DNA of 64,000 nt from the NCBI RefSeq assembly GCF_000515215.1, contig NZ_KI911557.1, forward strand, positions 1,073,486 through 1,137,485, given 5' to 3'. The stretch is from Methylomonas sp. 11b (GTDB taxonomy: Bacteria; Pseudomonadota; Gammaproteobacteria; Methylococcales; Methylomonadaceae). The notes below the pieces were generated by a model. The model made no database searches. It saw only the letters and a program-made list of their open reading frames with translations, and had not been told where the DNA came from. The first letter of the stretch is position 1. Each line of letters starts with the position of its first letter. Positions 1-64,000 of this stretch are shown piece by piece. A program made the translations under genes and the position numbers.

Positions 1-999
1 CGCCATCTTCACCGCTTCGCGCGGGGAGGCAGCCAGTTTGTCGCGGGTATATAAGCGGCTGATGTCGGCCCAATCGGACACAGTAAAGCCTTTAAAACCC
101 ATCTCGCCGCGCAAAATGGTATTTAGGTAATGATGGTTGACGTGCCCGGGAATACCGTCCACTTCAGCAGAGTTGATCATCACGGTCGGCGCTCCGGCTT
201 TTACACCGGCCTCGAAGCCGGGCAGAAAATATTCGCGTAACGCCCGTTCGCCTATCCAGGCCGGAGTGCGGTCCTTGCCGTTTAAGGGATAGCTATAGCC
301 GACATAATGCTTCAAACAGGTTGGTGCTTTGTCCGCTGCCGCAAAATCGTCGCCGTGGTGGCCTTTGATATAGGCACTACCCATCGTCACCGCCAAATGC
401 ACGTCCTCGCCATAGGTTTCCCACAAGCGCGGCCACAGCGGTTGCCGGCCGATGTCCATCACTGGCATGAAATTCCAATCCAAACCCGACGCCTTGACTT
501 CGCGGGCAGTAACTTCGCCTTCCTTGAAAGCCAAATCCGGATTAAACGTTGCCGCCATGCTGATAGCTTGCGGGAACAGTACCGCGTTTTCGGTATAGGT
601 AGCGCCATGAATTGCATCGATACCGTAGAGCACTGGAATTTTCAACCGGGTTTTCGCGGCCACCTCGCGAATCGCTTGGGTCATCCGCCGCCATTTTTCG
701 ATGGGCTGGGTCTGATTATTCGGCGTGGTTGGGGTGTTCAAAATCGAACCTATATGCCGGTTTAGTATGGCATCTTCCAGTTTGGCCTGATCAATCGGAT
801 TATCGGCAATCTCGCCGTTCACTACCGAAACGACGCTGAAGTCGATCTGGGTCATCTGCCCGACTTTTTCTTCCAGGCTCATTTGACCCAATAAGGCCTG
901 GACCTGCGTTTCAACATAGTCGTTTGTTTCTTGTGCACTCACGCCGGACTCCAACGCCACGAATAGGAAAAGAATTAAAAAAGCTAATTTTGTTTTCAA
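1..999 (-). CDS. Beta-glucosidase, glycoside hydrolase family 3 (C-terminal part outside window)
   Basis: About 333 N-terminal residues of a secreted GH3 beta-glucosidase/exo-glucanase that hydrolyses terminal glucose units from oligosaccharides in the periplasm. Translating the reverse strand gives a hydrophobic signal peptide (KTKLAFLILFLFVALESGVSA), the GH3 opening LLGQMSLEEKVGQM, the substrate-binding stretch VLYGIDAIHG, the KHYVGYS motif, and GFTVSDWADI, whose Asp is the family nucleophile. The reading frame runs off the left edge. No ATG is available in frame upstream of the signal peptide, so a TTG start at 999 is used; its ribosome site is weak. Family assignment is secure, substrate is not. 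Confidence 0.9.
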   Translation of the reverse strand, partial: MKTKLAFLILFLFVALESGVSAQETNDYVETQVQALLGQMSLEEKVGQMTQIDFSVVSVVNGEIADNPIDQAKLEDAILNRHIGSILNTPTTPNNQTQPIEKWRRMTQAIREVAAKTRLKIPVLYGIDAIHGATYTENAVLFPQAISMAATFNPDLAFKEGEVTAREVKASGLDWNFMPVMDIGRQPLWPRLWETYGEDVHLAVTMGSAYIKGHHGDDFAAADKAPTCLKHYVGYSYPLNGKDRTPAWIGERALREYFLPGFEAGVKAGAPTVMINSAEVDGIPGHVNHHYLNTILRGEMGFKGFTVSDWADISRLYTRDKLAASPREAVKMA

Positions 1000-1310
1000 G
1001 AGATTTGCTTGGTTTGAATGATGCCCGCTCAATCGATTTTTATACCTGACTTACGCATGGCAAAAGTCTGGTCAAACATAGCAAGGCGCTCGCAATTATT
1101 GATAAAAAGAAATAGTTACAACTCCGCGAACCACTAAAAATCTGCCCCCTCCTGATAAGAGGGACGCTGGTGTAGCATGCTGAATAGTTACAAAAAAACT
1201 CAAGCTGAGATTTTCGCCACGCTATAACCGAGCTGCCGGGATAGTGTATCCAGACCAGACGGCGATGTCCTTCATTTTATGACAGCCGCGCCACAAAGAA
1301 TGTGTCGGCG
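1000..1310. other. Intergenic stretch between two minus-strand genes
   Basis: No credible gene. It should hold the promoter of the beta-glucosidase and the 3' end of the methyltransferase transcript. A short inverted repeat CCCTC/GAGGG sits near 1147-1165 without a T-run, and the 10-mer ATAGTTACAA occurs twice about 70 bases apart (near 1112 and 1184). Neither supports a firm call. Confidence 0.4.
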
Positions 1311-1988
1311 TTACGTTTGGCTTGGCGTTTTACCGGAAAGCTGATACACCTTGTACAGCCCGGCTTCACCAGCCGCAAATGCTTGCGAATCCGCCTCGTC
1401 TATGCGTTGCACATGACTGAGTTCGATCATAAAGTCCTTGCCGTATAACGCGATGATTTCGTCGGAAACATCGTCAGTCTCATCGCTAACACATTCCAGT
1501 TCAAGGTCCTCCGCGGTCAACAGCAAGATAGTCGCGGTCTCCGGCACGATGCGTCGCAGCTGCGACACATATTGCCCGCGAATATCTTCGGGCAAGGCGG
1601 TTAAGGCCGCCCGGTCGTAAACGGTATCGATTTTCCCTAATTCGGCGGCGCTTAACGCAAAATAATCACCGCACAAAATACTTAATCTGCCGCTACGCCA
1701 CAGCGTAAATTTACCCAAACGCCGCCGCACCGGCCGCAGGCGGTTTTCTTTAAAAAAGGCCTTTACGGCTACTTCGCTTAATTCGACACCGATGACCTGA
1801 TGCCCTTGCTCGACCAGCCAAAGCATATCCAGACTCTTGCCGCACAGCGGTACGAAGACCCGGCTGCCTGGGGCCGCGTGCAGGCTCGGCCAGAATTGCG
1901 CCAGCAAACTATTGACGGCAATCTGATGAAAATCGGTACGCCGGTCGCGCCAAAACTGCAACCACAAGGCGTTATCGCGCCCGGTCAT
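1311..1988 (-). CDS. tpm: Thiopurine S-methyltransferase family protein
   Basis: 225-aa SAM-dependent methyltransferase of the bacterial TPMT family, which methylates thiols and, in some bacteria, selenium or tellurium oxyanion derivatives. The start MTGRDNALWLQFWRDRR, the block VFVPLCGKSLDMLWLVEQGH (residues about 45-64) and VIGVELSEVAVKAFF are diagnostic. Length matches the bacterial family. Its ATG overlaps the stop of the upstream methyltransferase gene by four bases, so the two are translationally coupled in one operon. Physiological substrate in this organism is unknown. Confidence 0.9.
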   Translation of the reverse strand: MTGRDNALWLQFWRDRRTDFHQIAVNSLLAQFWPSLHAAPGSRVFVPLCGKSLDMLWLVEQGHQVIGVELSEVAVKAFFKENRLRPVRRRLGKFTLWRSGRLSILCGDYFALSAAELGKIDTVYDRAALTALPEDIRGQYVSQLRRIVPETATILLLTAEDLELECVSDETDDVSDEIIALYGKDFMIELSHVQRIDEADSQAFAAGEAGLYKVYQLSGKTPSQT

Positions 1989-2656
1989 GCCACATCCCCA
2001 ACGACCACTTGGCTGAAGGTCAGAAATCGGCCTTTGTAATGCTCGCCGTTTTCAGTCAGACGTTCGGCAATCCGGCTGGTGCAGCCATAGCCCAAAGCCA
2101 TCATTTCCCGACAAAATCCCACACGATTGCCGCGATCAGGATCGACAATAATGATTTGTGCATTCGGCGCGGCGTGCCGGTCGATGAATTTAGCCAACTG
2201 TTCGGGCTGCTGGCGTTCGTAAAGCACATCGCTGCCGATTATCAGATCAAACTGACCCAAGCCCGGATTGCCGATTTCCCAATTGCCGGTTTTATATTGC
2301 AACGGCCCCAGTTTATTTAGCAGCAGATTTTCGTTAAGAAACGTCTCGCTCAAAGGATGCCAATCGCTAACGGTAATATCGCCAGCCCGCCGGTGAATCA
2401 CCAGACTGGCCAACCCCAAACCCGCGCCGATTTCCAGGACGCGCTTCCCCACCAAATCGACACTATGCATAGCCAAAGCCAGCACCCGCGCGGACGGCCA
2501 AACCTTGCCGAACAGCGACCAACTGGCGGACGAAATCCCGGCCAGCTCAGCCTCGCCGAACGGATCGGCATATTGCTGCAAATCGGCTAAAGAACGAATC
2601 ACATAATCGAAACCGGCAACGGTGACGGTCTCGAATTTGACACGATAATCTGACAT
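1985..2656 (-). CDS. Class I SAM-dependent methyltransferase (lysine-methyltransferase-like, PF10294 type)
   Basis: 223-aa Rossmann-fold methyltransferase. Motif I is VLEIGAGLGLASLV, followed by the acidic motif DITVSDWHPL and a post-motif IIGSDVLYERQ that resembles the D-V-L-Y motif of METTL21/nicotinamide-N-methyltransferase-like enzymes, many of which modify protein lysines. It is first gene of a two-gene operon and overlaps tpm by four bases. The substrate cannot be told from sequence. Confidence 0.8.
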   Translation of the reverse strand: MSDYRVKFETVTVAGFDYVIRSLADLQQYADPFGEAELAGISSASWSLFGKVWPSARVLALAMHSVDLVGKRVLEIGAGLGLASLVIHRRAGDITVSDWHPLSETFLNENLLLNKLGPLQYKTGNWEIGNPGLGQFDLIIGSDVLYERQQPEQLAKFIDRHAAPNAQIIIVDPDRGNRVGFCREMMALGYGCTSRIAERLTENGEHYKGRFLTFSQVVVGDVA

Positions 2657-2799
2657 TGAGGGTTACAGCGACAAGGTTGTGCATCAGGAAAAGGTTCTGA
2701 TCGAAGGGCACAACGCTTCCTGAAAAGAGGCATGCAGGCCGAAAAGGCACTCGCGGAGTTACCCGGAAACGGGAGACTGTTTATGCAGGGTAACACATT

Positions 2800-2811
2800 G
2801 TTAGCGCTAAC
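2800..2811. promoter_or_regulatory. Perfect 12-bp palindrome GTTAGCGCTAAC
   Basis: Perfect palindrome about 145 bases upstream of the methyltransferase operon start and downstream of the LysR gene. Its size and symmetry resemble operators of dimeric repressors, but no partner regulator is identified; chance occurrence is possible. Confidence 0.3.
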
Positions 2812-2930
2812 ACGGCAGTAGCTAGCTCAGTGATAAGGAATTGGAGGGAATGGATTCAAAGCTTTGATAGCGTGACGCTGACCGATAGCAGCTATACCGC
2901 TCTCCTCTCAAACCAAAATCGCTCGACATG

Positions 2931-3842
2931 TTATGCGGGAAACAATTTATCCCGCGCATTTTCCAGAATCGCTGTCACGGCCGGATGCTTGAGTTTACGG
3001 CGCATGGTGATGGCATAGAAGCGCTCATGTACCGAGTCGATGCGGCCGATGGCCTGCACACCGTACTGGCTTTGGATTTCCGCTTCGACATTACTCGGCG
3101 CGACAAACAATCCCACCCCGCCGCTACCAAAGGTTTTAATTAACGCGCTGTCTTCAATTTCGGCTTGGATAGCTGGGCTAATGCTTTCGGTGTCAAACCA
3201 TTGATCCAGCGAACGCCGCAACGACGTATTGGCGGTCGGCAGCAAGAACGGCGCGCCGCTCAAGCAGCGCGGGAAATTTTGACTATAGGTCGCGGCCAAA
3301 GCCGGCGCGCCGAACACGGTCACCCCGCATTCGCCGAGCAGGTGGTTAAACGCTTTGGCGCCACTGGTCGGTGTCAGTGGCGCATCGGACAAAACTATAT
3401 CCATCCCTTGCATGGCCATCTCGCTCAAAAGCCGCTCGGTTTTGTCCTCGTAACAAAGAACCTGCACCGGTTCCGGTAAGCGAAAAGCCGGCGCCAGTAA
3501 GCGGTAAACCACCATCTTCGGTAGTGCGTCCGCCACCCCCACCACCAGACGCAGAGCCCTTCCGGTCGGCCGGCCCTTCAAGGTATTGCTGAGTTCTCTG
3601 CCCAACGAAAAAATTTCTTCCGCATAGTTAAATACCACTCGACCGGTGTCGGTGAGTACTAGTTTACGGCCTTGTTTATAAAATAATTTTTCGCCGATTT
3701 GCTGTTCCAGAACCGCTAATTGGCCGCTGATGGTCGGTTGCGCCAAATGCAGTTTCTCGCAAGCGCGAGTGATGCTTTCTTCACGTGCGACATTCCAGAA
3801 ATAAAACAAATGTTGGTAGTTGATACGTTCCACAGCACTCAA
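2931..3842 (-). CDS. LysR-family regulator, NhaR-like
   Basis: 303-aa LysR regulator. The N-terminal winged helix INYQHLFYFWNVAREESITR...QPTISGQLAVLEQQIGEKLF closely follows E. coli NhaR (INYNHLYYFWHV), as do later blocks VGVADALPKMVVYRLL and GECGVTVFGAPAL. NhaR activates the Na+/H+ antiporter gene nhaA in enterics. Here it is divergent from PEP carboxylase, with 103 bases between starts, the usual arrangement of a LysR gene and its target, so it may control ppc and itself. No nhaA lies nearby. Function as an NhaR orthologue is therefore uncertain. Confidence 0.85.
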   Translation of the reverse strand: MSAVERINYQHLFYFWNVAREESITRACEKLHLAQPTISGQLAVLEQQIGEKLFYKQGRKLVLTDTGRVVFNYAEEIFSLGRELSNTLKGRPTGRALRLVVGVADALPKMVVYRLLAPAFRLPEPVQVLCYEDKTERLLSEMAMQGMDIVLSDAPLTPTSGAKAFNHLLGECGVTVFGAPALAATYSQNFPRCLSGAPFLLPTANTSLRRSLDQWFDTESISPAIQAEIEDSALIKTFGSGGVGLFVAPSNVEAEIQSQYGVQAIGRIDSVHERFYAITMRRKLKHPAVTAILENARDKLFPA

Positions 3843-3945
3843 TGTATAGATATTTACGATGAATTTATTCTAAACATTCTATTTAACAATATCAAAATGC
3901 TGCGCTAGGCTATGACGCAACCGTAACCTAACCTGAGAACTGAAC

Positions 3946-6867
3946 ATGCAAAAGCTAAAAGCCCTGCACGGCGAAGACACTGCTCCAAGTACCGGATCCG
4001 CGTTAGCGGAGTACGACAAGTCAGCGTTCGAACTGGATAACCTCAGCGCCAGCCAAATCCTCAGTGATCGCCTGGCCGATGTCCACTGCGACGACAAAGA
4101 ATTACGCAGTTCGATACGCCTGCTCGGTTCGATATTGACTAAAGTGCTCACCGCACAAGCCAAGCCGGAAGTCGCTACCGCCGTCGCGCAGTTGCAACGC
4201 AAGTTTGCCAGCTTGCTCCGAGAAGGCAGCGCCAACCGCCGCCGCCAGTTCATGGAGATTCTGGAAGACTTGGATGCGGAAGAAATAGGCGAAGTGGTGC
4301 GGGTGTTTAACGGCTATTTCAGCCTGATCAACATCGCCGAAGAATCGCACAATCTGAATTTGCGCCGGCAAAACCAGACCGGCCGCTACTGGCCCGGCTC
4401 GTTTCACGACACACTGATCAAATTGCGCGATAGCGGTGTCAGTGCCGATAAATTACAGGTTTTATTGGACGAGATGCTGTATTTGCCGGTGATGACCGCT
4501 CACCCCACCGAAGCCAAACGCCGCACGGTCAAAAGCGCTTTGCGCAATGTCTTTCTCAGCCAGGAGGCCTTGGACGATCCACGCTTACGTAGCCAACAGC
4601 GCAGCGAGGCCCTGGACAAGCTGCAAGCACAGATTCAATTGCTGTTAAAAACCGACGAAGTGCGCGCCCGTAAACTGGGCGTGGCCGACGAAATCGACGC
4701 CGGTTTGTTTTATTTTTCGCTGTCGCTATTTCAGGCCACCACCTTGGTTTACCGGAACTTGCAACGTGCGCTTAGCGATGTGTTTGGTGCCGACGTTGCC
4801 GGCCAAATCCGCATCCCCAGTTTCCTACGGTTTGGTTCCTGGATAGGCGGCGACCGCGACGGCAATCCGAATGTCAAACCGGAAACCACCGAGCTGGCCT
4901 TACGCATGCAGGCGCAAACCATCATGCAGGAATATCTTGCCCGCCTGGATCAATTGCGCGGCCAGTTGTCGCATTCTTACGGCCTTTGTGACTTGGCGCC
5001 GGAATTTATCGACAGCCTGCACGCCGACCGCGCCATGTTGGGCGCGGCGGTCGCGGACTTGGAAAAACCGTATTTGCAGGAACCTTACCGGCACAAACTG
5101 ATATTGATGAAATATCGGATGCAATCCACCTTGCAACGCGTGCAACAACAGTTACAGGGCCAACCGGAACAAGCCAATCGCCATGCCTATGCCAGCGTCG
5201 CCGAGTTTTTACAAGATCTGCGCTTGATCGATGCATCCTTGCGCAGCCACGGCGACGCCAATATCGCCGATCTTGAATTAGCCGATCTGATTCGCTTGGC
5301 CGACGTGTTCGACTTTCACTTGATGCAACTCGATGTCCGACAAGAATCGACTCGCCACAGTGAAGCGGTCGCGGAAATCCTGGCGGCAGCATTGAATATT
5401 GACTATCTGGCGCTGGACGAAGCACAACGCATCGCATTGTTAGCCGAGGCTATCGCCGCACCGGGTGGCTTGATGTTCGACGCCGCTGCGCTAACACCGG
5501 CCAACCGCGAAACGCTGGAGTTGTTTACGGTGATGGCGAAAATGCGCCGGGAAATAGGCCCGAATTGCTTTGGTAAATATGTGATTTCCATGACTCATTC
5601 GGCCAGCCATGTCTTGGAAGTCTTGCTGCTGGCTGCACAAGCCGGCTTGGTCGGCAAAATTGGCGGGCATTGGCATTGCCATATCGGCGTCAGCCCCTTG
5701 TTCGAAACCATAGACGATTTAAACCGCATTTCCGACGTGCTGACACAATTGTTCGATACCGCCTGCTACCGGGAGCTGTTGCGCGTCAGCGACGACCGCC
5801 AGGAAATCATGCTCGGCTATTCGGATTCCTGCAAGGACGGCGGTATCCTGGCATCGGCTTGGGGCTTGTCGCGCGCGCAGCGGCAAATTATTGCGATCAG
5901 CGAGCGTTACGGTTTGAAATGCCGCTTATTTCATGGCCGCGGCGGCACCGTCGGTCGCGGTGGCGGCCCAACTCACGAAGCGATCCTGGCCCAGCCGCCC
6001 GATACCGTGCGCGGCCAGATCAAATTTACCGAGCAAGGCGAAGTGCTGTTTTATCGGTATAACAACATGGAGACGGCGGTCTACGAATTGACCATGGGCG
6101 TTACCGGCTTGCTGAAAGCCAGCGTCAGCCTGGTGCAAGCCGTACCGGAGGATCATGCGGAGGATTTGGCGGTGATGGACGAATTGGCGCGGATCGGCGA
6201 GCAAAGCTATCGCGACTTAACCGAACGCACACCCGGCTTTTTGGATTATTTCTACGAAGCGACACCGGTGGGCGAAATCGGCGGCTTGAACATCGGTTCG
6301 CGGCCTTCGCACCGCAAAAAACTGGATCGCTCGAAAAACTCGGTGCGGGCGATAGCCTGGGTATTCGCCTGGGCGCAATCGCGGCAGACGTTTCCGGCTT
6401 GGTACGGCATCGGTTTCAGCTTGGCCAGCTGGTGCGCCGGCAAACCCGAGCGCTTGGAAACGCTGCGCCGGATGTATCGGGACTGGCCGTTTTTCCGCAA
6501 CCTGCTCAGCAACGCGCAAATGGCATTAAGTAAATCCGACATGAACATCGCCCGCGAATACGCGCAATTGTGCAACGATCCGGAAACCGGCAAACGTGTT
6601 TACAACCTAATAGCCGGCGAACATCAGCGCTGCGTGGAGTGGATATTGGAGATAGCCAACGCCGACCGCTTGCTCGCGGAAAACCCGGCCTTGGCGGCAT
6701 CATTGCAACGCCGCGATGCCTATCTGGGCCCGCTAAACTATCTCCAGGTATTTTTGATCCGGCGACTGCGGGAAATGAATACCGAGAATGCCGCCAACAG
6801 TCCGTGGATGAAACCCTTGTTGCGCAGTATCAATGCGATTGCCGCAGGTATGCGCAATACCGGCTGA
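3946..6867 (+). CDS. ppc: Phosphoenolpyruvate carboxylase
   Basis: 973-aa PEP carboxylase: PEP + bicarbonate to oxaloacetate + phosphate, an anaplerotic CO2-fixing step of the cytoplasm. Visible signatures are TAHPTEAKRRT with the catalytic His at residue 186, GSWIGGDRDGNPNV, GYSDSCKDGGI, the mobile Arg/Gly loop FHGRGGTVGRGGGPTHEAI, and the conserved C-terminal end GMRNTG needed for the active site. It is longer than the E. coli enzyme (883 aa), mainly from a longer N-terminus. Methanotrophs rely on this reaction to feed the TCA cycle and serine-type metabolism. The divergent LysR gene is a candidate regulator. Confidence 0.97.
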   Translation: MQKLKALHGEDTAPSTGSALAEYDKSAFELDNLSASQILSDRLADVHCDDKELRSSIRLLGSILTKVLTAQAKPEVATAVAQLQRKFASLLREGSANRRRQFMEILEDLDAEEIGEVVRVFNGYFSLINIAEESHNLNLRRQNQTGRYWPGSFHDTLIKLRDSGVSADKLQVLLDEMLYLPVMTAHPTEAKRRTVKSALRNVFLSQEALDDPRLRSQQRSEALDKLQAQIQLLLKTDEVRARKLGVADEIDAGLFYFSLSLFQATTLVYRNLQRALSDVFGADVAGQIRIPSFLRFGSWIGGDRDGNPNVKPETTELALRMQAQTIMQEYLARLDQLRGQLSHSYGLCDLAPEFIDSLHADRAMLGAAVADLEKPYLQEPYRHKLILMKYRMQSTLQRVQQQLQGQPEQANRHAYASVAEFLQDLRLIDASLRSHGDANIADLELADLIRLADVFDFHLMQLDVRQESTRHSEAVAEILAAALNIDYLALDEAQRIALLAEAIAAPGGLMFDAAALTPANRETLELFTVMAKMRREIGPNCFGKYVISMTHSASHVLEVLLLAAQAGLVGKIGGHWHCHIGVSPLFETIDDLNRISDVLTQLFDTACYRELLRVSDDRQEIMLGYSDSCKDGGILASAWGLSRAQRQIIAISERYGLKCRLFHGRGGTVGRGGGPTHEAILAQPPDTVRGQIKFTEQGEVLFYRYNNMETAVYELTMGVTGLLKASVSLVQAVPEDHAEDLAVMDELARIGEQSYRDLTERTPGFLDYFYEATPVGEIGGLNIGSRPSHRKKLDRSKNSVRAIAWVFAWAQSRQTFPAWYGIGFSLASWCAGKPERLETLRRMYRDWPFFRNLLSNAQMALSKSDMNIAREYAQLCNDPETGKRVYNLIAGEHQRCVEWILEIANADRLLAENPALAASLQRRDAYLGPLNYLQVFLIRRLREMNTENAANSPWMKPLLRSINAIAAGMRNTG

Positions 6868-6870
6868 TGT

Positions 6871-6976
6871 GATTAGCCCGGCCCTGAAATACCGTTCGTC
6901 CTAAGCTGGTCGAAGGACTCGCCAAATCAGGCTTAGACAGGCTTAGCCCAAACGGTGAACAGGGCCGGGTTAATAA
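6871..6976. repeat. MITE/REP-like repeat, copy 1
   Basis: Non-coding element after ppc whose ends are inverted: the left end reads ATTAGCCCGGCCCTG and the right end reads CAGGGCCGGGTTAAT. The interior contains CGTTCGTCC...GGTCGAAGGA and its inverse GGCTTAGCCCAAACGG. A second copy with the same ends and interior words lies at 27695-27826. It looks like a non-autonomous dispersed repeat. Confidence 0.6.
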
Positions 6977-7057
6977 CAAAGGGAAGCCGGTCCGGAGTGA
7001 AGTGAATTTAGGTTATTTGTACAATATTTGTCATCAGGACATCGTATAACGAATGCG

Positions 7058-7091
7058 CCCTTCTCCCCTGAATAGTGAGAAGGGGCTTTTT
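7058..7091 (+). terminator. Intrinsic terminator
   Basis: Perfect 8-bp stem CCCTTCTC (7058-7065) / GAGAAGGG (7077-7084) with an 11-base loop, followed by GCTTTTT. It lies 190 bases after ppc and just before the ribosome site of the next gene. It may end ppc transcription, or act as a leader attenuator for the export cassette. Confidence 0.65.
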
Positions 7092-7118
7092 CGGCAGACT
7101 CTAAAAGGGAGGAGAACC

Positions 7119-7559
7119 ATGCAAAAAGCCTACGCATTGGCACACTGGTTGAGAGTAATCATCATTAATACCGGGCGCTGGCTGTTTGAAAACAAGCCTG
7201 CCATGGCAATCTTGACCCTGATATTCTTATATAAGTTTGGCGACACCTTGCTACCCTTTCTATGGCACATTCTGCATCTGGCGATCGAAGTAGTCGAAAT
7301 GCTGGCCGAGCATTTTTTGGAACATGTGTTTGGGGTAACGCCGCGTCAGGCCGAGTTTATTGTGTTTTGGACCGGTCTGACTTTGCTCGGTACCGTGGTT
7401 TGGCACTTGTCGTATAAAGCTTATCTCGTGGCCGTGCAAGCATGCGAAGCCGCTTGGCAGAACTGGTGTGAAAAAGCCGGCCCGGCCAAATTACTCGCGA
7501 CTCTTAAGCTGACACTTTTGTTGGGCATACTCGGCAAGACCATGCTGTTATTCGTTTAA
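7119..7559 (+). CDS. Small membrane protein of an export cassette
   Basis: 146-aa protein of unknown family. The ATG at 7119 is chosen because GGGAGGAG lies directly upstream; an earlier ATG at 7053 falls inside a terminator hairpin. Three hydrophobic segments are visible: around MAILTLIFLYKFGDTLLPFLW, FIVFWTGLTLLGTVVWHL, and LLATLKLTLLLGILGKTMLLF, with a charged central loop. It ends 21 bases before the ABC gene, so it is probably co-transcribed and may be an accessory inner-membrane subunit. No function can be assigned from sequence. Confidence 0.75.
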   Translation: MQKAYALAHWLRVIIINTGRWLFENKPAMAILTLIFLYKFGDTLLPFLWHILHLAIEVVEMLAEHFLEHVFGVTPRQAEFIVFWTGLTLLGTVVWHLSYKAYLVAVQACEAAWQNWCEKAGPAKLLATLKLTLLLGILGKTMLLFV

Positions 7560-7580
7560 ACCGATAGGATTTCGTTACGT

Positions 7581-9674
7581 ATGAGCACCGCCTCAGGATT
7601 TAAGGAACACCCGCACCGAAAACAATCGACGCTGACCCTACTGGAGTTTTTATTCGGCTTGCTGGAGATGCACAGCCAAGCCCAAGGACTTACGGAGCGT
7701 TTGCTAGAATCAGCCGGCGACGATACTCAGGCAGCGCTGGTCGCTATCGGCGACCATTTGGGCTTGAACATGGAGAGTGTGCTGCTCACACCAACCGCCG
7801 CCGCAAATGCCTCCGCCCCGCAAACCCCACTACTAACCAGCCTGTCCGACGGTTACGGCTGGATAGTCCTGTACGGATTTCGCGGCGGCAAAGTCAGAGT
7901 GGCTTTGGCCCAAGGTGAGGTCATCGAAGAGCGCCTCGTCAAGCCCGCCGACATCGGTAAATTACTGGGCCGATCCGATGCCGGCATTAGCGAATGGCTG
8001 TTAGCGCAAGCTCAGGCGCCGTTTGAGAATGCCGTCAGCCAAGACCATCACGCGCACATGCAGCCATTCCGCCGCTTGCTGGAACTGTTACGCGCCGACC
8101 GCCACGATCTCTGGCTATTGTTGGGCTTGGCTTTGGGCTCCGGCTTACTGGCCCTGGCTTCGCCGGTGGCGGTGCAAGCGCTGGTCAATACCGTGGCGAT
8201 GGGCGGCATGGGTCAGCCTTTAATCGTGTTAGCGACCATCCTGTTTTTCTTTCTAAGCTTCGCCGGCGCGGTCTATGTGCTGGAATCCTATCTGGTGGAA
8301 ATCGTGCAGCGGCGGATTTTCGTGCGCCTGGCCGCCGACTTGGCCCATCGCTTGCCCAGGGTGCGTAGCGATACCTATGACAGTCAACACGGCGCGGAAC
8401 TGGTCAATCGCTTTTTTGATGTATTGACCTTGCAAAAAGCAGGTTCGTCGCTGCTATTGGACGGTTTGAGCACAGTGGTGCAAACCTGCGTCGGCCTGAT
8501 CATGCTGGCCTTCTATCACCCCTTCCTCTTGGCTTTCGATGTGGTTTTGCTATTGGCTATCACAGCGATAGTATTTTTGTTGGGCCGCGGCGCGGTCACG
8601 ACGGCGATTCAGGAATCCATCAGCAAATATGCCTTGGTAGCCTGGCTGGAAAACGTGGCCGGCAACATCCAGACCTTTAAATTCGGTAACGGTGCAGCGA
8701 TGGCCGCCAACCGTACCGACCAACTGGCACTGGATTATTTAACAGCCAAACGCCGGCATTATCGGGTGCTGTTGGGCCAAGTGATCGCCTCTGTGGCCTT
8801 ATATGCCATCGCCAGTACGGCCTTGTTGGCTATCGGCGGCTATCTGGTAATAGATGGCCACTTAACCTTGGGTCAATTAGTCGCAGCGGAACTGATCGTC
8901 TCGTCGGCCTTACTGGCCTTGATCAAATTCGGCAAGCATCTGGAAGGCTTTTACGACCTGATGGCCGGCACGGACAAGATCGGTCATTTACTGGATTTGC
9001 CTTTAGAAACTTCCGCTGAGCTGGATGCAGAATTCAATGGTCCGGCGTCTTTAACGATCAGCAATTTGAAATTTGGCTTCAATTCGCAGCGGCCATTGTT
9101 CGCCGATTTTTCCATGCACGTACAGCCGGGCGAAAAAGTCGCGATTTTAGGTGGCCCCGGCAGCGGCAAAACCGCCCTGGCCTCACTATTAAGTGGGATG
9201 CGGCAAGCACAAGCCGGGCAGATACAAATCAACGGTCAGGCTCTGGACGATCTGCGCCTGAGCAGCTTGCGTCAGAACATCGCGGTGGTCAGCCGACTGG
9301 AGATTTTTCACGACAGCATGCTGGAAAATGTCCGGCTCGGCGATGCGAACTTGAGCGTCACCGATGTCGAGCGGGCCCTAGCCAAGGTCGGCCTAACCGG
9401 CATGGATTTGGATACCGTGATGAGTCCCGGCGGCTCACCGCTTGCCCATAGCCAAGCCATACAAGTCATGTTGGCTAGAGCCATCATCGCCAGCCCAGCC
9501 TTATTGATCGTGGATGGCATAGTCGATGGGTTGGATGCCGGGTTGCAGCAGCAGTTGGCACCGGCACTATTTGCCGCCGATGCACCCTGGACGCTATTGC
9601 TAATGACTGGATCAACAGAGACGGCCGCACTTTGCCAACGCGTTATTCATTTGCCCGGAGCCGCCCATGACTGA
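7581..9674 (+). CDS. ABC transporter permease/ATPase with degenerate nucleotide-binding domain
   Basis: 697-aa half-transporter resembling type I secretion exporters. Residues about 1-165 form a soluble N-terminal domain like a degenerate C39 peptidase region, 170-460 an ABC transmembrane domain, 485-697 the ATPase domain. Walker A is intact (GGPGSGKTA, near 524-532). Other catalytic motifs are altered: the LSGGQ signature is LAHSQ (621-625), the Walker B Asp645 is followed by Gly646 instead of the catalytic Glu, the Q-loop reads VVSRLE, and the H-loop His is Gly677. The gene overlaps the HlyD gene by eight bases. It may bind ATP without normal hydrolysis, or work with a partner ATPase; cargo is unknown. 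Confidence 0.88.
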   Translation: MSTASGFKEHPHRKQSTLTLLEFLFGLLEMHSQAQGLTERLLESAGDDTQAALVAIGDHLGLNMESVLLTPTAAANASAPQTPLLTSLSDGYGWIVLYGFRGGKVRVALAQGEVIEERLVKPADIGKLLGRSDAGISEWLLAQAQAPFENAVSQDHHAHMQPFRRLLELLRADRHDLWLLLGLALGSGLLALASPVAVQALVNTVAMGGMGQPLIVLATILFFFLSFAGAVYVLESYLVEIVQRRIFVRLAADLAHRLPRVRSDTYDSQHGAELVNRFFDVLTLQKAGSSLLLDGLSTVVQTCVGLIMLAFYHPFLLAFDVVLLLAITAIVFLLGRGAVTTAIQESISKYALVAWLENVAGNIQTFKFGNGAAMAANRTDQLALDYLTAKRRHYRVLLGQVIASVALYAIASTALLAIGGYLVIDGHLTLGQLVAAELIVSSALLALIKFGKHLEGFYDLMAGTDKIGHLLDLPLETSAELDAEFNGPASLTISNLKFGFNSQRPLFADFSMHVQPGEKVAILGGPGSGKTALASLLSGMRQAQAGQIQINGQALDDLRLSSLRQNIAVVSRLEIFHDSMLENVRLGDANLSVTDVERALAKVGLTGMDLDTVMSPGGSPLAHSQAIQVMLARAIIASPALLIVDGIVDGLDAGLQQQLAPALFAADAPWTLLLMTGSTETAALCQRVIHLPGAAHD

Positions 9675-10977
9675 TTTACAGATTAGGCTGTCCGCGCTAT
9701 CGGCGGCCCACACCCCGCGCCTGGTCAGCAGTTTAGCGCGCGCTTGCGTCTGGCTATTTCTGTTGACTCCTCCAGCCCTGCTACTGACACCGTGGCAACA
9801 AAACATCAACGGCAACGGCCGGGTCTCGGCCTTTGCACCGCTCGAACGCCAACAGAATTTAGATGCGCCGGTTTCCGGGCGTATCGTCAGTTGGCATGCT
9901 AAAGAAGGCACCAAAGTTAAGGCCGGCGATTTGCTGATGGAAATCACCGATGTCGATCCGGAATTGCTGGAACGCCTGCAACAACAACGCGCGGCAGCTG
10001 CTGCTAAATTGGCGGCCAAGGAAGCAGAGCTAAAGGCATACCGTCTGCAAATCGACAACTTGATTGCCACCCGCGATTTACAAGTGGCTACCGCGCAATA
10101 CCGGCTGGATGTGGCCCGGCAACGCGCGCGCTCAGCCAGCGAAGCCATTGCCTCGGCGCGCGCTACGTTGGAAACGGCTAGTGTGCAAACCCAGCGCCTG
10201 CAACGCTTGATCGGCGACGGCTTGGTGTCGCAGCGCGATTACGAAGTCGCGCAACGCGACGGCATCGTAGCGCAACGCAGCTTAAACAGCGCCCAAGCCA
10301 GTCTGGAAGGTGCATTGGCCGAACAACGCGCCGCCGAAGCGGAAATCGGCCGGATTCGTGCTGATGCCCAAGCCCGAATCGACTCGGCGACAGCCTCGGC
10401 CAACAAAACCCAAAGCGAACTGGAAGACAGCCGCAGCAGCCTGTTAAAAAGCGAAGTGGATGTGTCCCGGCAGCAGTCGCAACAAATCAGAGCGCCGCGC
10501 GACGGCAGCATCCTCAGACTGCTGGCCAATCCCCAGAGCGACATCGTCAGACAAGGCGATCCGCTGCTGGTATTGGTGCCGGACATGGATGTGAAAGCCG
10601 TGGAACTCTGGGTGGACGGCAATGACGCCGTCTTGATCACCCCAGGCCGGCATGCGCGTCTGCAATTCGAGGGCTGGCCGGCCTTGCAATTCGCCGGCTG
10701 GCCGGAAGTGGCCGTAGGCACCTTCGGCGGTTTGGTGGCTTTTGTGGATTCTACCGACGACGGCAAAGGCAAATTTCGGGTGCTGATCGTACCCGATCCC
10801 AATGACCGGCCCTGGCCGACTGAACGCTTCGCCCGCCAAGGCGTGCGGGTAAAAGGCTGGGTGTTGTTGAACCGGGTAACGATGGCCTACGAACTGTGGC
10901 GTCAACTGAATGCCTTTCCGCCGCAAATGACTACGGAAGCGCCAGCAACCGATCTGGTCAGACAAAAATTGAAATAA
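9667..10977 (+). CDS. HlyD-family periplasmic adaptor (membrane fusion protein)
   Basis: 436-aa membrane fusion protein. One N-terminal membrane segment (ACVWLFLLTPPALLL) is followed by the biotinyl-lipoyl half LDAPVSGRIVSWHAKEGTKV, a long alpha-helical hairpin rich in Ala/Arg/Gln (residues about 100-270) and the second half-motif QIRAPRDGSILRLL, then a beta-barrel region. It would bridge the inner-membrane ABC protein and the TolC-like channel encoded on either side. The start overlaps the ABC stop and the stop is six bases before the TolC gene, so the three are one operon. Confidence 0.92.
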   Translation: MTDLQIRLSALSAAHTPRLVSSLARACVWLFLLTPPALLLTPWQQNINGNGRVSAFAPLERQQNLDAPVSGRIVSWHAKEGTKVKAGDLLMEITDVDPELLERLQQQRAAAAAKLAAKEAELKAYRLQIDNLIATRDLQVATAQYRLDVARQRARSASEAIASARATLETASVQTQRLQRLIGDGLVSQRDYEVAQRDGIVAQRSLNSAQASLEGALAEQRAAEAEIGRIRADAQARIDSATASANKTQSELEDSRSSLLKSEVDVSRQQSQQIRAPRDGSILRLLANPQSDIVRQGDPLLVLVPDMDVKAVELWVDGNDAVLITPGRHARLQFEGWPALQFAGWPEVAVGTFGGLVAFVDSTDDGKGKFRVLIVPDPNDRPWPTERFARQGVRVKGWVLLNRVTMAYELWRQLNAFPPQMTTEAPATDLVRQKLK

Positions 10978-10983
10978 GCGCTT

Positions 10984-12795
10984 ATGAATCGTTTTGCATC
11001 CCGTCACCACCACACAGGGGCTACGGCCAAGCAGTTGCAGGCCTGCGGGCGGCGCATCGGCACAATATTGCTGATACCTTTACTGGTCAGTTGCGGACAG
11101 TATCTCGATACCAGCCCCGACCGTAAACTCGTGAAGCGGGTGGAAGAACGTCTGAATCCCGATGAGGGTTTGCCGCTACCGGCCATTTCGCAGTTGCCGC
11201 CGCAAACCGTGGAGCAGGCCTTGCCCAAGTTTAAGGAAGGCCGGCCAAAATCGGCGACCATCCTGCCCCCGCCCAGCGCGGCTAAACCCGAGTTACCCAA
11301 AGTAGCGCCGGAAACTAGCAAGCAGCTATCCATCTCGGACGTGCGCAGCATGGCTTTAGAAAACAATTTGGACCTGAAGATCGCCCAGGCCGACCCGAAA
11401 ATCGCTGCCACCGCGGTTAGCGAAGAAGAAGCCAAATTCGACGATTTGATCTTTGCCAAGGCCAAATACGGTAAGAAAAACACACCCGCGCAAAATCTGG
11501 ATGTGGTCAGTTTCACCCCGGTCGATCCCACTTCGCCGCTGAAGAATGAAATCGACAAACTCACCGCCGTGCCGCAGGAGACCGAAGTATTGGACATGGA
11601 AGCCGGCATCGTCATCCCATTGCGTACCGGCGCAAAAGTGACCGTCAGCTCGCCGTTCGACGGCAAACGCCAGTTTCGCGGCGTCGCTTCCGACCAATAT
11701 CAAAATGCGCTGCGCTTCTCCATCAGCCAGCCCTTGCTGCGTGACGCCGGTATTTCCAATAACGTAGCAGGGATCCGCATCGCCCGTTACGAACAACAAG
11801 CGGTAGACGTAAAAACCCGCTTGCAGGCGATTCGAGTGTTGGCGATGGTCGAACGCGCATATTGGAGCCTGTATGTCGCCTGGGGCGAGTTGGACGTGCG
11901 CCGCCAACAGTACGAAAACGCCTCGAACAACCTGAACATGGTGAGAAAACGGGTGGCGGAAGGTTTGACCGCCAGCGTGGAAATCAACCGTGCGGAAATC
12001 GGCGTGGCCGAACGCCTGGAGTCGCTGATCATCGCCGAAACCAGCTTAAAAACCCGCCAGCGCCAGCTGAAATTATTATTGAACGCACCCGGTCTGGACC
12101 TGGACTCGCAAACCCTGCTGATCCCCGATACCTCGCCGACCCTGCTGGAATTTAATCTGGACCGCGAGCAGCTGGCACAACGCGCCTTGGACGGCCGTTT
12201 GGAATTGCTGGAACTGGAATTAAAGCTGGCCGCCGATTTGACCAAAATCGATTATCTCAGCAATCAAACCTTGCCGATGTTCATGCTGGATTACAACTAC
12301 GCCGCGCTGGGCCGCGACACGTCGTCCTACGGCGGCGCTTTCGATCAGACCTTGAGCGGCAATTATTCGGATTGGTCGGTGGGCTTACGCGTGGAAATCC
12401 CACTTAGTAACGAACTGCGCCGGGCGCGTCTGGACCGGGCCGTGCAGGAGCGCATGCAGCGTCTGACCACCCAACAACTACGCGAATTGAGCGTACGCCG
12501 GGAAATCTACGACTCACTGGATCAAATGAGCCAGAACTGGCAACGCATTTTAGCCACCCGCCAAAACGTGGTGCTGGCCGGCTTGAATTACGATGCCGAG
12601 CTCAAGCAATTTAAGGAAGGCTTGCGCACCATGACGGAGGTGCTGGAAACCCTAACTAGGCTTGGCGAGGCTCAGCTGCGCGAAGTGCGGGCCATCGGCG
12701 ACTATCAAGTGTCGATGATAGATTTGGCGTTTGCTACCGGCACCTTGCTGGGGCATAGCCGGGTGGATTTGGGCCTGAACACCACCCCTCATTAG
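10984..12795 (+). CDS. TolC-family outer membrane efflux lipoprotein
   Basis: 603-aa outer membrane channel of the TolC/OEP family. The N-terminus has a hydrophobic stretch ending in the lipobox LLVSC, so the mature protein is probably lipidated. A proline-rich linker (about residues 60-110) precedes the OEP repeats, seen as LRFSISQPLLRDAG, RAYWSLYVAWGELDVRRQQY and the C-terminal half with LRRARLDRAVQERMQRL. It completes a tripartite envelope-spanning exporter with the two preceding genes. Longer than E. coli TolC because of the N-terminal extension. Confidence 0.9.
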   Translation: MNRFASRHHHTGATAKQLQACGRRIGTILLIPLLVSCGQYLDTSPDRKLVKRVEERLNPDEGLPLPAISQLPPQTVEQALPKFKEGRPKSATILPPPSAAKPELPKVAPETSKQLSISDVRSMALENNLDLKIAQADPKIAATAVSEEEAKFDDLIFAKAKYGKKNTPAQNLDVVSFTPVDPTSPLKNEIDKLTAVPQETEVLDMEAGIVIPLRTGAKVTVSSPFDGKRQFRGVASDQYQNALRFSISQPLLRDAGISNNVAGIRIARYEQQAVDVKTRLQAIRVLAMVERAYWSLYVAWGELDVRRQQYENASNNLNMVRKRVAEGLTASVEINRAEIGVAERLESLIIAETSLKTRQRQLKLLLNAPGLDLDSQTLLIPDTSPTLLEFNLDREQLAQRALDGRLELLELELKLAADLTKIDYLSNQTLPMFMLDYNYAALGRDTSSYGGAFDQTLSGNYSDWSVGLRVEIPLSNELRRARLDRAVQERMQRLTTQQLRELSVRREIYDSLDQMSQNWQRILATRQNVVLAGLNYDAELKQFKEGLRTMTEVLETLTRLGEAQLREVRAIGDYQVSMIDLAFATGTLLGHSRVDLGLNTTPH

Positions 12796-12859
12796 GTGCT
12801 AGGTAAGCGATAAAAGCAGCGCGTTTACCGCTTACTGATTTGCAGCTAAGGGGCAGCTG

Positions 12860-13336
12860 CTAGTGATGACAACCTGAGCCATGGATATGGCCGTGGGCCA
12901 CTTCATCGGCTGTCGCCGGCCTGACATCGATAACTTCCACATCAAAGGTCAAGTCTTCGCCGGCTAAAGGATGGTTACCGTCGATGGTAACATCGTCGCC
13001 GTCGATTTCGACGATGGTGATGATGCCGGGGCCGTGGCTAACGTCGGCATGAAACTGCATGCCAATATCGATATCCATACCGTCGAACATTTTTTTGGAT
13101 ACCACTTGGATCATTTCTTCGGACACTTCACCGTAAGCCTGATCGGCCGCTATAGTGACGTTGAATTTATCGCCTGCTTGCTTGCCGTGTAAAGCAGCTT
13201 CCAAACCCGCAATAATGTTGCCCGCGCCATGCAAATACAACAACGGCTCTTCGCCTCTGGAACTATCCAGCTGCTCACCGTCTTGGTTGGTTAAGGTATA
13301 ATGGATGGAAACAGCCGTTTTGTCTGTGATTTGCAT
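12860..13336 (-). CDS. slyD: SlyD-type FKBP peptidyl-prolyl isomerase
   Basis: 158-aa cytoplasmic FKBP-type prolyl isomerase and metallochaperone. MQITDKTAVSIHYTL is the normal SlyD start, so 13336 is preferred to an upstream start at 13441 that overlaps greB. The FKBP core shows LHGAGNIIAGLEAAL, the inserted-in-flap domain spans roughly residues 70-120, and the C-terminus is His-rich (HGHIHGSGCHH), a short version of the metal-binding tail that in E. coli delivers nickel. Divergent from greB. Confidence 0.9.
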   Translation of the reverse strand: MQITDKTAVSIHYTLTNQDGEQLDSSRGEEPLLYLHGAGNIIAGLEAALHGKQAGDKFNVTIAADQAYGEVSEEMIQVVSKKMFDGMDIDIGMQFHADVSHGPGIITIVEIDGDDVTIDGNHPLAGEDLTFDVEVIDVRPATADEVAHGHIHGSGCHH

Positions 13337-13394
13337 AAGCGTCTTCGCTGGATGAAAAAAAGCCGACATCATATAACCTTTTCCCCGAAAAAAC

Positions 13395-13886
13395 ATGTCA
13401 CGCTGGCGACCGCCCCGCCCTAAATCTTCGCCGTACATCACCGCCGAAGGCTATCGCACCCTAGAAACCGAGCTAAAACAGCTCTGGGAACGGCGTAAAG
13501 ATGTCACCATTGCGCTGTCAGCCGCTGCCGCAGAAGGTGATCGCTCGGAGAACGCCGAGTATATCTACCGGAAAAAGGAACTGCGGGAAATTGACCGGCG
13601 CATTCATTATCTCCAAAAACGTTTGCCATCTTTGACCGTGGTATCCGAGAAGCCGGCCAATCGTAATCAAGTGTTTTTCGGCGCCTGGGTGACTTTGGAA
13701 TCGATGGACGGGCAGGAAATCACTTATCGCATCGTCGGTGCTGACGAAATTGACACCACCGGCGGCTTGATCAGCCTAGACTCGCCTTTGGCGACGGCCT
13801 TATTGAAGAAGATGCTGGACGACGAAATAACCGTCCGACACGCCGAGCAAGAAACGCGTTATTACATCACCGCCATTCGTTACTGA
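13395..13886 (+). CDS. greB: Transcript cleavage factor GreB
   Basis: 163-aa elongation factor that enters the RNA polymerase secondary channel and promotes cleavage of backtracked RNA. The coiled-coil tip GDRSENAEY carries the acidic pair needed for cleavage, and REIDRRIHYL is GreB-like. The N-terminus has a short basic proline-rich extension (SRWRPPRPKSSPYIT). It starts an operon: a 54-aa membrane protein begins seven bases after its stop. Confidence 0.95.
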   Translation: MSRWRPPRPKSSPYITAEGYRTLETELKQLWERRKDVTIALSAAAAEGDRSENAEYIYRKKELREIDRRIHYLQKRLPSLTVVSEKPANRNQVFFGAWVTLESMDGQEITYRIVGADEIDTTGGLISLDSPLATALLKKMLDDEITVRHAEQETRYYITAIRY

Positions 13887-13892
13887 AATAGC

Positions 13893-14057
13893 ATGAGTAA
13901 ACAAGCCTCGTTTGCCCGTTTAAAGTGGTTTGTCTTCATTCTGTTATTGACTATTGTCGAAATTGGTCCGGTTCCGCTGATGGGTTTGACCCTGCTTTAT
14001 ATCGTGGCCTTTCGCCCACGCTGGTTCAAGGACTTGGTCGACCGAATTTATTCATGA
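13893..14057 (+). CDS. 54-aa membrane protein in the greB-dtd operon
   Basis: A short gene between greB and the GGCT gene: ATG at 13893, TGA at 14055-14057, overlapping the next ATG by four bases. The protein has one hydrophobic segment (FVFILLLTIVEIGPVPLMGLT) running into LYIVAFRPRWFKDLVDRIY, a basic C-terminal tail. The tight coupling on both sides supports it as real. Family not recognised with certainty; no function assigned. Confidence 0.7.
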   Translation: MSKQASFARLKWFVFILLLTIVEIGPVPLMGLTLLYIVAFRPRWFKDLVDRIYS

Positions 14058-14464
14058 CAGAACCGCAATACCTGTTTGTCTACGGCACACTGCGCCGAAG
14101 CCGTCAAAATCAAATCCAACACCCGTTTCTCGCAGATTGCGATTACATCGGCGATGCATTTATCCACGGCGAACTATACGAAATTGATGCTTATCCGGGC
14201 GCTATTGCTGGCGGAACAAAGCTGGTCAAAGGCGAACTGTATCTGATGCAAAACTCCGAGCACACGCTGTCGGCTCTGGATATTTACGAAGAATGCGCTT
14301 CAGATTTTCCGCAGCCGCACGAATATATCCGCCGTGAACTACAGGTAAGTTTGCCGGATGGACAATCCGTTTTGGCTTGGACCTATCTTTACAATCGTCC
14401 CGTGAACGAACTAATGCGCATCCACAGCGGCGACTACCTAAACTATTTGCAGGAACACACATGA
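14054..14464 (+). CDS. Gamma-glutamylcyclotransferase-fold protein (GGCT/AIG2-like)
   Basis: 136-aa protein of the gamma-glutamylcyclotransferase-like family. The hallmark YLFVYGTLRR lies at residues 6-15, with GELYEIDAYPGAI and a GELYLM core strand, and the acidic DIYEECA that supplies the catalytic Glu in the fold. Members cleave gamma-glutamyl peptides or gamma-glutamylamines; the exact substrate is unknown. The start at 14054 is used because it couples to the preceding small gene and the family start matches; four-base overlaps join it to both neighbours. Confidence 0.85.
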   Translation: MTEPQYLFVYGTLRRSRQNQIQHPFLADCDYIGDAFIHGELYEIDAYPGAIAGGTKLVKGELYLMQNSEHTLSALDIYEECASDFPQPHEYIRRELQVSLPDGQSVLAWTYLYNRPVNELMRIHSGDYLNYLQEHT

Positions 14465-14907
14465 TCAGCATTATCCAGCGCGTGACCCAAGCCAAAGTCA
14501 CGGTAAACGGTATCGACATCGGCGTGATCGGCACCGGCATCATGGCGCTGGTAGCGGTCGAAAAAACTGATACGCCCAAGCAAGCCGACCGCTTGCTGGA
14601 GCGGATTTTGAATTACCGAATCTTTGCGGATGCAGACGACAAAATGAATCTGAGTTTGCGCGATATTCAGGGCGGCCTGCTCCTGGTACCGCAATTTACC
14701 CTGGCAGCCAATACCGATACCGGCAACCGGCCCAGCTTTGCTTCGGCGGCCCCGCCGGAATTGGGCCGGGAATTATTCGGATATTTGCAACAGCGTGCGC
14801 AGGAGACCTACCCGGCTAGCCAGTTCGGCGAATTCGGCGCAGATATGAAAGTAGCATTGATCAACGACGGCCCGGTAACTTTTACATTACGTTGCCAGGG
14901 AATATAG
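14461..14907 (+). CDS. dtd: D-aminoacyl-tRNA deacylase
   Basis: 148-aa DTD, which hydrolyses D-amino acids mischarged on tRNA, a cytoplasmic proofreading function. The start MISIIQRVTQAKVTV is typical; the chiral-selectivity motifs are present as LLVPQFTLAAN (SQxxL-like; here PQFTL) and the C-terminal NDGPVTF, which is the NXPVT-like Gly-cisPro loop. Length is normal. Last gene of the greB operon, overlapping the GGCT gene by four bases. Confidence 0.95.
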   Translation: MISIIQRVTQAKVTVNGIDIGVIGTGIMALVAVEKTDTPKQADRLLERILNYRIFADADDKMNLSLRDIQGGLLLVPQFTLAANTDTGNRPSFASAAPPELGRELFGYLQQRAQETYPASQFGEFGADMKVALINDGPVTFTLRCQGI

Positions 14908-15003
14908 CTCAGCAACCAATTTTTGGCATCGATTTTCCTACCTTCTCACTGATCCATCGCCAGCAAACACCCCAAACCGAACTTTCAGGAACCAAAAATA
15001 AAC

Positions 15004-15019
15004 TGTGTTAAATAACACA
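15004..15019. promoter_or_regulatory. Palindrome TGTGTTA-AA-TAACACA
   Basis: Perfect 7-2-7 inverted repeat 69 bases upstream of the Cys/His-rich lipoprotein, in an A/T-rich stretch. Position and symmetry fit an operator for a dimeric regulator controlling that gene, possibly metal-responsive; the regulator is not identified. Confidence 0.45.
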
Positions 15020-15087
15020 ATTTATTTGCCTAACGTGCACCTTACCCCTACAATTGCGCCTCCTTTATCACCAACCGAGAAATACAT

Positions 15088-15654
15088 ATGAAAATTCAAC
15101 ATTTGCTCATCGCCTTAACCTTGCCGGCTTTGCTGACCCTGACGGGCTGCGAATCCGCAAAACCGGTCGAAGCAACTGCTGAGCCTGCGGTAGTGGCGCC
15201 AGTAACCGCGGCACCGGCTGAAACCGCCGCCCCCGCGCCAGCGGCACCCGCCATGTCCCCGGAACATTGCGCTAAACATAAAGCCGATGCCGCAGCGCAC
15301 AATTGCGTGGAGCATTGCGCCAAACACAAAGGTAAAAAAGGCAAAGCCTGCCTGAAACATTGCGCCGATAAAGCCGCGGCAGAACACGATTGCGCAAAAC
15401 ATTGCGCCGATCACCCAGGCGCTAAAGACAAAGTCTGCGCCCAACATTGCGCGCAAGATGCCAATGCCAGCGCCCACCAATGCGGCACCGAGCATTGCGC
15501 CCATCACGAAGCCGCCGCTGCCGCCAATTGCAGTAGCAGCCATTGCGCCCATCATCAAGGCGGCGCAGCCCATGATTGCAGTGCGGATCATTGCAAAAAG
15601 CACGGCGGCGATATGGCCGATTGCTGCGGCTCCGCGCATAAATGCGATAAGTAA
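15088..15654 (+). CDS. Cys/His-rich putative metal-binding lipoprotein
   Basis: 188-aa secreted lipoprotein. The signal peptide ends in a lipobox LTLTGC at about residue 21. A Pro/Ala/Glu linker (to about residue 60) leads to a domain built from imperfect repeats of the form xxC..HCAxH: eight HC dipeptides, 18 cysteines and about 21 histidines in roughly 130 residues, e.g. EHCAKHK, KHCADH, EHCAHHE. Such density is typical of copper, zinc or other soft-metal sequestration, for instance metallothionein-like periplasmic buffers. No standard domain recognised. A palindromic operator candidate lies upstream and a hairpin downstream, so it is probably monocistronic. A methanotroph with a high copper demand could use such a protein, but that is inference. 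Confidence 0.75.
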   Translation: MKIQHLLIALTLPALLTLTGCESAKPVEATAEPAVVAPVTAAPAETAAPAPAAPAMSPEHCAKHKADAAAHNCVEHCAKHKGKKGKACLKHCADKAAAEHDCAKHCADHPGAKDKVCAQHCAQDANASAHQCGTEHCAHHEAAAAANCSSSHCAHHQGGAAHDCSADHCKKHGGDMADCCGSAHKCDK

Positions 15655-15675
15655 TCTGTAATCTCAGATCCGATT

Positions 15676-15717
15676 CGGGTTTAACTGCGGCGACGACACC
15701 ATCCGCAGTTAGGCCCG
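15676..15717 (+). terminator. Hairpin downstream of the Cys/His-rich lipoprotein
   Basis: Stem TAACTGCGG (15682-15690) / CCGCAGTTA (15703-15711), extended by CGGG / CCCG across a small internal loop. There is no T-run after it, so it may stabilise the mRNA 3' end rather than terminate by itself. Confidence 0.4.
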
Positions 15718-15917
15718 ATCAAACCAGTCCAGACCTGTCAAATAGTCCAATACCGCCTTCCTTCACGCGGCTGGATCCAGCCTCTTCACTCCCACCACTT
15801 TATTCAACAGCCAACAGGCGCATCTTTTAGATTGCCGAATCGCTTAAATCTGCGCTAAATTCTCAACCTGTGCCACGTCAGTCGGCCGGACATTTTTATT
15901 CAGCAATAGAGGAGCTT

Positions 15918-16430
15918 ATGGCCGAATCCAATCAAAATCCCGCTATCGCCGCCGCGATCATTGGTGTAATCGGCTCTATCAGCGTAGCCATCATCACTAA
16001 CTGGGATAAATTGACTGGACAGCAGAAGGACGCCGCATCGCCCCCGGCTCAGCAAATTGTGACGGCAACTTATCCGCCGATTGCCAAGACAACACCTGCG
16101 GTTGTCGAGTCTTCTCCGGTCATCGACATCAGCGGCGACTGGTATAACCCCGCCGCGCCGACTGCGGGCGGCACCCACATAGACCAACAAAGCGATAGTT
16201 TTGAATTCCAGGCATGGGGGATGTTGGCGCAAGGCATAGGCTACACATCAAAGGGCAACGGTAATTTGATCGCCCAAACCCTGATTTACGATTACACCGC
16301 TCAGTTTCAAAACGGCTGGGTATCGAAAGGGAATTGTACCGGCACGGTAACGCCAAACGGCGCTAAGATTACCGCGACGTGCACTGATACCATCATGGGT
16401 ACCTATGTGTCCGCCGGCGTGCGGCAATAA
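15918..16430 (+). CDS. Membrane-anchored hypothetical protein
   Basis: 170-aa protein; ATG at 15918 chosen for the GAGGAG directly upstream. One N-terminal membrane segment (AAAIIGVIGSISVAIITNW) is followed by a Pro/Ala linker and a C-terminal domain of about 95 residues starting ISGDWYNPAAPTAGG, predominantly beta-like and rich in Gly, Thr and aromatic residues, with two Cys that could form a disulfide. The plan (one helix then a small barrel-like sensor domain opening with a G-x-W) resembles the gene at 26983-27507. Function unknown. Confidence 0.65.
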   Translation: MAESNQNPAIAAAIIGVIGSISVAIITNWDKLTGQQKDAASPPAQQIVTATYPPIAKTTPAVVESSPVIDISGDWYNPAAPTAGGTHIDQQSDSFEFQAWGMLAQGIGYTSKGNGNLIAQTLIYDYTAQFQNGWVSKGNCTGTVTPNGAKITATCTDTIMGTYVSAGVRQ

Positions 16431-16443
16431 AGCTGGATAAGGC

Positions 16444-16474
16444 GCAGACAACGATCCGTAGGGAGGCTGTCTGC
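16444..16474. terminator. Possible shared hairpin between convergent genes
   Basis: Inverted repeat GCAGACA (16444-16450) / TGTCTGC (16468-16474) in the 60-base gap between two convergent genes. No T-run; weak candidate for a bidirectional terminator. Confidence 0.3.
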
Positions 16475-16490
16475 CCTTGAACTAAAACAT

Positions 16491-16886
16491 CTAGCGAATG
16501 GCTAACAGCGCTCTTAGCACATCGACCCGGCTAATCATGCCGACAAACTGATCGTTTTGAAAAACCGGAAAACTCCTGGTCGGCGATTCCTGAAATTTAC
16601 TGGCCACATCCACGAGGCTAGCATCGGCATCAACAAATTGCGGGTCTTTGCTCATGAACTCTCCCACCTTTCCGGCCATACTTTGGTTGTAAGCGGATTC
16701 GACAAACACCTTCATGCCGTCTTTTTCGGAAAATATCCCCACCAACTTACCTTGCTGGTCCACAACCGGCACGCTAGTCACTTTGTGGTCCAGTAAGATT
16801 TTAACCGCCTGAGAAATTTCGGTATCGGGGGTAACGGTAACGATTTTGGTCGACATGTAATCGACTACAGCTATTTTGGCTAGCAT
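16491..16886 (-). CDS. Tandem CBS-domain protein
   Basis: 131-aa stand-alone protein with two CBS motifs (Bateman module), which usually binds adenine nucleotides and senses energy state. Repeat one: VDYMSTKIVTVTPDTEIS...VTSVPVVDQQGKLVGIFSEKD; repeat two: GEFMSKDPQFVDADASL...RSFPVFQNDQFVGMISRVDVLRAL. AGGAGG lies eight bases before the ATG. The partner enzyme or channel is not apparent from the neighbours. Confidence 0.9.
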   Translation of the reverse strand: MLAKIAVVDYMSTKIVTVTPDTEISQAVKILLDHKVTSVPVVDQQGKLVGIFSEKDGMKVFVESAYNQSMAGKVGEFMSKDPQFVDADASLVDVASKFQESPTRSFPVFQNDQFVGMISRVDVLRALLAIR

Positions 16887-17278
16887 GGTGTACCTCCTGT
16901 TATTATTTTTTATTCTAAGCTTGGACAGCCACGCAAGCGACCGGTTCAGCGATCAGCTAACTTCTGCCCTATGCGATTATTATAAAAATTCCCCGCACTA
17001 GCTAGCTTTATTATTCCCGGCAACATGGCAGCAACGGCTACCGAAATGCGTTGTGATCTCGGTGTTGAAAACCATGTCCGGGTTAACGGGTTAATTCCGT
17101 ATTTACCTCACCCACTAATTCGCTGTAACCGCCCTTTCCAAAAAGCCGCCGCTCTCTACCGGGAACGACAACATGCATACGTCGGATTAATAAGCTACAA
17201 AATGACTATACAAGTCGCGTATCAGTCTAAACTTGTCAAACCGCACATTGACGTTTCTGCTATATATGGATACCGCTT
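16887..17278. other. Intergenic region upstream of the chemoreceptor
   Basis: No credible gene; the one reading frame here has no family features and overlaps the chemoreceptor start. It must carry the divergent promoters of the CBS and chemoreceptor genes. I could not identify a convincing sigma-28 or sigma-54 site. Confidence 0.4.
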
Positions 17279-19309
17279 ATGCTTGATTCCCTTAGTAATC
17301 ACTCCGGACCCCAGGATTTTTCATTACGCAAACTGTTGACGGTATTGACTGCCACAGTGGCTTTACTGCTGGTAGTCGGCAATATATTTGTCTGGATTAG
17401 TCACGGCAAACTACAAACAGCGGAAACCGAAAAGCAGCGCTTGGTAAACGCTACTCTGGCGTTTAAAAATGTTCGCTATCACGTGGTGCAAATCCAGCAA
17501 TTTCTGACCGATGCGTCAGCGGTCGGTGAAGACGATTACAGCGAAGCCTTAGCGGAAAAAAACGCCGCTCATGCGGAACTGACGAGTTTACTGGCGATGA
17601 TGCCGGACAAGAAACCGGCGATTAAAGACGCCGATAACGCCGTGAGCGAGCTTTATGCCACCGGTGAACTCATGGCAAACGCCTATTTTCAGCAAGGCCG
17701 TGAAGCCGGCAACCTGATCATGAAAGCCCCGGAGAATGGCTTCGACGCGGCCTCGGAAATTCTGGCCGACAAACTCAATCAGCTTGCCGGCACCTTGGAA
17801 CAACAAGCCAACGCCGCGTCGCAGCAACAAAATCAGATGCAAAACCAAATGTTTACGGTCAGCGCCACGGTTGCCGGCCTGGCTTTATTATTGATCGTGT
17901 CCGCCAATGTCTGGCTGACGCGAAAATTATTTACCGTATTAGGCGGCGAACCCAGCTACGCATCAAAAATTGCCGGCAGTATCGCCAAGGGTCAGTTGGA
18001 CATCAACGTCGCCACTGAGAAAAACGATACCAGCAGTCTATTGGCTATTATGAAGCTGATGGGCCAGGAACTGACCAGCCATATGCGCGAGATCAATGCA
18101 GTTAGTAAGCAAATCGGTCAGTCTTCCTACCAAATATCCAATATCTCCGGCGGCATTTCCAATGCCAACCGCTCGGAACAGGCTCGATCTTCCGAGGTAA
18201 AAACCGCTACCGAACAACTACGTACTACGACCGAAGAAGTCGAACGCTTTTCCGTAGAAATCCGCCACCGCACCCAGGAAACGCAAAACACCGCGCAAAA
18301 AGGCATCGTCGCCGTTAACGAAAATCTTGATGAAATGCGCCGGGTTGTGAAAGAAGTAGAAAGCGCGGAAGCTAAAACCCTGGCACTGCGCCAGGCCAAT
18401 CGGCAAATTCAGGATATTACCACCACGATCCGTAACATCACCGAGCAAACCAATTTATTGGCCTTAAACGCCGCCATCGAAGCCGCCAGAGCCGGCGAGT
18501 ACGGCAGAGGCTTTGCTGTGGTAGCCGATGAAGTGCGTAAACTGGCGCAAAACGCCTCCAGCGCTACCGCCGAAATCGCCAGCATTATTGGCGAATTAAC
18601 CAAAATAATCGAAGAAAACACGCACGCGATGGGCTCCATCATCCAGACCACCAAACAAGGTATGGAAAAAGCCGAAACCACCAGCGTAGTGATTAACGAA
18701 ATTGTCGGCCAGATAGCGGAAAACGCCGGCACCGCGCAACAAATCTCCCAGGTTTCCAAATATCAACTAGAGAATGTCAACCAATTGCAGACCCGAGTAA
18801 CCGCTTTATTCGACGCGCTTGGCCAGAACGAATCCAAAGTGCACATCACCCGGACCATCAGCGACGACCTTTATGTAGTTACCGAAAAAATGCGCACCAT
18901 GCTGGAGCACTTTAGCTTCGATGCGCAGTGGACGGCAACACCAGCCGCCAACGAGCACCGCAAATTTCCACGCAGCAGCCACTATTTGCTGGCACATGTG
19001 GAAATCGCCGACTTGGTTCTCGACGGGGTCACCGCTGATTTCAGCATGTCCGGCGCCTGTTTGCGTCTGCCCGTGGCACTGCCCTGCCCGCTAAACAGCT
19101 CCATTACTATTCAGCTGCGCATTCCGTACGACAATATTCAGCAATACGAATCCCAACTGCCACTGGAGCTTACCTGCACCCTGGTCTGGCACAAACCCGT
19201 GGATGGCGAACACCACTACGGCGTCAAATTCAACGAATTCATGTCACCGGAGTCCGCACAGAGTTTAAAAGCCTGTTTTGCCTTTTTCAATCACTCCGCA
19301 ACCTATTAG
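17279..19309 (+). CDS. Methyl-accepting chemotaxis protein with C-terminal PilZ domain
   Basis: 676-aa inner-membrane chemoreceptor. A first membrane helix ([19 protein letters not shown], about 22-40), a periplasmic helical sensor region, a second helix ([16 protein letters not shown]), a HAMP-like linker and a signalling domain whose hairpin tip contains [20 protein letters not shown] and [15 protein letters not shown]. Unusually, the protein continues into a PilZ domain: HRKFPR (R561-R565, the RxxxR motif) and DFSMSG (587-592, the D/NxSxxG motif), the two c-di-GMP contact sites. It should report to CheA/CheW while sensing c-di-GMP. No che genes are adjacent. Confidence 0.92.
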
Positions 19310-19339
19310 CCGCGGTTTGAAAATACTCGGCTCAAAAAC

Positions 19340-19696
19340 TCAATCGAACGCGTTGCAGCAAGGGCATTTCCAATCGACGTCCGCTGGCCGCGTCGGGTGC
19401 ACATGATTCAGCAGTTTTTTCGAGCCGCCGAAATCATGATAATTTTGGCAGACTTTTTCGAACGCGGCCTTGGGCGATGCGGCATAGCTAAACTTAAATT
19501 TGGGATATCTGCCCACGTGTTGTTTCAAGCGGGCGTTTAGGTCGGTTTCCGAACGGCCCACGTATTTGACGACAAACTTATTGGTTTTTTGATTGATAAT
19601 GCCCAAGGCATAATTGCCCTCGGCGCTTTCGGTGATTAGTTCGTTGATTTTGGCATTGCTCAAATCGTAAGCCCCTTGCATATCAAGTGAAGCCAT
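19340..19696 (-). CDS. GIY-YIG-like small protein
   Basis: 118-aa protein whose core GNYALGIINQKTNK...VVKYVGRSETDLNARLKQHV resembles the GIY-YIG nuclease fold: a degenerate GIY strand, the YVG strand, the Arg and the RLxxH helix. Family members include structure-specific nucleases; the first motif here is weak, so activity is uncertain. The C-terminus has a CPCC motif that might bind metal. The start is fixed by AGGAGGACAC before the ATG. Stand-alone gene. Confidence 0.65.
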   Translation of the reverse strand: MASLDMQGAYDLSNAKINELITESAEGNYALGIINQKTNKFVVKYVGRSETDLNARLKQHVGRYPKFKFSYAASPKAAFEKVCQNYHDFGGSKKLLNHVHPTRPADVDWKCPCCNAFD

Positions 19697-19904
19697 GTGT
19701 CCTCCTGTAGCGTCTAGCTATTCTTATAATCAAGTCGTAGGTCTGGCAAATATGCCTGATAGCAGGATAATACTCTCATCTGGGTCAAGTATTACTTTAA
19801 ATATTGCAAGTTCAGTCCGACGCATTTGTAAGGGGCTGCTCGACCGGACAGAATATACCGCTCAGGATTAACGAATTTTACAGGTGTCCACACCAGGAGC
19901 CGGG

Positions 19905-21074
19905 ATGCATCGCTTGATATTTTCGGGGTGTTTGACAAGTGTTGTTTGTTTGCTGCTGGCTTTCCCGGCGCACAGCACCGAATGGCAAGTCGGCCCGCAG
20001 CGCGCGCTTAAACTGCCTAGTGCCGCTGCGAGACTGGCCAAAGACGGCGATGTAGTCAGTATCGATGCCGGGCTTTATCGGGGCGATATCGCCAGCTGGC
20101 CGCAGCAGCGGCTGACCATACGCGGACTGGCAGGCGGCGCCCATCTGGAAGCGCTCGGCAATTCTGCGGAAGACAAAGCGATTTGGGTGCTAAAAGGCAA
20201 CGACGTTGTCGTTGAGAATATCGAACTTTCGGGTGCAACCGCGCCGGCTCTGAACGGCGCCGGCATCCGCTTCGAAGGTACCAATCTGACCCTGAGGAAC
20301 TGCCATTTCCATCACAACCAGATGGGCATCTTGACCGGCGTTAACCCTGACAGCGACATCGTGATCGAAAACTCGGAGTTTAACGACAATACCGTCGATT
20401 ATCCGCGCTACGGCAAACTGGGCCATAACATCTACATCGGCAATATCCGCCGTTTTACCCTGCAAAATTCTTATGTCCACGATGCCAGCACCGGCCATAA
20501 CGTCAAATCGCGGGCCAGGGAAAACTATATTCTTTACAATCGCATCACCGACGAACGTAACGGCTCCAGTTATCTGGTGGACTTACCCGATGGCGGCGCC
20601 GGCTATCTGATTGGGAATCTGTTTCATCAGGGTGCAAACACCGAAAATGCCGCAATGCTGGCGTTTGCCGCCGAACACAACCAAACCCAGCCGAAACAAC
20701 AGCTTTATCTGGTGAACAACACCTTCGTCAACGATCACCCCGGCGGCTCGTTTCTAAATAATCACAGCATTGCGACAGCGATGTTAATCAACAATCTGTT
20801 GATAGGCGAAGCCACCGAAGTTGTTGGCCCAAACCTGGAAAACCACGACCTAAGGGCTGCGGCCAATGTGTTAAGCGATCCGGCTAATTACGATTACCGC
20901 CTGAAGTCAGACGCCCCGGCAATCGATCAGGGCATCACGCTCGGATTTGCCGCCAACGGGTTTCCGCTTAATCCGCAATTTGTCTACCGTCACCCGCACA
21001 CCAGCGAAAAACGCTGGCAACGAGGGCCGCTTGATGTGGGTGCCTACGAATTTATCGCCAAACAACCGGATTAA
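19905..21074 (+). CDS. Secreted right-handed beta-helix protein
   Basis: 389-aa exported protein. The ATG at 19905 follows CAGGAGC and gives a good signal peptide (LIFSGCLTSVVCLLLAFPAHS). The rest is a pectate-lyase-type right-handed beta-helix: repeated short strands such as VVVENIELSG, LTLRNCHFHHNQMGI, IVIENSEFNDN, FTLQNSYVHDA, and the LNPQF...DVGAYEF ending usual in polysaccharide-lyase-like and NosD-like proteins. It probably acts on or binds extracellular polysaccharide. Convergent with the transporter genes that follow. Enzymatic activity cannot be confirmed. Confidence 0.8.
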   Translation: MHRLIFSGCLTSVVCLLLAFPAHSTEWQVGPQRALKLPSAAARLAKDGDVVSIDAGLYRGDIASWPQQRLTIRGLAGGAHLEALGNSAEDKAIWVLKGNDVVVENIELSGATAPALNGAGIRFEGTNLTLRNCHFHHNQMGILTGVNPDSDIVIENSEFNDNTVDYPRYGKLGHNIYIGNIRRFTLQNSYVHDASTGHNVKSRARENYILYNRITDERNGSSYLVDLPDGGAGYLIGNLFHQGANTENAAMLAFAAEHNQTQPKQQLYLVNNTFVNDHPGGSFLNNHSIATAMLINNLLIGEATEVVGPNLENHDLRAAANVLSDPANYDYRLKSDAPAIDQGITLGFAANGFPLNPQFVYRHPHTSEKRWQRGPLDVGAYEFIAKQPD

Positions 21075-21077
21075 ACC

Positions 21078-21206
21078 TCAGCCGAACAAAGCCAAGGCCT
21101 TTTTCAACGTAGACCACACCCCCCAACTAAGTGGAATCAGCACATAAAGCCAAAATACCGCCAACAGCCAGGGGCTGGAAGATTTACTGGTTTCTGAGTT
21201 ATTCAT
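21078..21206 (-). CDS. Small partner subunit of the OFA-type MFS transporter
   Basis: 42-aa single-span membrane protein (NNSETSKSSSPWLLAVFWLY then VLIPLSWGVWSTLKKALALFG). It begins 18 bases after the MFS gene stop on the same strand. Tiny proteins of this form are found next to OFA-family transporters in many bacteria and are annotated as MFS transporter small subunits; their role may be to stabilise or gate the transporter. Confidence 0.75.
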   Translation of the reverse strand: MNNSETSKSSSPWLLAVFWLYVLIPLSWGVWSTLKKALALFG

Positions 21207-21224
21207 GGATAGCCCTGTCAGTGT

Positions 21225-22631
21225 TTAATGTTCCGCTTCGTCAGCCGGATAAATACCATCCAGCTCGTCGAAATCGCCGTGTTTCATGTGATGTTTCTCG
21301 TGTACCGGCCGTATCGACAGATTGGCAATAAAACCCACCACCAATAATCCGGCCATGATGTACATGGTGACGTTGTAGGCATCGGCCTTTGCTACGCCCT
21401 GGTTTATTTGATATTCGCGGATGTAATTGACCAACACCGGTCCCAACACCCCGGCAGTGGACCAGGCCGTCAGCAAGCGGCCGTGTATGCCGCCAACGAA
21501 ACGGGTGCCGAAAATATCCGCCAGATAAGCCGGAATTGTGGAAAAACCGCCGCCGTACATGCTCATGATCAAAGCGTACAAGAGCACGAACAGCGCCATA
21601 TTGCCGGTCATACCCATGGTAGGTATCGTAGCGTATAGACCTGCGCCCACTGCGAAGAAAATAAAGTAAGTATTTTTACGGCCGAGAAAATCCGAAGCCG
21701 ACGACCAGAAAAACCGCCCACCCATATTAAACAGGCTCAGCAAACCGACGAAACCGGCCGCCGAAGCAGGCGTTACCGAGCCTTTAAACATCTCTTGTAT
21801 CATCACCGAGGCTTGACCCAACACACCGATGCCGGCTGTCACGTTCAGACACAACACCAGCCACAACAAATAAAACTGCGGGGTTTTCAGGGCTTGGTCG
21901 ATATGCACATGCTTGTCGGTGATCATTTTGTTTTGCACCAACGGCGGTGTCCAGCCTTCCGGTTGCCAATTGGGCGGCGGGATGCGGATGGTCAATGCGC
22001 CTATCAGCATCGAACAAAAATACAGGCCGCCCATCACCAAAAATGTTTGCACTACCCCGACCGATTCGGCCGATTTGAACTGGTCCATCAGCAGCACCGA
22101 CAAGGGCGCGCCTATCATCGCGCCGCCGCCGAAACCCATGATGGCCATGCCGGTTGCCATACCGCGCCGATCCGGAAACCATTTGATCAAAGTCGATACC
22201 GGCGACACATAACCCAGGCCTAGGCCAATCCCGCCGATTACCCCGTAACCGAGATAAATCAGCCAGATTTCGTGCAGGTGCACGCCCAGCGCAGAGATCA
22301 AAAAACCGCCGCCAAAACAACAGGCCGCGACGACCATCGTTAAGCGTGGCCCGACTTTTTCCAGCCATTTGCCGCCGAACGCCGCCGATAAACCTAAAAA
22401 CACAATCGCCAGACTGAAGATCCAGCCCAGCGTCGTCAGCTTCCAATCCTCCGGCGCGGAACTAGCGACACCTATCACTCGCGTCAACGGATCATTAAAC
22501 ACACTGAATGCGTAGGCTTGGCCGATGCAAAGATGCACGGACAATGCCGCCGGCGGCACCAGCCACCGGCTATAGCCGGGCTGCGCGACGCTATGTTGTT
22601 TGGAAAAAAATCCCGACATACTTGAATCCAT
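21225..22631 (-). CDS. OFA-family MFS transporter (oxalate/formate antiporter-like)
   Basis: 468-aa 12-helix major-facilitator transporter of the oxalate:formate antiporter family. Family signs are the N-terminal SVHLCIGQAYAFSVF, the first cytoplasmic loop GGKWLEKVGPR, GYGVIGGIGLGLGYVSPVST and the WFPDRRGMATG motif. The family moves small carboxylates or related anions; in a C1-using organism formate or oxalate would be sensible, but substrate is inferred only. It is followed by its 42-aa partner gene. A second in-frame ATG at 22619 is an alternative start. Confidence 0.9.
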   Translation of the reverse strand: MDSSMSGFFSKQHSVAQPGYSRWLVPPAALSVHLCIGQAYAFSVFNDPLTRVIGVASSAPEDWKLTTLGWIFSLAIVFLGLSAAFGGKWLEKVGPRLTMVVAACCFGGGFLISALGVHLHEIWLIYLGYGVIGGIGLGLGYVSPVSTLIKWFPDRRGMATGMAIMGFGGGAMIGAPLSVLLMDQFKSAESVGVVQTFLVMGGLYFCSMLIGALTIRIPPPNWQPEGWTPPLVQNKMITDKHVHIDQALKTPQFYLLWLVLCLNVTAGIGVLGQASVMIQEMFKGSVTPASAAGFVGLLSLFNMGGRFFWSSASDFLGRKNTYFIFFAVGAGLYATIPTMGMTGNMALFVLLYALIMSMYGGGFSTIPAYLADIFGTRFVGGIHGRLLTAWSTAGVLGPVLVNYIREYQINQGVAKADAYNVTMYIMAGLLVVGFIANLSIRPVHEKHHMKHGDFDELDGIYPADEAEH

Positions 22632-22940
22632 TGTTTAGCTAAATTATCGATATTGGCGTTTTCCCGCAGCGCCGGCCTATGCGACATTTTAGCATTGCCG
22701 GCCGGCAGGCTTTAAATCCAATATCGGCCAAGCCGCGTCCTGATACTTGCCGTCTGCATCAACGCCAAGCCTGCAAACAAAGCCATATACCGCAAACCGA
22801 CCTATTTAATTAACACAGATTAATTAAAAAATTAACACTTGATCTACCGTATTCCCCGCCACTCTGGGTCTTCAGATCTCGGCACACTACTTGCTGTCTC
22901 CGAAAAGCCTTATAACTTCTAAATACCTGACTAAAAAACA
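22632..22940. promoter_or_regulatory. Divergent promoter region with paired TTAATTAA boxes
   Basis: Region between the divergent MFS and TonB-receptor genes. Two copies of the 8-bp palindrome TTAATTAA lie at 22806-22813 and 22820-22827, six bases apart, about 115 bases before the receptor start, followed by AAAAATTAAC. They could be an operator for the receptor, for example iron- or metal-responsive, but they do not match a canonical Fur box. I found no cobalamin-riboswitch-like structure. Confidence 0.4.
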
Positions 22941-25292
22941 ATGAAAAAAACCAAGTTACAGGATTTTCCAGTTGCCCAAACCGGCCAACTAGCAGGCGTC
23001 GCTGCCTTGCTTTTTTCGCTGCAAGGCATCGCTAACGCCGCCGAGCCATCGCCGACCGAGGATCTAAAAAACAGCGAGACAACCAGCAAAACCAAAATCG
23101 CCAGAACCGCCAACCAAAGCCAAACCAGCGACACTGCCACTACGCTGGATACGGTCACCGTCGCTGGAACGGCCCCATTTAATCCACCCAACCAAAAACC
23201 GCAACTGGATACCGAAGCCGCCACCGGCAGCCGCTTGGGCCTGACGCCTCGCGAGACGCCGGCTTCAATCACCATCATCGATCGGGCGACATTCGAAAAA
23301 CGCGGCGCGCAGACTACGCAGGAAGCCTTGGAAAAAGCTCCCGGCATACTCGTATCGTCGCAACCCGGCTCGGCCGGTTCTGTATCGATGCGCGGCTTTA
23401 CCGGCGCACAAATCACCCAGTTGTTCAACGGTATCACCGTGCAATATGATGTCGTGGCCGCCCGTCCCATCGACAGCTGGATCACTGATAGGGTTGAGGT
23501 GTTGGGCGGACCGTCTACATTCTTATACGGTCAAGGCGCAGTAGGCGGCTCGGTCAACTATGTCAGTAAAATCGCGCATCGCGGCCCGGATGAACACCAC
23601 GGCTTGGTCTCGCTGGGCGAATATTTAAACCGCAGAGCGTCCTATGGTTTCAACGGCCAGCTAGGCAACACGGATAACTGGCTGCAAGCCGACATCAGCT
23701 ATTTGGGGTCCGAGGGCTATATTGACAACACGGAAGCCGATTCCGGGGTGATGTCGTTTTCCTTATTGAGCGACATCACTTCCAAGCTGTCGCATACCAT
23801 CGCCTTTGAGCACCAGATGGAAGATCGTGACTCTTACTGGGGTACGCCGGTACTTAATCCGGTGGTCAACGGTAGAATCGTCCCTTGGGGCACCGAGGGT
23901 TTAGGCCCTAACGAAGGGCAAATAGACCCCGGCACCCGCTATAAAAACTATAACGCCACGGGTTCGGTATTCGATCAGCAAGTGTTTTGGTTACGCGACG
24001 TAGTTGATTATCAACTGTCCGATAACACCCAATTGAAAAACACCTTTTATTACTACAAAGCAGATCGCCAGTACTTAAACGTAGAAGGTTACGACTGGAA
24101 CAGCACGAATACCCTGATTACCCGTAATAAATCGTTTGCGGTAAATCACGATCAGGCTCTGGTCGGCAACCGATTCGAAATCGTGCATAGCAGCAATTGG
24201 TTCAGCCTGCCTTCGAAAATCTCGGCCGGGGTCGACATTGCCTACAATAAGCAAACCCGCGCACCCAGCATGGAAAGCTCGGCAGGCACCGTCAGTATCG
24301 TTAACCCGTACAATTTCAGCACCGGCACTTATTACGACAACCCTCTGGCCACTGGACCAATCTCCAACGCCCGCAACGAACTTTATACCGTCGCCGGCTA
24401 TGCCGAAAACCGCCTGACCCTGGTGCCCGATCTGAATTTGATCACCGGCGTGCGGGTGGACGACATACGCTTGGATTCAAAGAATCTGCGCACGTCCTTT
24501 GTTGCACCAACTGCCACCAACCCCGCAGCTTTCGGCCGCCGCTGGACCGCTGTGACCTGGCGCGCAGCACTGATGTACGACATCACCTCCACCTTTAACG
24601 TCTACGCGCAATACAGCACCGCGGCCGATCCGCCATCCGGCATATTGACCACCGGCACTTTCGCCGCGCTGCAAGACTTCGACCTCACCACGGGCCGGCA
24701 AGCGGAGGTGGGTACTAAATTCGACTTTTGGGACGGCAAAGGCTCGGCGACGCTGGCGGGCTACTACATCGAACGCAAAAACCTATCAATAACCGATCCG
24801 ACGGACCGAAATCGGCAGTTACCAATAGGTGCACAGTCCTCTGGCGGTGTGGAGGCCAATGTCGGCGTACAACTCAACGATCAATGGAGCGTACAAGGCA
24901 ACATGGCCTATGTCGATGCCCAGTACGACAAGTTCCTGGAAACCGTCGGTACCAGCACGGTGTCAAGAAAAGGCAATCGGCCGGCCAATGTCGCCAAATG
25001 GGTGGCCAACGCGTGGCTAACCTGGGATTTCGATGCCGATTGGCAATGGAATTTTGGATCGCGTTACGTCGGCGACCGCTTCGTCGATACCGCCAACCTG
25101 ATCAAAGCCCCGGCCTATGCGGTATTCGATACCCAACTGTCGTGGAAATTTAACCCAAAAGCCACCGTCACCGCGCGGGTTAAAAACCTGTCCGACGAGC
25201 AATACGTCGAATGGGGTAGCGGCGGTAATGCGCCGTTATTCTTTGTCGCTGCACCGCGTACCTTCATGATGGAATTGAAAGTAGACTTTTAA
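22941..25292 (+). CDS. TonB-dependent siderophore-type receptor
   Basis: 783-aa outer-membrane receptor. An extended N-terminus with a signal-like stretch (VAALLFSLQGIANA) precedes a TonB-box-like TLDTVTVAG (residues about 68-76), the plug domain (about 95-220; RETPASITIIDRATFEKRGA, SMRGFTGAQI, VEVLGGPSTFLYGQG) and a 22-strand barrel ending in the usual aromatic-terminated strand MMELKVDF. FhuA/FecA-like siderophore receptors share these plug motifs. The following PepSY gene overlaps by one base, suggesting uptake plus reductive release of a metal-chelate, iron or copper. Ligand unknown. Confidence 0.9.
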   Translation: MKKTKLQDFPVAQTGQLAGVAALLFSLQGIANAAEPSPTEDLKNSETTSKTKIARTANQSQTSDTATTLDTVTVAGTAPFNPPNQKPQLDTEAATGSRLGLTPRETPASITIIDRATFEKRGAQTTQEALEKAPGILVSSQPGSAGSVSMRGFTGAQITQLFNGITVQYDVVAARPIDSWITDRVEVLGGPSTFLYGQGAVGGSVNYVSKIAHRGPDEHHGLVSLGEYLNRRASYGFNGQLGNTDNWLQADISYLGSEGYIDNTEADSGVMSFSLLSDITSKLSHTIAFEHQMEDRDSYWGTPVLNPVVNGRIVPWGTEGLGPNEGQIDPGTRYKNYNATGSVFDQQVFWLRDVVDYQLSDNTQLKNTFYYYKADRQYLNVEGYDWNSTNTLITRNKSFAVNHDQALVGNRFEIVHSSNWFSLPSKISAGVDIAYNKQTRAPSMESSAGTVSIVNPYNFSTGTYYDNPLATGPISNARNELYTVAGYAENRLTLVPDLNLITGVRVDDIRLDSKNLRTSFVAPTATNPAAFGRRWTAVTWRAALMYDITSTFNVYAQYSTAADPPSGILTTGTFAALQDFDLTTGRQAEVGTKFDFWDGKGSATLAGYYIERKNLSITDPTDRNRQLPIGAQSSGGVEANVGVQLNDQWSVQGNMAYVDAQYDKFLETVGTSTVSRKGNRPANVAKWVANAWLTWDFDADWQWNFGSRYVGDRFVDTANLIKAPAYAVFDTQLSWKFNPKATVTARVKNLSDEQYVEWGSGGNAPLFFVAAPRTFMMELKVDF

Positions 25293-26788
25293 TGCTCACC
25301 AGGTTCAAGCGCTATCTATACCTGAGCCATCGCTGGCTCGGTATAGTGCTATGCCTGTTTATGGCGATGTGGTTCGTGTCCGGGGTAGTGATGATGTATA
25401 TCGGCTACCCCAAACTAACGCCGCAAGAAAGGCTGAGCGGCTTGCCGGGCTTGGCCGCGGAGCGCTGCCATATCAGCCTGGCGCAAGCACTGGCCGCTAC
25501 CGGCCACGCCAAAAGCCCGGATAGCGTGCGCTTGACCAGCGTGGCCGGCGTACCGCGTTATGTGTTTGCTTACGGCAAAAAGCAAATTGCCGTCGATGCC
25601 GAAACCGGGAACCGTATCGATCACGTCACGCCGGCCCAGGCGCTGGCATCAGCCGGCAGTTTTCTGCCGACCGTCAACGGCCATTATCTGGACAGTATCA
25701 ATGAAGACGCCTGGACGCATTCGAAAGCACTGGACGAACATCGCCCGCTGCACTGCGTGCAAATGGACGACGAGCCAGCCACACTGCTTTATATTTCCAA
25801 CACTACCGGCGAAGTGGTGCGCGACGCCAATCGCAGCGAACGCATCTGGAACTGGCTGGGCGCCTGGATCCATTGGCTGTACCCGTTTCGCGGCGGCGCA
25901 CTGGATAATTACGCTGCCGACATCATCATTTACACCGCGCTGGCCGGTTCGATATTGAGCCTGTTCGGCATCGCGGTTGGCCTACTGCGCTGGCGGTTTA
26001 AAGGCCGGTACAAGCACGGCACGAAAACCCCATACCGCAACGTCTGGATGCGGTGGCATCATTTGTTGGGTCTTGGATTCGGTGTAATCGCTTTCACCTG
26101 GATATTGAGCGGCTTATTTTCCATGAATCCGTGGAAGATATTCGACTCCACCGCCGCCAAACCCAATCTCCACGCCTACATGGGCGGAGAAATTGCCCCG
26201 CACTACTTCCCATTATCCGTGCCGGAGGCCTTGGCGCGCTTCCATGAGGCTGGCTTTCAAGCACGGGAAATCGAGTGGCGCTTACTGAACGGTCAGGGCT
26301 ATTACATCGCCTTTGACGGCCTGGGCCGCAGCCGCATTCAGGCGGCGCAGGCTAATGGTCGGGTATTCGAGAAATTCGGCTGGCCGGAACTGCAAACTGC
26401 GGCGGAACGGCTAATGGATCGAAGTAAAGTCGCTAGGCAAAGCGTGTAAAGCGAATACGACTTTTATTACTACAGCCGCGCCGCGCATACCATGACCGGG
26501 CACATCGAAAAACGCTTGCCGATCCTACGTCTGGAATTCACCGACCCCGACAGTACGTGGCTGCATCTCGATCCGTACACCGGCAACTTCAGCAAACTCG
26601 ATGATGGTAGACGTGTCAGCCGCTGGCTATTTGCCTTCTTGCACAGCTGGGACTGGCTACCGTTACTGAATCATCGGCCAATCTGGGATATTTTATTGAT
26701 AGTGTTTAGTGTCGGCGGCCTGTTGATTAGCGTAAGCGGCATCGTGATCGGCTGGCAGCGCGTGAAGCGAAAGCTGTCTACTCCTTAA
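25292..26788 (+). pseudogene. PepSY-domain membrane protein interrupted by one in-frame stop
   Basis: A PepSY-associated membrane protein (PiuB/ferric-reductase-like) of about 498 codons. The frame stops at TAA 26447-26449 but continues without shift through SEYDFYYYSRAAHTMTGHIE to 26788, and the YDxYYY motif and C-terminal membrane helix after the stop are normal parts of the family. Upstream there are helices at LGIVLCLFMAMWFVSGVVMM, around residues 205-230, and at LGFGVIAFTWILSGLFSM. So a single nonsense change (for instance CAA to TAA) splits the gene into 385 and about 113 residues. The two parts may be non-functional, or the stop may be a sequencing error. It follows its TonB receptor with a one-base overlap. 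Confidence 0.85.
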
Positions 26789-26982
26789 GCCAACCCAAGA
26801 CTACCGACGCTTCCGAGCAAGCGGGAGCCCAACCATTTGGGATGAGTACTATCGCAGCATGATCGGCTTAATCATTAACGGTTAGAAAACTTCAGCCAAA
26901 ACGCTTATTCTGTGACGACTAGCGTAGCCTCGCTGAGTATTCCCCTTCTACCGAAACGCCAAATGCTGCGGATACTAAAACC

Positions 26983-27507
26983 ATGAACGACTCAAGAACC
27001 CGCCTGGATAAAATCAATACCCGAATCAAAAACAACCCGGTGTTGTCCTTATTGATAGCCGTCAGCACCCTGGTTATAGGCCTTTCGACGTTTACCAATG
27101 CCACCCGGAATCTGATGGATTTGTTGAGCGGCGCGGAGCAGAGGCCGGCGATCAACGGCGTATGGCAAGCCCAGGTCATTTATGACTGGCCCAACGCCAA
27201 TTATCAAGAGAATTTTAATTTCGCCGGTAGCGATACGCAGCTATATGGCAGCGCTACATTTACCGGCAGCCAAAACGGCATATTGGAAGGCGAAATCACG
27301 GGTGATACCTTGCGCTTTATCACCAAAACTCCGGAATCGCTGGGATCAGGCCCCATACAAGAGGCTATCCATCGTTATCAAGGCAAAATGGCCGGCGATG
27401 AAATTAAATTTGTGATGCAAACTGAAGGCGGTTATTCGGCGCATGTGCCTGTTGAGTTTACTGCGACGAGAACCGGCAATCCGGAGCTTCAGCCGGCACC
27501 CAACTGA
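26983..27507 (+). CDS. Membrane-anchored hypothetical protein
   Basis: 174-aa protein with one membrane helix (PVLSLLIAVSTLVIGLSTF, residues about 23-41) and a C-terminal domain of about 110 residues opening INGVWQAQVIYDWPN, rich in beta-like segments (LYGSATFTGSQNGILEGEIT, LRFITK, EIKFVMQTEGG). The layout of one helix plus a small lipocalin-like beta domain is shared with the gene at 15918-16430. The function is unknown and it stands alone. Confidence 0.65.
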   Translation: MNDSRTRLDKINTRIKNNPVLSLLIAVSTLVIGLSTFTNATRNLMDLLSGAEQRPAINGVWQAQVIYDWPNANYQENFNFAGSDTQLYGSATFTGSQNGILEGEITGDTLRFITKTPESLGSGPIQEAIHRYQGKMAGDEIKFVMQTEGGYSAHVPVEFTATRTGNPELQPAPN

Positions 27508-27694
27508 TACTTGCGCGGAACACCAAATTGACATGCTTCGCGCCACCGACCCTGGTGAAATTCCCAAGTAGACACGACGACCCTGTGTTTGTGATCTAAA
27601 AACCAGTCCTGCATTCCAGTCAACTATCCCTTGCAGATCCCGTTCGTCGAACCGTCATCAACTCAAGCAGGATTACGCTGGTCGCGAATGGCGG

Positions 27695-27826
27695 TTATTA
27701 TCAACCCGGCCATTAAATGCTGTTCGCCTTTTGCCAGGGTACTGAGTTTACCGAAGGGCCACCAGCCTGGGCTTCGGCGAGCTCAGCCCGAACGGAATAC
27801 CCTTGATAAATAGGGTCGGGTTAATA
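27695..27826. repeat. MITE/REP-like repeat, copy 2
   Basis: Second copy of the element seen after ppc. Ends read TTATTATCAACCCGGCC and, inverted, GGGTCGGGTTAATA; the interior carries TGTTCGCC, GGGCTTCGGCGAGCTCAGCC and CCGAACGG. The copies share ends and key words but differ in between, as in an old dispersed non-autonomous element. Confidence 0.6.
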
Positions 27827-28012
27827 GCGATGGATAGCGCTGAAGGAATTTCTATGAAACGTCCAACCAGATCTGCCCTAAGTTTCGAGGGCAAATTTAC
27901 TCAAGTAATTACACATGCCAAAACCTCATATGATCTGAGTTGATTTGCTCGCTCGGCAAATTTAATGATTTGGTGAAATGTAACCATAACAGTTATGCGC
28001 TTTTTCAAGCCA

Positions 28013-28039
28013 TACAGATTGCTTTTAGCTCAATCTGTA
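28013..28039. promoter_or_regulatory. Inverted repeat TACAGATTG-N9-CAATCTGTA
   Basis: Perfect 9-bp arms (28013-28021 and 28031-28039) with a nine-base spacer, about 155 bases upstream of the first Nit1C gene. Candidate operator for the cluster; the spacing fits a dimer binding on one face of DNA. Could also form a transcribed hairpin, though there is no T-run. Confidence 0.45.
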
Positions 28040-28192
28040 CTTAAAAATTAGGCCACAAACTGAATCTGTTTGGCTTTTTCCTGGGTTAGTAAAGTATTCA
28101 CCGTCGACCACGCAACGCTGGCGGCCAGAAATACTTCCCTGTATCCATCCCGTCGATGCAGGGCATTTTTTACTAACATCCAGGAGAACTCC

Positions 28193-28675
28193 ATGCCCGC
28201 AGTCACCTTACCGGCCCATCAAAAAGGCGATTGTTTTGTCGATTTCGAAGAAAAAGTATTTGAAGATGTCAAAGCAGAGCCAGGCCAGAAAGCCTTGGTC
28301 AAATTTCACACCGTCGCCTTCGAAGGGTCGATCGGTTTCGTCAATCTGCTGCAAGCTACCCGTTTACAACGCAAAGGCTTCGAAACCTCCATTCTGCTGT
28401 ATGGTCCGGGTGTCACTTTAGGTCTGCAACGCGGCTTTCCGCGTTTGGGCGACGAATCTTTCCCCGGTCATCAAAACTACGCCAATCAAATTGCCAAATT
28501 CATCGAAGAAGGCGGCAAAGTCTATGCCTGCCGCTTTGCCTTGCAAGCCTTGTACGGCCATGGCGAACCCAGCTTGTTGCCGGGTATTAGGCCGATCAGC
28601 CCATTAGACGTGTTAGATATTGTGCTGATCCATCAGCGCGACAACGCTTTCATTATGGATACTTGGACGCTGTAA
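28193..28675 (+). CDS. MSMEG_0572/Sll0783-family nitrogen-starvation response protein (Nit1C)
   Basis: 160-aa protein, first gene of a Nit1C cluster. The ATG at 28193 follows CAGGAG. Family homologues include Synechocystis Sll0783, strongly induced on nitrogen starvation and linked to storage-polymer metabolism. Visible features: [40 protein letters not shown], a central [18 protein letters not shown], and [16 protein letters not shown], resembling DsrE-like folds. Biochemical role is not known. A strong terminator follows it directly, so it may be made in excess over the rest of the cluster. Confidence 0.88.
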
Positions 28676-28696
28676 ATCCTCCAGCCATCTGTGCTC

Positions 28697-28723
28697 GCCC
28701 GAACCTAGGTTCGGGCTTTTTTT
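28697..28723 (+). terminator. Strong intrinsic terminator inside the Nit1C cluster
   Basis: Perfect palindromic stem GCCCGAACC / GGTTCGGGC (28697-28716) followed by seven T (28717-28723), between gene one and the nitrilase gene. Nearly ideal rho-independent terminator or attenuator. Confidence 0.85.
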
Positions 28724-28746
28724 GACTCGCAGCAGGAGATTTTGTT

Positions 28747-29742
28747 TTGACTATATCCACTATCGTCAGAGCCGCCGCCGTCCAGATCGCGCCAGTGTTC
28801 GAATCCGCCACCGCTACTTGCGACAAGGTGTGCCAGGCCATCAGCGACGCCGCCGCGAAAGGTGCACAAATCGTGGTATTCCCGGAAACCTTTGTGCCGT
28901 ATTACCCCTATTTTTCTTTCGTACTGCCGCCGGTCGCCCAGGGCCGTGAGCATTTGAAGCTTTACGATTTCGCGCCGACGGTGCCGGGACCTATAACTGA
29001 TGCCGTTGCCGCACAAGCCAAGGCGCACGGCGTTGTGGTGGTGTTGGGCATTAACGAGCGCGACCACGGCAGCTTGTACAACACGCAATTGATATTCGAC
29101 GAAACCGGCCGTCTGGCGCTGAAACGCCGCAAGATCACCCCGACTTATCACGAACGCATGATTTGGGGTCAAGGTGATGCCTCGGGCTTAAAGGTCGTAG
29201 AAACCGGCATAGGGCGCATCGGTGCTTTGGCCTGCTGGGAACATTACAACCCACTGGCCCGCTACGCCTTGATGGCCCAGCACGAACAAATCCATTGCAG
29301 CCAATTTCCCGGTTCATTGGTTGGGCCGATTTTTGCCGAACAAATTGAAGTCACGATCCGCCACCATGCCTTGGAATCCGGTTGCTTTGTAGTTAACGCC
29401 ACCGGTTGGCTCAGTGACGAACAAATTGACACGGTGACCACTGATCCTGGCCTGCAAAAAGCCCTGCGCGGCGGTTGCTGCACCGCCATCATCTCGCCGG
29501 AAGGTCAGCATGTTGTCGAACCCTTGCGCGAAGGTGAAGGCATATTGATCGCCGATCTGGATATGAATTTAATCACCAAACGCAAACGCATGATGGATGC
29601 GGTCGGCCATTACGCTAGGCCGGAACTACTTAGCCTGCGCATTGACGACAGGCCGGCGGCACCTATGTTCAGCGAACGACCAGCCGTTTCAACTCAACCC
29701 GTCCAAGAGAGCGAACGCGATGATGCTATCAACACAAACTAA
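28747..29742 (+). CDS. Nitrilase, Nit1C/Nit6803 type
   Basis: 331-aa cytoplasmic nitrilase: nitrile + 2 H2O to carboxylic acid + ammonia. The catalytic triad is clear: Glu47 in [10 protein letters not shown], Lys129 in [11 protein letters not shown], Cys163 in [12 protein letters not shown]. Homologues in Synechocystis (Nit6803) and Pseudomonas Nit1C are active; the Pseudomonas cluster has been linked to growth on cyanide, where cyanide-derived nitriles are assimilated. TTG start at 28747 with CAGGAG upstream. Its 3' end overlaps the radical SAM gene by 23 bases. Confidence 0.93.
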
Positions 29743-30832
29743 TGTTGGTCTGGCAGAGCTGATCGCCGATCTGCAGTCCTTAGGCTTACGCCTGGAAGAC
29801 AGTGAAGTCGGCGTAACCGGCCGCCGTGGTGGCGCCGGTCCTTCCGATCACAAAGCCGTTAAGTTGGCTGGCCGAACCGTGATGATACCGATTGCTACCG
29901 TTTCGGCTTGCGAGTCGCCGTTCGTCGCCAGTCGGCCTGACATACACGGCATCAGCGAGATTCGTCGCGATGGCGTAGTAGTCAGCCATATTGAATTTCC
30001 CCACCAGCCACGTTTTTACGATTTGCAGACTGCCGATGGCATCCCGTATTCGCAGATCGCCACGCTGCATTCGTCCGATGTATTGGCGACCACGCTACTG
30101 CAATCCTGCATCCGTTATGGCAACCGTAAAACCTCCTGCCAGTTTTGCGCCATCGGCGAATCACTTGCAGCGGGCAAAACCATTTTACGTAAAACGCCGG
30201 AACAACTGGCCGAGGTAGCGAAAGCAGCGGTCGAACTGGATCAGGTCAAACACATGGTCATGACCACCGGTACACCGAATCTAACCGATAGAGGCGCGGC
30301 GCTGCTTTGCGAAAGCGCTGCAGCCGTTAAGGCGTTAGTCGATCTACCCATTCAAGGCCAATGCGAGCCGCCGGAGGACGACATCTGGTTCGAACGGATG
30401 AAGGCTGCTGGCATAGACAGCTTAGGCATGCATCTGGAAGCGGTCACGTCAGAAGTGCGCGCCCGCATCATGCCCGGCAAGGCCAGCGTGCCGATGGCGC
30501 GTTACATGGATGCCTTCGATGCCGCGGTGGCAGTATTTGGTCGCGGTCAGGTCAGCACTTATATCCTGGCTGGCTTGGGAGATACGCCGGAAGCGATTTT
30601 GTCGGTCTCCGAACGGTTGATAGCCAAAGGCGTTTACCCCTTTGTCGTGCCCTTCGTACCCATCACCGGCACGCCCTTGGCAAACCATCCGGCGCCGACG
30701 CCAGGCTTTATGGCGAAAATCCTGCCGCCATTGGGCGCGATGCTGAAGCAGGCAAATCTGCTATCCCAAGACATGAACGCCGGCTGCGCCAAATGCGGCG
30801 CCTGCTCGGCGCTGGCCAGTTATGAGGTGTGA
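29720..30832 (+). CDS. MSMEG_0568-family radical SAM protein (Nit1C)
   Basis: 370-aa radical SAM enzyme of the Nit1C cluster. The Fe-S ligands are Cys130, Cys140 and Cys143 ([14 protein letters not shown]), a CX9CX2C spacing rather than the common CX3CX2C. Other motifs include [13 protein letters not shown]-like QCEPPEDD and a C-terminal CAKCGAC that may bind a second metal centre. The start is one of two adjacent ATGs (29720, 29723) within the nitrilase end. Reaction unknown; the neighbours suggest synthesis or modification of a nitrogenous metabolite. Confidence 0.88.
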
Positions 30833-30833
30833 G

Positions 30834-31376
30834 ATGTGGGTAGATAACTTTAAACCGTTTTTTGCCAACGCCTACTTGATCAAATTCGTCACCGAGGATT
30901 GGGAGCGTAAACAAATGTTGGTGCTACGTCAGGCAGTGTTCTGTGAGGAACAAGGTATCTTTGCCGGCGACGATCTGGACGACATTGACAACATCGCCAC
31001 ACCCATCGTCGCCATCGCCTGCGTGGCCGGTATGCCGGATCGGGTAGTAGGCACCGTGCGCATTCATCAGGAAAAACCCGGTGTTTGGTGGGGCTCGAGG
31101 TTGGCGGTGGATCAAGACTATCGTAAACAAGGCAGTCTCGGTGCGGCGCTGATCAAATTGGCCGTCACTTCAGCGCACGCTCAGGGCTGCACCCGCTTTC
31201 TGGCACAGGTGCAAAGTCGAAACCAACTATTATTCCGCCGCCTGCACTGGAAATCCTTAGAGGAAATCTCCGTGCATGGCAGGCCGCATTATCTGATGCA
31301 AGCCGAATTGGCTTGGTATCCGCCTTATGCGGACGGCGCTATCGGTTTTGTTACGACTAATCGAGTTGCGGCATGA
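30834..31376 (+). CDS. MSMEG_0567/Sll0786-family N-acetyltransferase (Nit1C)
   Basis: 180-aa GNAT acetyltransferase. The region DRVVGTVRIHQEKPGVWWG and SRLAVDQDYRKQGSLGAALI is the acetyl-CoA binding motif A (RxxGxxG/A-type), followed by HAQGCTRFLAQVQSRN. It starts two bases after the radical SAM stop with GAGGTG as ribosome site, and overlaps the next gene by four bases. In some bacteria it is fused to the following AIR-synthase-like domain, suggesting the two act together. Confidence 0.87.
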   Translation: MWVDNFKPFFANAYLIKFVTEDWERKQMLVLRQAVFCEEQGIFAGDDLDDIDNIATPIVAIACVAGMPDRVVGTVRIHQEKPGVWWGSRLAVDQDYRKQGSLGAALIKLAVTSAHAQGCTRFLAQVQSRNQLLFRRLHWKSLEEISVHGRPHYLMQAELAWYPPYADGAIGFVTTNRVAA

Positions 31377-32341
31377 CTTGGCTCGCTGATTTAACGCTCA
31401 AAATCCGCCAAGGCTTAGCGCTGGCGCATAAGCGCGATATTGCCTTGGTGATGAAGCAATTGCCTCAGTATGCCGGTGCGGAGATTGCATTAGGCGACGA
31501 CTGCGCTGCCATTCCCGATGCTGACGGCTATCTATTGCTGGCCTGCGAAGGCTATCTGAATGACTTTGTCGCCAGCCAGCCCTGGTTTGCCGGCTATTGT
31601 GGGGTAATGGTCAATGTCAGCGATATTTATGCAATGGGCGGTCGGCCTATCGCCGTCGTCGATGCCATCTGGAGCAACGGCGAAAACCAAGCCAAACCGA
31701 TTCTGGAGGGGCTGACAACCGCTGCGCACGTCTACGGCGTGCCAGTGGTCGGCGGCCATACCAATTTAAGAAACGATGCTCCGCAATTCTCGGTAGCCAT
31801 CCTGGGCCGTGCCAAACGGCTATTGAGCAGCTTTGCCGCCAAACCCGAGCAAATTCTGTTAGCGGCTATTGATTTGCGCGGCCATTTTCGGGAACCGTAT
31901 CTCTGGTGGGACGCCAGCACCGGCGCGCCGCCCGAACGTCTGCGCCAGGATTTAGAGCTTTTGCCAACACTGGCTGAAACTGAATTATGCGCGTCGGCTA
32001 AGGACATCAGTAATGCCGGCGTGATCGGCACGCTGTTGATGCTGCTGGAGTGCTCCGATTTGGGCGGCGTGATCGACATCAACGCGATTCCCCGCCCCAG
32101 CAATATCGATCTGGAAAGATGGTTGTGCTGCTTTCCCAGCTACGGCTTCGTGCTGAGCGTCGATACCCATGATACCGAAGCCGTGATTGAACTGTTTAAG
32201 CAACGCGGTATTGCGTGCGCGGCAATCGGCAGAACTGATGATAGCGGTCAGTTACGGCTTAAAGCCGGCGACGAAGAACAACTACTCTGGGATTTACACA
32301 GCGAAGCTTTGATTGGCTGCGGCCCAAAACGGCAGGACTAG
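31373..32341 (+). CDS. Sll0787-family AIR-synthase-like protein (Nit1C)
   Basis: 322-aa ATP-binding protein of the PurM/ThiL/SelD-like superfamily. GDDCAAIPDADGYLLLACEG and VMVNVSDIYAMGGRPIAVVD give the metal- and ATP-binding acidic residues, with GHTNLRNDAPQFSVAILGRA further on. Such enzymes phosphorylate or activate a substrate with ATP. It overlaps the acetyltransferase gene (ATGA) and ends two bases before the glycosyltransferase gene. Substrate unknown. Confidence 0.87.
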   Translation: MTWLADLTLKIRQGLALAHKRDIALVMKQLPQYAGAEIALGDDCAAIPDADGYLLLACEGYLNDFVASQPWFAGYCGVMVNVSDIYAMGGRPIAVVDAIWSNGENQAKPILEGLTTAAHVYGVPVVGGHTNLRNDAPQFSVAILGRAKRLLSSFAAKPEQILLAAIDLRGHFREPYLWWDASTGAPPERLRQDLELLPTLAETELCASAKDISNAGVIGTLLMLLECSDLGGVIDINAIPRPSNIDLERWLCCFPSYGFVLSVDTHDTEAVIELFKQRGIACAAIGRTDDSGQLRLKAGDEEQLLWDLHSEALIGCGPKRQD

Positions 32342-32343
32342 TC

Positions 32344-33519
32344 ATGCCAAGACTACGCATTGCCATGCTGACTCATTCTGTTAACCCACGCGGTGGTGTG
32401 GTACACGCCATGCAACTGGCGGAAGCCTTGCAGGACTTGGGGCACGATGTGACCTTGATCGCCGGCGCGGAACTCGGCAAGAATTTCTTTCGCGCCACAC
32501 GCTGCCACATAACCCTGATACCACTACCCGCCTTGAGTGGCGACTTGGTTGCTGCTGTTGCTCAACGCATTCAGGCTTATCTCGATTACTTCAGCCAGCC
32601 CAATGCTGAGACATTCGATATTTACCATGCTCAAGATGCTATCAGCGGTTGCGCGATGGCCGAACTGCGCGAGCGCGGCATCATTAATGGCTTTGTTCGC
32701 ACCGTGCATCATCTGGATCGGTTCGACGACATTTCGTTGCTGACCTGGCAAAGCCGTTCGTTCCTGGCCGCGCAACAAGTCTTGTGCGTCAGCCGTGATT
32801 GGCAGGACAAATTGCATATCCAGCATCGGGTTACCGCCGTGCAAGTCAATAACGGCGTTGATACTCAACGCTATTCGCCCACACCACAAGCTAATGACGA
32901 AGCACTGCGCCAATTGTTAGGTTTGACACGGGGCGGGCCGATCTTTCTCGCAGTCGGCGGCATTGAGGCGCGCAAAAACACCTTGCGCATCTTCACCGCA
33001 TTCCGCCAAGTTTTGCAGCAGCGCCCCAATGCGCAGTTGATCATCGTCGGCGGTGCCAGCCTACTAGACCACAGCAACTACCGCCAACAGTTCAACGCCT
33101 CCGTCGCCGAGAGCGGTATTCAGGATGGCCCCGGCCAAGCTTTGCTCATCACCGGCCCATTGCCCGATGCGGACATGCCGAGTTTGTTTCGTCTGGCTGA
33201 CGCACTGGTGTTTCCATCATTGACCGAAGGTTTTGGCCTGGTGGTGCTGGAGGCCATTATCTCCGGCACGCCGGCCATCGTTTCGCTGCGGCCGCCGTTT
33301 ACCGATTATTTGCAATATCAGGACTGCATCTGGATTGACCCGGAAGACAGCGCTGTGATCGCAAACGCGATGCTGACGGCCGTCGATGATTTCCCCACGG
33401 ATAGCCTGCCAACTATCGCTAGGCGTTTAAGCGAGCAATTTTCCTGGGCGCAATCAGCACATACCCATCTTGAAATTTACCGTTCACTCATCAAAGCCAA
33501 AGGAACTAAACATGCCTGA
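32344..33519 (+). CDS. MSMEG_0565-family glycosyltransferase (Nit1C)
   Basis: 391-aa GT-B fold glycosyltransferase, family GT4-like. N-terminal HSVNPRGGVVHAMQLAEALQ binds acceptor; the donor site shows AVGGIEARKNTLRIF and the EX7E-type motif PSLTEGFGLVVLEAI. It overlaps the next gene by eight bases. The presence of a glycosyltransferase in a nitrilase cluster indicates that the pathway product, or its carrier, is glycosylated; the sugar and acceptor are unknown. Confidence 0.88.
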   Translation: MPRLRIAMLTHSVNPRGGVVHAMQLAEALQDLGHDVTLIAGAELGKNFFRATRCHITLIPLPALSGDLVAAVAQRIQAYLDYFSQPNAETFDIYHAQDAISGCAMAELRERGIINGFVRTVHHLDRFDDISLLTWQSRSFLAAQQVLCVSRDWQDKLHIQHRVTAVQVNNGVDTQRYSPTPQANDEALRQLLGLTRGGPIFLAVGGIEARKNTLRIFTAFRQVLQQRPNAQLIIVGGASLLDHSNYRQQFNASVAESGIQDGPGQALLITGPLPDADMPSLFRLADALVFPSLTEGFGLVVLEAIISGTPAIVSLRPPFTDYLQYQDCIWIDPEDSAVIANAMLTAVDDFPTDSLPTIARRLSEQFSWAQSAHTHLEIYRSLIKAKGTKHA

Positions 33520-33799
33520 AATGCGCTTCCGCGTCCGCTGGCCGGACCAGACTGAAAGCCTGTGTTATTCGCCGTCATTGGTGATCAAGGATTATTTCCA
33601 GCCCGGACAGACTTATCCCTTGCCGGAATTCGTCAAGCACAGCCGCGAAGCGTTGGAAATTGCCAGCGAGCGGGTGCGGCAGAAATACGGCTACACCTGC
33701 TCCAGCGCGATGAGCCAATTGGCGGAAATCGAAGCCAAGGCCAGCCAATTTTTGGGAAGTGAAAATCCCCAGGTCAGCGTGACCGAGTTCATCGAATAG
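33512..33799 (+). CDS. MSMEG_0570-family nitrogen-starvation response protein (Nit1C)
   Basis: 95-aa small protein typical of Nit1C clusters. It opens MPEMRFRVRWPDQTESLCYS, then VIKDYFQPGQTYPLPEFV, and ends with a helical region. The ATG at 33512 follows AAAGGAAC and overlaps the glycosyltransferase stop. No catalytic motif; probably a binding or scaffold subunit, but unproved. Confidence 0.87.
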   Translation: MPEMRFRVRWPDQTESLCYSPSLVIKDYFQPGQTYPLPEFVKHSREALEIASERVRQKYGYTCSSAMSQLAEIEAKASQFLGSENPQVSVTEFIE

Positions 33800-33854
33800 A
33801 CAAATACAACACACCCACTCAACGCGAATAGCAAAAAACCAAAACGAGGACGCC

Positions 33855-35126
33855 ATGAAACAAAAATCAGAAAACACCCGCCTGCACTATGACACGATTA
33901 TCGTCGGCGGCGGCCAGGCCGGTTTGTCCGTCAGTTACAATCTGCAAAAACACGGCATTAACCATATCATCTTCGAAAAAAACCGTATCGGCCATGCCTG
34001 GCGTAACGACCGCTGGGACAGCTTTTGTTTGGTCACCCCAAACTGGCAATGCCAATTGCCGGACTTTCCTTATCAGGGTGATGATCCGCAAGGCTTTATG
34101 CTGAAAGATGAAATCGTCGCTTATGTTGAAGCTTTTGCCAAAAAAGTGAATCCGCCCATCATGGAAGGTGTAGCGGTAAATCGAGTATGGCGGGGTGAGC
34201 AAGGCCAATTACATGTCAGCACCTCGGCAGGTGAGTTTTCCGCAGACCACGTGGTGGTGGCAACCGGTGGCTACGATATTCCTATCGTGCCCGACTATGC
34301 GCACAGTCTGCCCAAGCACATCACCCAGATTCATTCGATCAATTACCGCAACCCCGAGCAACTGCCTGCAGGTGAAGTGTTAGTGGTCGGCACCGGCCAA
34401 TCCGGCGTGCAGTTGATGGAAGACCTGCATCTGGCCGGTCGCAAGGTGCATCTTGCCGTTGGTAGCGCCCCGCGTTCGCCGCGCGTGTATCGCGGCCGCG
34501 AAACCACGGAATGGTTGTTTGACCTAGGCTTTTATCAATTGACCATCGACCGCCATCCCTTGGGCGACGAAGCCAAGCATAAAACCAATCATTACTTGAC
34601 CGGGCGTAGCGGCGGTCACGAAATCGACTTGCGGAAATTTGCCTTGGAAGGCGTGAAACTTTACGGCAGCATGGCCAATATCGACGGCAGCAACTTGGAA
34701 TTTTTACCCGATTTAACCAAAAACCTGGACGATGCCGACGAAATCTACGTCAATATCCGCAACGACATTGACCGCTACATTGCCGAACACAATATCGATG
34801 CGCCGGTCGAACCGCCGTTCCGCAAAGTCTGGGAACCAGAGTTCGATCCTACCAGCATCGACGCCGATGCCGAAAACATCACCAGTATAATCTGGGCCAT
34901 TGGCTTTAGACCAAACTATCGCTGGATAGAACTGTCTGCCTTCGACGGCCGCGGCTTTCCGCAATACGATCGCGGCGTCAGCAACGTGGAGGGTTTGTAT
35001 TTTATCGGTTTGCCTTGGTTGCATACCTGGGGTTCCGGACGGTTCCTGGGGATTGCCGATGATGCCGAGTATTTGGCGGATGTGATTCAGCGTAAATTGG
35101 CGGTTAAGGAAGCGGCTGAGGTTTAG
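33855..35126 (+). CDS. MSMEG_0569-family flavin-dependent oxidoreductase (Nit1C)
   Basis: 423-aa flavoprotein monooxygenase. An FAD Rossmann motif TIIVGGGQAGLSVSYNL (residues about 14-30), GHAWRNDRWDSF, the NAD(P)H-binding GEVLVVGTGQSGVQLMEDL, and the ATG-type VVVATGGYD motif are present. It resembles flavin-containing monooxygenases that oxidise N or S atoms. It is the last of the eight Nit1C genes, with AAACGAGG before the start and a 55-base gap from the preceding gene. Confidence 0.9.
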   Translation: MKQKSENTRLHYDTIIVGGGQAGLSVSYNLQKHGINHIIFEKNRIGHAWRNDRWDSFCLVTPNWQCQLPDFPYQGDDPQGFMLKDEIVAYVEAFAKKVNPPIMEGVAVNRVWRGEQGQLHVSTSAGEFSADHVVVATGGYDIPIVPDYAHSLPKHITQIHSINYRNPEQLPAGEVLVVGTGQSGVQLMEDLHLAGRKVHLAVGSAPRSPRVYRGRETTEWLFDLGFYQLTIDRHPLGDEAKHKTNHYLTGRSGGHEIDLRKFALEGVKLYGSMANIDGSNLEFLPDLTKNLDDADEIYVNIRNDIDRYIAEHNIDAPVEPPFRKVWEPEFDPTSIDADAENITSIIWAIGFRPNYRWIELSAFDGRGFPQYDRGVSNVEGLYFIGLPWLHTWGSGRFLGIADDAEYLADVIQRKLAVKEAAEV

Positions 35127-35149
35127 GCGCTAGTGAGCGGTTTGGTCAG

Positions 35150-35183
35150 GCAAGCGCACAGTTGCCTTTATAATGGCGCTTGC
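35150..35183 (+). promoter_or_regulatory. Inverted repeat around a TATAAT box before the MocR gene
   Basis: Arms GCAAGCGC (35150-35157) and GCGCTTGC (35176-35183) flank a perfect TATAAT at 35169-35174. This could be the MocR gene promoter with an autoregulatory operator, or a weak terminator of the Nit1C transcript. No good -35 box at 17-18 bases was found. Confidence 0.4.
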
Positions 35184-35242
35184 TGATCGAAGCAAAACAA
35201 GCAATGCCCAGCGCAAATGCAAGGATTAACTTGGATAAAAAC

Positions 35243-36676
35243 ATGAAACACTTGTACGAAACCGTCGCCGATACGGTGATTGCGCATATCGAGCAGGGTG
35301 TTTACAAACCAGGCGAAAAACTGCCAGGGGTCAGGAAGCTGAGTCAGCAATTGAATGTCAGTGTTTCGACAGCGCTGGAAGCCTATCGCCTGTTGGAAGA
35401 CAGCGGTAGGATTCAAGCGCGCTTGCGTTCCGGTTACTATGTCAGCAGCTTCCGTCGGCAGGCGATTGTGGAGCCGGACATTTCCGATGCGCCGGTCACA
35501 CCCGCCAAAGTCACCGGCCAATCGCTAACCCGGCAAATTCTCCGTGCGGCCAAAGACCCGTATCAGATCAACTTGGGCTCTTCTGTACCGCATGCCGATT
35601 TTTTACCCACCCATGCCCTGCAACAGGCTACCGGCAAGGTGGCGCGCTCTTTTGGTAAGCGCTGTTTCGACGCCGACGAATTGCTGGGTAATCAGGAACT
35701 GCGCCGACAAATCGCCAAGCGCATGGTGGAATTGCAATGCGCCGACAGCCCGGACGACATTGTGGTGACCCACGGTGCGCGCGAGGCGGTCAGGCTGGCA
35801 TTAATGGCTATTTGCGAACCTGGCGACTTGATCGCTATCGAATCGCCGACTTTTTACGGCTTATTGCAAGTCATTGAATCCTGCGGCATGGAGGCATTGG
35901 AGATCCCCACGCATCCGCGCGAAGGTCTGTCGTTGGATGCGCTGCAAATGGCTATTGAGCAATGGCCGATCAAAGCCTGTTTGATTGTCTCCAATTACAA
36001 CAATCCGCTCGGCTCGTGCATGAGCGACGAACGCAAGCAAGCCTTGGTGGCTCTGCTCGAAGAACATCAGATTCCATTGGTCGAGGATGATGTCTACGGC
36101 GACCTGGGCTTTGGCTTGCGGCGACCATCGGTCTGCAAGGCCTGGAGCCGGAACGGTCAGGTGTTGTATTGCAATTCCTTCGCCAAGACCCTGTCGCCAG
36201 GCTTACGTGTGGGCTGGCTGGTGCCGGGCCGCCACATGGCGCGGGTGGAAAATCTGAAATACATGAAACACCAAGCCGTGCCGACTCTGAACCAACTGAT
36301 AGTTGCGCACATGTTGGAACAAGGCGGTTACGACCGCTATCTACGGCAGGTGCGTCAGGAATATGCCCGCAACGTGGCATTGACCGTTAAAGCCGTCAGC
36401 CTGTTATTCCCCGAAGGCACCCGCGTTACTCAACCGGAGGGCGGCTTTGCCTTGTGGGTGGAATTACCAACCGGCGTCGATGCGATGGAACTGCACCGCC
36501 GGGCCAGTCAGGAAAACATCATCATCGCCCCCGGCCCCTTGTTCTCGGCCACACAAAAGAAATTCGGCAATTTCATTCGCTTGAGTTGCGCCGTACCTTG
36601 GAACGACAGGGTAGAAAAAGCGTTGAAGAAGTTGGGGGATATTGCTTCGGATTTGCTGACACAAAATCGCCAATGA
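35243..36676 (+). CDS. MocR-type regulator (GntR helix-turn-helix fused to aminotransferase)
   Basis: 477-aa PLP-dependent transcription factor. N-terminal GntR domain: VIAHIEQGVYKPGEKLPGVRKLSQQL and VSTALEAYRLLEDSGRI (residues about 10-75). A linker leads to a class I aminotransferase fold with THGAREAVRL, SNYNNPLGS and the PLP lysine in NSFAKTLSPGLRVGW. The domains together bind an amino-acid-like ligand and DNA. ATG 35243 fits the GntR start and the putative TATAAT; 35180 is an alternative. Because it directly follows Nit1C on the same strand, it may control that cluster. Confidence 0.88.
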   Translation: MKHLYETVADTVIAHIEQGVYKPGEKLPGVRKLSQQLNVSVSTALEAYRLLEDSGRIQARLRSGYYVSSFRRQAIVEPDISDAPVTPAKVTGQSLTRQILRAAKDPYQINLGSSVPHADFLPTHALQQATGKVARSFGKRCFDADELLGNQELRRQIAKRMVELQCADSPDDIVVTHGAREAVRLALMAICEPGDLIAIESPTFYGLLQVIESCGMEALEIPTHPREGLSLDALQMAIEQWPIKACLIVSNYNNPLGSCMSDERKQALVALLEEHQIPLVEDDVYGDLGFGLRRPSVCKAWSRNGQVLYCNSFAKTLSPGLRVGWLVPGRHMARVENLKYMKHQAVPTLNQLIVAHMLEQGGYDRYLRQVRQEYARNVALTVKAVSLLFPEGTRVTQPEGGFALWVELPTGVDAMELHRRASQENIIIAPGPLFSATQKKFGNFIRLSCAVPWNDRVEKALKKLGDIASDLLTQNRQ

Positions 36677-36882
36677 CTGCTATTACTTTGAGAATGTCGG
36701 CACAGTTGTCTCACCTGCCTGACCACCATTCGCCGGGATGAGGCAGCGATAATGTCATTTTTTTGCCAAATACCGGACAGTCGGAGGTCCAAAGGATGCC
36801 ACCTATTGAAATTGGACAGTGCCCCCAACCGGCGCGTTTTCGACGCTCGTAACTAATCCATTAACTCTTCCGCACAAATAGA

Positions 36883-37545
36883 CTAGCGCCCAGCCATATC
36901 GGCTTTGCGTCCAATCATTTTGTCGGCTAACGCATGGGTACCGCCGCTGCCAAGAATGACTTGGCGAATTTTCTCGTCCGGAATCCGTACCACCACGTTT
37001 ATAGCCCGCTTGATGTCGTCGGCGCTCATGTCGGAAAAGAGTTTGACGGCGTGCGGGTTGCCGGCATCGCGGCGCAGCACATCGAGTTCGTCGACGCGAG
37101 TACCGAATGCTTTGCCTTTCGGATCGCCCTGAGCCCGGAATGCCAGTGCGCCGCCCACATCCAATGTCAGCACTTTGCCGTTGACAACACCTTGGTTATC
37201 GCCATTGAAGCCGGCAGCGTCCCAGTTGGCGGTCCAGGCATGCACACCAAACCACTGCTGAGCTTGTTTGCGTTCGCTTTCGTTGAGATGAGCGATGCAT
37301 TTCTTGTCGAGCTCCACCCACTCTGTCGCCACCTGGTCCGCCGCTATTGTTCTCACATGGGTCAAAGTGGGCGCTCCAGCCAGTTGATAGAGCTTGGCTG
37401 CGATCAGTTCATTGCGCGCATGCGCCGCAGATTCCAGGATTTTCACGTAGTAGCGTCGACCTTTACCGTCCTGAAAAACGCCTGCGGGATTGGTACCCAA
37501 TTGCCCGCCAATCCGTTGCATGGTCGTGGTATCAATAGTTGGCAT
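36883..37545 (-). CDS. Kinase-fold-like protein paired with a phosphatase gene
   Basis: 220-aa cytoplasmic protein resembling atypical kinases (HipA / PI-kinase-like superfamily). Possible ATP-site lysine in RRYYVKILESA, a helix glutamate in HARNELIAAKLY, a catalytic-loop-like NWDAAGFNGDN and a metal-binding-like LTLDVGGALAFRAQG. I do not recognise a named family with confidence. ATG 37545 is chosen; the longer frame to 37632 would run into the phosphatase gene. It lies 28 bases after that gene on the same strand, so the pair is probably one operon with opposing phosphorylation roles. Confidence 0.6.
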   Translation of the reverse strand: MPTIDTTTMQRIGGQLGTNPAGVFQDGKGRRYYVKILESAAHARNELIAAKLYQLAGAPTLTHVRTIAADQVATEWVELDKKCIAHLNESERKQAQQWFGVHAWTANWDAAGFNGDNQGVVNGKVLTLDVGGALAFRAQGDPKGKAFGTRVDELDVLRRDAGNPHAVKLFSDMSADDIKRAINVVVRIPDEKIRQVILGSGGTHALADKMIGRKADMAGR

Positions 37546-37573
37546 AGCTGCACGTATCGCTATATTCCCCGGC

Positions 37574-38128
37574 TTAAGGGATGGGTTTAGTGCGACGCAC
37601 CAGCGCCAATTGCGCAGGCGTTTCGATGGCACCCTTACGCACGTGCCGAACGTTCTGGATCGCCTCTTCGGTATCCATGCCCAATTCCACTAACAGCCGC
37701 GCCGCGATCATACCCGCCCGGCCCAAACCTCCTTTGCAATGCACGAGCAAGTCATCGCCGTTCCGCAACATCTCGCGGATCTCGCGGCCTTGCGTGACCC
37801 AGTGCTGTTCAAAAGCTTGAGTAGGCACGGAAAAGTCGGCAATCGGCAGATGTAACCAGGCTATGCCGCGTCTGCGAATTTCATGTCCGAGTTGCGGCAC
37901 CTTGAGGGCTTTAAGCTCTGCGGGTTCGACGAGCGTCAACACCAGTTTTGCCCCCCAAGCGGCGATGGCATCCAAATCGATACCGAGGTCGCGTTCCCAG
38001 GCACCCGTGTGCGCAAAATGGTCATGTTTACCGGGGCAGAAAGTAATGCCGATCCGTCCATGCGCAGGACTCGCACGCACTTCTGCAATCTGAAGCGGGT
38101 GTGTATGGCTGGTCCGCACAGCTGTCAT
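37574..38128 (-). CDS. CDKN3-like dual-specificity protein phosphatase
   Basis: 184-aa cysteine-based phosphatase. The signature HCKGGLGRAG (HCx5R) supplies the nucleophilic Cys and phosphate-binding Arg; the upstream Asp in LHLPIADFSVPT fits the general acid. The motif is close to that of cyclin-dependent-kinase-inhibitor-3-type phosphatases, with bacterial relatives of unknown targets. Start at 38128 is preferred since GGCAGGATGG precedes it; the upstream frame reaches the rlmN-like gene. It sits between the rlmN-like gene (37 bases) and the kinase-like gene. Confidence 0.82.
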   Translation of the reverse strand: MTAVRTSHTHPLQIAEVRASPAHGRIGITFCPGKHDHFAHTGAWERDLGIDLDAIAAWGAKLVLTLVEPAELKALKVPQLGHEIRRRGIAWLHLPIADFSVPTQAFEQHWVTQGREIREMLRNGDDLLVHCKGGLGRAGMIAARLLVELGMDTEEAIQNVRHVRKGAIETPAQLALVRRTKPIP

Positions 38129-38165
38129 ATTGCCATCCTGCCGAAATATTGAAGGGAGGAATTTT

Positions 38166-39203
38166 TTAATTTTTAGAATTAAGTTGTCCGCACGCTGCCA
38201 ATACGTCATCGCCTTTAGTGCCTCTTATTAAAGTCGGGATTCTAAATTCATCTAATACTGCTTTAAAGCTTTCGACCTCATGCAAATCAGGACTTTCGTA
38301 ACGTGAGCCAGGGAATGCGTTAAAAGGAATTAAGTTTATATAAGCACGTTTACCTGCCAGTAACCCTCCCAATTTTTTAGCATCATCCGCAGAGTCATTG
38401 AAACCTTTTATCAGAATATATTCATAGGTAATAAATTGCTTTTTTTGCAAAGGTATCGCGTCAATATAGCTTAATACCTCAGCCAACGGATATTTTCTAT
38501 TAATGGGAATAAGCTCATTCCTCTTTTCAGTGAACGGTGAATGTAGCGACAATGCCAAGTTCACCCCGGGAACTTCCTGGATCCATCTTTTAAGCCCAGG
38601 AATATAACCCGCCGTTGAAATTGTAATTTTTTGCACACCTATTGATGTGCCGTGTTGCGCTAAAAAAATTTCACAGGCTTTTTTAACAGCATCAAAATTA
38701 TGTAAAGGCTCGCCCTGCCCCATAAAAACAATATTTAAAATCCGCTCTTCTCCAGGCCTATTGCTTGCCAACCAACGCCAAGCCTGGAGAAACTGGCCAA
38801 CAATTTCACTGGTAGTCAAATTCCGTTTAAGTCCTTGTTCTCCGGTAAAACAAAAAGAGCAATTCATTGCGCAGCCAACCTGCGATGACAGGCAAATAGA
38901 ATATTTATTGTTAAACGGAATAAGGACAGTTTCGACTTTATGATTGTCTTTGAGCTTAAACAGAAACTTTACTGTTCGATCTTTTGACGACTCATGAACT
39001 AAATCGATTTCCGGCAGAGAAAAGTCGAATTGTTGTTCAAAAAAAGCCAATGAGGATTTTGAAATATTATCACGACATTGAATGCTTTCTTTTTTCTTAT
39101 AATGCCAATTAAATAGAACTCCCGCTACCGATTGGTTTAAATTATTCTGATTTATAACCGTTTCTAAATCAGAATAACTTAAGTCGTAAAATGATTGTGT
39201 CAA
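38166..39203 (-). CDS. RlmN/Cfr-family radical SAM RNA methyltransferase
   Basis: 345-aa radical SAM enzyme that methylates C2 (RlmN) or C8 (Cfr) of 23S rRNA A2503. The cluster motif is Cys111, Cys115, Cys118 in GCAMNCSFCFTGEQG; also FMGQGEPLHN, STAGYIPGLKRW, LALSLHSP and the C-terminal AACGQL with the second catalytic Cys. The overall match is closer to RlmN. The gene is visibly richer in A/T than its neighbours, with runs such as TTTTTTAA, which hints at a separate origin. It could be an extra copy beside the usual housekeeping rlmN, which is not in this window. The phosphatase gene follows 37 bases later. Confidence 0.83.
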   Translation of the reverse strand: MTQSFYDLSYSDLETVINQNNLNQSVAGVLFNWHYKKKESIQCRDNISKSSLAFFEQQFDFSLPEIDLVHESSKDRTVKFLFKLKDNHKVETVLIPFNNKYSICLSSQVGCAMNCSFCFTGEQGLKRNLTTSEIVGQFLQAWRWLASNRPGEERILNIVFMGQGEPLHNFDAVKKACEIFLAQHGTSIGVQKITISTAGYIPGLKRWIQEVPGVNLALSLHSPFTEKRNELIPINRKYPLAEVLSYIDAIPLQKKQFITYEYILIKGFNDSADDAKKLGGLLAGKRAYINLIPFNAFPGSRYESPDLHEVESFKAVLDEFRIPTLIRGTKGDDVLAACGQLNSKN

Positions 39204-39297
39204 AAACTTTCTCCTGGCAATTCCAATAGTCTGCCAATCCCCATTGGCTTAAAAAATTGGAGTTTATTTTTTCAAAAATATATAGGTCCGCAACGGC

Positions 39298-39999
39298 TTA
39301 GTACCAAAGCCGCACACCCACGACACCGCGCAAACTGTGCTGGTGCTCGCGGAGCGATGCTTCCTCGACATAGTCCATGCCCACGTAAGGCGCAAACTCG
39401 CGTTCGATCTCATAACGCAAGCGAAAGCCGGCTTCAAATTCGGTCACGCCGGCTTTCACGCCGCGATTTTGTATGTCTTCCGCGGCGACATTCACTTCCA
39501 CGCGTGGCTGGAGAATCAGGCGCTGGGTCAACAGCAGTTCGTAACCCAGCGTCAAGCGTCCCAACACATTGCCTTTCTCGTTGATGAACATCGCGCTGTC
39601 CACTTCGATGAAATACGGCGCCAGCCCTTGAAAGCCGATGACCGCATCGAAAGTACGTTCTGGTTCTATCGCCCGCCGGGCGCCGATTTGAAAATCCCAA
39701 AACGTGTCGATATTGCGACTGTACAGGATCTGTAAATCGGCGCGGCCGAAGATATTTTGATCGGCGGAATAATCGCCTTCCGATTTCAACCAAAGCTTGT
39801 TTTCGTCAGTGCCGGTCCAGTTCTGCACATCCCATTTGAACAGATGTAGCCCTTGATTGCCTTCGTATTCGAGCCTATCGGCCTTGAAATGATTAAAGAC
39901 CATTGAGCTGTCGTGCGCCGTTGCGGCAGAACAATACAACACCAGCAGCAGACAGAACCAAACATTTATATGTCTATTAAACGAGACCTTGGAAGTCAT
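39298..39999 (-). CDS. copB: Copper resistance protein CopB
   Basis: 233-aa outer-membrane copper resistance protein. With the start at 39999 it has a clean signal peptide (FNRHINVWFCLLLVLYCSAATA) and the CopB pattern HLFKWDVQNWTGTDENKLWL, GRADLQILYSRNIDTFWDF and a C-terminal beta-barrel ending in VRLWY. A longer frame to 40113 includes translated repeat sequence and is rejected. Works with CopA in periplasmic copper tolerance; Met-rich repeats seen in some CopB are missing. Same strand as copA, 100 bases downstream. Confidence 0.9.
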   Translation of the reverse strand: MTSKVSFNRHINVWFCLLLVLYCSAATAHDSSMVFNHFKADRLEYEGNQGLHLFKWDVQNWTGTDENKLWLKSEGDYSADQNIFGRADLQILYSRNIDTFWDFQIGARRAIEPERTFDAVIGFQGLAPYFIEVDSAMFINEKGNVLGRLTLGYELLLTQRLILQPRVEVNVAAEDIQNRGVKAGVTEFEAGFRLRYEIEREFAPYVGMDYVEEASLREHQHSLRGVVGVRLWY

Positions 40000-40032
40000 C
40001 GTTCCCGTGCAGAAGGAAGCCCAGTCGTCACG

Positions 40033-40060
40033 CTGGATTCCCGCTTTCGCGGGAATGACG
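40033..40060. repeat. Palindromic GGATTCCCGC-type repeat between copA and copB
   Basis: Contains ATTCCCGC / GCGGGAAT (40038-40045 and 40050-40057) with a TTTC loop, the widely dispersed bacterial repeat that gives VIPAKAGIQ when translated. It lies in the 100-base gap between copA and copB and could stabilise or attenuate the mRNA. Confidence 0.7.
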
Positions 40061-40099
40061 GTCATGGAGTACTTGCGGGTCATCTTGGAGAACCAGGCA

Positions 40100-41800
40100 T
40101 TACTGATGCTCATGTTTCGCCTTTTCTACGATTAATTTACGAAACATGCCGGTATCCATGTGATAGAGCAAATGACAATGAAAGGCCCACTCCCCTTCCG
40201 CATCGGCTGGTACATCGACACTGACGGTCTGGCCGGGTTTGACGTTAATCACATGTTTTTTCGGGTTGTACATGCCGTTACCGTTGTCCAAATACTGCCA
40301 GAGGCCGTGGATATGGATAGGGTGGTTCATCATGGTTTCGTTGGCATAGGTAAAGCGAATCCGCTCGCCGAACTTGACCCGAATCGGCTCCGCATCGGCG
40401 TATTTGGTGTCGTCGAACGACCAAATGTAGCGTTGCATATTGCCGGTTAACCGCAACGTGATTTCCCGATCCGGCGACCCCATCAGCACGTGATTGGGTT
40501 GCGCGGCGATTAACTGGCTATAACTCAATGGTTTTGCTGTATTTCGGGTGTCCTCAGCTGGCATGACATGTCCGGTATGCGGGTTTGGCGCTGTCTCGAC
40601 AGTTACATGCTCATGGCCGGCGTGTTGCGTCATGGTGGGTTCGGGTTTAGCCGAGAGTTCCGTATGCGCGTGGCTGACTTCCTCGCCGGCAGCCGGCTGA
40701 ACCGATGTTTGATGAGCGGCGTGGCCGGCATGCTCACCGCCCATATCCGCCAGGGTCAGCAAAGTCATGGGGCGCATTGTCGGTAACGCGGCAGGCAAGT
40801 CTGCGCGCGGCGTCAACGTCGCGTTGGCATAACCGCTGCGATCCATCCCTTCGGCAAAAATACTGTAAGCCTGTTCGGTTTGCGGCTGCACCAACACATC
40901 GTAGGTTTCCGCCACCGCAATCCGAAATTCCGCCACATCGACCGGCTCGACCGGTTGCCCGTCGGCGGCGATCACCGTCATTTTCAGCCCCGGCAACCGC
41001 ACATCAAAATGGGTCATCGCTGAAGCGTTGATAAAGCGCAAACGCAGTTTTTCGCCGGGTTTGAATAGGTAAAGCGGTTTCGCTTCCGAAGTTTGACCGT
41101 TGATTAAAAATCGGTAATTGGCGCCAGTCACATCGGCTAGATCGGTGGGTTCCATGCGCATCTCGCCCCAGGCTAGCCGATCACTAACGGTTTCCCAAAA
41201 CCCCAAGCGTTGAATATCGGCGAAGAAATCGCCTACTGTGCGCTGCTGAAAATTGTAATAGTCACTTTGTTTTTTTAAGCGCGCCATGGTCCGCACCGGG
41301 TCAGCACGCGGCCAATCGGACAGCATGACCACATAATCGCGATCCACCTTTTGCAGCTCTTGCTGCGGGGCGATGATCAGCGCGCCAAACAAGCCCTGTT
41401 GCTCCTGCATCCCGGAATGGCCGTGATACCAGTAGGTGCCGCTTTGCTTGACTTTAAACTGATAGGTAAAGGTCTGGCCGGGCGCTATACCGTCGAAACT
41501 GATGCCCGGCACGCCGTCCATTTGATAAGGCAGAATGATACCGTGCCAGTGTATCGAAGTAGCTTCTTTGAGTAGATTAGTGACTTGCAAAGTCACCTCC
41601 TCACCCTCTCGCCAATGCAAGGTAGGCGCCGGCAAAGCCTGGTCAACTAGCACGGCCTGCTGGGTTTCGCCAATCAGATTGATCGATTTTTCCGAGATCG
41701 ACAAACGATAAACATCGGCCTGGGTCCCGCTGGACACCAAGCTAGCCAGCAATAGCCAAGCCGCCGAATACCTAGCGCCGGAGAAATCCCAATAGTGCAT
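40100..41800 (-). CDS. copA: Copper resistance multicopper oxidase CopA
   Basis: 566-aa periplasmic multicopper oxidase. A signal peptide (WLLLASLVSSGTQA) is followed by copper sites: SIHWHGII, TYWYHGHSGM, and near the C-terminus HPIHIHGLW and WAFHCHLLYHMDTGM. A flexible His/Met-rich insert (GGEHAGHAAHQ, MTQHAGHEH, HTGHVMPAED; residues about 340-420) could bind additional copper. It oxidises Cu(I) and protects the periplasm. First gene of the copA-copB unit; no adjacent CopRS/CusRS regulator was seen. Confidence 0.95.
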   Translation of the reverse strand: MHYWDFSGARYSAAWLLLASLVSSGTQADVYRLSISEKSINLIGETQQAVLVDQALPAPTLHWREGEEVTLQVTNLLKEATSIHWHGIILPYQMDGVPGISFDGIAPGQTFTYQFKVKQSGTYWYHGHSGMQEQQGLFGALIIAPQQELQKVDRDYVVMLSDWPRADPVRTMARLKKQSDYYNFQQRTVGDFFADIQRLGFWETVSDRLAWGEMRMEPTDLADVTGANYRFLINGQTSEAKPLYLFKPGEKLRLRFINASAMTHFDVRLPGLKMTVIAADGQPVEPVDVAEFRIAVAETYDVLVQPQTEQAYSIFAEGMDRSGYANATLTPRADLPAALPTMRPMTLLTLADMGGEHAGHAAHQTSVQPAAGEEVSHAHTELSAKPEPTMTQHAGHEHVTVETAPNPHTGHVMPAEDTRNTAKPLSYSQLIAAQPNHVLMGSPDREITLRLTGNMQRYIWSFDDTKYADAEPIRVKFGERIRFTYANETMMNHPIHIHGLWQYLDNGNGMYNPKKHVINVKPGQTVSVDVPADAEGEWAFHCHLLYHMDTGMFRKLIVEKAKHEHQ

Positions 41801-41961
41801 AACACCTCTAAAGACCGATTAGCAGGTGTTTACTCTAACATTTTTAAAGGGATCGATACTTTACTGAACGCCAACGCGGGTTTTGCTGGTGACTAATTAG
41901 CGCGGCCGCAGTATCGGTGTTCCTGCGTGCCGCAAGCTAGGTCAGGCTCTGGATTACGGCG

Positions 41962-42369
41962 TTAATCGTCCAGCACAAAGTCGCGCGAATCGCGCATACC
42001 TTCCAGAAAATTAAACAGCCGTTGCGGGCTAATCAGACAGCCGGCCGCCGCTTTTCGGGGCATGATTTCCACCAGGACCCCCTGTGCGGTCAGCTTGTTC
42101 AAGACTTGATACATGAAAAAATCCAGCGTCTCCGCCACGCCTATCATGTTTTCCCATTCGCCGACCGCCGCCTCGTCAGCGTAGCGCCGGTAGGGCCAGA
42201 CCGGCAAGGTTTCATGGCCGTCCACCACCCGCAAAATCCATTGCCGGCTTTCTTTCAAGCCCCAGACTTCGTCCATTTCGACGATACGATACATAAAATA
42301 TTCCAACAGATCTTCGTCGCTCATGGACTGAGCCGCATCATATTCTTCTTGGTAAGGTTCGTAGCGCAT
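41962..42369 (-). CDS. DUF2750-type protein
   Basis: 135-aa cytoplasmic protein. ATG 42369 gives a natural start (MRYEPYQEEYDAAQ); the 300-residue longer frame reaches over the RRM gene on the other strand and is not credible. The middle reads DEVWGLKESRQWILRVVDGH and LPVWPYRRYADEAAVGEWE, the recognisable core of DUF2750-like proteins, followed by VLVEIMPRKAAAGCLISPQR. No known function. Confidence 0.7.
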   Translation of the reverse strand: MRYEPYQEEYDAAQSMSDEDLLEYFMYRIVEMDEVWGLKESRQWILRVVDGHETLPVWPYRRYADEAAVGEWENMIGVAETLDFFMYQVLNKLTAQGVLVEIMPRKAAAGCLISPQRLFNFLEGMRDSRDFVLDD

Positions 42370-42625
42370 AGTACCGATCCGGTGATGGAAAACCACATTG
42401 CAGCAATAATCGCACCACGGTAATCCCGCCATCAGCGAGCCCGCCAAACTCGGCGAATTGTCGGTTTTACGCGCAAATAGAGCGTATTGCTGCGCGTTGA
42501 CTAACCGATTGATTGTCGCATAACCGACAAAACCTAAATCGATTGCCGCACAGCGCGTATTTAGCAAAAAAGCCCAATCGGATAAGTTGTATAGTTGCGG
42601 CCCTTTAGCATAAATAAGCAAACCC

Positions 42626-42889
42626 ATGAAATTACTGATACGCAATCTTCCCCGCACCACCACCGAAACCGAACTGCGGGCCATGTTCGCGGAACACGGC
42701 AGCGTGCAATCCTGTTCGCTGGTGATGGACAAAGACACCAATAGCTCCAAAGGCTTCGGCTTTGTAGAGATGCCCAAACCCGGTGAAGCCAAGGCCGCCA
42801 TCAAAACCCTGAATGGTCTGGAAATGGACGGCAACCGGATTCGCGTGAAAAAGGCCGAAACCAATCCTGGTGAAGCCGCCGATGACTAA
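42626..42889 (+). CDS. RRM-domain RNA-binding protein
   Basis: 87-aa single RNA recognition motif protein. RNP2 is LLIRNL at residues 3-8 and RNP1 is KGFGFVEM near 42-49; a short basic-acidic tail follows. Bacterial RRM proteins of this kind bind single-stranded RNA and often respond to cold. It overlaps the following small gene by eight bases. The ribosome site is weak. Confidence 0.93.
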
Positions 42890-43115
42890 ACCCGGCAAGC
42901 AAGATCCATTGCATGGCATCACGCTGGAAACACTGCTGACTCGTTTGGTGGAAAAATACGGCTGGGCGGAATTAGCCAGCCGCATCGACATCAACTGCTT
43001 TGCCAAAGACCCCAGCATCACCTCCAGTCTGAAGTTTTTGCGCAAGACGCCCTGGGCAAGACAAAAGGTTGAGGCGCTTTATTTGCAGAGTGCGTGGGCA
43101 GAAATCCAGGATTAG
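42882..43115 (+). CDS. VF530-family (DUF2132) small DNA-binding-like protein
   Basis: 77-aa protein of the VF530/DUF2132 family: [20 protein letters not shown] and [19 protein letters not shown] are the family blocks. The family has a small helical fold with a proposed nucleic-acid role. ATG 42882 lies inside the end of the RRM gene (eight-base overlap), so the two are coupled. Confidence 0.87.
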
Positions 43116-43312
43116 CTTGCTATTGCCGATGCGGCCTTTTGTGGCCCACGCCCGCAGTCAATGGCTAATCCTAGCGAGTAACAATTTGCGCGAATTCGAA
43201 GATGTAAAGGGCTTGATATCGGAAAATTGGCTGGCTTGATTTATTCAACTGAATATCGACGCCTCCATTTGGAAATATTCGTTTACCCTCCGACCAAGCT
43301 ATTCAATCCGAT

Positions 43313-43846
43313 CTAGCCGGCCTCTTCCACGATCGATTTGATAGCCGACAAGCCCTGCTCAAACTGACCACCCACCATTTTGTCGCAATTCATGATCAGG
43401 CTCATGAGTTTGCCGATAAAGTTATTTTTGCCGGACATACTCCAGACCACAACAGTATTTTCCCCAGCGGATTTGAAGGTAAACTCGGCGGTATTGCAGG
43501 CTTTAAACGGTTTAAGAAAAACCAGTTTGAAACGAATCAAGTCGTGCGGGCGACTCTCGACAATGGTCATACTGCCCTCGCCCACCTTGTTGTTGCCGGC
43601 CCAACTCATGTTGGCACCGGCACCGGCTTGCGGCCCGGAAAAGCTGTTTTTGGCATTGGGGTCAAGTTTGGCCCAGGGCGACCAAGCCTGCCAGTTCTGC
43701 AAATCGTTAATTTGGGTAAAAACCGTTGCCGGCGGCGCCTCCATACTGATGGACCGGGAAACCTGGAACGTATCCGGCTGTCTGCTGGCCAAAGCCAGAA
43801 TAATCAGAACAACAATTGCAATGAGGATCAGGATAATGTCCAACAT
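43313..43846 (-). CDS. Membrane-anchored SRPBCC-domain protein
   Basis: 177-aa protein with an N-terminal membrane helix (LDIILILIAIVVLIILAL) and a START/SRPBCC (polyketide-cyclase-like) domain: SISMEAPPATVFTQINDLQ, WQAWSPWAKLDP and a C-terminal long helix. The fold binds hydrophobic ligands. It is followed upstream by a DUF4239-like membrane protein gene on the same strand, 28 bases away. Ligand unknown. Confidence 0.85.
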   Translation of the reverse strand: MLDIILILIAIVVLIILALASRQPDTFQVSRSISMEAPPATVFTQINDLQNWQAWSPWAKLDPNAKNSFSGPQAGAGANMSWAGNNKVGEGSMTIVESRPHDLIRFKLVFLKPFKACNTAEFTFKSAGENTVVVWSMSGKNNFIGKLMSLIMNCDKMVGGQFEQGLSAIKSIVEEAG

Positions 43847-43874
43847 GGCGAAACTCTCCGGTTGTTAAAAAATA

Positions 43875-44684
43875 CTAATGCGAGCTATCGGTACGCCCGT
43901 CATCGCGAATAGCGCTCTGCAAGTCGATCATACTCTGCTGACTCACACGGATTACGCCCCGATACGGCCGGTCCAAATCCAGAATAATGAACACCATGAC
44001 CACAATCAGCCAGACCATGATGTACGTAACAAACGATGTGCGATGCCCGGCCAGACCGTTTGTATAGCCCACCAGAGCGCCACTCATTACAAAAGTGATG
44101 TACAACAAGCCCAGCACCAACTCGGGTACATGCCGATTTACTTCGGCATCGCGTTTCCCAAAATTGTCGATCAAATCGTTCAAGGCGGGGATAAACAATC
44201 CGGTGGTCACCGGGCTGGGTGCCAGTTCATTCGCTTGCCGGGCGTAATCCCAAAGTTTCGCTTGCATACGTCCGGCCTCCGCAATCAGCGCCTCCCTCTG
44301 CCCACGCTGGGTTAGATCGACATAGCCGGTTCTGACCCGCAAATCCAGATAATTGCGTATTACGCCGCTGACTTCTGCACTGACTGACTTCGGCAATAAT
44401 TGCGCACGCAAATAAGCGGTACCAATGGCATTGGCTTCGTCGACCACCGCCTCACTCCGACTATCGTAGCGTTGTAAGGACAACGAGAAGGTAAAACCCA
44501 GCAACAATGCCAGAATGCCGAGTAATGACCCGGAAATAGAATTGACATGGGCTTTGAAATTATCGTCCACCTTAGGCTTAATCCGTAAACCCAAGCGGTA
44601 ACCCAGCTCGATGGTCACTGCCATGGATCCCAGCAACACACAGGCAATCAATAAACTATCGATGTCGTACGTAATTTCATTCAT
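43875..44684 (-). CDS. DUF4239 / bestrophin-like membrane protein
   Basis: 269-aa inner-membrane protein. First helix LLIACVLLGSMAVTIELGY, then ISGSLLGILALLLGFTFSLS followed by LQRYDSRSEAVVDEANAIGT, a block typical of DUF4239 proteins, a helical soluble portion (residues 90-185) and two C-terminal helices (LVLGLLYITFVMSGALVGY, FVTYIMVWLIVVMVFIIL). The family is distantly like bestrophin channels. No function demonstrated. Confidence 0.8.
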   Translation of the reverse strand: MNEITYDIDSLLIACVLLGSMAVTIELGYRLGLRIKPKVDDNFKAHVNSISGSLLGILALLLGFTFSLSLQRYDSRSEAVVDEANAIGTAYLRAQLLPKSVSAEVSGVIRNYLDLRVRTGYVDLTQRGQREALIAEAGRMQAKLWDYARQANELAPSPVTTGLFIPALNDLIDNFGKRDAEVNRHVPELVLGLLYITFVMSGALVGYTNGLAGHRTSFVTYIMVWLIVVMVFIILDLDRPYRGVIRVSQQSMIDLQSAIRDDGRTDSSH

Positions 44685-45042
44685 GACTTGAATTGGCGAA
44701 AGTACCTAATGGTATTTGAACAAACTGACCATTGGTTGATTATGGAGGACATGTAAAAATTTGTCATTCCCGCGTATTTCAGACGCTAGCTTGTTGATTT
44801 TACGGGTCTTGCGCATTGAACAGTGCGGAGATTAGGAATATTTGCAAATACCCCCTGGGCTACTCTGTTTGAACATGCTACCAGCCCAAAAACTGGGCAA
44901 CGGCAAACCAGGCCAGTTCTCTACGCCTAATAGGTGTATAACTTCGCTTACGGGTTATTTCAAGTCGTTGGTGTTCACTGGCATACAGGCATCATTTTGA
45001 TTATTCGCCAGACAAAACCATCAATAATTCGGAGTAAACACC
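44685..45042. other. Intergenic region
   Basis: No convincing gene in 358 bases. GTCATTCCCGCG near 44764 looks like one arm of the dispersed ATTCCCGC repeat seen between copA and copB, without its partner. The rest probably contains promoters of the flanking genes. Confidence 0.4.
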
Positions 45043-45147
45043 ATGAGCAAAGCGCAAAAAAGCAATAAGGAAACCAAAAAACAACCGGCCTTGAGTCCGA
45101 AAGAAAAAAAAGCCGCGAAAAAGGCCAAAAAAGAATCCGTGTCTTAA
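45043..45147 (+). CDS. 34-aa lysine-rich protein
   Basis: Short frame from ATG 45043 to TAA 45145-45147 encoding MSKAQKSNKETKKQPALS then a tail PKEKKAAKKAKKESVS. GGAG lies nine bases before the ATG. Small MSKxQxSNKExKK proteins recur in proteobacteria; strongly basic, so possibly nucleic-acid or ribosome associated. Function unknown. Confidence 0.6.
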   Translation: MSKAQKSNKETKKQPALSPKEKKAAKKAKKESVS

Positions 45148-45215
45148 TCCCCGCCTTTAGCCTAAGCGACCAGCGTAAATCCACACTGGTCTGCCGCCCT
45201 TCAAAAAAGCGCCCG

Positions 45216-45422
45216 TCATTCCAGCGCGATAGTCCCCTCAATACAATGGCTGATGCCTGCCGCAGGCGCTTCCAGAGTCATTTTCACGCTGATGCTTTCC
45301 GAACCGTTTAATTTTCCGGTTTCCAGCGCTTTCGCCACTGCGTGTTCAATCTCGCGCTGCGAACTGATACCGACTGTTTTTAGGAATTTTCTGATTTCCA
45401 TGTTGAATGTATCTTCGTTCAT
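45216..45422 (-). CDS. DUF6494-like small protein
   Basis: 68-aa protein: MNEDTFNMEIRKFLKTVGIS, then QREIEHAVAKALETGKL and a beta-hairpin-like SISVKMTLEAPAAG...IEGTIALE. It matches a small conserved family known only by its domain number. Start at 45422 has TAGGTGA five bases upstream. Stand-alone gene. Confidence 0.75.
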   Translation of the reverse strand: MNEDTFNMEIRKFLKTVGISSQREIEHAVAKALETGKLNGSESISVKMTLEAPAAGISHCIEGTIALE

Positions 45423-45631
45423 GCCGTTCACCTACTAGCGGGTTGATTAAATGATTGGGGGCAAATGGGTTGCCACGTGTCTGTCTGTAGTAGCTTTTGA
45501 GAAAAGCTCTTGAGCGAACTAAAAAATAACTGGAATATCCCTAACGCATTCAACGTTTCTGCCTGACCAAAGTTCGGCAAGCGGCTGGCACCGGATCATC
45601 TCCAGCAAGTTGTCTGGATTTAGCCTGTAAT

Positions 45632-46534
45632 TCAGTTGGACAACTGCTGTTGCTGAGCTTTGGCGTTGAAATGATCTATATCGGTGATCAATTCGCAGTT
45701 GCTCAAATCGTTTTGCAATTGCGCATAGTAAAAATAAGCCCCACTGCCGCCCAGCCATACCTTGGTAGCCTCGCTGTTGACCGAGTCTATTATCAGCTGT
45801 AATTCATCGAGGGTTACTTGCTCCGGCGGAGTCTTTACCAATCCCATGACGATCACGTCCGGCTTCAAGTGCTGGCAGGCCTCGATAATATCCTTGGCCG
45901 GCAAGTCCGCACCCAAATAATAGCAGTTGTAGCCCTGATTGGCAGCGATCAAGCAGCTCACCAAAATCCCGAATTCATGCGGATCGCCGCTAGGCGTCGC
46001 AAACAGCATGCCCGGATTATTTTTAGAGTGATGATGCAAATTGTTCACCATGCTCAACACAATCCGTTTGATGCAACTGGAAAACATGTGCTCCTGGGCG
46101 ATGTTCAATTTTCCGTCATGCCAAAGTTCGCCCACTGTTTGCAAGGCCGGCAACAAAATGTCTCTGGCGTAGTCCAATGGCTCGGCAGCGATCAGAGCCT
46201 TCTTCAACAACTGCTCGCAACGTTCGATTCGGTAGTGTTTCAACGACTCGATGATCTGCGCCAACAGCGGCGATTGCTCTTCTGACGGTTGAACACTGAC
46301 TTGTTTCTGAAAATCTTGTAGCTGCTGGTTGTCTAGGGTAGCCAGCTTGCCGATGGGATGGCCCTTTCGGGTCAGATTGACCAACAGCGTCAATTTTTCC
46401 AAATCCTGTTGAGAATAGAAACGCCGCCCGGTGCTGTTCCGCGCCGGCATGATGCAGGCGTAGCGACGTTCCCAGGCTCTTAGTGTTTCCGCTGTTAATC
46501 CGGTTAAGGAGGTAATCGCTTTAATTGAGTACAT
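45632..46534 (-). CDS. CarH/LitR-type MerR regulator with B12-binding domain
   Basis: 300-aa light-sensing repressor candidate. N-terminal MerR helix-turn-helix (TGLTAETLRAWERRYACIMP), helical bundle, then a cobalamin-binding Rossmann domain. The adenosylcobalamin-pocket signature Wx9EH is intact (W138, E148, H149) and so is DxHxxG (D184, H186, G189) carrying the lower axial His. In CarH, light breaks the Co-C bond of adenosylcobalamin, the tetramer dissociates and the operator is freed. Divergent from a sigma factor gene; light-related genes follow, so this is the likely master photoreceptor of the region. No carotenoid genes are nearby. Confidence 0.9.
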   Translation of the reverse strand: MYSIKAITSLTGLTAETLRAWERRYACIMPARNSTGRRFYSQQDLEKLTLLVNLTRKGHPIGKLATLDNQQLQDFQKQVSVQPSEEQSPLLAQIIESLKHYRIERCEQLLKKALIAAEPLDYARDILLPALQTVGELWHDGKLNIAQEHMFSSCIKRIVLSMVNNLHHHSKNNPGMLFATPSGDPHEFGILVSCLIAANQGYNCYYLGADLPAKDIIEACQHLKPDVIVMGLVKTPPEQVTLDELQLIIDSVNSEATKVWLGGSGAYFYYAQLQNDLSNCELITDIDHFNAKAQQQQLSN

Positions 46535-46546
46535 TGTTCAACTTTT

Positions 46547-46559
46547 GTATAGAAAATAC
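46547..46559. promoter_or_regulatory. Inverted repeat GTAT-N5-ATAC next to the carH start
   Basis: GTAT (46547-46550) and ATAC (46556-46559) lie between the carH start and the sigma gene -35 box, in the context TTTTGTATAGAAAATAC. Short MerR-like symmetry; a possible autoregulatory CarH site. Confidence 0.35.
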
Positions 46560-46560
46560 T

Positions 46561-46598
46561 TTGACAAACATTCTACATTCTAGTAAGTTATTTGCCAA
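46561..46598. promoter_or_regulatory. Interlocked divergent promoters of carH and sigma factor
   Basis: Plus strand: TTGACA (46561-46566), 17 bases, TAAGTT (46584-46589), for the sigma gene. Minus strand: TTGGCA (46593-46598), 17 bases, TAGAAT (46570-46575), for carH. The two promoters overlap almost completely, so polymerase can occupy only one, and a CarH tetramer bound here would block both. Confidence 0.6.
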
Positions 46599-46625
46599 CA
46601 ACTTAAATAACCAAGTGAATTGATT

Positions 46626-47885
46626 ATGTCCAACTTAGCCACATTGCCAATCGATAGCGAGATGGATTCGGTAACAGAATCCCAACCCAACTCACTTGCC
46701 GTTCAAGTTGAACAGGCCAGGCAGACTCTGTTAGCGTTATTGCTGGAAAACAAGCAGACCAACGCTTTGATAATCAACAGATTTTTGCACGACCTCAATT
46801 CAGGCGTGGACTGCTCGGATCTGATCGTCGCCAAGAACTCTGAAGACTATAAAAGACTGCTGCAATTATTGGTCAACAGCCAGGCGGCAAATAAAAACAA
46901 TCCAGTCCTTTATGTCGAGAATAACGGACAGGACAAAGTTGTACAAGCCGAGAATGTTGTACAACTTATGGGTTCGGAATTCGCGCAACAATCCTTGGTG
47001 GCTCGTTCGGTCAATCGGTTGTTGTACAGCCTGCACTTGTTACCGGTATTTTTGATGGACAGTGCGGCCCAAGCTGACGGCGTATTGACCGCCGAAACCG
47101 AAGACAGCGCAGATTTCAAAAAACGCCTGGGCAAAGCCAAACGGGAATTGAGACGCCTGCGCCAGGAAATGATCTCGGCTAACACTGGCCTGGTGGCGTT
47201 TGTCGCTCATAAGTACAAAACCAGTAACCTGAGCTTTGAAGATTTGATGCAGGAAGGTTTGGTAGGACTAATAAAAGCGGTAGACAGATTCGACCCTGAT
47301 CGCGGCATCTGCTTTTCCACTTATGCTATTTACTGGATTAGACAGGCCATATCCCGACTGATAGTCAAACAAGAAAAAATTGTCCGCTTGCCGGTCGCTC
47401 TGGCTGAAAAAGCTGCCACTGTCTTCGAGGCCATGCGCAGTTGCTACCTTAAATATGAGCGTTGGCCGAGCATCGCCGAATTAAAACTTGCTTGCGATTT
47501 GTCCGAGCAAGAAATCAAAACCATCAGCAGTTACTATCAAGCCACCCATTCTTTGGATGCGGCTATAGGTGATGATGACGATAACCTGGAATTGATGGCA
47601 AAAATGCAGCAGCATCAATTCAGTCTGCCACTCGATGAACTAATTGATCAGGATCTGGCTCAATATGTCGACAAAGCAGTTGCTTCGCTACCGGAAAAAC
47701 AGGCGGCGATTTTAACCATGCGTTTCGGTCTGCGCGATCATACGGAAATGACCTTGCAGGCAGTAGCGGATCAGCTGCATGTTACTCGGGAGAGAGTCAG
47801 GCAAATTCAAAATGAAGCATTAAAAAAACTGAAACAACAATTTGGCTTTGACCTTATGCTATTTCTCGAACCCAAGGATGGCTAA
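46626..47885 (+). CDS. Sigma-70 family factor, group 2-like
   Basis: 419-aa sigma factor. A poorly conserved N-terminus (about 180 residues) leads to region 2 (GLVAFVAHKYKTSNLSFEDL, MQEGLVGLIKAVDRFDP, FSTYAIYWIRQAISR), region 3 and region 4 ending with TLQAVADQLHVTRERVRQIQ. Full-length domains 2-4 put it with RpoD-related alternative sigma factors rather than ECF. Divergent from the CarH gene; by analogy with light-controlled sigma factors in carotenoid systems, derepression in light would turn on this sigma and its regulon. ATG 46626 is preferred over TTG 46620. Confidence 0.9.
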   Translation: MSNLATLPIDSEMDSVTESQPNSLAVQVEQARQTLLALLLENKQTNALIINRFLHDLNSGVDCSDLIVAKNSEDYKRLLQLLVNSQAANKNNPVLYVENNGQDKVVQAENVVQLMGSEFAQQSLVARSVNRLLYSLHLLPVFLMDSAAQADGVLTAETEDSADFKKRLGKAKRELRRLRQEMISANTGLVAFVAHKYKTSNLSFEDLMQEGLVGLIKAVDRFDPDRGICFSTYAIYWIRQAISRLIVKQEKIVRLPVALAEKAATVFEAMRSCYLKYERWPSIAELKLACDLSEQEIKTISSYYQATHSLDAAIGDDDDNLELMAKMQQHQFSLPLDELIDQDLAQYVDKAVASLPEKQAAILTMRFGLRDHTEMTLQAVADQLHVTRERVRQIQNEALKKLKQQFGFDLMLFLEPKDG

Positions 47886-47935
47886 CAATAACAATCATTG
47901 ACCCAGGTCAGGCTAACACTACAAGAGGAGTGATT

Positions 47936-49099
47936 ATGTCATCAGAAAAACAAAACACCAGTAAGCAAACGCCGCAGTCCGACTGGAAGTTGGAATTGGA
48001 TAAGCAGTGGAAGCAAGTCTCTACTAAAGCGGGCGACTTCTTTAACGATCACAAGAGTATGTTTACGTTAACCAATATCGCCGCTGCAGTGGGCGGCACC
48101 TTGACCGTCGTCTGGCTGGCCAGCGGGGTTTATATAGTGGACCAGGGTAATCGCGGGGTGGTAAGTCGCTTCGGCGCATATTCCGAGACCACCTTGCCGG
48201 GTCCGCATTGGCACATTCCGGCGCCTATCGAAAGCGTCGCCAACGTTAACGTAGAACAACAACGCTTTATCGAAGTTGGCTATACCGATTCCAGCCGGGT
48301 TAACAAATCAGCTGTTATTCCGCAAGAATCATTGATGCTGACCAGTGACGAAAACATTATTACCGTGCGCCTGGCCGTGCAGTATCAAATTAATAACGCA
48401 CGCGACTACTTATTTAATGTCAAAAACAACGAAAACACGCTGAAGCAACTGACTGAAAGCGTGGAACGCGCGGTAATCGGTCGCAACAACATGGACTTCG
48501 TGTTGACAGAAGGTCGCAGCCAAATCGTTGCCGAGATTAAAGAACAGATTCAGGAGGCGATGGACGGCTACAAAGCCGGTATCAGCATCGCTAGCGTCAA
48601 CCTACAAGACGCGCAGCCGCCCGAGGAAGTGCAAGGTGCGTTCGAGGATGCGATTCGGGCCAGAGAAGACAAGCAGCGTTTGATTAACGAAGCCGAAGCC
48701 TACAGTAATGAAGTGATCCCCAAAGCGCGCGGCGCGGCATCGCGGATTATTCAAGAAGCGGAAGCCTACGAAGCAGAAAAAGTGGCAAAAGCTAAAGGCG
48801 AAACCGAACGCTTCGACCAATTATTGGTGGAATACGAAAAAAGCCCTGCCATCACTCGTAAACGTTTGTATCTGGAAGCCAAGGAAAAACTGTACAGCAG
48901 CACCAACAAGATCATGCTGAACGATGATCAATCCAGCCCGATGATGTACATGCCTTTGCCGCAAACCGTAACGCAACATGCACAGCCAGCCGCCAGCCAT
49001 ACGGAACCGGAACTAAGCTCCGAACCGCATAACGGCGACAAAAACGGCGCTCGCAAATCCACCGGCAACGAATTACGTCCTAGCAGGAGCAAACAATGA
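47936..49099 (+). CDS. hflK: HflK-like FtsH modulator
   Basis: 387-aa SPFH/band-7 membrane protein. One N-terminal helix (FTLTNIAAAVGGTLTVVWLA) then the HflK core: QGNRGVVSRFGAYSETTLPGPHWHIPAPIE, AVQYQINNARDYLFNV, NLQDAQPPEEVQGAFEDA and a coiled coil. HflK and HflC form a periplasmic cage around FtsH hexamers and restrain its proteolysis. It starts 50 bases after the sigma gene with AGAGGAG, and overlaps hflC by four bases. A second copy next to ftsH, not with hflX/purA as in the housekeeping locus, indicates an accessory complex. Confidence 0.9.
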   Translation: MSSEKQNTSKQTPQSDWKLELDKQWKQVSTKAGDFFNDHKSMFTLTNIAAAVGGTLTVVWLASGVYIVDQGNRGVVSRFGAYSETTLPGPHWHIPAPIESVANVNVEQQRFIEVGYTDSSRVNKSAVIPQESLMLTSDENIITVRLAVQYQINNARDYLFNVKNNENTLKQLTESVERAVIGRNNMDFVLTEGRSQIVAEIKEQIQEAMDGYKAGISIASVNLQDAQPPEEVQGAFEDAIRAREDKQRLINEAEAYSNEVIPKARGAASRIIQEAEAYEAEKVAKAKGETERFDQLLVEYEKSPAITRKRLYLEAKEKLYSSTNKIMLNDDQSSPMMYMPLPQTVTQHAQPAASHTEPELSSEPHNGDKNGARKSTGNELRPSRSKQ

Positions 49100-49962
49100 G
49101 CAGCAAAACCACCCAAGTTTTAATTCCGGCCGGTTTGACTCTGTGCGTACTGGCCTATATGTCGGTTTTTTACGTCAAAGAAAACGAAAAAGCCATTCTG
49201 TTTCGTCTCGGTGAGATGGTCACATCCGACTACACTCCCGGGCTACATTTTAAGACCCCTATCATCAATAACGTCAGCACATTTGATGCGCGTGTGCTGA
49301 CCTTGGATGCCAAATCCGAGCGTTTTCTTACCTCCGAGAAGAAGAACGTTATTGTTGACTCATTCGTTAAATGGCGAATCGGTGATGTGGGTCTCTTTTA
49401 CACCACGGTCGGCGGCGACGAGTTTCAAGCCAATCTGCGCCTTGATCAAATTATGAAAGATGCGATGCGTAGCGAATTCGGCGTACGAACCATCAAGCAA
49501 TTGATCTCCGAAGACCGCAACGAACTCAGACAAACCTTGCTGGCAAAGTTGTCGCCGACTGCCGAAAAGTTTGGTATCGAGTTAATCGACATTCGCGTCA
49601 AACGCATTGATTTGCCGCCGGAAGTCAGCAGTTCGGTATATCAAAGGATGCGCGCCGAGCGTGAGCGGGTAGCCAGAGAGTTCCGTTCGCAAGGCGCGGA
49701 AAGTGCTGAGCAAATCAGTGCGGAAGCCGATAAGCAAAAACATGTGATAGTGGCCAATGCCCAGCGCGATGCAGAAAGCATTCGTGGTCGCGGCGATGCG
49801 CAATCAGCAGAGATTTACGCGAAAAGCTACGGTAAAAACCCCGAGTTTTATGCGTTCTACCGCAGCTTGCAGGCATACCAAACGTCGTTTGAAAAAACTC
49901 AGGATACTTTGGTGTTAAAACCGAATTCCGACTTTTTCAAATACTTCTCCAGCGAAAAGTAA
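49096..49962 (+). CDS. hflC: HflC-like FtsH modulator
   Basis: 288-aa partner of HflK: a membrane helix (QVLIPAGLTLCVLAYMSVFY), VKENEKAILFRLGEMV, PGLHFKTPIINNV, band-7 domain with IDIRVKRIDLPPEVSSSVYQ and RMRAERERVAREFRSQGAE, then a helical tail. The gene overlaps hflK and stops 17 bases before ftsH, so the three are one operon. Confidence 0.93.
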   Translation: MSSKTTQVLIPAGLTLCVLAYMSVFYVKENEKAILFRLGEMVTSDYTPGLHFKTPIINNVSTFDARVLTLDAKSERFLTSEKKNVIVDSFVKWRIGDVGLFYTTVGGDEFQANLRLDQIMKDAMRSEFGVRTIKQLISEDRNELRQTLLAKLSPTAEKFGIELIDIRVKRIDLPPEVSSSVYQRMRAERERVAREFRSQGAESAEQISAEADKQKHVIVANAQRDAESIRGRGDAQSAEIYAKSYGKNPEFYAFYRSLQAYQTSFEKTQDTLVLKPNSDFFKYFSSEK

Positions 49963-49979
49963 GTTAGGAGACAGCTATC

Positions 49980-51884
49980 ATGAAAAAAATGTTCATTTTT
50001 ATCACCATCCTGCTTGCAGCAGGGTTGGTGGTGTCGGCGGTGATGAATCGCAACATGCCGGAATACGACCCGCATTTTGAAATTTCGTATTCGGACTTTA
50101 TCGAAGATGTGCGTAATAAAGTGGTCACGGAAGTGGTGATCGACGGCAATAACGTCGAAGGGCATCGGCAAAACGGCACGCGTTTCGCGACCTACAATCC
50201 CAACGACTCGCGCATGATCGACGAGTTGCTGGAATATGGCGTGAAAATCAAAGTTGAGAAGCCACAACAGCCCTCCACCCTGATGAATATTCTCATCTCC
50301 TGGGCGCCCACTTTGTTACTGATCATGGTGCTGGTGTATTTCATGCGCAAGCAGGCCGCGATGGGCGGACGCGACGGCCAGATGGGTTTTGGTAAAAGCC
50401 GCGCTAAATTAATGGCTGAAGACCAGATCAAAGTGCGTTTCACCGACGTGGCGGGTGTGGAAGAAGCCAAGGAAGACGTGGTGGAAATGGTCGATTTTCT
50501 GCGAGAACCAGGCAAATACGAAGCTCTTGGCGGCAAAATTCCGCGAGGTGTATTGATGGTGGGTCCTCCGGGTACCGGTAAAACCTTGTTAGCCAGAGCG
50601 ATTGCCGGCGAAGCAGGCGTACCTTTCTTCTCTATCTCGGGTTCGGATTTCGTGGAAATGTTCGTCGGTGTCGGCGCCTCCAGGGTCAGGGACATGTTCG
50701 AACAAGCCAAAAAACGCGCACCCTGCATCATATTTATCGACGAGATCGATGCAGTCGGTCGGCAACGTGGCGGCAGCGGTATCGGCGGAGGCAACGACGA
50801 ACGAGAACAGACACTCAACCAGTTGCTGGTAGAAATGGACGGCTTCAGCGGTAACGAAGGCATCATCGTCATAGCCGCCACCAACCGGGCCGATGTGTTA
50901 GACAAAGCTTTGTTAAGACCTGGCCGTTTCGACAGGCAAGTGCAGGTTGGTTTGCCCGATATCAAAGGCCGCGAACAAATCTTGAAAGTGCATGGCGCGA
51001 AAGTACCGCTGGCTGAAGACGTGAATATCAACGATCTGGCCCGCGGCACACCCGGTTTTTCCGGTGCGGAGTTAGCCAATTTGATCAACGAAGGTGCTTT
51101 GTTCGCTGCCCGCAACAAAAAGCGGGTCGTGACCATGAACGACTTGGATAAAGCGCGCGACAAAATGATTATGGGCGTGGAAAAACGCACCATGGTGATG
51201 ACCAAAGAAGATTTGTTGATGACCGCTTATCACGAAGCCGGACACGCCATCGTCGGCCGCAATGTGCCGGAGCATGATCCTGTCTATAAAGTCAGCATCA
51301 TGCCGCGCGGCGGGGCTTTGGGTATCACCATGTTCTTGCCGGAGCGCGATCAATACAGCGCCTCCAAAGACAAGCTGGAAAGCCAGATTGCCAGTTTGTT
51401 CGGTGGCCGGGTAGCGGAAGCTTTGATCTACGGCAAAAACAAGGTCACCACTGGCGCGTCCAACGACATCATGCGGGCTACGCAATTGGCTAGAAACATG
51501 GTCACAAAATGGGGTTTGTCGGATCGTTTAGGTCCCATGGATTACGGCGACAGCGAAGGCGGCTATATGGGCCCTCAATCCAAGCCAATGTCGGAAAAGA
51601 TGGCACAAACTATCGATGAAGAAGTACGGGCGGTAATCGATGCGAATTACAACCGCGCCGAAACCATCCTGAAAGAAAACATCGAAGTGCTGCACAACAT
51701 GGCGCAAGCCTTAATGGATTGGGAAACCATCGATAAATTTCAGATCGATGAATTACTGCAAGGCAAAAAACTTGCACCACCGGAACCCGAAGTAGAAGAG
51801 CCAAAATCCTTTGAAGAGATTGAAGACTCGATAAACGACGAAACCGGCGGTCACCTGGATCAAGGACAAGTACTGGCGTCCTAA
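49980..51884 (+). CDS. ftsH: FtsH membrane-bound AAA+ zinc protease (accessory copy)
   Basis: 634-aa ATP-dependent protease of the inner membrane. Two N-terminal helices flank a small periplasmic domain, then the AAA+ module (Walker A GPPGTGKT at 195-202, Walker [38 protein letters not shown]) and the M41 protease domain with HEAGH (418-422). It degrades misfolded and damaged membrane proteins. Being in an operon with hflK-hflC after a light-linked sigma factor suggests it removes photodamaged membrane proteins. A housekeeping ftsH is expected elsewhere (usually beside rlmE), not seen here. The gene is followed by a clear terminator. Confidence 0.93.
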
Positions 51885-51900
51885 AAGTCCTCCTCTATGT

Positions 51901-51939
51901 ACCCTCCAAACGCTGTACTCTTGGAGGGTATCTTTTTTT
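51901..51939 (+). terminator. Strong intrinsic terminator after ftsH
   Basis: Stem ACCCTCCAA (51901-51909) / TTGGAGGGT (51921-51929), 11-base loop, then ATC and seven T. Ends the sigma-hflK-hflC-ftsH transcript. Confidence 0.88.
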
Positions 51940-51952
51940 CAGAGGTAGCAAT

Positions 51953-52372
51953 ATGCATACTCAATCGATAACCACAAAAACCATGAATCTACTGCAATTG
52001 TTGTTGCAGATTAATTTTAATGTAGCGGTGATTCTATTATTGATCAGCGGTGCAGCGACGATATTCGGTAATACGCTTTTTTTTGAAGATAGTAGCGATC
52101 TGTACGGTCCATTGGCAAACAATATGCGGTTAATGATGTTTTATTTGTGCTTAATCCAAATCGCAGCTTACAGTTTTTATAAATTAAGTAACAGCCCGGA
52201 AGCATTGGCCGCGTTAGGCGTTTTTCTGCTGTTACTGATCGGCTCGCTCGAATTTTACTGCTCGATTAATCAAATTGAAATCGACGAAAACTACCGGCAA
52301 TTATTTATTTACTCGGGCTTATCGCACCTGCTTTATGGCGGCTGCGCGGCCATGCGGCACCAGGAAAATTAG
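51953..52372 (+). CDS. Small four-helix membrane protein
   Basis: 139-aa protein with four hydrophobic segments (VAVILLLISGAATIFG, MMFYLCLIQIAAYSFY, ALGVFLLLLIGSLEFY, LFIYSGLSHLLYGGCAA), A/T-rich relative to flanking genes. It begins 14 bases after the ftsH terminator, so it may rely on readthrough or on a hidden promoter. Family not recognised. Confidence 0.65.
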   Translation: MHTQSITTKTMNLLQLLLQINFNVAVILLLISGAATIFGNTLFFEDSSDLYGPLANNMRLMMFYLCLIQIAAYSFYKLSNSPEALAALGVFLLLLIGSLEFYCSINQIEIDENYRQLFIYSGLSHLLYGGCAAMRHQEN

Positions 52373-52687
52373 GGATTTTAATTTTTCTGACACAATATAG
52401 ACTAGAATTAGATGCTGAAGTATTTCTCTTTATTATGATAGGCTTTGCTTAGCACAGACCATAAATCAAATTTATATTTTATTTTTAAAGTTCGGTCTAA
52501 TCGACTGTTTAGCTGTAAAGCCATCTCTAAATCAACACCATCGAGGTATACTGCGTAAATACACAAAAAGCCTAACCGCCTGAAAGTGATTTAATTCCAT
52601 AGATCAAAATACAGTTTTATAGGCTTCACGTGTCCAGAAAAATTATAACAACGCCGAGCAGAAAGCTCCGCGAGGGGGAACGATCAA
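52373..52687. promoter_or_regulatory. A/T-rich leader before the photoprotection genes
   Basis: No gene in 315 bases. The stretch is strongly A/T-rich and precedes a run of genes including the LOV protein, so promoters and operators for them are expected here. GTAT...ATAC spaced nine bases (near 52549-52565) loosely recalls the GTAT-N5-ATAC at carH, but the spacing differs. Not enough to call a site. Confidence 0.4.
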
Positions 52688-53173
52688 ATGCACATCAAAT
52701 TTCCGTTTGACTCACACAAGCCCGTTGCCGGGGAGGCATGCATCGACATCGACAAACCAGTTGACGATGTTTTTCATTATGTCGGTGAAAAATTTTTTGA
52801 GAATTATCCAAAATGGGCTGTTGAAGTAGTCGATTTTGAACCTCTCGACGGCAAAGAAGTATTCGTCGGCGCCAAGGCCAAACAAATCCGTAACGATAAC
52901 AACGGCGAAATCGAATCTGTTTTTGAAATCACCGATTATCAACCCAAAAACAAGCTTATCTTTCAAGGATTGACCCAACCTTACAAGCACAGTTATTTTC
53001 TTGAAGTCGTTCAAGAAGACCGGCAACCCACCCGTTTGACGTTTCGATTTGAATTTTTGGAGCTTGAGGTGTTCATGCGACCTTTTGAGAAGTTAATTCG
53101 TTGCGCCATTGAAGACGGTGCGGAAAGCACCGTCGAAAACATTAAGAATTTAATATTAGTAGAATGCAACTAG
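52688..53173 (+). CDS. SRPBCC-domain protein next to the LOV gene
   Basis: 161-aa soluble SRPBCC (START-like) protein. Block EACIDIDKPVDDVFHYVGEK, then FFENYPKWAVEVVDFEPL, IFQGLTQPYKHSYFLEVV and a long C-terminal helix. It would bind a small hydrophobic ligand. GAGGGG lies before the ATG. It is 42 bases from the LOV gene and probably shares its transcript; the role in light response is unknown. Confidence 0.8.
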   Translation: MHIKFPFDSHKPVAGEACIDIDKPVDDVFHYVGEKFFENYPKWAVEVVDFEPLDGKEVFVGAKAKQIRNDNNGEIESVFEITDYQPKNKLIFQGLTQPYKHSYFLEVVQEDRQPTRLTFRFEFLELEVFMRPFEKLIRCAIEDGAESTVENIKNLILVECN

Positions 53174-53215
53174 CATATACAAACTCATAATTATTATAAA
53201 ACCCGGAGTTTAACC

Positions 53216-53671
53216 ATGGCTTTTATTGTTGAAAAAGATAGCGGGCTTATTCCGCAAGTACTTTCCGCTATTTTGGACGAATGCGTAAACGGCGTCACGC
53301 TGGCGGACCCGGACCTTGAAGACGCGCCTATAATATACGCCAATAAAGCATTCGAACGTTTAACCGGATATGCGCATGACGAAATAATCGGTCATAACTG
53401 CCGTTTTTTGCAAGGTGAAGATAGAGAGCAAGAGGCGCGCTTCAAAATTGCTGCTGCCATGAAGAATCACGAATCGGTTGAAGTGACATTAAGAAACTAC
53501 AAAAAAGACGGTACTTTATTTCACAATCGTTTAAAGATAACCCCGTTATTGGATAAAAAGAATCGGGTAATATATTATCTAGGCGTGCAATATGATATTA
53601 CCGAGCAAGTAAGTGCTAACAATGAAATAAAGGAATTAACCAGTCTATTGGATGCGATTCAAGGAAGTTAA
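53216..53671 (+). CDS. Short LOV blue-light photoreceptor
   Basis: 151-aa stand-alone PAS/LOV protein. The flavin adduct motif GHNCRFLQ is complete with Cys62; downstream are DREQEARFKI, the flavin-facing LRNYKKDGTLFHNRLKITPL and YYLGVQYDIT. A C-terminal helix (VSANNEIKELTSLLDAI) would mediate dimerisation. No output domain, as in Pseudomonas short LOV proteins, where such a protein works with a LitR regulator. Expected: FMN-cysteinyl adduct in blue light. Near genes for lipid modification and oxidative repair. Confidence 0.95.
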   Translation: MAFIVEKDSGLIPQVLSAILDECVNGVTLADPDLEDAPIIYANKAFERLTGYAHDEIIGHNCRFLQGEDREQEARFKIAAAMKNHESVEVTLRNYKKDGTLFHNRLKITPLLDKKNRVIYYLGVQYDITEQVSANNEIKELTSLLDAIQGS

Positions 53672-53708
53672 ATTACCGTGCGATAAATATATTTTGTAGA
53701 GGGTCTCC

Positions 53709-54539
53709 ATGAATACAACTGCAAACGCCAACGGCGACGATGGCCTGTTTTTTAACGAAGCCTTATTTGGCCTGGCGATATTGGCTTTCGTGCTGTTGCT
53801 AATCATAGAAAAAACCAAACCTTATCGCCAGTTTTCCACCAAAACTTATAAAGAGTCCTTTGTCACCAATACCACGGCGTTCTTGGTCAATAACTTAATA
53901 TTAACTGCGCTCAGAGCGTCGTCATTATTTCTGGTTGCTCAGCAATTCGCCAGTTACGGCTTGTTAAGCGGCCTGAGTAACGGCCCGGTTAAATGGCTAC
54001 TGGCTTTCGCTTTTTTCGACTTGGCTATTTTTATCTGGCATTACGCCAGCCATAAGTATGAGTATTTGTGGCGATTCCACAAAGTTCACCACAGCGATAA
54101 ATGCTTTAACGTTTCCACCGGTTTTCGCTTCCATGTTTTCGATTTATTCCTAGAAATAATTTATAAATGCGTATTTGTTGTGGTGATTGGCGTGGATGCG
54201 TATTTAGTACTTTCCATCGAAATCATCGAGTTGTTTTTCATATTTTTCCATCACGCCAATATCCGGGTCCCCAACGAAGCAGCTATCTCCCAAATTATTA
54301 TCACCCCTTCCCTGCACCGCACTCACCATTCCACCTTGCGCTCCGAACATGACAGCAACTACGGCATAGTGTTGGCTATTTGGGATCGGATGTTTGGTAC
54401 CCGAAAAGAGCTGGTACCGGCCAATATAGGATTGGATTTGATTGAAGCGGAGAATTTTATTCAACTGTTTTCTCTGGCATTTATTACCGAACGTAAAATC
54501 CGGCAATTAATGGGCTGGATTCCGAAAGGGAAAAAGTAA
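53709..54539 (+). CDS. Fatty acid hydroxylase / sterol desaturase family protein
   Basis: 276-aa integral membrane di-iron enzyme. Several helices and the eight-His signature: HYASHKYEYLWRFHKVHHSD, GFRFH, HHANIRVP, SLHRTHHSTLRSEHDSNYG. Family enzymes hydroxylate or desaturate lipids. It may remodel membrane lipids under light or oxidative stress, which is inference from the neighbours. Substrate unknown. Confidence 0.88.
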   Translation: MNTTANANGDDGLFFNEALFGLAILAFVLLLIIEKTKPYRQFSTKTYKESFVTNTTAFLVNNLILTALRASSLFLVAQQFASYGLLSGLSNGPVKWLLAFAFFDLAIFIWHYASHKYEYLWRFHKVHHSDKCFNVSTGFRFHVFDLFLEIIYKCVFVVVIGVDAYLVLSIEIIELFFIFFHHANIRVPNEAAISQIIITPSLHRTHHSTLRSEHDSNYGIVLAIWDRMFGTRKELVPANIGLDLIEAENFIQLFSLAFITERKIRQLMGWIPKGKK

Positions 54540-54578
54540 TTAATGGAACTTCTTTGATAAGTTACCGGTAATCAAGCC

Positions 54579-55535
54579 ATGATTATAAAAACAATAAAAA
54601 CTATTCCCGGCAGTGAAATTACCGATCCCTTGGTTTTTCAGCAACGCCGCACTCTGATCAAAGCGATGGCGGCGATGATGCTGACCGGCACCAGCATCCG
54701 CACCGGCTTGGCCGACACCTCAAAACCGATAGGGAGCTCCGTGCCCAAAAGCCCATTCTCGGCGCATGAGTTAGCAGTTACGCCGGCGGACGCCACAAAA
54801 AATTACAATAACTATTATGAATTTGCCTTCAACAAAGAAGACCCCAGCAGCCTGGCCCAAATCCTGCGCGTAGATCCCTGGTCTGTCGAGATCGGCGGCG
54901 AAGTGGAAAAACCCGGCACATATCAGTTGGAAGATATTCTGAGCAGACATACGCTACAGGAATATATCTATCGTTTCCGGTGCGTCGAAGCCTGGTCCAT
55001 GGTAGTGCCCTGGGTAGGCTTTTCGCTGGGCGATTTACTGAAAACCGCAAAACCTCTATCAAGCGCCAAGTTCGTAAAACTCACTTCGGTTCATCAGCCT
55101 GACAGCATGCCCAAGCAACGCAATAACGCGATGCTGGAATGGCCTTATGTCGAGGGTCTGCGTATAGACGAAGCCATGCACCCATTGACCATACTGGCAA
55201 CCGGTATGTATGGCGACATTTTGCCCAAGCAAAACGGCGCGCCGCTGCGTTTGGTAGTGCCCTGGAAATACGGCTTTAAAAGCATCAAGGCCGTCGTCAA
55301 AATAGAACTACTGAAAAGGCCGCCGATTAGCAGTTGGAACAAGTTTGCGCCCAACGAATACGGCTTTTACGCCAACGTCAATCCGGACGTGCCGCATCCG
55401 CGCTGGAGCCAAAATAGCGAGCGGCTATTGGGCAGCGGCTTTTTTACCCCCCGCCGACAAACCGAACTATTTAACGGGTATGGCGAACAGGTCGCTCACC
55501 TGTATCGTGATATGGATTTGAGGCATTTTTTCTAA
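54579..55535 (+). CDS. msrP: Periplasmic methionine sulfoxide reductase catalytic subunit
   Basis: 318-aa molybdopterin enzyme that repairs oxidised methionines in periplasmic proteins. The N-terminus has a twin-arginine signal (QQRRTLIKAMAAMML). The Mo ligand is Cys135 in RFRCVEAWSMVVPW, and SVEIGGEVEKPG and VPWKYGFKSIKA are typical. Starts the pair with msrQ, overlapping by one base. Suits photo-oxidative stress, since singlet oxygen oxidises methionine. Confidence 0.95.
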   Translation: MIIKTIKTIPGSEITDPLVFQQRRTLIKAMAAMMLTGTSIRTGLADTSKPIGSSVPKSPFSAHELAVTPADATKNYNNYYEFAFNKEDPSSLAQILRVDPWSVEIGGEVEKPGTYQLEDILSRHTLQEYIYRFRCVEAWSMVVPWVGFSLGDLLKTAKPLSSAKFVKLTSVHQPDSMPKQRNNAMLEWPYVEGLRIDEAMHPLTILATGMYGDILPKQNGAPLRLVVPWKYGFKSIKAVVKIELLKRPPISSWNKFAPNEYGFYANVNPDVPHPRWSQNSERLLGSGFFTPRRQTELFNGYGEQVAHLYRDMDLRHFF

Positions 55536-56176
55536 TGATTATGCAAATTAATAATTTGCGGTCTTTAACCATCGCGGTGTGTTTTATCCCGCTGCTTTGG
55601 GTCGTTTTCGATATTGCCTTCGATAATCTGGGCTCAAATGAAATGCAAGCCCTACATATTCGTTTAGGTGACTGGGCCTTGCGGTTTTTATGGATAACCT
55701 TGGCTATTACTCCCGTACAAACCGTCACGAAATGGCGCGGCATGACCGAGTATCGGCAATTATTCGGTTTATATGCTTTTTTTTACGCCAGCTTGCATGT
55801 CCTGGTTTATTTAGCGGTTGATCAAGTTTTTGCCTGGCGAATCATCGGTATCGATATTCTCGAAAGCTCTTATATCTGGTTTGGCCTGATTGCCTATATT
55901 ATCGTTTTTTCATTGGGCATTACCTCCTCTAAAGCGTCCAAAAAACTCTTGGGCAAGAGCTGGAAAAAACTGCATCGATTTATTTACCTAGCAGCCGGCG
56001 CGGCAATGATTCATTATTTCTGGCAGCTTAAAGGTAATCTCGCCGAGCCATTATTCTATTTACTTCTTATATTTATGCTGTTGGGTTTTCGCGCTGTAAT
56101 TTGGTTTAAAAATAAGCAGTTAAGTCAAATGATGATTCCGAAAGGCCGCGCATCCCCCGATACAGAATCCGATTAA
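55535..56176 (+). CDS. msrQ: MsrQ heme-binding membrane subunit
   Basis: 213-aa membrane b-type cytochrome that supplies electrons to MsrP. Helices include LTIAVCFIPLLWVVFDIA, LFGLYAFFYASLHVLVYLA and WKKLHRFIYLAAGAAMIHYF, with the conserved heme-binding His in ASLHV, LHRFIY and IHYF. TAATG overlap with msrP. Family identity is clear. Confidence 0.95.
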   Translation: MIMQINNLRSLTIAVCFIPLLWVVFDIAFDNLGSNEMQALHIRLGDWALRFLWITLAITPVQTVTKWRGMTEYRQLFGLYAFFYASLHVLVYLAVDQVFAWRIIGIDILESSYIWFGLIAYIIVFSLGITSSKASKKLLGKSWKKLHRFIYLAAGAAMIHYFWQLKGNLAEPLFYLLLIFMLLGFRAVIWFKNKQLSQMMIPKGRASPDTESD

Positions 56177-56236
56177 CCCACCAAGCCCTGAATAGACGGT
56201 AGGGTTTAGTCTTATTAGTTTCTGGAGCAGAATGTC

Positions 56237-57148
56237 ATGAACACGAACTCGATTTTAATTAGCGGCGGCACCGGCTTTCTGGGCAGTGCGCTTACTAAAC
56301 AACTAATCCAAAAAAACTATGCGGTGACGATCCTAAGCCGTAGCGCCGAAAAAGTGTTCGCCACATTCGGCAACAGCGTTCAAGCTGTTAGCTCGATCAC
56401 CGACTTACCGGATGCCGGCAGCTTTAAAGCGGTGGTCAACCTGGCCGGTGCGGGCATTTTCGATCAACGCTGGACCGAGCCACGCAAACAGCTATTGCGC
56501 GATAGCCGCATTAAATTAACCAAACAATTGGTGGCCTGGATAGCATCAGCCACCCAACCCGCACCAGCACTGGTAAGCGGCTCGGCTATCGGCGTTTACG
56601 GCGATCAAGGCGACAAATTCCTCACTGAAAACAGCGCGAGCCTTGCCGATTTCTCCCAACAGTTGTGCGCCGATTGGGAATCCGCAGCCTTAGAAGCGGA
56701 AAAATTCGGCAGCCGGGTCTGCCTGATACGCACCGGCTTGGTGCTGGGTGATAATGGTGGCATACTGAAACGCATGTTGTTGCCGTTTCGTTTGGGGTTA
56801 GGCGGCCGTCTGGGGAATGGCAAGCAATGGATGTCCTGGATTCATCTGCACGACTGGCTGGCTATTGTCGAAGCGATGATAGAACAACCGGCAATGCGCG
56901 GCCCATACAACGCCACCGCCCCCGAACCGGTCAACAACCAACAATTCAGTGCCAGCCTGGCCAGCGTGCTTAAGCGGCCGCTGCTAATGCCGATACCGGA
57001 AGCGCCCCTTAAATTATTGCTGGGCGAAATGGCCGCGCTAGTCTTGGGTAGCCAGCGCGTGCTGCCGGAGAGGTTACTGGCGCAAGGCTTTGCATTTAAA
57101 TATTCACAGCTGGATACCGCATTGCGCGATATTTTGCATAAACCCTAG
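56237..57148 (+). CDS. TIGR01777-family NAD(P)-dependent oxidoreductase
   Basis: 303-aa SDR-type epimerase-like protein (YfcH family). Nucleotide-binding ISGGTGFLGSALTKQL at the N-terminus; VNLAGAGIFDQRWTEPRKQ, SGSAIGVYGDQGD; and the C-terminal domain with MSWIHLHDW, GPYNATAPEPV and LGSQRVLPERLLAQGF. YfcH-type genes often occur in LitR/photolyase neighbourhoods, consistent with light-induced expression here. Substrate unknown. Confidence 0.9.
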   Translation: MNTNSILISGGTGFLGSALTKQLIQKNYAVTILSRSAEKVFATFGNSVQAVSSITDLPDAGSFKAVVNLAGAGIFDQRWTEPRKQLLRDSRIKLTKQLVAWIASATQPAPALVSGSAIGVYGDQGDKFLTENSASLADFSQQLCADWESAALEAEKFGSRVCLIRTGLVLGDNGGILKRMLLPFRLGLGGRLGNGKQWMSWIHLHDWLAIVEAMIEQPAMRGPYNATAPEPVNNQQFSASLASVLKRPLLMPIPEAPLKLLLGEMAALVLGSQRVLPERLLAQGFAFKYSQLDTALRDILHKP

Positions 57149-57168
57149 ATTTAAAAACGGGCATCTTT

Positions 57169-57678
57169 ATGTTGATCGACAGTCTTTCCCTGCTATTTGC
57201 CTTTACCTCGTTCGTCACCTGGTACGAAACCCTGTTGATCGCCCTCGCCCTAGGCGTGCTGGTATTTTATCTGACCCCCTCCCCTGCCCAGGAATGGGAA
57301 GAACGCACGCCGGCCACGCTATATTTTTACCTGCAATGGAGTTGGCTAGGTTACCTACGGTTAAAAGACGCGTTCTATCCGTTTTTTATCCTGTATAACG
57401 CCGTACTGTTTTTCATCGACTATCGCATTAACGAAGGCAACTTCACCGTCGCCAGCTGGGTGACTATTCATATCATCATGGCGATGCCGCTGATTTATTG
57501 GACCGGTGCCGTTTGGCGCTGTTCAGACAAGGGGGCCAGCCGAATTTGGGCCGCAGTCGCGCGCATGATGACGGTAGCGGCGTATTTCGATTTGCTACTG
57601 CGTTGGGTGATTTATCAGTATTACCCCAATATCCTGTTTAATTGCCAACAAATGATTATTCATTGGGGCGACTGCTGA
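57169..57678 (+). CDS. Membrane protein between TIGR01777 and photolyase genes
   Basis: 169-aa protein with five hydrophobic segments: LSLLFAFTSFVTWYETL, LIALALGVLVFYL, FFILYNAVLFFIDYRI, WVTIHIIMAMPLIYWTG and a C-terminal one. It ends four bases before the photolyase start, so it is in the same transcript. I do not recognise the family. Confidence 0.7.
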   Translation: MLIDSLSLLFAFTSFVTWYETLLIALALGVLVFYLTPSPAQEWEERTPATLYFYLQWSWLGYLRLKDAFYPFFILYNAVLFFIDYRINEGNFTVASWVTIHIIMAMPLIYWTGAVWRCSDKGASRIWAAVARMMTVAAYFDLLLRWVIYQYYPNILFNCQQMIIHWGDC

Positions 57679-57682
57679 GCCG

Positions 57683-59074
57683 ATGGCAAAAAAACGCTAC
57701 AAAACCTCGCTGTTTATTTTCCGCCGCGATTTACGGCTGGAAGATAACACCGCACTCAACGCCGCCCTAAGCGATTCCGAGCATGTCATCGCCTGTTTTA
57801 TCTTCGATCCTCGGCAAATCGAAACTCATCCTTACCAAAGTACGCCGGGCCTGCAATTCATGCTGGAGTCTCTGAGCGATTTGCAGCAACAATTGCAACA
57901 GCAAGGCGCCCTGCTTTACATTTTCAACGATCAGCCGACGCACCTCCTCGAGCCGTTGAAGCAGGATTTGGGCATCGAAGCGGTATTTGTCAATCGCGAC
58001 TACAGTCCGTTCAGCCGGCAACGGGACAACGAACTGCGCGAACAATGCGAAAAACTGCATTTGGCTTTTCACAGCCAAGCCGATTTGCTGCTGACAGAAC
58101 CGGAGCAAAGTTTAAGAAGCAACGGCAAGCCTTATCAAGTATTCACCGCGTTTCATCGGCAAGCCAGACTCCAGCCGGTATCGCCTCCGCAGCGCTTGGC
58201 ACCGGGTAAACTATCGGCAAAAGCCTATGCCGGCCACAAACCGGAGCTGCTACAGCAACTGCAACAGCCGCACCAAAACGCGCTACCCGGTGGCCGACAC
58301 GCGGCACTGGATCGATTAGCCATCATCGGCAACTGCAAAAACTACCTCGCCGTCCGCGATTTTCCGGCCATGGCCGCTACCAGCCAACTGTCGGCTTATT
58401 TAAAGTTCGGCTGCTGCTCGGTGCGCGAGGCTTTTTCCAGCATCCAAGCCGAACTCGATCCCGACCATCCCTTACTCCGGCAGCTGTGTTGGCGGGATTT
58501 TTTCACCCATATCGGCTTTCATTTTCCGCATGTATTCGGTCACGCCTTTGATAGACGTTACGACGGCTTGCTTTGGCGCAACGGCCAAGAAGACTTTTGG
58601 GCCTGGGCCAACGGCCAAACCGGCTTTCCGATTGTGGACGCGGCCATGCGCGAATTGAACCAAACCGGCTGGATGCATAACCGCTTGCGGATGATCGTTG
58701 CCTCGTTTTTGGTCAAGGATTTACACGTCTCCTGGCGCTGGGGCGAACGTTATTTTGCCCAACGTCTGTTAGATTACGACCCTTGCGTCAATAACGGCAA
58801 CTGGCAATGGGCCGCCTCGACCGGCTGTGACGCGCAACCGTATTTCCGGATCTTCAATCCCTGGCTACAGCAGAAAAAATTTGATCCGCAATGCCTGTAT
58901 ATCAAGACTTGGATTCCGGAGTTACAACGCTTCCCGGCAGAAGTCATTCACAAATGGGATAAGCATCCGCAAGCCGGCGACTACCCTCGGCCAAGGGTTG
59001 ACCACGCCGTACAAAGCCAGCTGATCAAAGCCCAATTCAAAGCCCTGGGCAATACCACGGCTACCGCGGAGTAA
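57683..59074 (+). CDS. phrB: CPD DNA photolyase
   Basis: 463-aa class I photolyase. The N-terminal antenna-binding domain begins SLFIFRRDLRLEDNTAL; the FAD domain includes LSAYLKFGCCSVREAF, FPIVDAAMRELNQTGWMHNR, WRWGERYFAQRLLDYDPCVN, NGNWQWAASTGCDAQPYFRI, with the tryptophans of the electron-transfer chain. Uses blue light to split cyclobutane dimers. Typical LitR/CarH-neighbourhood member. Downstream genes follow within three bases and a short gap, so the lipocalin and YbgA genes share its transcript. Confidence 0.96.
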   Translation: MAKKRYKTSLFIFRRDLRLEDNTALNAALSDSEHVIACFIFDPRQIETHPYQSTPGLQFMLESLSDLQQQLQQQGALLYIFNDQPTHLLEPLKQDLGIEAVFVNRDYSPFSRQRDNELREQCEKLHLAFHSQADLLLTEPEQSLRSNGKPYQVFTAFHRQARLQPVSPPQRLAPGKLSAKAYAGHKPELLQQLQQPHQNALPGGRHAALDRLAIIGNCKNYLAVRDFPAMAATSQLSAYLKFGCCSVREAFSSIQAELDPDHPLLRQLCWRDFFTHIGFHFPHVFGHAFDRRYDGLLWRNGQEDFWAWANGQTGFPIVDAAMRELNQTGWMHNRLRMIVASFLVKDLHVSWRWGERYFAQRLLDYDPCVNNGNWQWAASTGCDAQPYFRIFNPWLQQKKFDPQCLYIKTWIPELQRFPAEVIHKWDKHPQAGDYPRPRVDHAVQSQLIKAQFKALGNTTATAE

Positions 59075-59077
59075 ACC

Positions 59078-59596
59078 ATGCGTTATGTATCGATAGTCTT
59101 ATTAAGCCTGCTATGCGCCTGCACCGGCATTCCGGACGGCGTAAAAGTCATAGACGGCTTCGAGCTGGAACGCTATCTGGGCACCTGGTACGAAATCGCC
59201 CGCCTGGATCACAGCTTCGAGCGCGGCCTGACCGACATTAGCGCCGAATATAGCCTGCGTGATGACGGCGGCGTGAAGGTGTTAAACAGCGGCTACGACG
59301 CCGAGCAAGGCCAACGAAAAATCGCCGAAGGTAAAGCTTACTTTATCGACAAACCGGACATAGGCCGCCTGAAAGTATCTTTCTTTGGGCCGTTTTACGG
59401 CGCCTATAACATCATTGCGCTAGATAAAACCGGCTACCGGTATGTGATGATCGCCGGCCCGGATCGCGATTATTTATGGATACTGGCCCGCAGCCCGGAA
59501 TTGCCACCGAGCATCCTCCAAGAGCTGATTCAGCAGGCAAAAGCCCTTGGCTTTGCCACCGAGAAACTGATTTTTGACCAACACCCCAAGCAATAA
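59078..59596 (+). CDS. blc: Lipocalin-family lipoprotein (Blc-like)
   Basis: 172-aa outer-membrane lipocalin. The signal ends in the lipobox LLCAC; ELERYLGTWYEIARLDHSFE is the GxW lipocalin signature; YVMIAGPDRDYLWILARSPE is the second motif. It likely carries lipids for membrane maintenance. Three bases after the photolyase stop; lipocalin-photolyase pairs recur in light-regulated clusters. Confidence 0.93.
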   Translation: MRYVSIVLLSLLCACTGIPDGVKVIDGFELERYLGTWYEIARLDHSFERGLTDISAEYSLRDDGGVKVLNSGYDAEQGQRKIAEGKAYFIDKPDIGRLKVSFFGPFYGAYNIIALDKTGYRYVMIAGPDRDYLWILARSPELPPSILQELIQQAKALGFATEKLIFDQHPKQ

Positions 59597-59607
59597 CAGG
59601 ATTAAGC

Positions 59608-60549
59608 ATGCAGAAAATTTCGGTGGGCATCAGCGCCTGTCTGTTAGGCCAAGAAGTGCGTTACGACGGCGCGCATAAATATCACAGCTATATCGAACGC
59701 ACGCTGGGCCAGTATTTCGAATTTAGAGCCTTCTGTCCGGAAGTCGAAGCCGGCTTGGGTATCCCGCGTCCCTGTGTACAGCTGCGCGAAACCGCCAATG
59801 GCATCCGTTGCGTCGGCGTTAAGGACCATAGCTTTGACGTAACGGAACGATTGGAACAAGCTTCGGCACGGCAACACGACTGGCTGGGCGGCTTGTGCGG
59901 CTACATCCTTAAAAAGGACTCGCCCAGCTGTGGCATGACCAGGGTTAAAATCTATAAAAACGATATTCCCGCGCGACAAGGTACCGGCATTTTTGCGGAC
60001 TATTTACAGCGCACTTTCCCTAGCCTGCCGGTAGAAGAAGAAGGCCGGCTGGGCGATCCCGGCCTGCGGGAAAACTTTATCCAGCGCGTGTTTGTGATGC
60101 GCCGCTGGCAGGATTTATGCGAACAAGGTTTGTCGGCGCATAGTTTGATCACCTTTCACAGCCGGCATAAATTAATCGCGATGAGTCACGAGCAAAATCA
60201 GGCCCGCGAGCTGGGGCGGATTATTGCCGGCGTCACAAACGCTAATATTGAAAACACCGCCGCCGCCTACATCGCTGCGCTGATGACATGCCTAAAAATC
60301 GTCGCTACCCGCGGCAACCACGTGAATGTCTTGCAACACATCCAGGGTTATTTAAAGCACAAACTGGACAGCGACGACAAACAGGAACTGGTGGAAACCA
60401 TCGAAAACTATCGAATTGGTTTATTGCCGCTGATCGTGCCGCTCACCCTGCTCCGCCATCATTTCCGCAGAGAGCCCGATGACTTTATCGACAACTCTTT
60501 CTACATGCTGCCGCATCCGGCGGAATTGTCATTGTTGAACAGTATTTAA
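59608..60549 (+). CDS. YbgA-like protein (DUF523 plus DUF1722)
   Basis: 313-aa two-domain protein. Residues 1-150 form DUF523: GISACLLGQEVRYDGAHK, FCPEVEAGLGIPRP, CGYILKKDSPSCGM, with Cys residues that could bind a metal. The rest is DUF1722: LITFHSRHKLIAMSH, GNHVNVLQHIQGYLK and PLIVPLTLLRHHF. In E. coli YbgA is next to phr, and here the two genes are near neighbours too. Function not established, but association with DNA photorepair is recurrent. Last gene of the photolyase transcript. Confidence 0.92.
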   Translation: MQKISVGISACLLGQEVRYDGAHKYHSYIERTLGQYFEFRAFCPEVEAGLGIPRPCVQLRETANGIRCVGVKDHSFDVTERLEQASARQHDWLGGLCGYILKKDSPSCGMTRVKIYKNDIPARQGTGIFADYLQRTFPSLPVEEEGRLGDPGLRENFIQRVFVMRRWQDLCEQGLSAHSLITFHSRHKLIAMSHEQNQARELGRIIAGVTNANIENTAAAYIAALMTCLKIVATRGNHVNVLQHIQGYLKHKLDSDDKQELVETIENYRIGLLPLIVPLTLLRHHFRREPDDFIDNSFYMLPHPAELSLLNSI

Positions 60550-60552
60550 CTT

Positions 60553-60753
60553 CTATTGCATCTGCTCCCGCTCGCGCTGATACGCGTCGTAACTCTGCCG
60601 CCGTTCGCAATCGTTAGACATGGCTTTTTGGCACTGCAATTGCCCGGCGTTCTGCACCGCATGATAGCCCAGGCGCTGCGGCCAATCCGCGCCGCAAGCG
60701 CTGCACAAGCCCAACACCAAGGGCACACATGTTATTGCTCTGATTCTTCGCAT
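60553..60753 (-). CDS. Small putative lipoprotein
   Basis: 66-aa protein on the opposite strand. ATG 60753 with GGCGGA upstream gives a hydrophobic N-terminus ending LCSAC, a lipobox-like site, and a short mature part (ADWPQRLGYHAVQNAGQLQC, QSYDAYQREREQ). Two further Cys could pair. Family is a small unnamed group in proteobacteria. Function unknown. Confidence 0.6.
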   Translation of the reverse strand: MRRIRAITCVPLVLGLCSACGADWPQRLGYHAVQNAGQLQCQKAMSNDCERRQSYDAYQREREQMQ

Positions 60754-61023
60754 ATTTCCGCCGTTTACATCCTCTACCTGAAAGAGTCCTAGTTTAGTCC
60801 TTGCCGCCAAAACGGTGGTATCTGTCTATTGACCCGGCCCGCAAATAGCGAGTCAAAGACCCCGACACTCGCTATCCCAAAAATAAGGATTTGTTCGAGC
60901 AGTTCAACATTCCCACTCTAACGCGGTAAAAGAGTCACCGCGCTATAAACAATTACTGCCGGACTGTGTGGAAAATCGCTACAATGCGCCCGAGTTCTGC
61001 AAGTTTAGGCTGATACAGTGAAC

Positions 61024-62730
61024 ATGGAAACCGTCGAAAAATCCGAAAAATACGCCGCTTTTCTCAGCTTGTTAAAAAGCAAGGGTAAACTCTCCGACAG
61101 CGATCTTGGTAAAGTCCGCCGCATGCAAAAATCGGCATTGGACGACTCCGTGCCTCAACTACTGATCAAACTGGGTTTGTGTTCGGACAGTGACATCGCC
61201 GTCAGCTTCGCCGAAGCCAGCGGCATTGCTCGCGTCCCCCCCGAACGCTACCCGCCGCAAACGCCGCTGCCGGATAGCGTTTCCCAGCGTTTCTTAAAGC
61301 AATACCATGCGGTGGGTCTGGCGGCGGACGACGAACACATCCAAATCGCGGTGATGGACCCTGAAGACGACTACGTCACCCAAGCTCTGCAACTCGCCAC
61401 CGGCAAACCCATTAAACTGCAAATCGGCCAACTCTCGGAAATAGACGCCGCGCTGGAATTGCAATACGGTGAAGGCAAGTCGCAAATGGACAAATTGCTG
61501 GATAACCTTAACGTCGAGGACGAAGGTAGCGAAGATCTTGAACACCTGAAAGACCTGGCCAGCGAAGCGCCGATCATCAAGATGGTGAATTTCATCCTGC
61601 AAAAAGCCGTGGAAAGCCGGGCGTCTGACGTACACATTGAACCGTTCGAACAAAGCCTGAAAGTACGCCTACGCATCGACGGCGTATTGCAAGACATCGA
61701 CTCGCCGCCGGTTGCCTCCACCGCCGCGGTGCTGTCGCGGATCAAGATCATGGCTAAACTGAACATAGCCGAACGGCGCTTGCCGCAGGATGGCCGCATC
61801 AAGTTGCAAATGATAGGCAAGGAGCTGGATTTACGGGTCTCGACGATACCGACCCTGCACGGTGAAAGCGTGGTCATCCGCTTGCTGGACAAGGAGAACG
61901 CGGTACTGGACTTCGCAACCCTGGGCTTCGTTGGCAGACAAGCCGAGCGTTTCATGGAAGTATTGGCGCAACCGCATGGCATTTTGCTGATTACCGGTCC
62001 GACCGGTAGCGGTAAATCCACCTCGTTGTATGCGGCTTTAAAAACTCTGAATACCTCGGAACGCAAGATTATCACCGTCGAAGACCCGGTGGAATATCAG
62101 CTGGAAGGCATCAACCAGATTCAAGCCAAACCGCAGATCGGTCTGACTTTCGCCTCGGCGCTGCGTTCCATCGTCCGCCAGGACCCGGACGTGATCATGA
62201 TCGGCGAGATGCGTGACCTGGAAACCGCCAAAATTGCCGTGCAATCCGCGCTGACTGGTCACTTAGTGCTGTCCACGCTGCACACGAACGATGCCGCCGC
62301 CGGTGTCACCCGCTTACAGGACATGGGCCTGGAGGAATACCTACTTAGCTCGACGATCAACGGCATTCTGGCCCAGCGCTTGGTGCGGCGCCTGTGCCCG
62401 CATTGCAAACAAGCCCATCCTGCTTCGGAAACGCTGATCGAAGAAATGAAACTTAGACAGTGGCAACCGACCGGCGAAATCCTCTTACACAAACCGATCG
62501 GCTGTCCCATCTGTAACGGCATCGGCTATAAGGGCCGACTGGCGATCATCGAATTTTTGACGATGACCGACACGATACGCAAACAAATCATGAAGCACGA
62601 AGAAGCGTTTGTGATCCAGCAAACCGCCATTCAGGAAGGCATGCAAACTATGTACGAGGATGGTGTGGTTAAGGCCTTGCAGGGCATCACCACCTTGGAA
62701 GAGGTGTTAAGGGTGACGACCGAGACTTGA
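61024..62730 (+). CDS. GspE/PulE/MshE-type secretion or pilus ATPase
   Basis: 568-aa hexameric ATPase for type II secretion or type IV/MSHA-like pilus assembly. N-terminal domain with PPERYPPQTPLPDSVSQRFL (MshEN/GspE-N, about 75-140), then SDVHIEPFE, RRLPQDGRIKL, Walker A TGPTGSGKSTS, Walker B/Asp box TVEDPVEY, His box TGHLVLSTLHTNDA, and the tetracysteine zinc site CPHCK...CPICN. ATG 61024 is preferred to the GTG two codons earlier. It stands alone here, so its system cannot be named; autotransporter next door is probably unrelated. Confidence 0.92.
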   Translation: METVEKSEKYAAFLSLLKSKGKLSDSDLGKVRRMQKSALDDSVPQLLIKLGLCSDSDIAVSFAEASGIARVPPERYPPQTPLPDSVSQRFLKQYHAVGLAADDEHIQIAVMDPEDDYVTQALQLATGKPIKLQIGQLSEIDAALELQYGEGKSQMDKLLDNLNVEDEGSEDLEHLKDLASEAPIIKMVNFILQKAVESRASDVHIEPFEQSLKVRLRIDGVLQDIDSPPVASTAAVLSRIKIMAKLNIAERRLPQDGRIKLQMIGKELDLRVSTIPTLHGESVVIRLLDKENAVLDFATLGFVGRQAERFMEVLAQPHGILLITGPTGSGKSTSLYAALKTLNTSERKIITVEDPVEYQLEGINQIQAKPQIGLTFASALRSIVRQDPDVIMIGEMRDLETAKIAVQSALTGHLVLSTLHTNDAAAGVTRLQDMGLEEYLLSSTINGILAQRLVRRLCPHCKQAHPASETLIEEMKLRQWQPTGEILLHKPIGCPICNGIGYKGRLAIIEFLTMTDTIRKQIMKHEEAFVIQQTAIQEGMQTMYEDGVVKALQGITTLEEVLRVTTET

Positions 62731-62875
62731 GCCACTTAGTCAGCTCTCGACAACAGACTTTCGTTGATCTGAATCTAGAAAGGCTTTGAATGACGAAGCT
62801 AACATGCCGCATAACAGCTAGCTGCAAGTGGAATATGACCAAAACCCACTTTTTAATCAACATCATGGATTCAAG

Positions 62876-64000
62876 ATGTGTCAATCACTAGCCGAGTCTG
62901 CAAATAATCCACCGATAGCCGGACGGCGTTCACGCCGCGTCGGCGCGTATGCCTCTTGCCCTTTCTCCGCGCTGCTGATCGGATTTTTTTCAACCGCCGA
63001 CGCTGCCGTTTGTAACTGGCAAGGTGGGGATGACATCTGGTCTACGCCCGCTAACTGGTCATGTGCCGCAAGCCCCGGAGCCGCCGATGACGCGGTTATC
63101 AATGTCAGCCAAAATGTGGCTCTTGATATTTCGCCCAGCGTGGCAAATTTCAGTTTAGCGCATGCAGGCGCGACTTTGAGCGGCGCCGGCACATTAACCT
63201 CAACCAACGACTTTGATATGCAAGCCGGCACGGTCAACGCTGTGTTAGGCGGCAGTGTCGGATTGAACAAAACCACTGCCGGCACCGTGACGCTAAGCGG
63301 CACCAACACGTACACCGGCAACACGCAAGTCAGCGCCGGCACGTTGGCTTTGGGCAACAGCGATGTGCTCGCCAACACCTCCAGCCTGATCGTCAACGGC
63401 GGTAGTTTCCATTTGGGCAGCCATAACGACGCGGTGGCCGGGGTGCAATTACTATCGGGTTCGATCACCGGCACCGGCACGTTAACCTCGAACAGCACGT
63501 TTGATATGCAAGCCGGCACGGTCAACGCTGTGTTAGGCGGCAGCGTCGGATTGAACAAAACCACTGCCGGCACCGTGACGCTAAGCGGCACCAACACGTA
63601 CACCGGCAACACGCAAGTCAGCGCCGGCACGTTGGCTTTGGGCGCCGGCGATGTGCTCGCCAATACCTCCAGCCTGATCGTCAACGGCGGCAGCTTCGAT
63701 CTGGGCAGCCATAACGACGCGGTGGCCGGGGTGCAATTACTATCCGGTTCGATTACCGGCACAGGCACGTTAACGTCGAACAGCACGTTTGATATGCAAG
63801 CCGGCACGGTCAGCGCTGTGTTAGGCGGCAGCGTGGGCTTGAACAAAACCACTGCCGGCACCGTGACGCTAAGCGGCACCAACACGTACACCGGCAACAC
63901 GCAAGTCAGCGCCGGCACGTTGGCTTTGGGCGCCAGCGATGTGCTCGCCAATACCTCCAGCTTGATCGTCAACGGCGGTAGTTTCGATTTGGGTGCCAAC
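62876..64000 (+). CDS. Autotransporter-like repeat adhesin (5' part)
   Basis: Open plus-strand frame of 375 residues that runs off the right edge. Residues about 18-52 form a long signal-like segment (GAYASCPFSALLIGFFSTAD), then a short region and tandem repeats of the autotransporter-associated beta-strand type: TVTLSGTNTYTGNTQVSAGT and SSLIVNGGSFDLGS. These build a right-handed beta-helix passenger. The translocator barrel would lie downstream, outside the window. The long open frame on the other strand is a shadow of this low-complexity repeat. Confidence 0.85.
   Translation, partial: MCQSLAESANNPPIAGRRSRRVGAYASCPFSALLIGFFSTADAAVCNWQGGDDIWSTPANWSCAASPGAADDAVINVSQNVALDISPSVANFSLAHAGATLSGAGTLTSTNDFDMQAGTVNAVLGGSVGLNKTTAGTVTLSGTNTYTGNTQVSAGTLALGNSDVLANTSSLIVNGGSFHLGSHNDAVAGVQLLSGSITGTGTLTSNSTFDMQAGTVNAVLGGSVGLNKTTAGTVTLSGTNTYTGNTQVSAGTLALGAGDVLANTSSLIVNGGSFDLGSHNDAVAGVQLLSGSITGTGTLTSNSTFDMQAGTVSAVLGGSVGLNKTTAGTVTLSGTNTYTGNTQVSAGTLALGASDVLANTSSLIVNGGSFDLGAN
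63185..64000 (+). repeat. Tandem 288-bp repeats within the autotransporter gene
   Basis: Three units: 63185-63472, 63473-63760, 63761-64000 (cut by the edge). The landmark TTTGATATGCAAGCCGGCAC starts at 63212, 63500 and 63788, an exact 288-bp period (96 codons). Units differ at only a few positions, mostly third bases, indicating recent duplication or gene conversion. Confidence 0.95.

Follow-up and report, generated by a model that had tools for sequence, protein, structure and literature searches.

We have analysed a 64-kb window of the genome of Methylomonas sp. 11b (the window is the whole stretch of DNA considered here), and have found in it a cluster of 16 genes at 45632..60549. As the preliminary description of this DNA had claimed, nearly all of them (15 of 16) lie on the plus strand, and every gene that it named is found at its place by Pfam or NCBIfam matches. 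It had omitted two genes, those at 51953-52372 (139 aa) and 57169-57678 (169 aa), which are called o139 and o169 here. The features are as follows.

45632..46534, minus strand: MerR regulator of CarH/LitR-like type, 300 aa, two B12-binding domains (PF13411, PF02607 and PF02310 over cut-off)
46546..46551, plus strand: TGTAYA box upstream of the -35 box, their starts being 15 bp apart
46561..46577, plus strand: predicted CarH operator, a pair of TnnACA units spaced by 11 bp, in 31/35 loci
46584..46589, plus strand: predicted -10 box TAAGTT after a 17-bp spacer, weak (matches the consensus at three of six positions)
46626..47885, plus strand: RpoD-like sigma-70 factor, 419 aa (PF04542, PF04545)
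47930..49099, plus strand: hflK (TIGR01933, 317 bits vs cut-off 159)
49096..49962, plus strand: hflC (TIGR01932, 299 bits vs cut-off 134), overlapping hflK by 4 bp
49980..51884, plus strand: ftsH (TIGR01241, 835 bits vs cut-off 600)
51953..52372, plus strand: o139, undescribed, 139 aa, modelled as four long helices, probably a membrane protein
52688..53173, plus strand: SRPBCC (polyketide cyclase/lipid transport) protein (PF10604)
53216..53671, plus strand: short LOV blue-light receptor, 151 aa (NF052652, 161 bits, under cut-off 250)
53709..54539, plus strand: fatty-acid-hydroxylase-superfamily protein (PF04116)
54579..55535, plus strand: msrP (NF003767, 442 bits vs cut-off 207)
55535..56176, plus strand: msrQ (NF003831, 165 bits vs cut-off 130)
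56237..57148, plus strand: TIGR01777 oxidoreductase (355 bits vs cut-off 207)
57169..57678, plus strand: o169, unnamed protein, 169 aa, between the TIGR01777 and photolyase genes (no family match)
57683..59074, plus strand: DNA photolyase (PF00875, PF03441 over cut-off)
59078..59596, plus strand: Blc-type lipocalin (PF08212 over cut-off; NF007786, 219 bits, under cut-off 267)
59608..60549, plus strand: RudS-type protein, TudS plus DUF1722 (PF04463, PF08349 over cut-off)

The "island" of the preliminary description stands as a cluster. As a mobile element we have rejected it: the family matches point to no mobile-element gene in the cluster (two of the 16 genes have no match at all), and gene order is conserved throughout the genus.

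FtsH, HflK and HflC all score over their NCBIfam cut-offs. Of the five M41 genes in the genome, the ftsH of the window alone was found next to hflKC; an hflKC pair linked to hfq-hflX and an ftsH linked to rlmE lie elsewhere (neighbours named by reading translations). Its solved relatives include 7vhp, which, with the other solved matches, we take to be E. coli FtsH-HflKC. The small protein o139 matches no Pfam or NCBIfam family at E<=0.001, and its structure model (pLDDT 87) finds no PDB fold match at E<=0.001 and no informative relative. It is the usual partner of the sigma-ftsH module, with a homologue in 31 of 35 fetched loci and ftsH upstream of it in 24 of 27 loci in a GTDB scan.

Further downstream, the LOV protein carries the photoactive-Cys motif G[RH]NCRFLQG in all 23 copies; it has PAS matches only and no effector domain, and stays below the YtvA-family cut-off of NCBIfam. 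Among its solved relatives are 3sw1 and 7a6p, presumably Pseudomonas short LOVs. From its sequence it is a second candidate light input, which the preliminary description had left unweighed. The gene called "YbgA-like" there is of the RudS type, and with TudS (6z92) as a solved relative its product is predicted to be a tRNA 4-thiouridine desulfidase. The photolyase protein does not reach the NCBIfam photolyase equivalog cut-offs. For o169 no Pfam or NCBIfam match was found at E<=0.001, and a homologue stands at the same place in the Methylomonas loci. A terminator scan has found 31 sites vs 21.7 expected, none of them on the plus strand of the gap between o139 and the SRPBCC gene.

Regulator, predicted operator and sigma factor

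The best solved relatives of the regulator are the CarH structures 3whp and 5c8d. In 35 of 35 copies, the W-x9-EH motif of the four-helix domain, the D/ExHxxG motif with the lower axial His, and RxWERRY of the MerR DNA-binding domain are all kept. The protein scores 121 bits with NCBIfam NF052513 (CarH), under the cut-off of 400, and PF02310 is only just over its own (33.4 vs 32.1 bits). The window copy has Gly (in GLV) where the classic B12 motif D/ExHxxG-x41-SxT/V-x22-27-GG has Ser, and 28 residues before GG vs 22–27. Because the x41-SxT/V-x22-27-GG part is not reproduced, we name the protein CarH-like and not CarH. Among the 27 copies resolved by the pattern, the Ser position holds Gly in 22, Leu in 1 and Ser in 4 (loci L070, L072, L073 and L074), and the other 8 of the 35, which the pattern does not resolve, all show Gly by eye. 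All in all, B12 sensing by the regulator is likely. A corrinoid adenosyltransferase gene is also present in the genome.

The gap of 91 bp between the divergent CarH-like and sigma genes holds the predicted sigma promoter, which the consensus promoter scan did not call in the window copy. Published CarH operators are described, in the cited passages, as tandem 11-bp nnnnTnnACAn repeats that take in the -35 box (PMC8156234, PMC9304148; the repeat consensus used for comparison is from the latter). In the window, the first unit is the -35 box TTGACA itself (46561-46566) and the second is TCTACA (46572-46577); with two repeats in register vs three or four published, the likeness is one of form only. 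The upstream TGTAYA box is offset by 15 bp, neither 11 nor 22. The tandem TnnACA pair is present in 31 of the 35 loci, i.e., in 25 of 29 distinct sequences, and absent from L058, L067, L068 and L074, and 1.4% of Markov shuffles contain any such pair. The TGTAYA box was found in 31 of the 35 loci (at 15 bp in 30 of them and at 16 bp in L070), and not in L072, L074, L075 and L076. Within the 64-kb window, the operator is the sole TTGACA-N5-TnnACA on both strands, and TGTAYA-N9-TTGACAAANATTNTACA, searched with a tolerance of up to 3 mismatches, has one occurrence in the 5.41-Mb genome. The shorter TTGACA-N5-TnTACA has three sites in the genome; the other two do not stand before light genes and were rejected as CarH sites, one being inside a long reading frame and one in a phage-like-looking stretch (judged from ORFs). 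Overall, the regulator motifs and the tandem 11-bp repeat over the -35 box support control of the sigma gene by the CarH-like regulator. This predicted link is the part that gains ground in the earlier claim that light relieves repression of the sigma gene.

The sigma factor has regions 2 and 4, and its residues 159-406 match RpoD/RpoS, while the N-terminal ~155 aa have no sequence match to these. As regards region 1.2, the residue-by-residue RpoD/RpoS matches begin at residues 164 and 179, and the N-terminal model is of low-to-middling confidence; the model as a whole (mean pLDDT 64) matches E. coli sigma70, but its quality does not suffice to delimit the N-terminal domain. We call the protein RpoD-like, and not RpoD or RpoS, because it does not reach either NCBIfam cut-off (e.g., 211 vs 555 and 202 vs 379 bits). 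Its region 4.2 helix, VTRERVRQI, is nearly identical to VTRERIRQI of RpoD, so a private promoter class is not evident. As the factor resembles RpoD in the promoter-reading helix, it probably supports its own promoter, i.e., feedback, and further genes. An anti-phage sigma factor (MzaA, the best NCBIfam and PADLOC match) was considered and rejected, as only the sigma core matches (212 bits vs the NCBIfam cut-off of 800) and no MZA partner is among the Pfam/NCBIfam names of the neighbours, with 3 of the 16 proteins scanned against PADLOC. In a scan aimed beyond the order at E<=1e-48, a line chosen after the order-wide scan to exclude ordinary RpoD/RpoS, the sigma factor was found in 2 of 274 genomes, both Methylococcales.

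Conservation in Methylococcales and beyond

Sigma and ftsH genes occur in all 35 fetched loci, CarH in 34 and hflK in 32; these loci are related, so the synteny and operator counts are not independent. The module is found in Methylomonas, Methylobacter, Methylotuvimicrobium and Methylomicrobium, and the order of the cluster is kept in other Methylomonas genomes. In 301 Methylococcales genomes, 59 of the 61 CarH genes above 250 bits are divergent from and <1 kb away from sigma, where the line was drawn post hoc in the gap between 254.6 and 126.1 bits and leaves out 81 lower-scoring matches. This gene order is not by chance, and the synteny, which the preliminary description had proposed to search for, is thus not limited to one genome. 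In addition, CarH protein distances correlate with those of sigma, ftsH, hflC and o139 (r=0.87-0.94; reached by 0 of 2000 permutations; 26-29 loci left after L071 and near-identical loci were dropped), which fits joint inheritance as read from these sequences.

Copies of the core that are more distant also have light-type genes with them. A TIGR01777 gene follows the core in L072, L073 and L074 (other genera) and in L070 and L076 (same genus, without the LOV-msr block), a photolyase gene comes after the core in L070 and L076, and a BLUF protein in L072; hflKC was not detected in L072, L073 and L075. Core and cargo can part, since L067 keeps the core and no downstream light genes were found there. 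Outside the order, we have compared 28 gammaproteobacterial CarH loci, fetched with flanks of <=1.5 kb out of 37 CarH-bearing genomes, with the window's proteins. By tblastn there is no such sigma, HflKC or FtsH within ~1.5 kb, though another kind of sigma (e.g., ECF) beside CarH is possible there; a photolyase adjoins in 11 of the 28 loci and RudS in 4.

A proposed light-switched operon and its alternatives

Gene content, synteny, the operator-like promoter and the B12-ligand residues are observed. Building on them, we consider it rather probable that the cluster is a CarH-controlled, light-switched stress operon of gammaproteobacterial methanotrophs, which combines a sigma factor with quality control of membrane proteins and repair of light damage; its light response, repression, sigma role and read-through as one operon are what we infer. 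Without light, the CarH-like repressor would occupy the tandem 11-bp repeats, probably with adenosyl-B12 bound, and block the divergent sigma promoter, a step suggested because of the published CarH mechanism and the repeat conserved here. Light would destroy the bound cofactor, the repressor would leave the DNA, and housekeeping RNA polymerase would then transcribe sigma-hflK-hflC-ftsH-o139. Read-through or internal promoters would reach the LOV, MsrPQ, photolyase, lipocalin and RudS genes. The photolyase would repair DNA, MsrPQ oxidised periplasmic methionine, and FtsH-HflKC, the lipocalin and the hydroxylase would repair membranes and membrane proteins, while RudS would remove photosensitive 4-thiouridine from tRNA. 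The sigma factor would probably feed back on its own promoter and serve other genes.

Under this reading the repair genes may share the CarH promoter, rather than being driven by sigma as in the preliminary description. In such a cascade CarH would control sigma only, and the SRPBCC, LOV, msrP and photolyase genes would be preceded by promoters of their own that sigma reads. In its favour are the single long CarH-type site in the genome and the position of the two other short sites, neither of them before light genes, and so is the room for a promoter in the o139-SRPBCC gap, which is 315 bp in the window and up to 1046 bp elsewhere. However, this gap is <100 bp in 6 of 20 loci, and the medians of the remaining intergenic gaps, -4 to 68 bp, are operon-like. 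Promoter-like sites in the region are at chance in the consensus scan (20 found vs 19.7 expected), though sites of a private sigma would be invisible to it, and the nearly RpoD-like helix also speaks against a private promoter class. We therefore regard the cascade as unlikely, though as the strongest of the rivals. Somewhat less likely still is that light is in fact sensed by LOV, which would bind the CarH-like repressor, B12 being structural or playing no part. There is a precedent in Pseudomonas mendocina, where PmSB-LOV is described as binding the class II LitR PmlR2 (PMC9758184, in the passages cited), and here a short LOV with its Cys motif intact in every copy shares a cluster with a regulator whose B12 motif is imperfect. 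Nevertheless, class II LitRs are described there with the four-helix B12 domain only, whereas PF02310 is also over its cut-off in the window copy. The retention of both B12 domains and of the ligand motifs weakens the class II or LOV-only reading, and the upper and lower ligand motifs persist even where no such LOV was found in the fetched stretch (L070, L072-L074, L076).

It is improbable, in our view, that the cluster is a general membrane or oxidative stress unit, with CarH sensing B12 status or redox and light playing an incidental part. The paralogous sigma-hflK-hflC-ftsH locus L071 has no CarH, the sigma-protease pair therefore having no fixed link to light, and the MerR protein of Vibrio cholerae is reported, in the part cited, to act with ROS (PMC5241685). 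On the other hand, photolyase, LOV or BLUF, RudS and TIGR01777 genes recur beside CarH-bearing copies, and CarH homologues of other gammaproteobacteria adjoin photolyase and RudS genes at the frequencies given above. The light-switched operon remains the reading that we favour.

Significance and comparison with known systems

In several genera of non-photosynthetic bacteria, the cluster joins a predicted light sensor, a sigma factor and a membrane AAA protease, and the sequences suggest that the Methylomonas group may turn on a light-repair programme of its own. FtsH clears photo-damaged proteins in photosynthetic membranes. In parallel, we tentatively propose, as possible rather than probable, that Methylococcales have their own light-triggered membrane-protein repair, in which a B12 photoreceptor would activate an RpoD-like sigma and a dedicated FtsH-HflKC with o139 as a new membrane subunit, clearing photo-damaged membrane proteins, plausibly of the methane-oxidising membranes. 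If light induces the cluster, it gives genetic access to the way in which methane oxidisers withstand light, a matter of relevance to methane emission from lakes, and puts o139 forward as a possible new FtsH accessory protein. With the operator-like sequence at hand, the CarH-to-sigma step lends itself to a direct test. Our literature search listed no published work with CarH/LitR, FtsH and a sigma factor joined as its subject, in line with the earlier remark that a dedicated FtsH-HflKC is new or rarely noted, and nothing on Methylomonas with photolyase, light and methane oxidation together.

Among known systems, the CarH/LitR light regulons of Thermus, Bacillus megaterium and Myxococcus are alike in the MerR-B12 repressor and the tandem TnnACA repeats with the -35 box inside, but their targets, as described in the cited passages, are mainly carotenoid genes (PMC8156234, PMC9304148), whereas here an RpoD-like sigma gene with hflKC-ftsH adjoins the regulator gene; the window copy also differs by its imperfect B12 motif. 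The Pseudomonas PmlR2/PmSB-LOV system shares a LitR-family repressor, a short LOV and a photolyase among its genes, but PmlR2 has one of the two B12 domains while the Methylomonas regulator has both, and the cited part of that account mentions no sigma or FtsH-HflKC (PMC9758184). The ChrR-SigmaE and MerR system of V. cholerae is similar in its MerR plus sigma, blue-light response and photolyase, but SigmaE is held by the anti-sigma ChrR, and the word FtsH is absent from the main text (PMC5241685). RudS light-responsive operons place a TudS-DUF1722 gene beside photolyase and LitR as here, with no sigma or FtsH link described in the cited passages (PMC11417400). Compared with FtsH and its modulators HflK and HflC, all three proteins are alike, but here they form an additional set inside a light cluster. 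Finally, a 2005 study of Streptomyces coelicolor reportedly described a light-induced sigma factor for carotenoids beside a LitR-type regulator; that factor is of the ECF type, whereas the Methylomonas sigma is RpoD-like and coupled to a membrane protease.

Gene content and protease genes of the cluster

The window covers 1,073,486–1,137,485 on a single 5.41-Mb contig, and within it 45632–60549 is filled by 16 genes; the CarH-like gene is divergent, and the other 15 are on the plus strand. The gene names of the preliminary description are all backed by Pfam/NCBIfam family searches, with refinements: the gene called YbgA-like is present, and is now assigned as a TudS-DUF1722 fusion (RudS). The CarH-like, LOV, hydroxylase, photolyase and lipocalin proteins fall below the NCBIfam cut-offs, with clear Pfam domains. 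Two unnamed proteins match no family at E ≤ 0.001:

51953–52372, plus strand: o139, a protein of 139 aa
57169–57678, plus strand: o169, a protein of 169 aa

The model of o139 shows four helices with confidence, and has no PDB match at E ≤ 0.001. Across 23 of its relatives, the best Pfam E-value is 0.0031, in one member. Relatives outside the module occur at three loci (L104, L105 and L106), the last one adjoining a lipocalin gene. Immediately before the cluster, on the minus strand (43313–44684), we also observed a second SRPBCC gene and a bestrophin-like gene, which are found in some close relatives too.

The hflK-hflC-ftsH set is apparently intact. The genome contains five M41 (FtsH-type) genes (G000:C1 592539, 969682, 1124677, 4501350 and 4684263), i.e., the window copy, one adjoining rlmE, and three without adjacent hflKC, with neighbours identified from translations. 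The window FtsH shares 64% identity with the copy adjoining rlmE, 75–76% with two more copies and 44% with the remaining one. Compared with the pair linked to hfq-hflX, identities are 51% for the window HflK and 62% for the window HflC. Since the FtsH tree places the two 75–76% copies among the cluster copies of Methylococcales rather than outside, the cluster FtsH is not a lineage entirely of its own, and the two copies may derive from it. Besides the hfq-linked and window hflKC, two adjacent Band-7 (SPFH) genes lie at G000:C1 4917258–4918804; going by length alone, our guess is that they are stomatin-like.

For the sigma gene, whose frame is opened by TTG 46620, we consider the start better set at ATG 46626. 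The nearest named relatives of the protein are from Methylomonas (93–98% identity). Its match to RpoD and RpoS begins near residue 160, and its region 4.2 helix is almost that of RpoD; it therefore likely reads RpoD-type promoters, perhaps including its own. For the N-terminal part, the model shows helices at low to middling confidence.

Conservation in Methylococcales and beyond

The preliminary description had called for a search for conserved gene order in other Methylococcales, and such conservation is indeed found. We compared the window proteins with 35 loci from 34 other Methylococcales genomes (G205 twice), fetched around sigma matches. Sigma and ftsH are present in 35/35, CarH in 34/35, hflK in 32/35 (undetected in L072, L073 and L075) and o139 in 31/35 (not found in L050 and L066, where the contig ends within ftsH, nor in L051 and L071). 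The only locus without CarH, L071, carries a paralogous sigma-hflK-hflC-ftsH set; the same genome contains the full cluster as well, at L048. In L071 there is no CarH match, the strand of the sigma gene lacks TTGACA-N5-TnnACA, and a transposase gene lies close by. Therefore, the sigma-protease unit exists apart from the light cluster too. Other sigma matches located away from a CarH gene were seen in G076, G142, G173, G153 and G126.

Among the 29 loci with the genus label of the window, 19 have every gene from SRPBCC to RudS and L059 lacks only RudS; contig ends cut four (L044, L050, L061, L066), and the stretch is partly or wholly absent in five (L051, L067, L070, L071, L076). Under other genus labels, TIGR01777 follows the core in L072, L073 and L074, and no such cargo lies within the fetched stretch of L068, L069 and L075. 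With L071 and near-identical loci dropped, CarH protein distances correlate with those of sigma, ftsH, hflC and o139 at r = 0.94, 0.87, 0.90 and 0.89 (26–29 loci), which would fit joint inheritance, though plain vertical descent would look alike.

A GTDB pattern scan with the o139 alignment gave 27 loci, titled Methylomonas, Methylobacter, Methylotuvimicrobium, Methylomicrobium and vaguer-named MAGs. Since it rests on two conserved o139 peptides, cores without o139 would be missed. CarH and sigma are both present in 22 of the 27; two (L089, L092) are cut by contig ends with ftsH visible, and three (L104–L106) have neither CarH nor sigma. One MAG, labelled Ignavibacteriales, has a contig of 3.6 kb and is likely misbinned. 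In L095, L096, L099 and L103 (loci of Methylobacter and Methylomicrobium type), hflK/hflC or part of ftsH is undetected or fragmented, possibly due to masked stretches, while CarH, sigma and o139 remain.

CarH-like matches at E ≤ 1e-15 occur in 140 of 301 Methylococcales genomes. Sixty of these genomes contain the 61 matches above 250 bits, and 59 of these matches are divergent from sigma at less than 1 kb, spread over eight anonymous genus labels in two family labels; the other two matches are a second copy in G209 and the one found in G252. CarH proteins of a second, more distant type are frequent among Methylococcales (81 lower-scoring matches); one of these matches, in G163, lies ~1.3 kb from another sigma match. 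In an even sample of 274 genomes across the class, CarH is found at E ≤ 1e-20 in 39, two of them Methylococcales, and the window-type sigma at E ≤ 1e-48 in two, both Methylococcales. Around 28 fetched non-Methylococcales CarH loci, photolyase occurs in 11, RudS in four and LOV in one; tblastn over ~1.5 kb found the window's sigma, HflK, HflC and FtsH in none.

Predicted operator and light input

The 91-bp gap between CarH and sigma is conserved, and contains TTGACA, a 17-bp spacer and TAAGTT; this −10 box is weak, and a consensus scan does not call the promoter. Published CarH operators are described as 11-bp units nnnnTnnACAn in tandem, one of which often includes the −35 box (PMC9304148, PMC8156234). 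Here, a TnnACA unit follows TTGACA at exactly 11 bp in 31/35 loci (25/29 distinct sequences; as the loci are related, these are not independent draws). When these gaps are shuffled with a first-order Markov model, 1.4% of the shuffled sequences contain any tandem TnnACA pair. No second TTGACA-N5-TnnACA is present on either strand of the window, where looser tandem TnnACA pairs number four, two per strand, including the operator itself. A TGTAYA box lies 15 bp upstream (16 in L070) in 31/35 loci, off the 11-bp register. With this box included, the pattern has a single occurrence in the genome when up to three mismatches are allowed.

The CarH-like protein is far below the NCBI CarH equivalog cut-off. 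Both of its B12 domains exceed the Pfam cut-offs, the second one barely. W-x9-EH, D/ExHxxG and RxWERRY are kept in 35/35 copies; the Ser after x41 of the B12 motif is Gly in the window protein and most copies, and the distance to GG in the window protein is 28 residues. The genome encodes a corrinoid adenosyltransferase. We predict that the protein most likely binds AdoB12. Following the published CarH model, the operator-bound repressor would block the −35 box in the dark, and light would destroy AdoB12 and free the operator. Light could also be sensed by the short LOV protein (Cys motif in 23/23 copies), either as an additional input or as the main one, as was shown for a short LOV protein in Pseudomonas mendocina (PMC9758184). 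In L072, a BLUF-PsiE fusion (8025–8909) lies near the place of LOV in Methylomonas, a possible swap of blue-light receptor.

As to how the downstream genes are expressed, median gaps between cluster genes range from −4 to 68 bp; the exception is the gap between o139 and SRPBCC, with a median of 168 bp, a length of 315 bp in the window and a maximum of 1046 bp. Promoter-like sites are at chance level. We tentatively favour a single unit controlled by CarH, which may include an internal promoter, rather than a strict cascade through the sigma factor.

Relation to known systems

Among the papers listed by our literature search, which mainly covered journals outside subscription, none has CarH or LitR, FtsH and a sigma factor together as its subject; the matches include a myxobacterial survey and a co-culture study. 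The CarH-sigma-FtsH-HflKC module has so far been seen only in Methylococcales. Overall, a light-switched photo-oxidative regulon is already known as a kind of system; what is new is its predicted coupling to an RpoD-like sigma factor and FtsH-HflKC in a conserved module.
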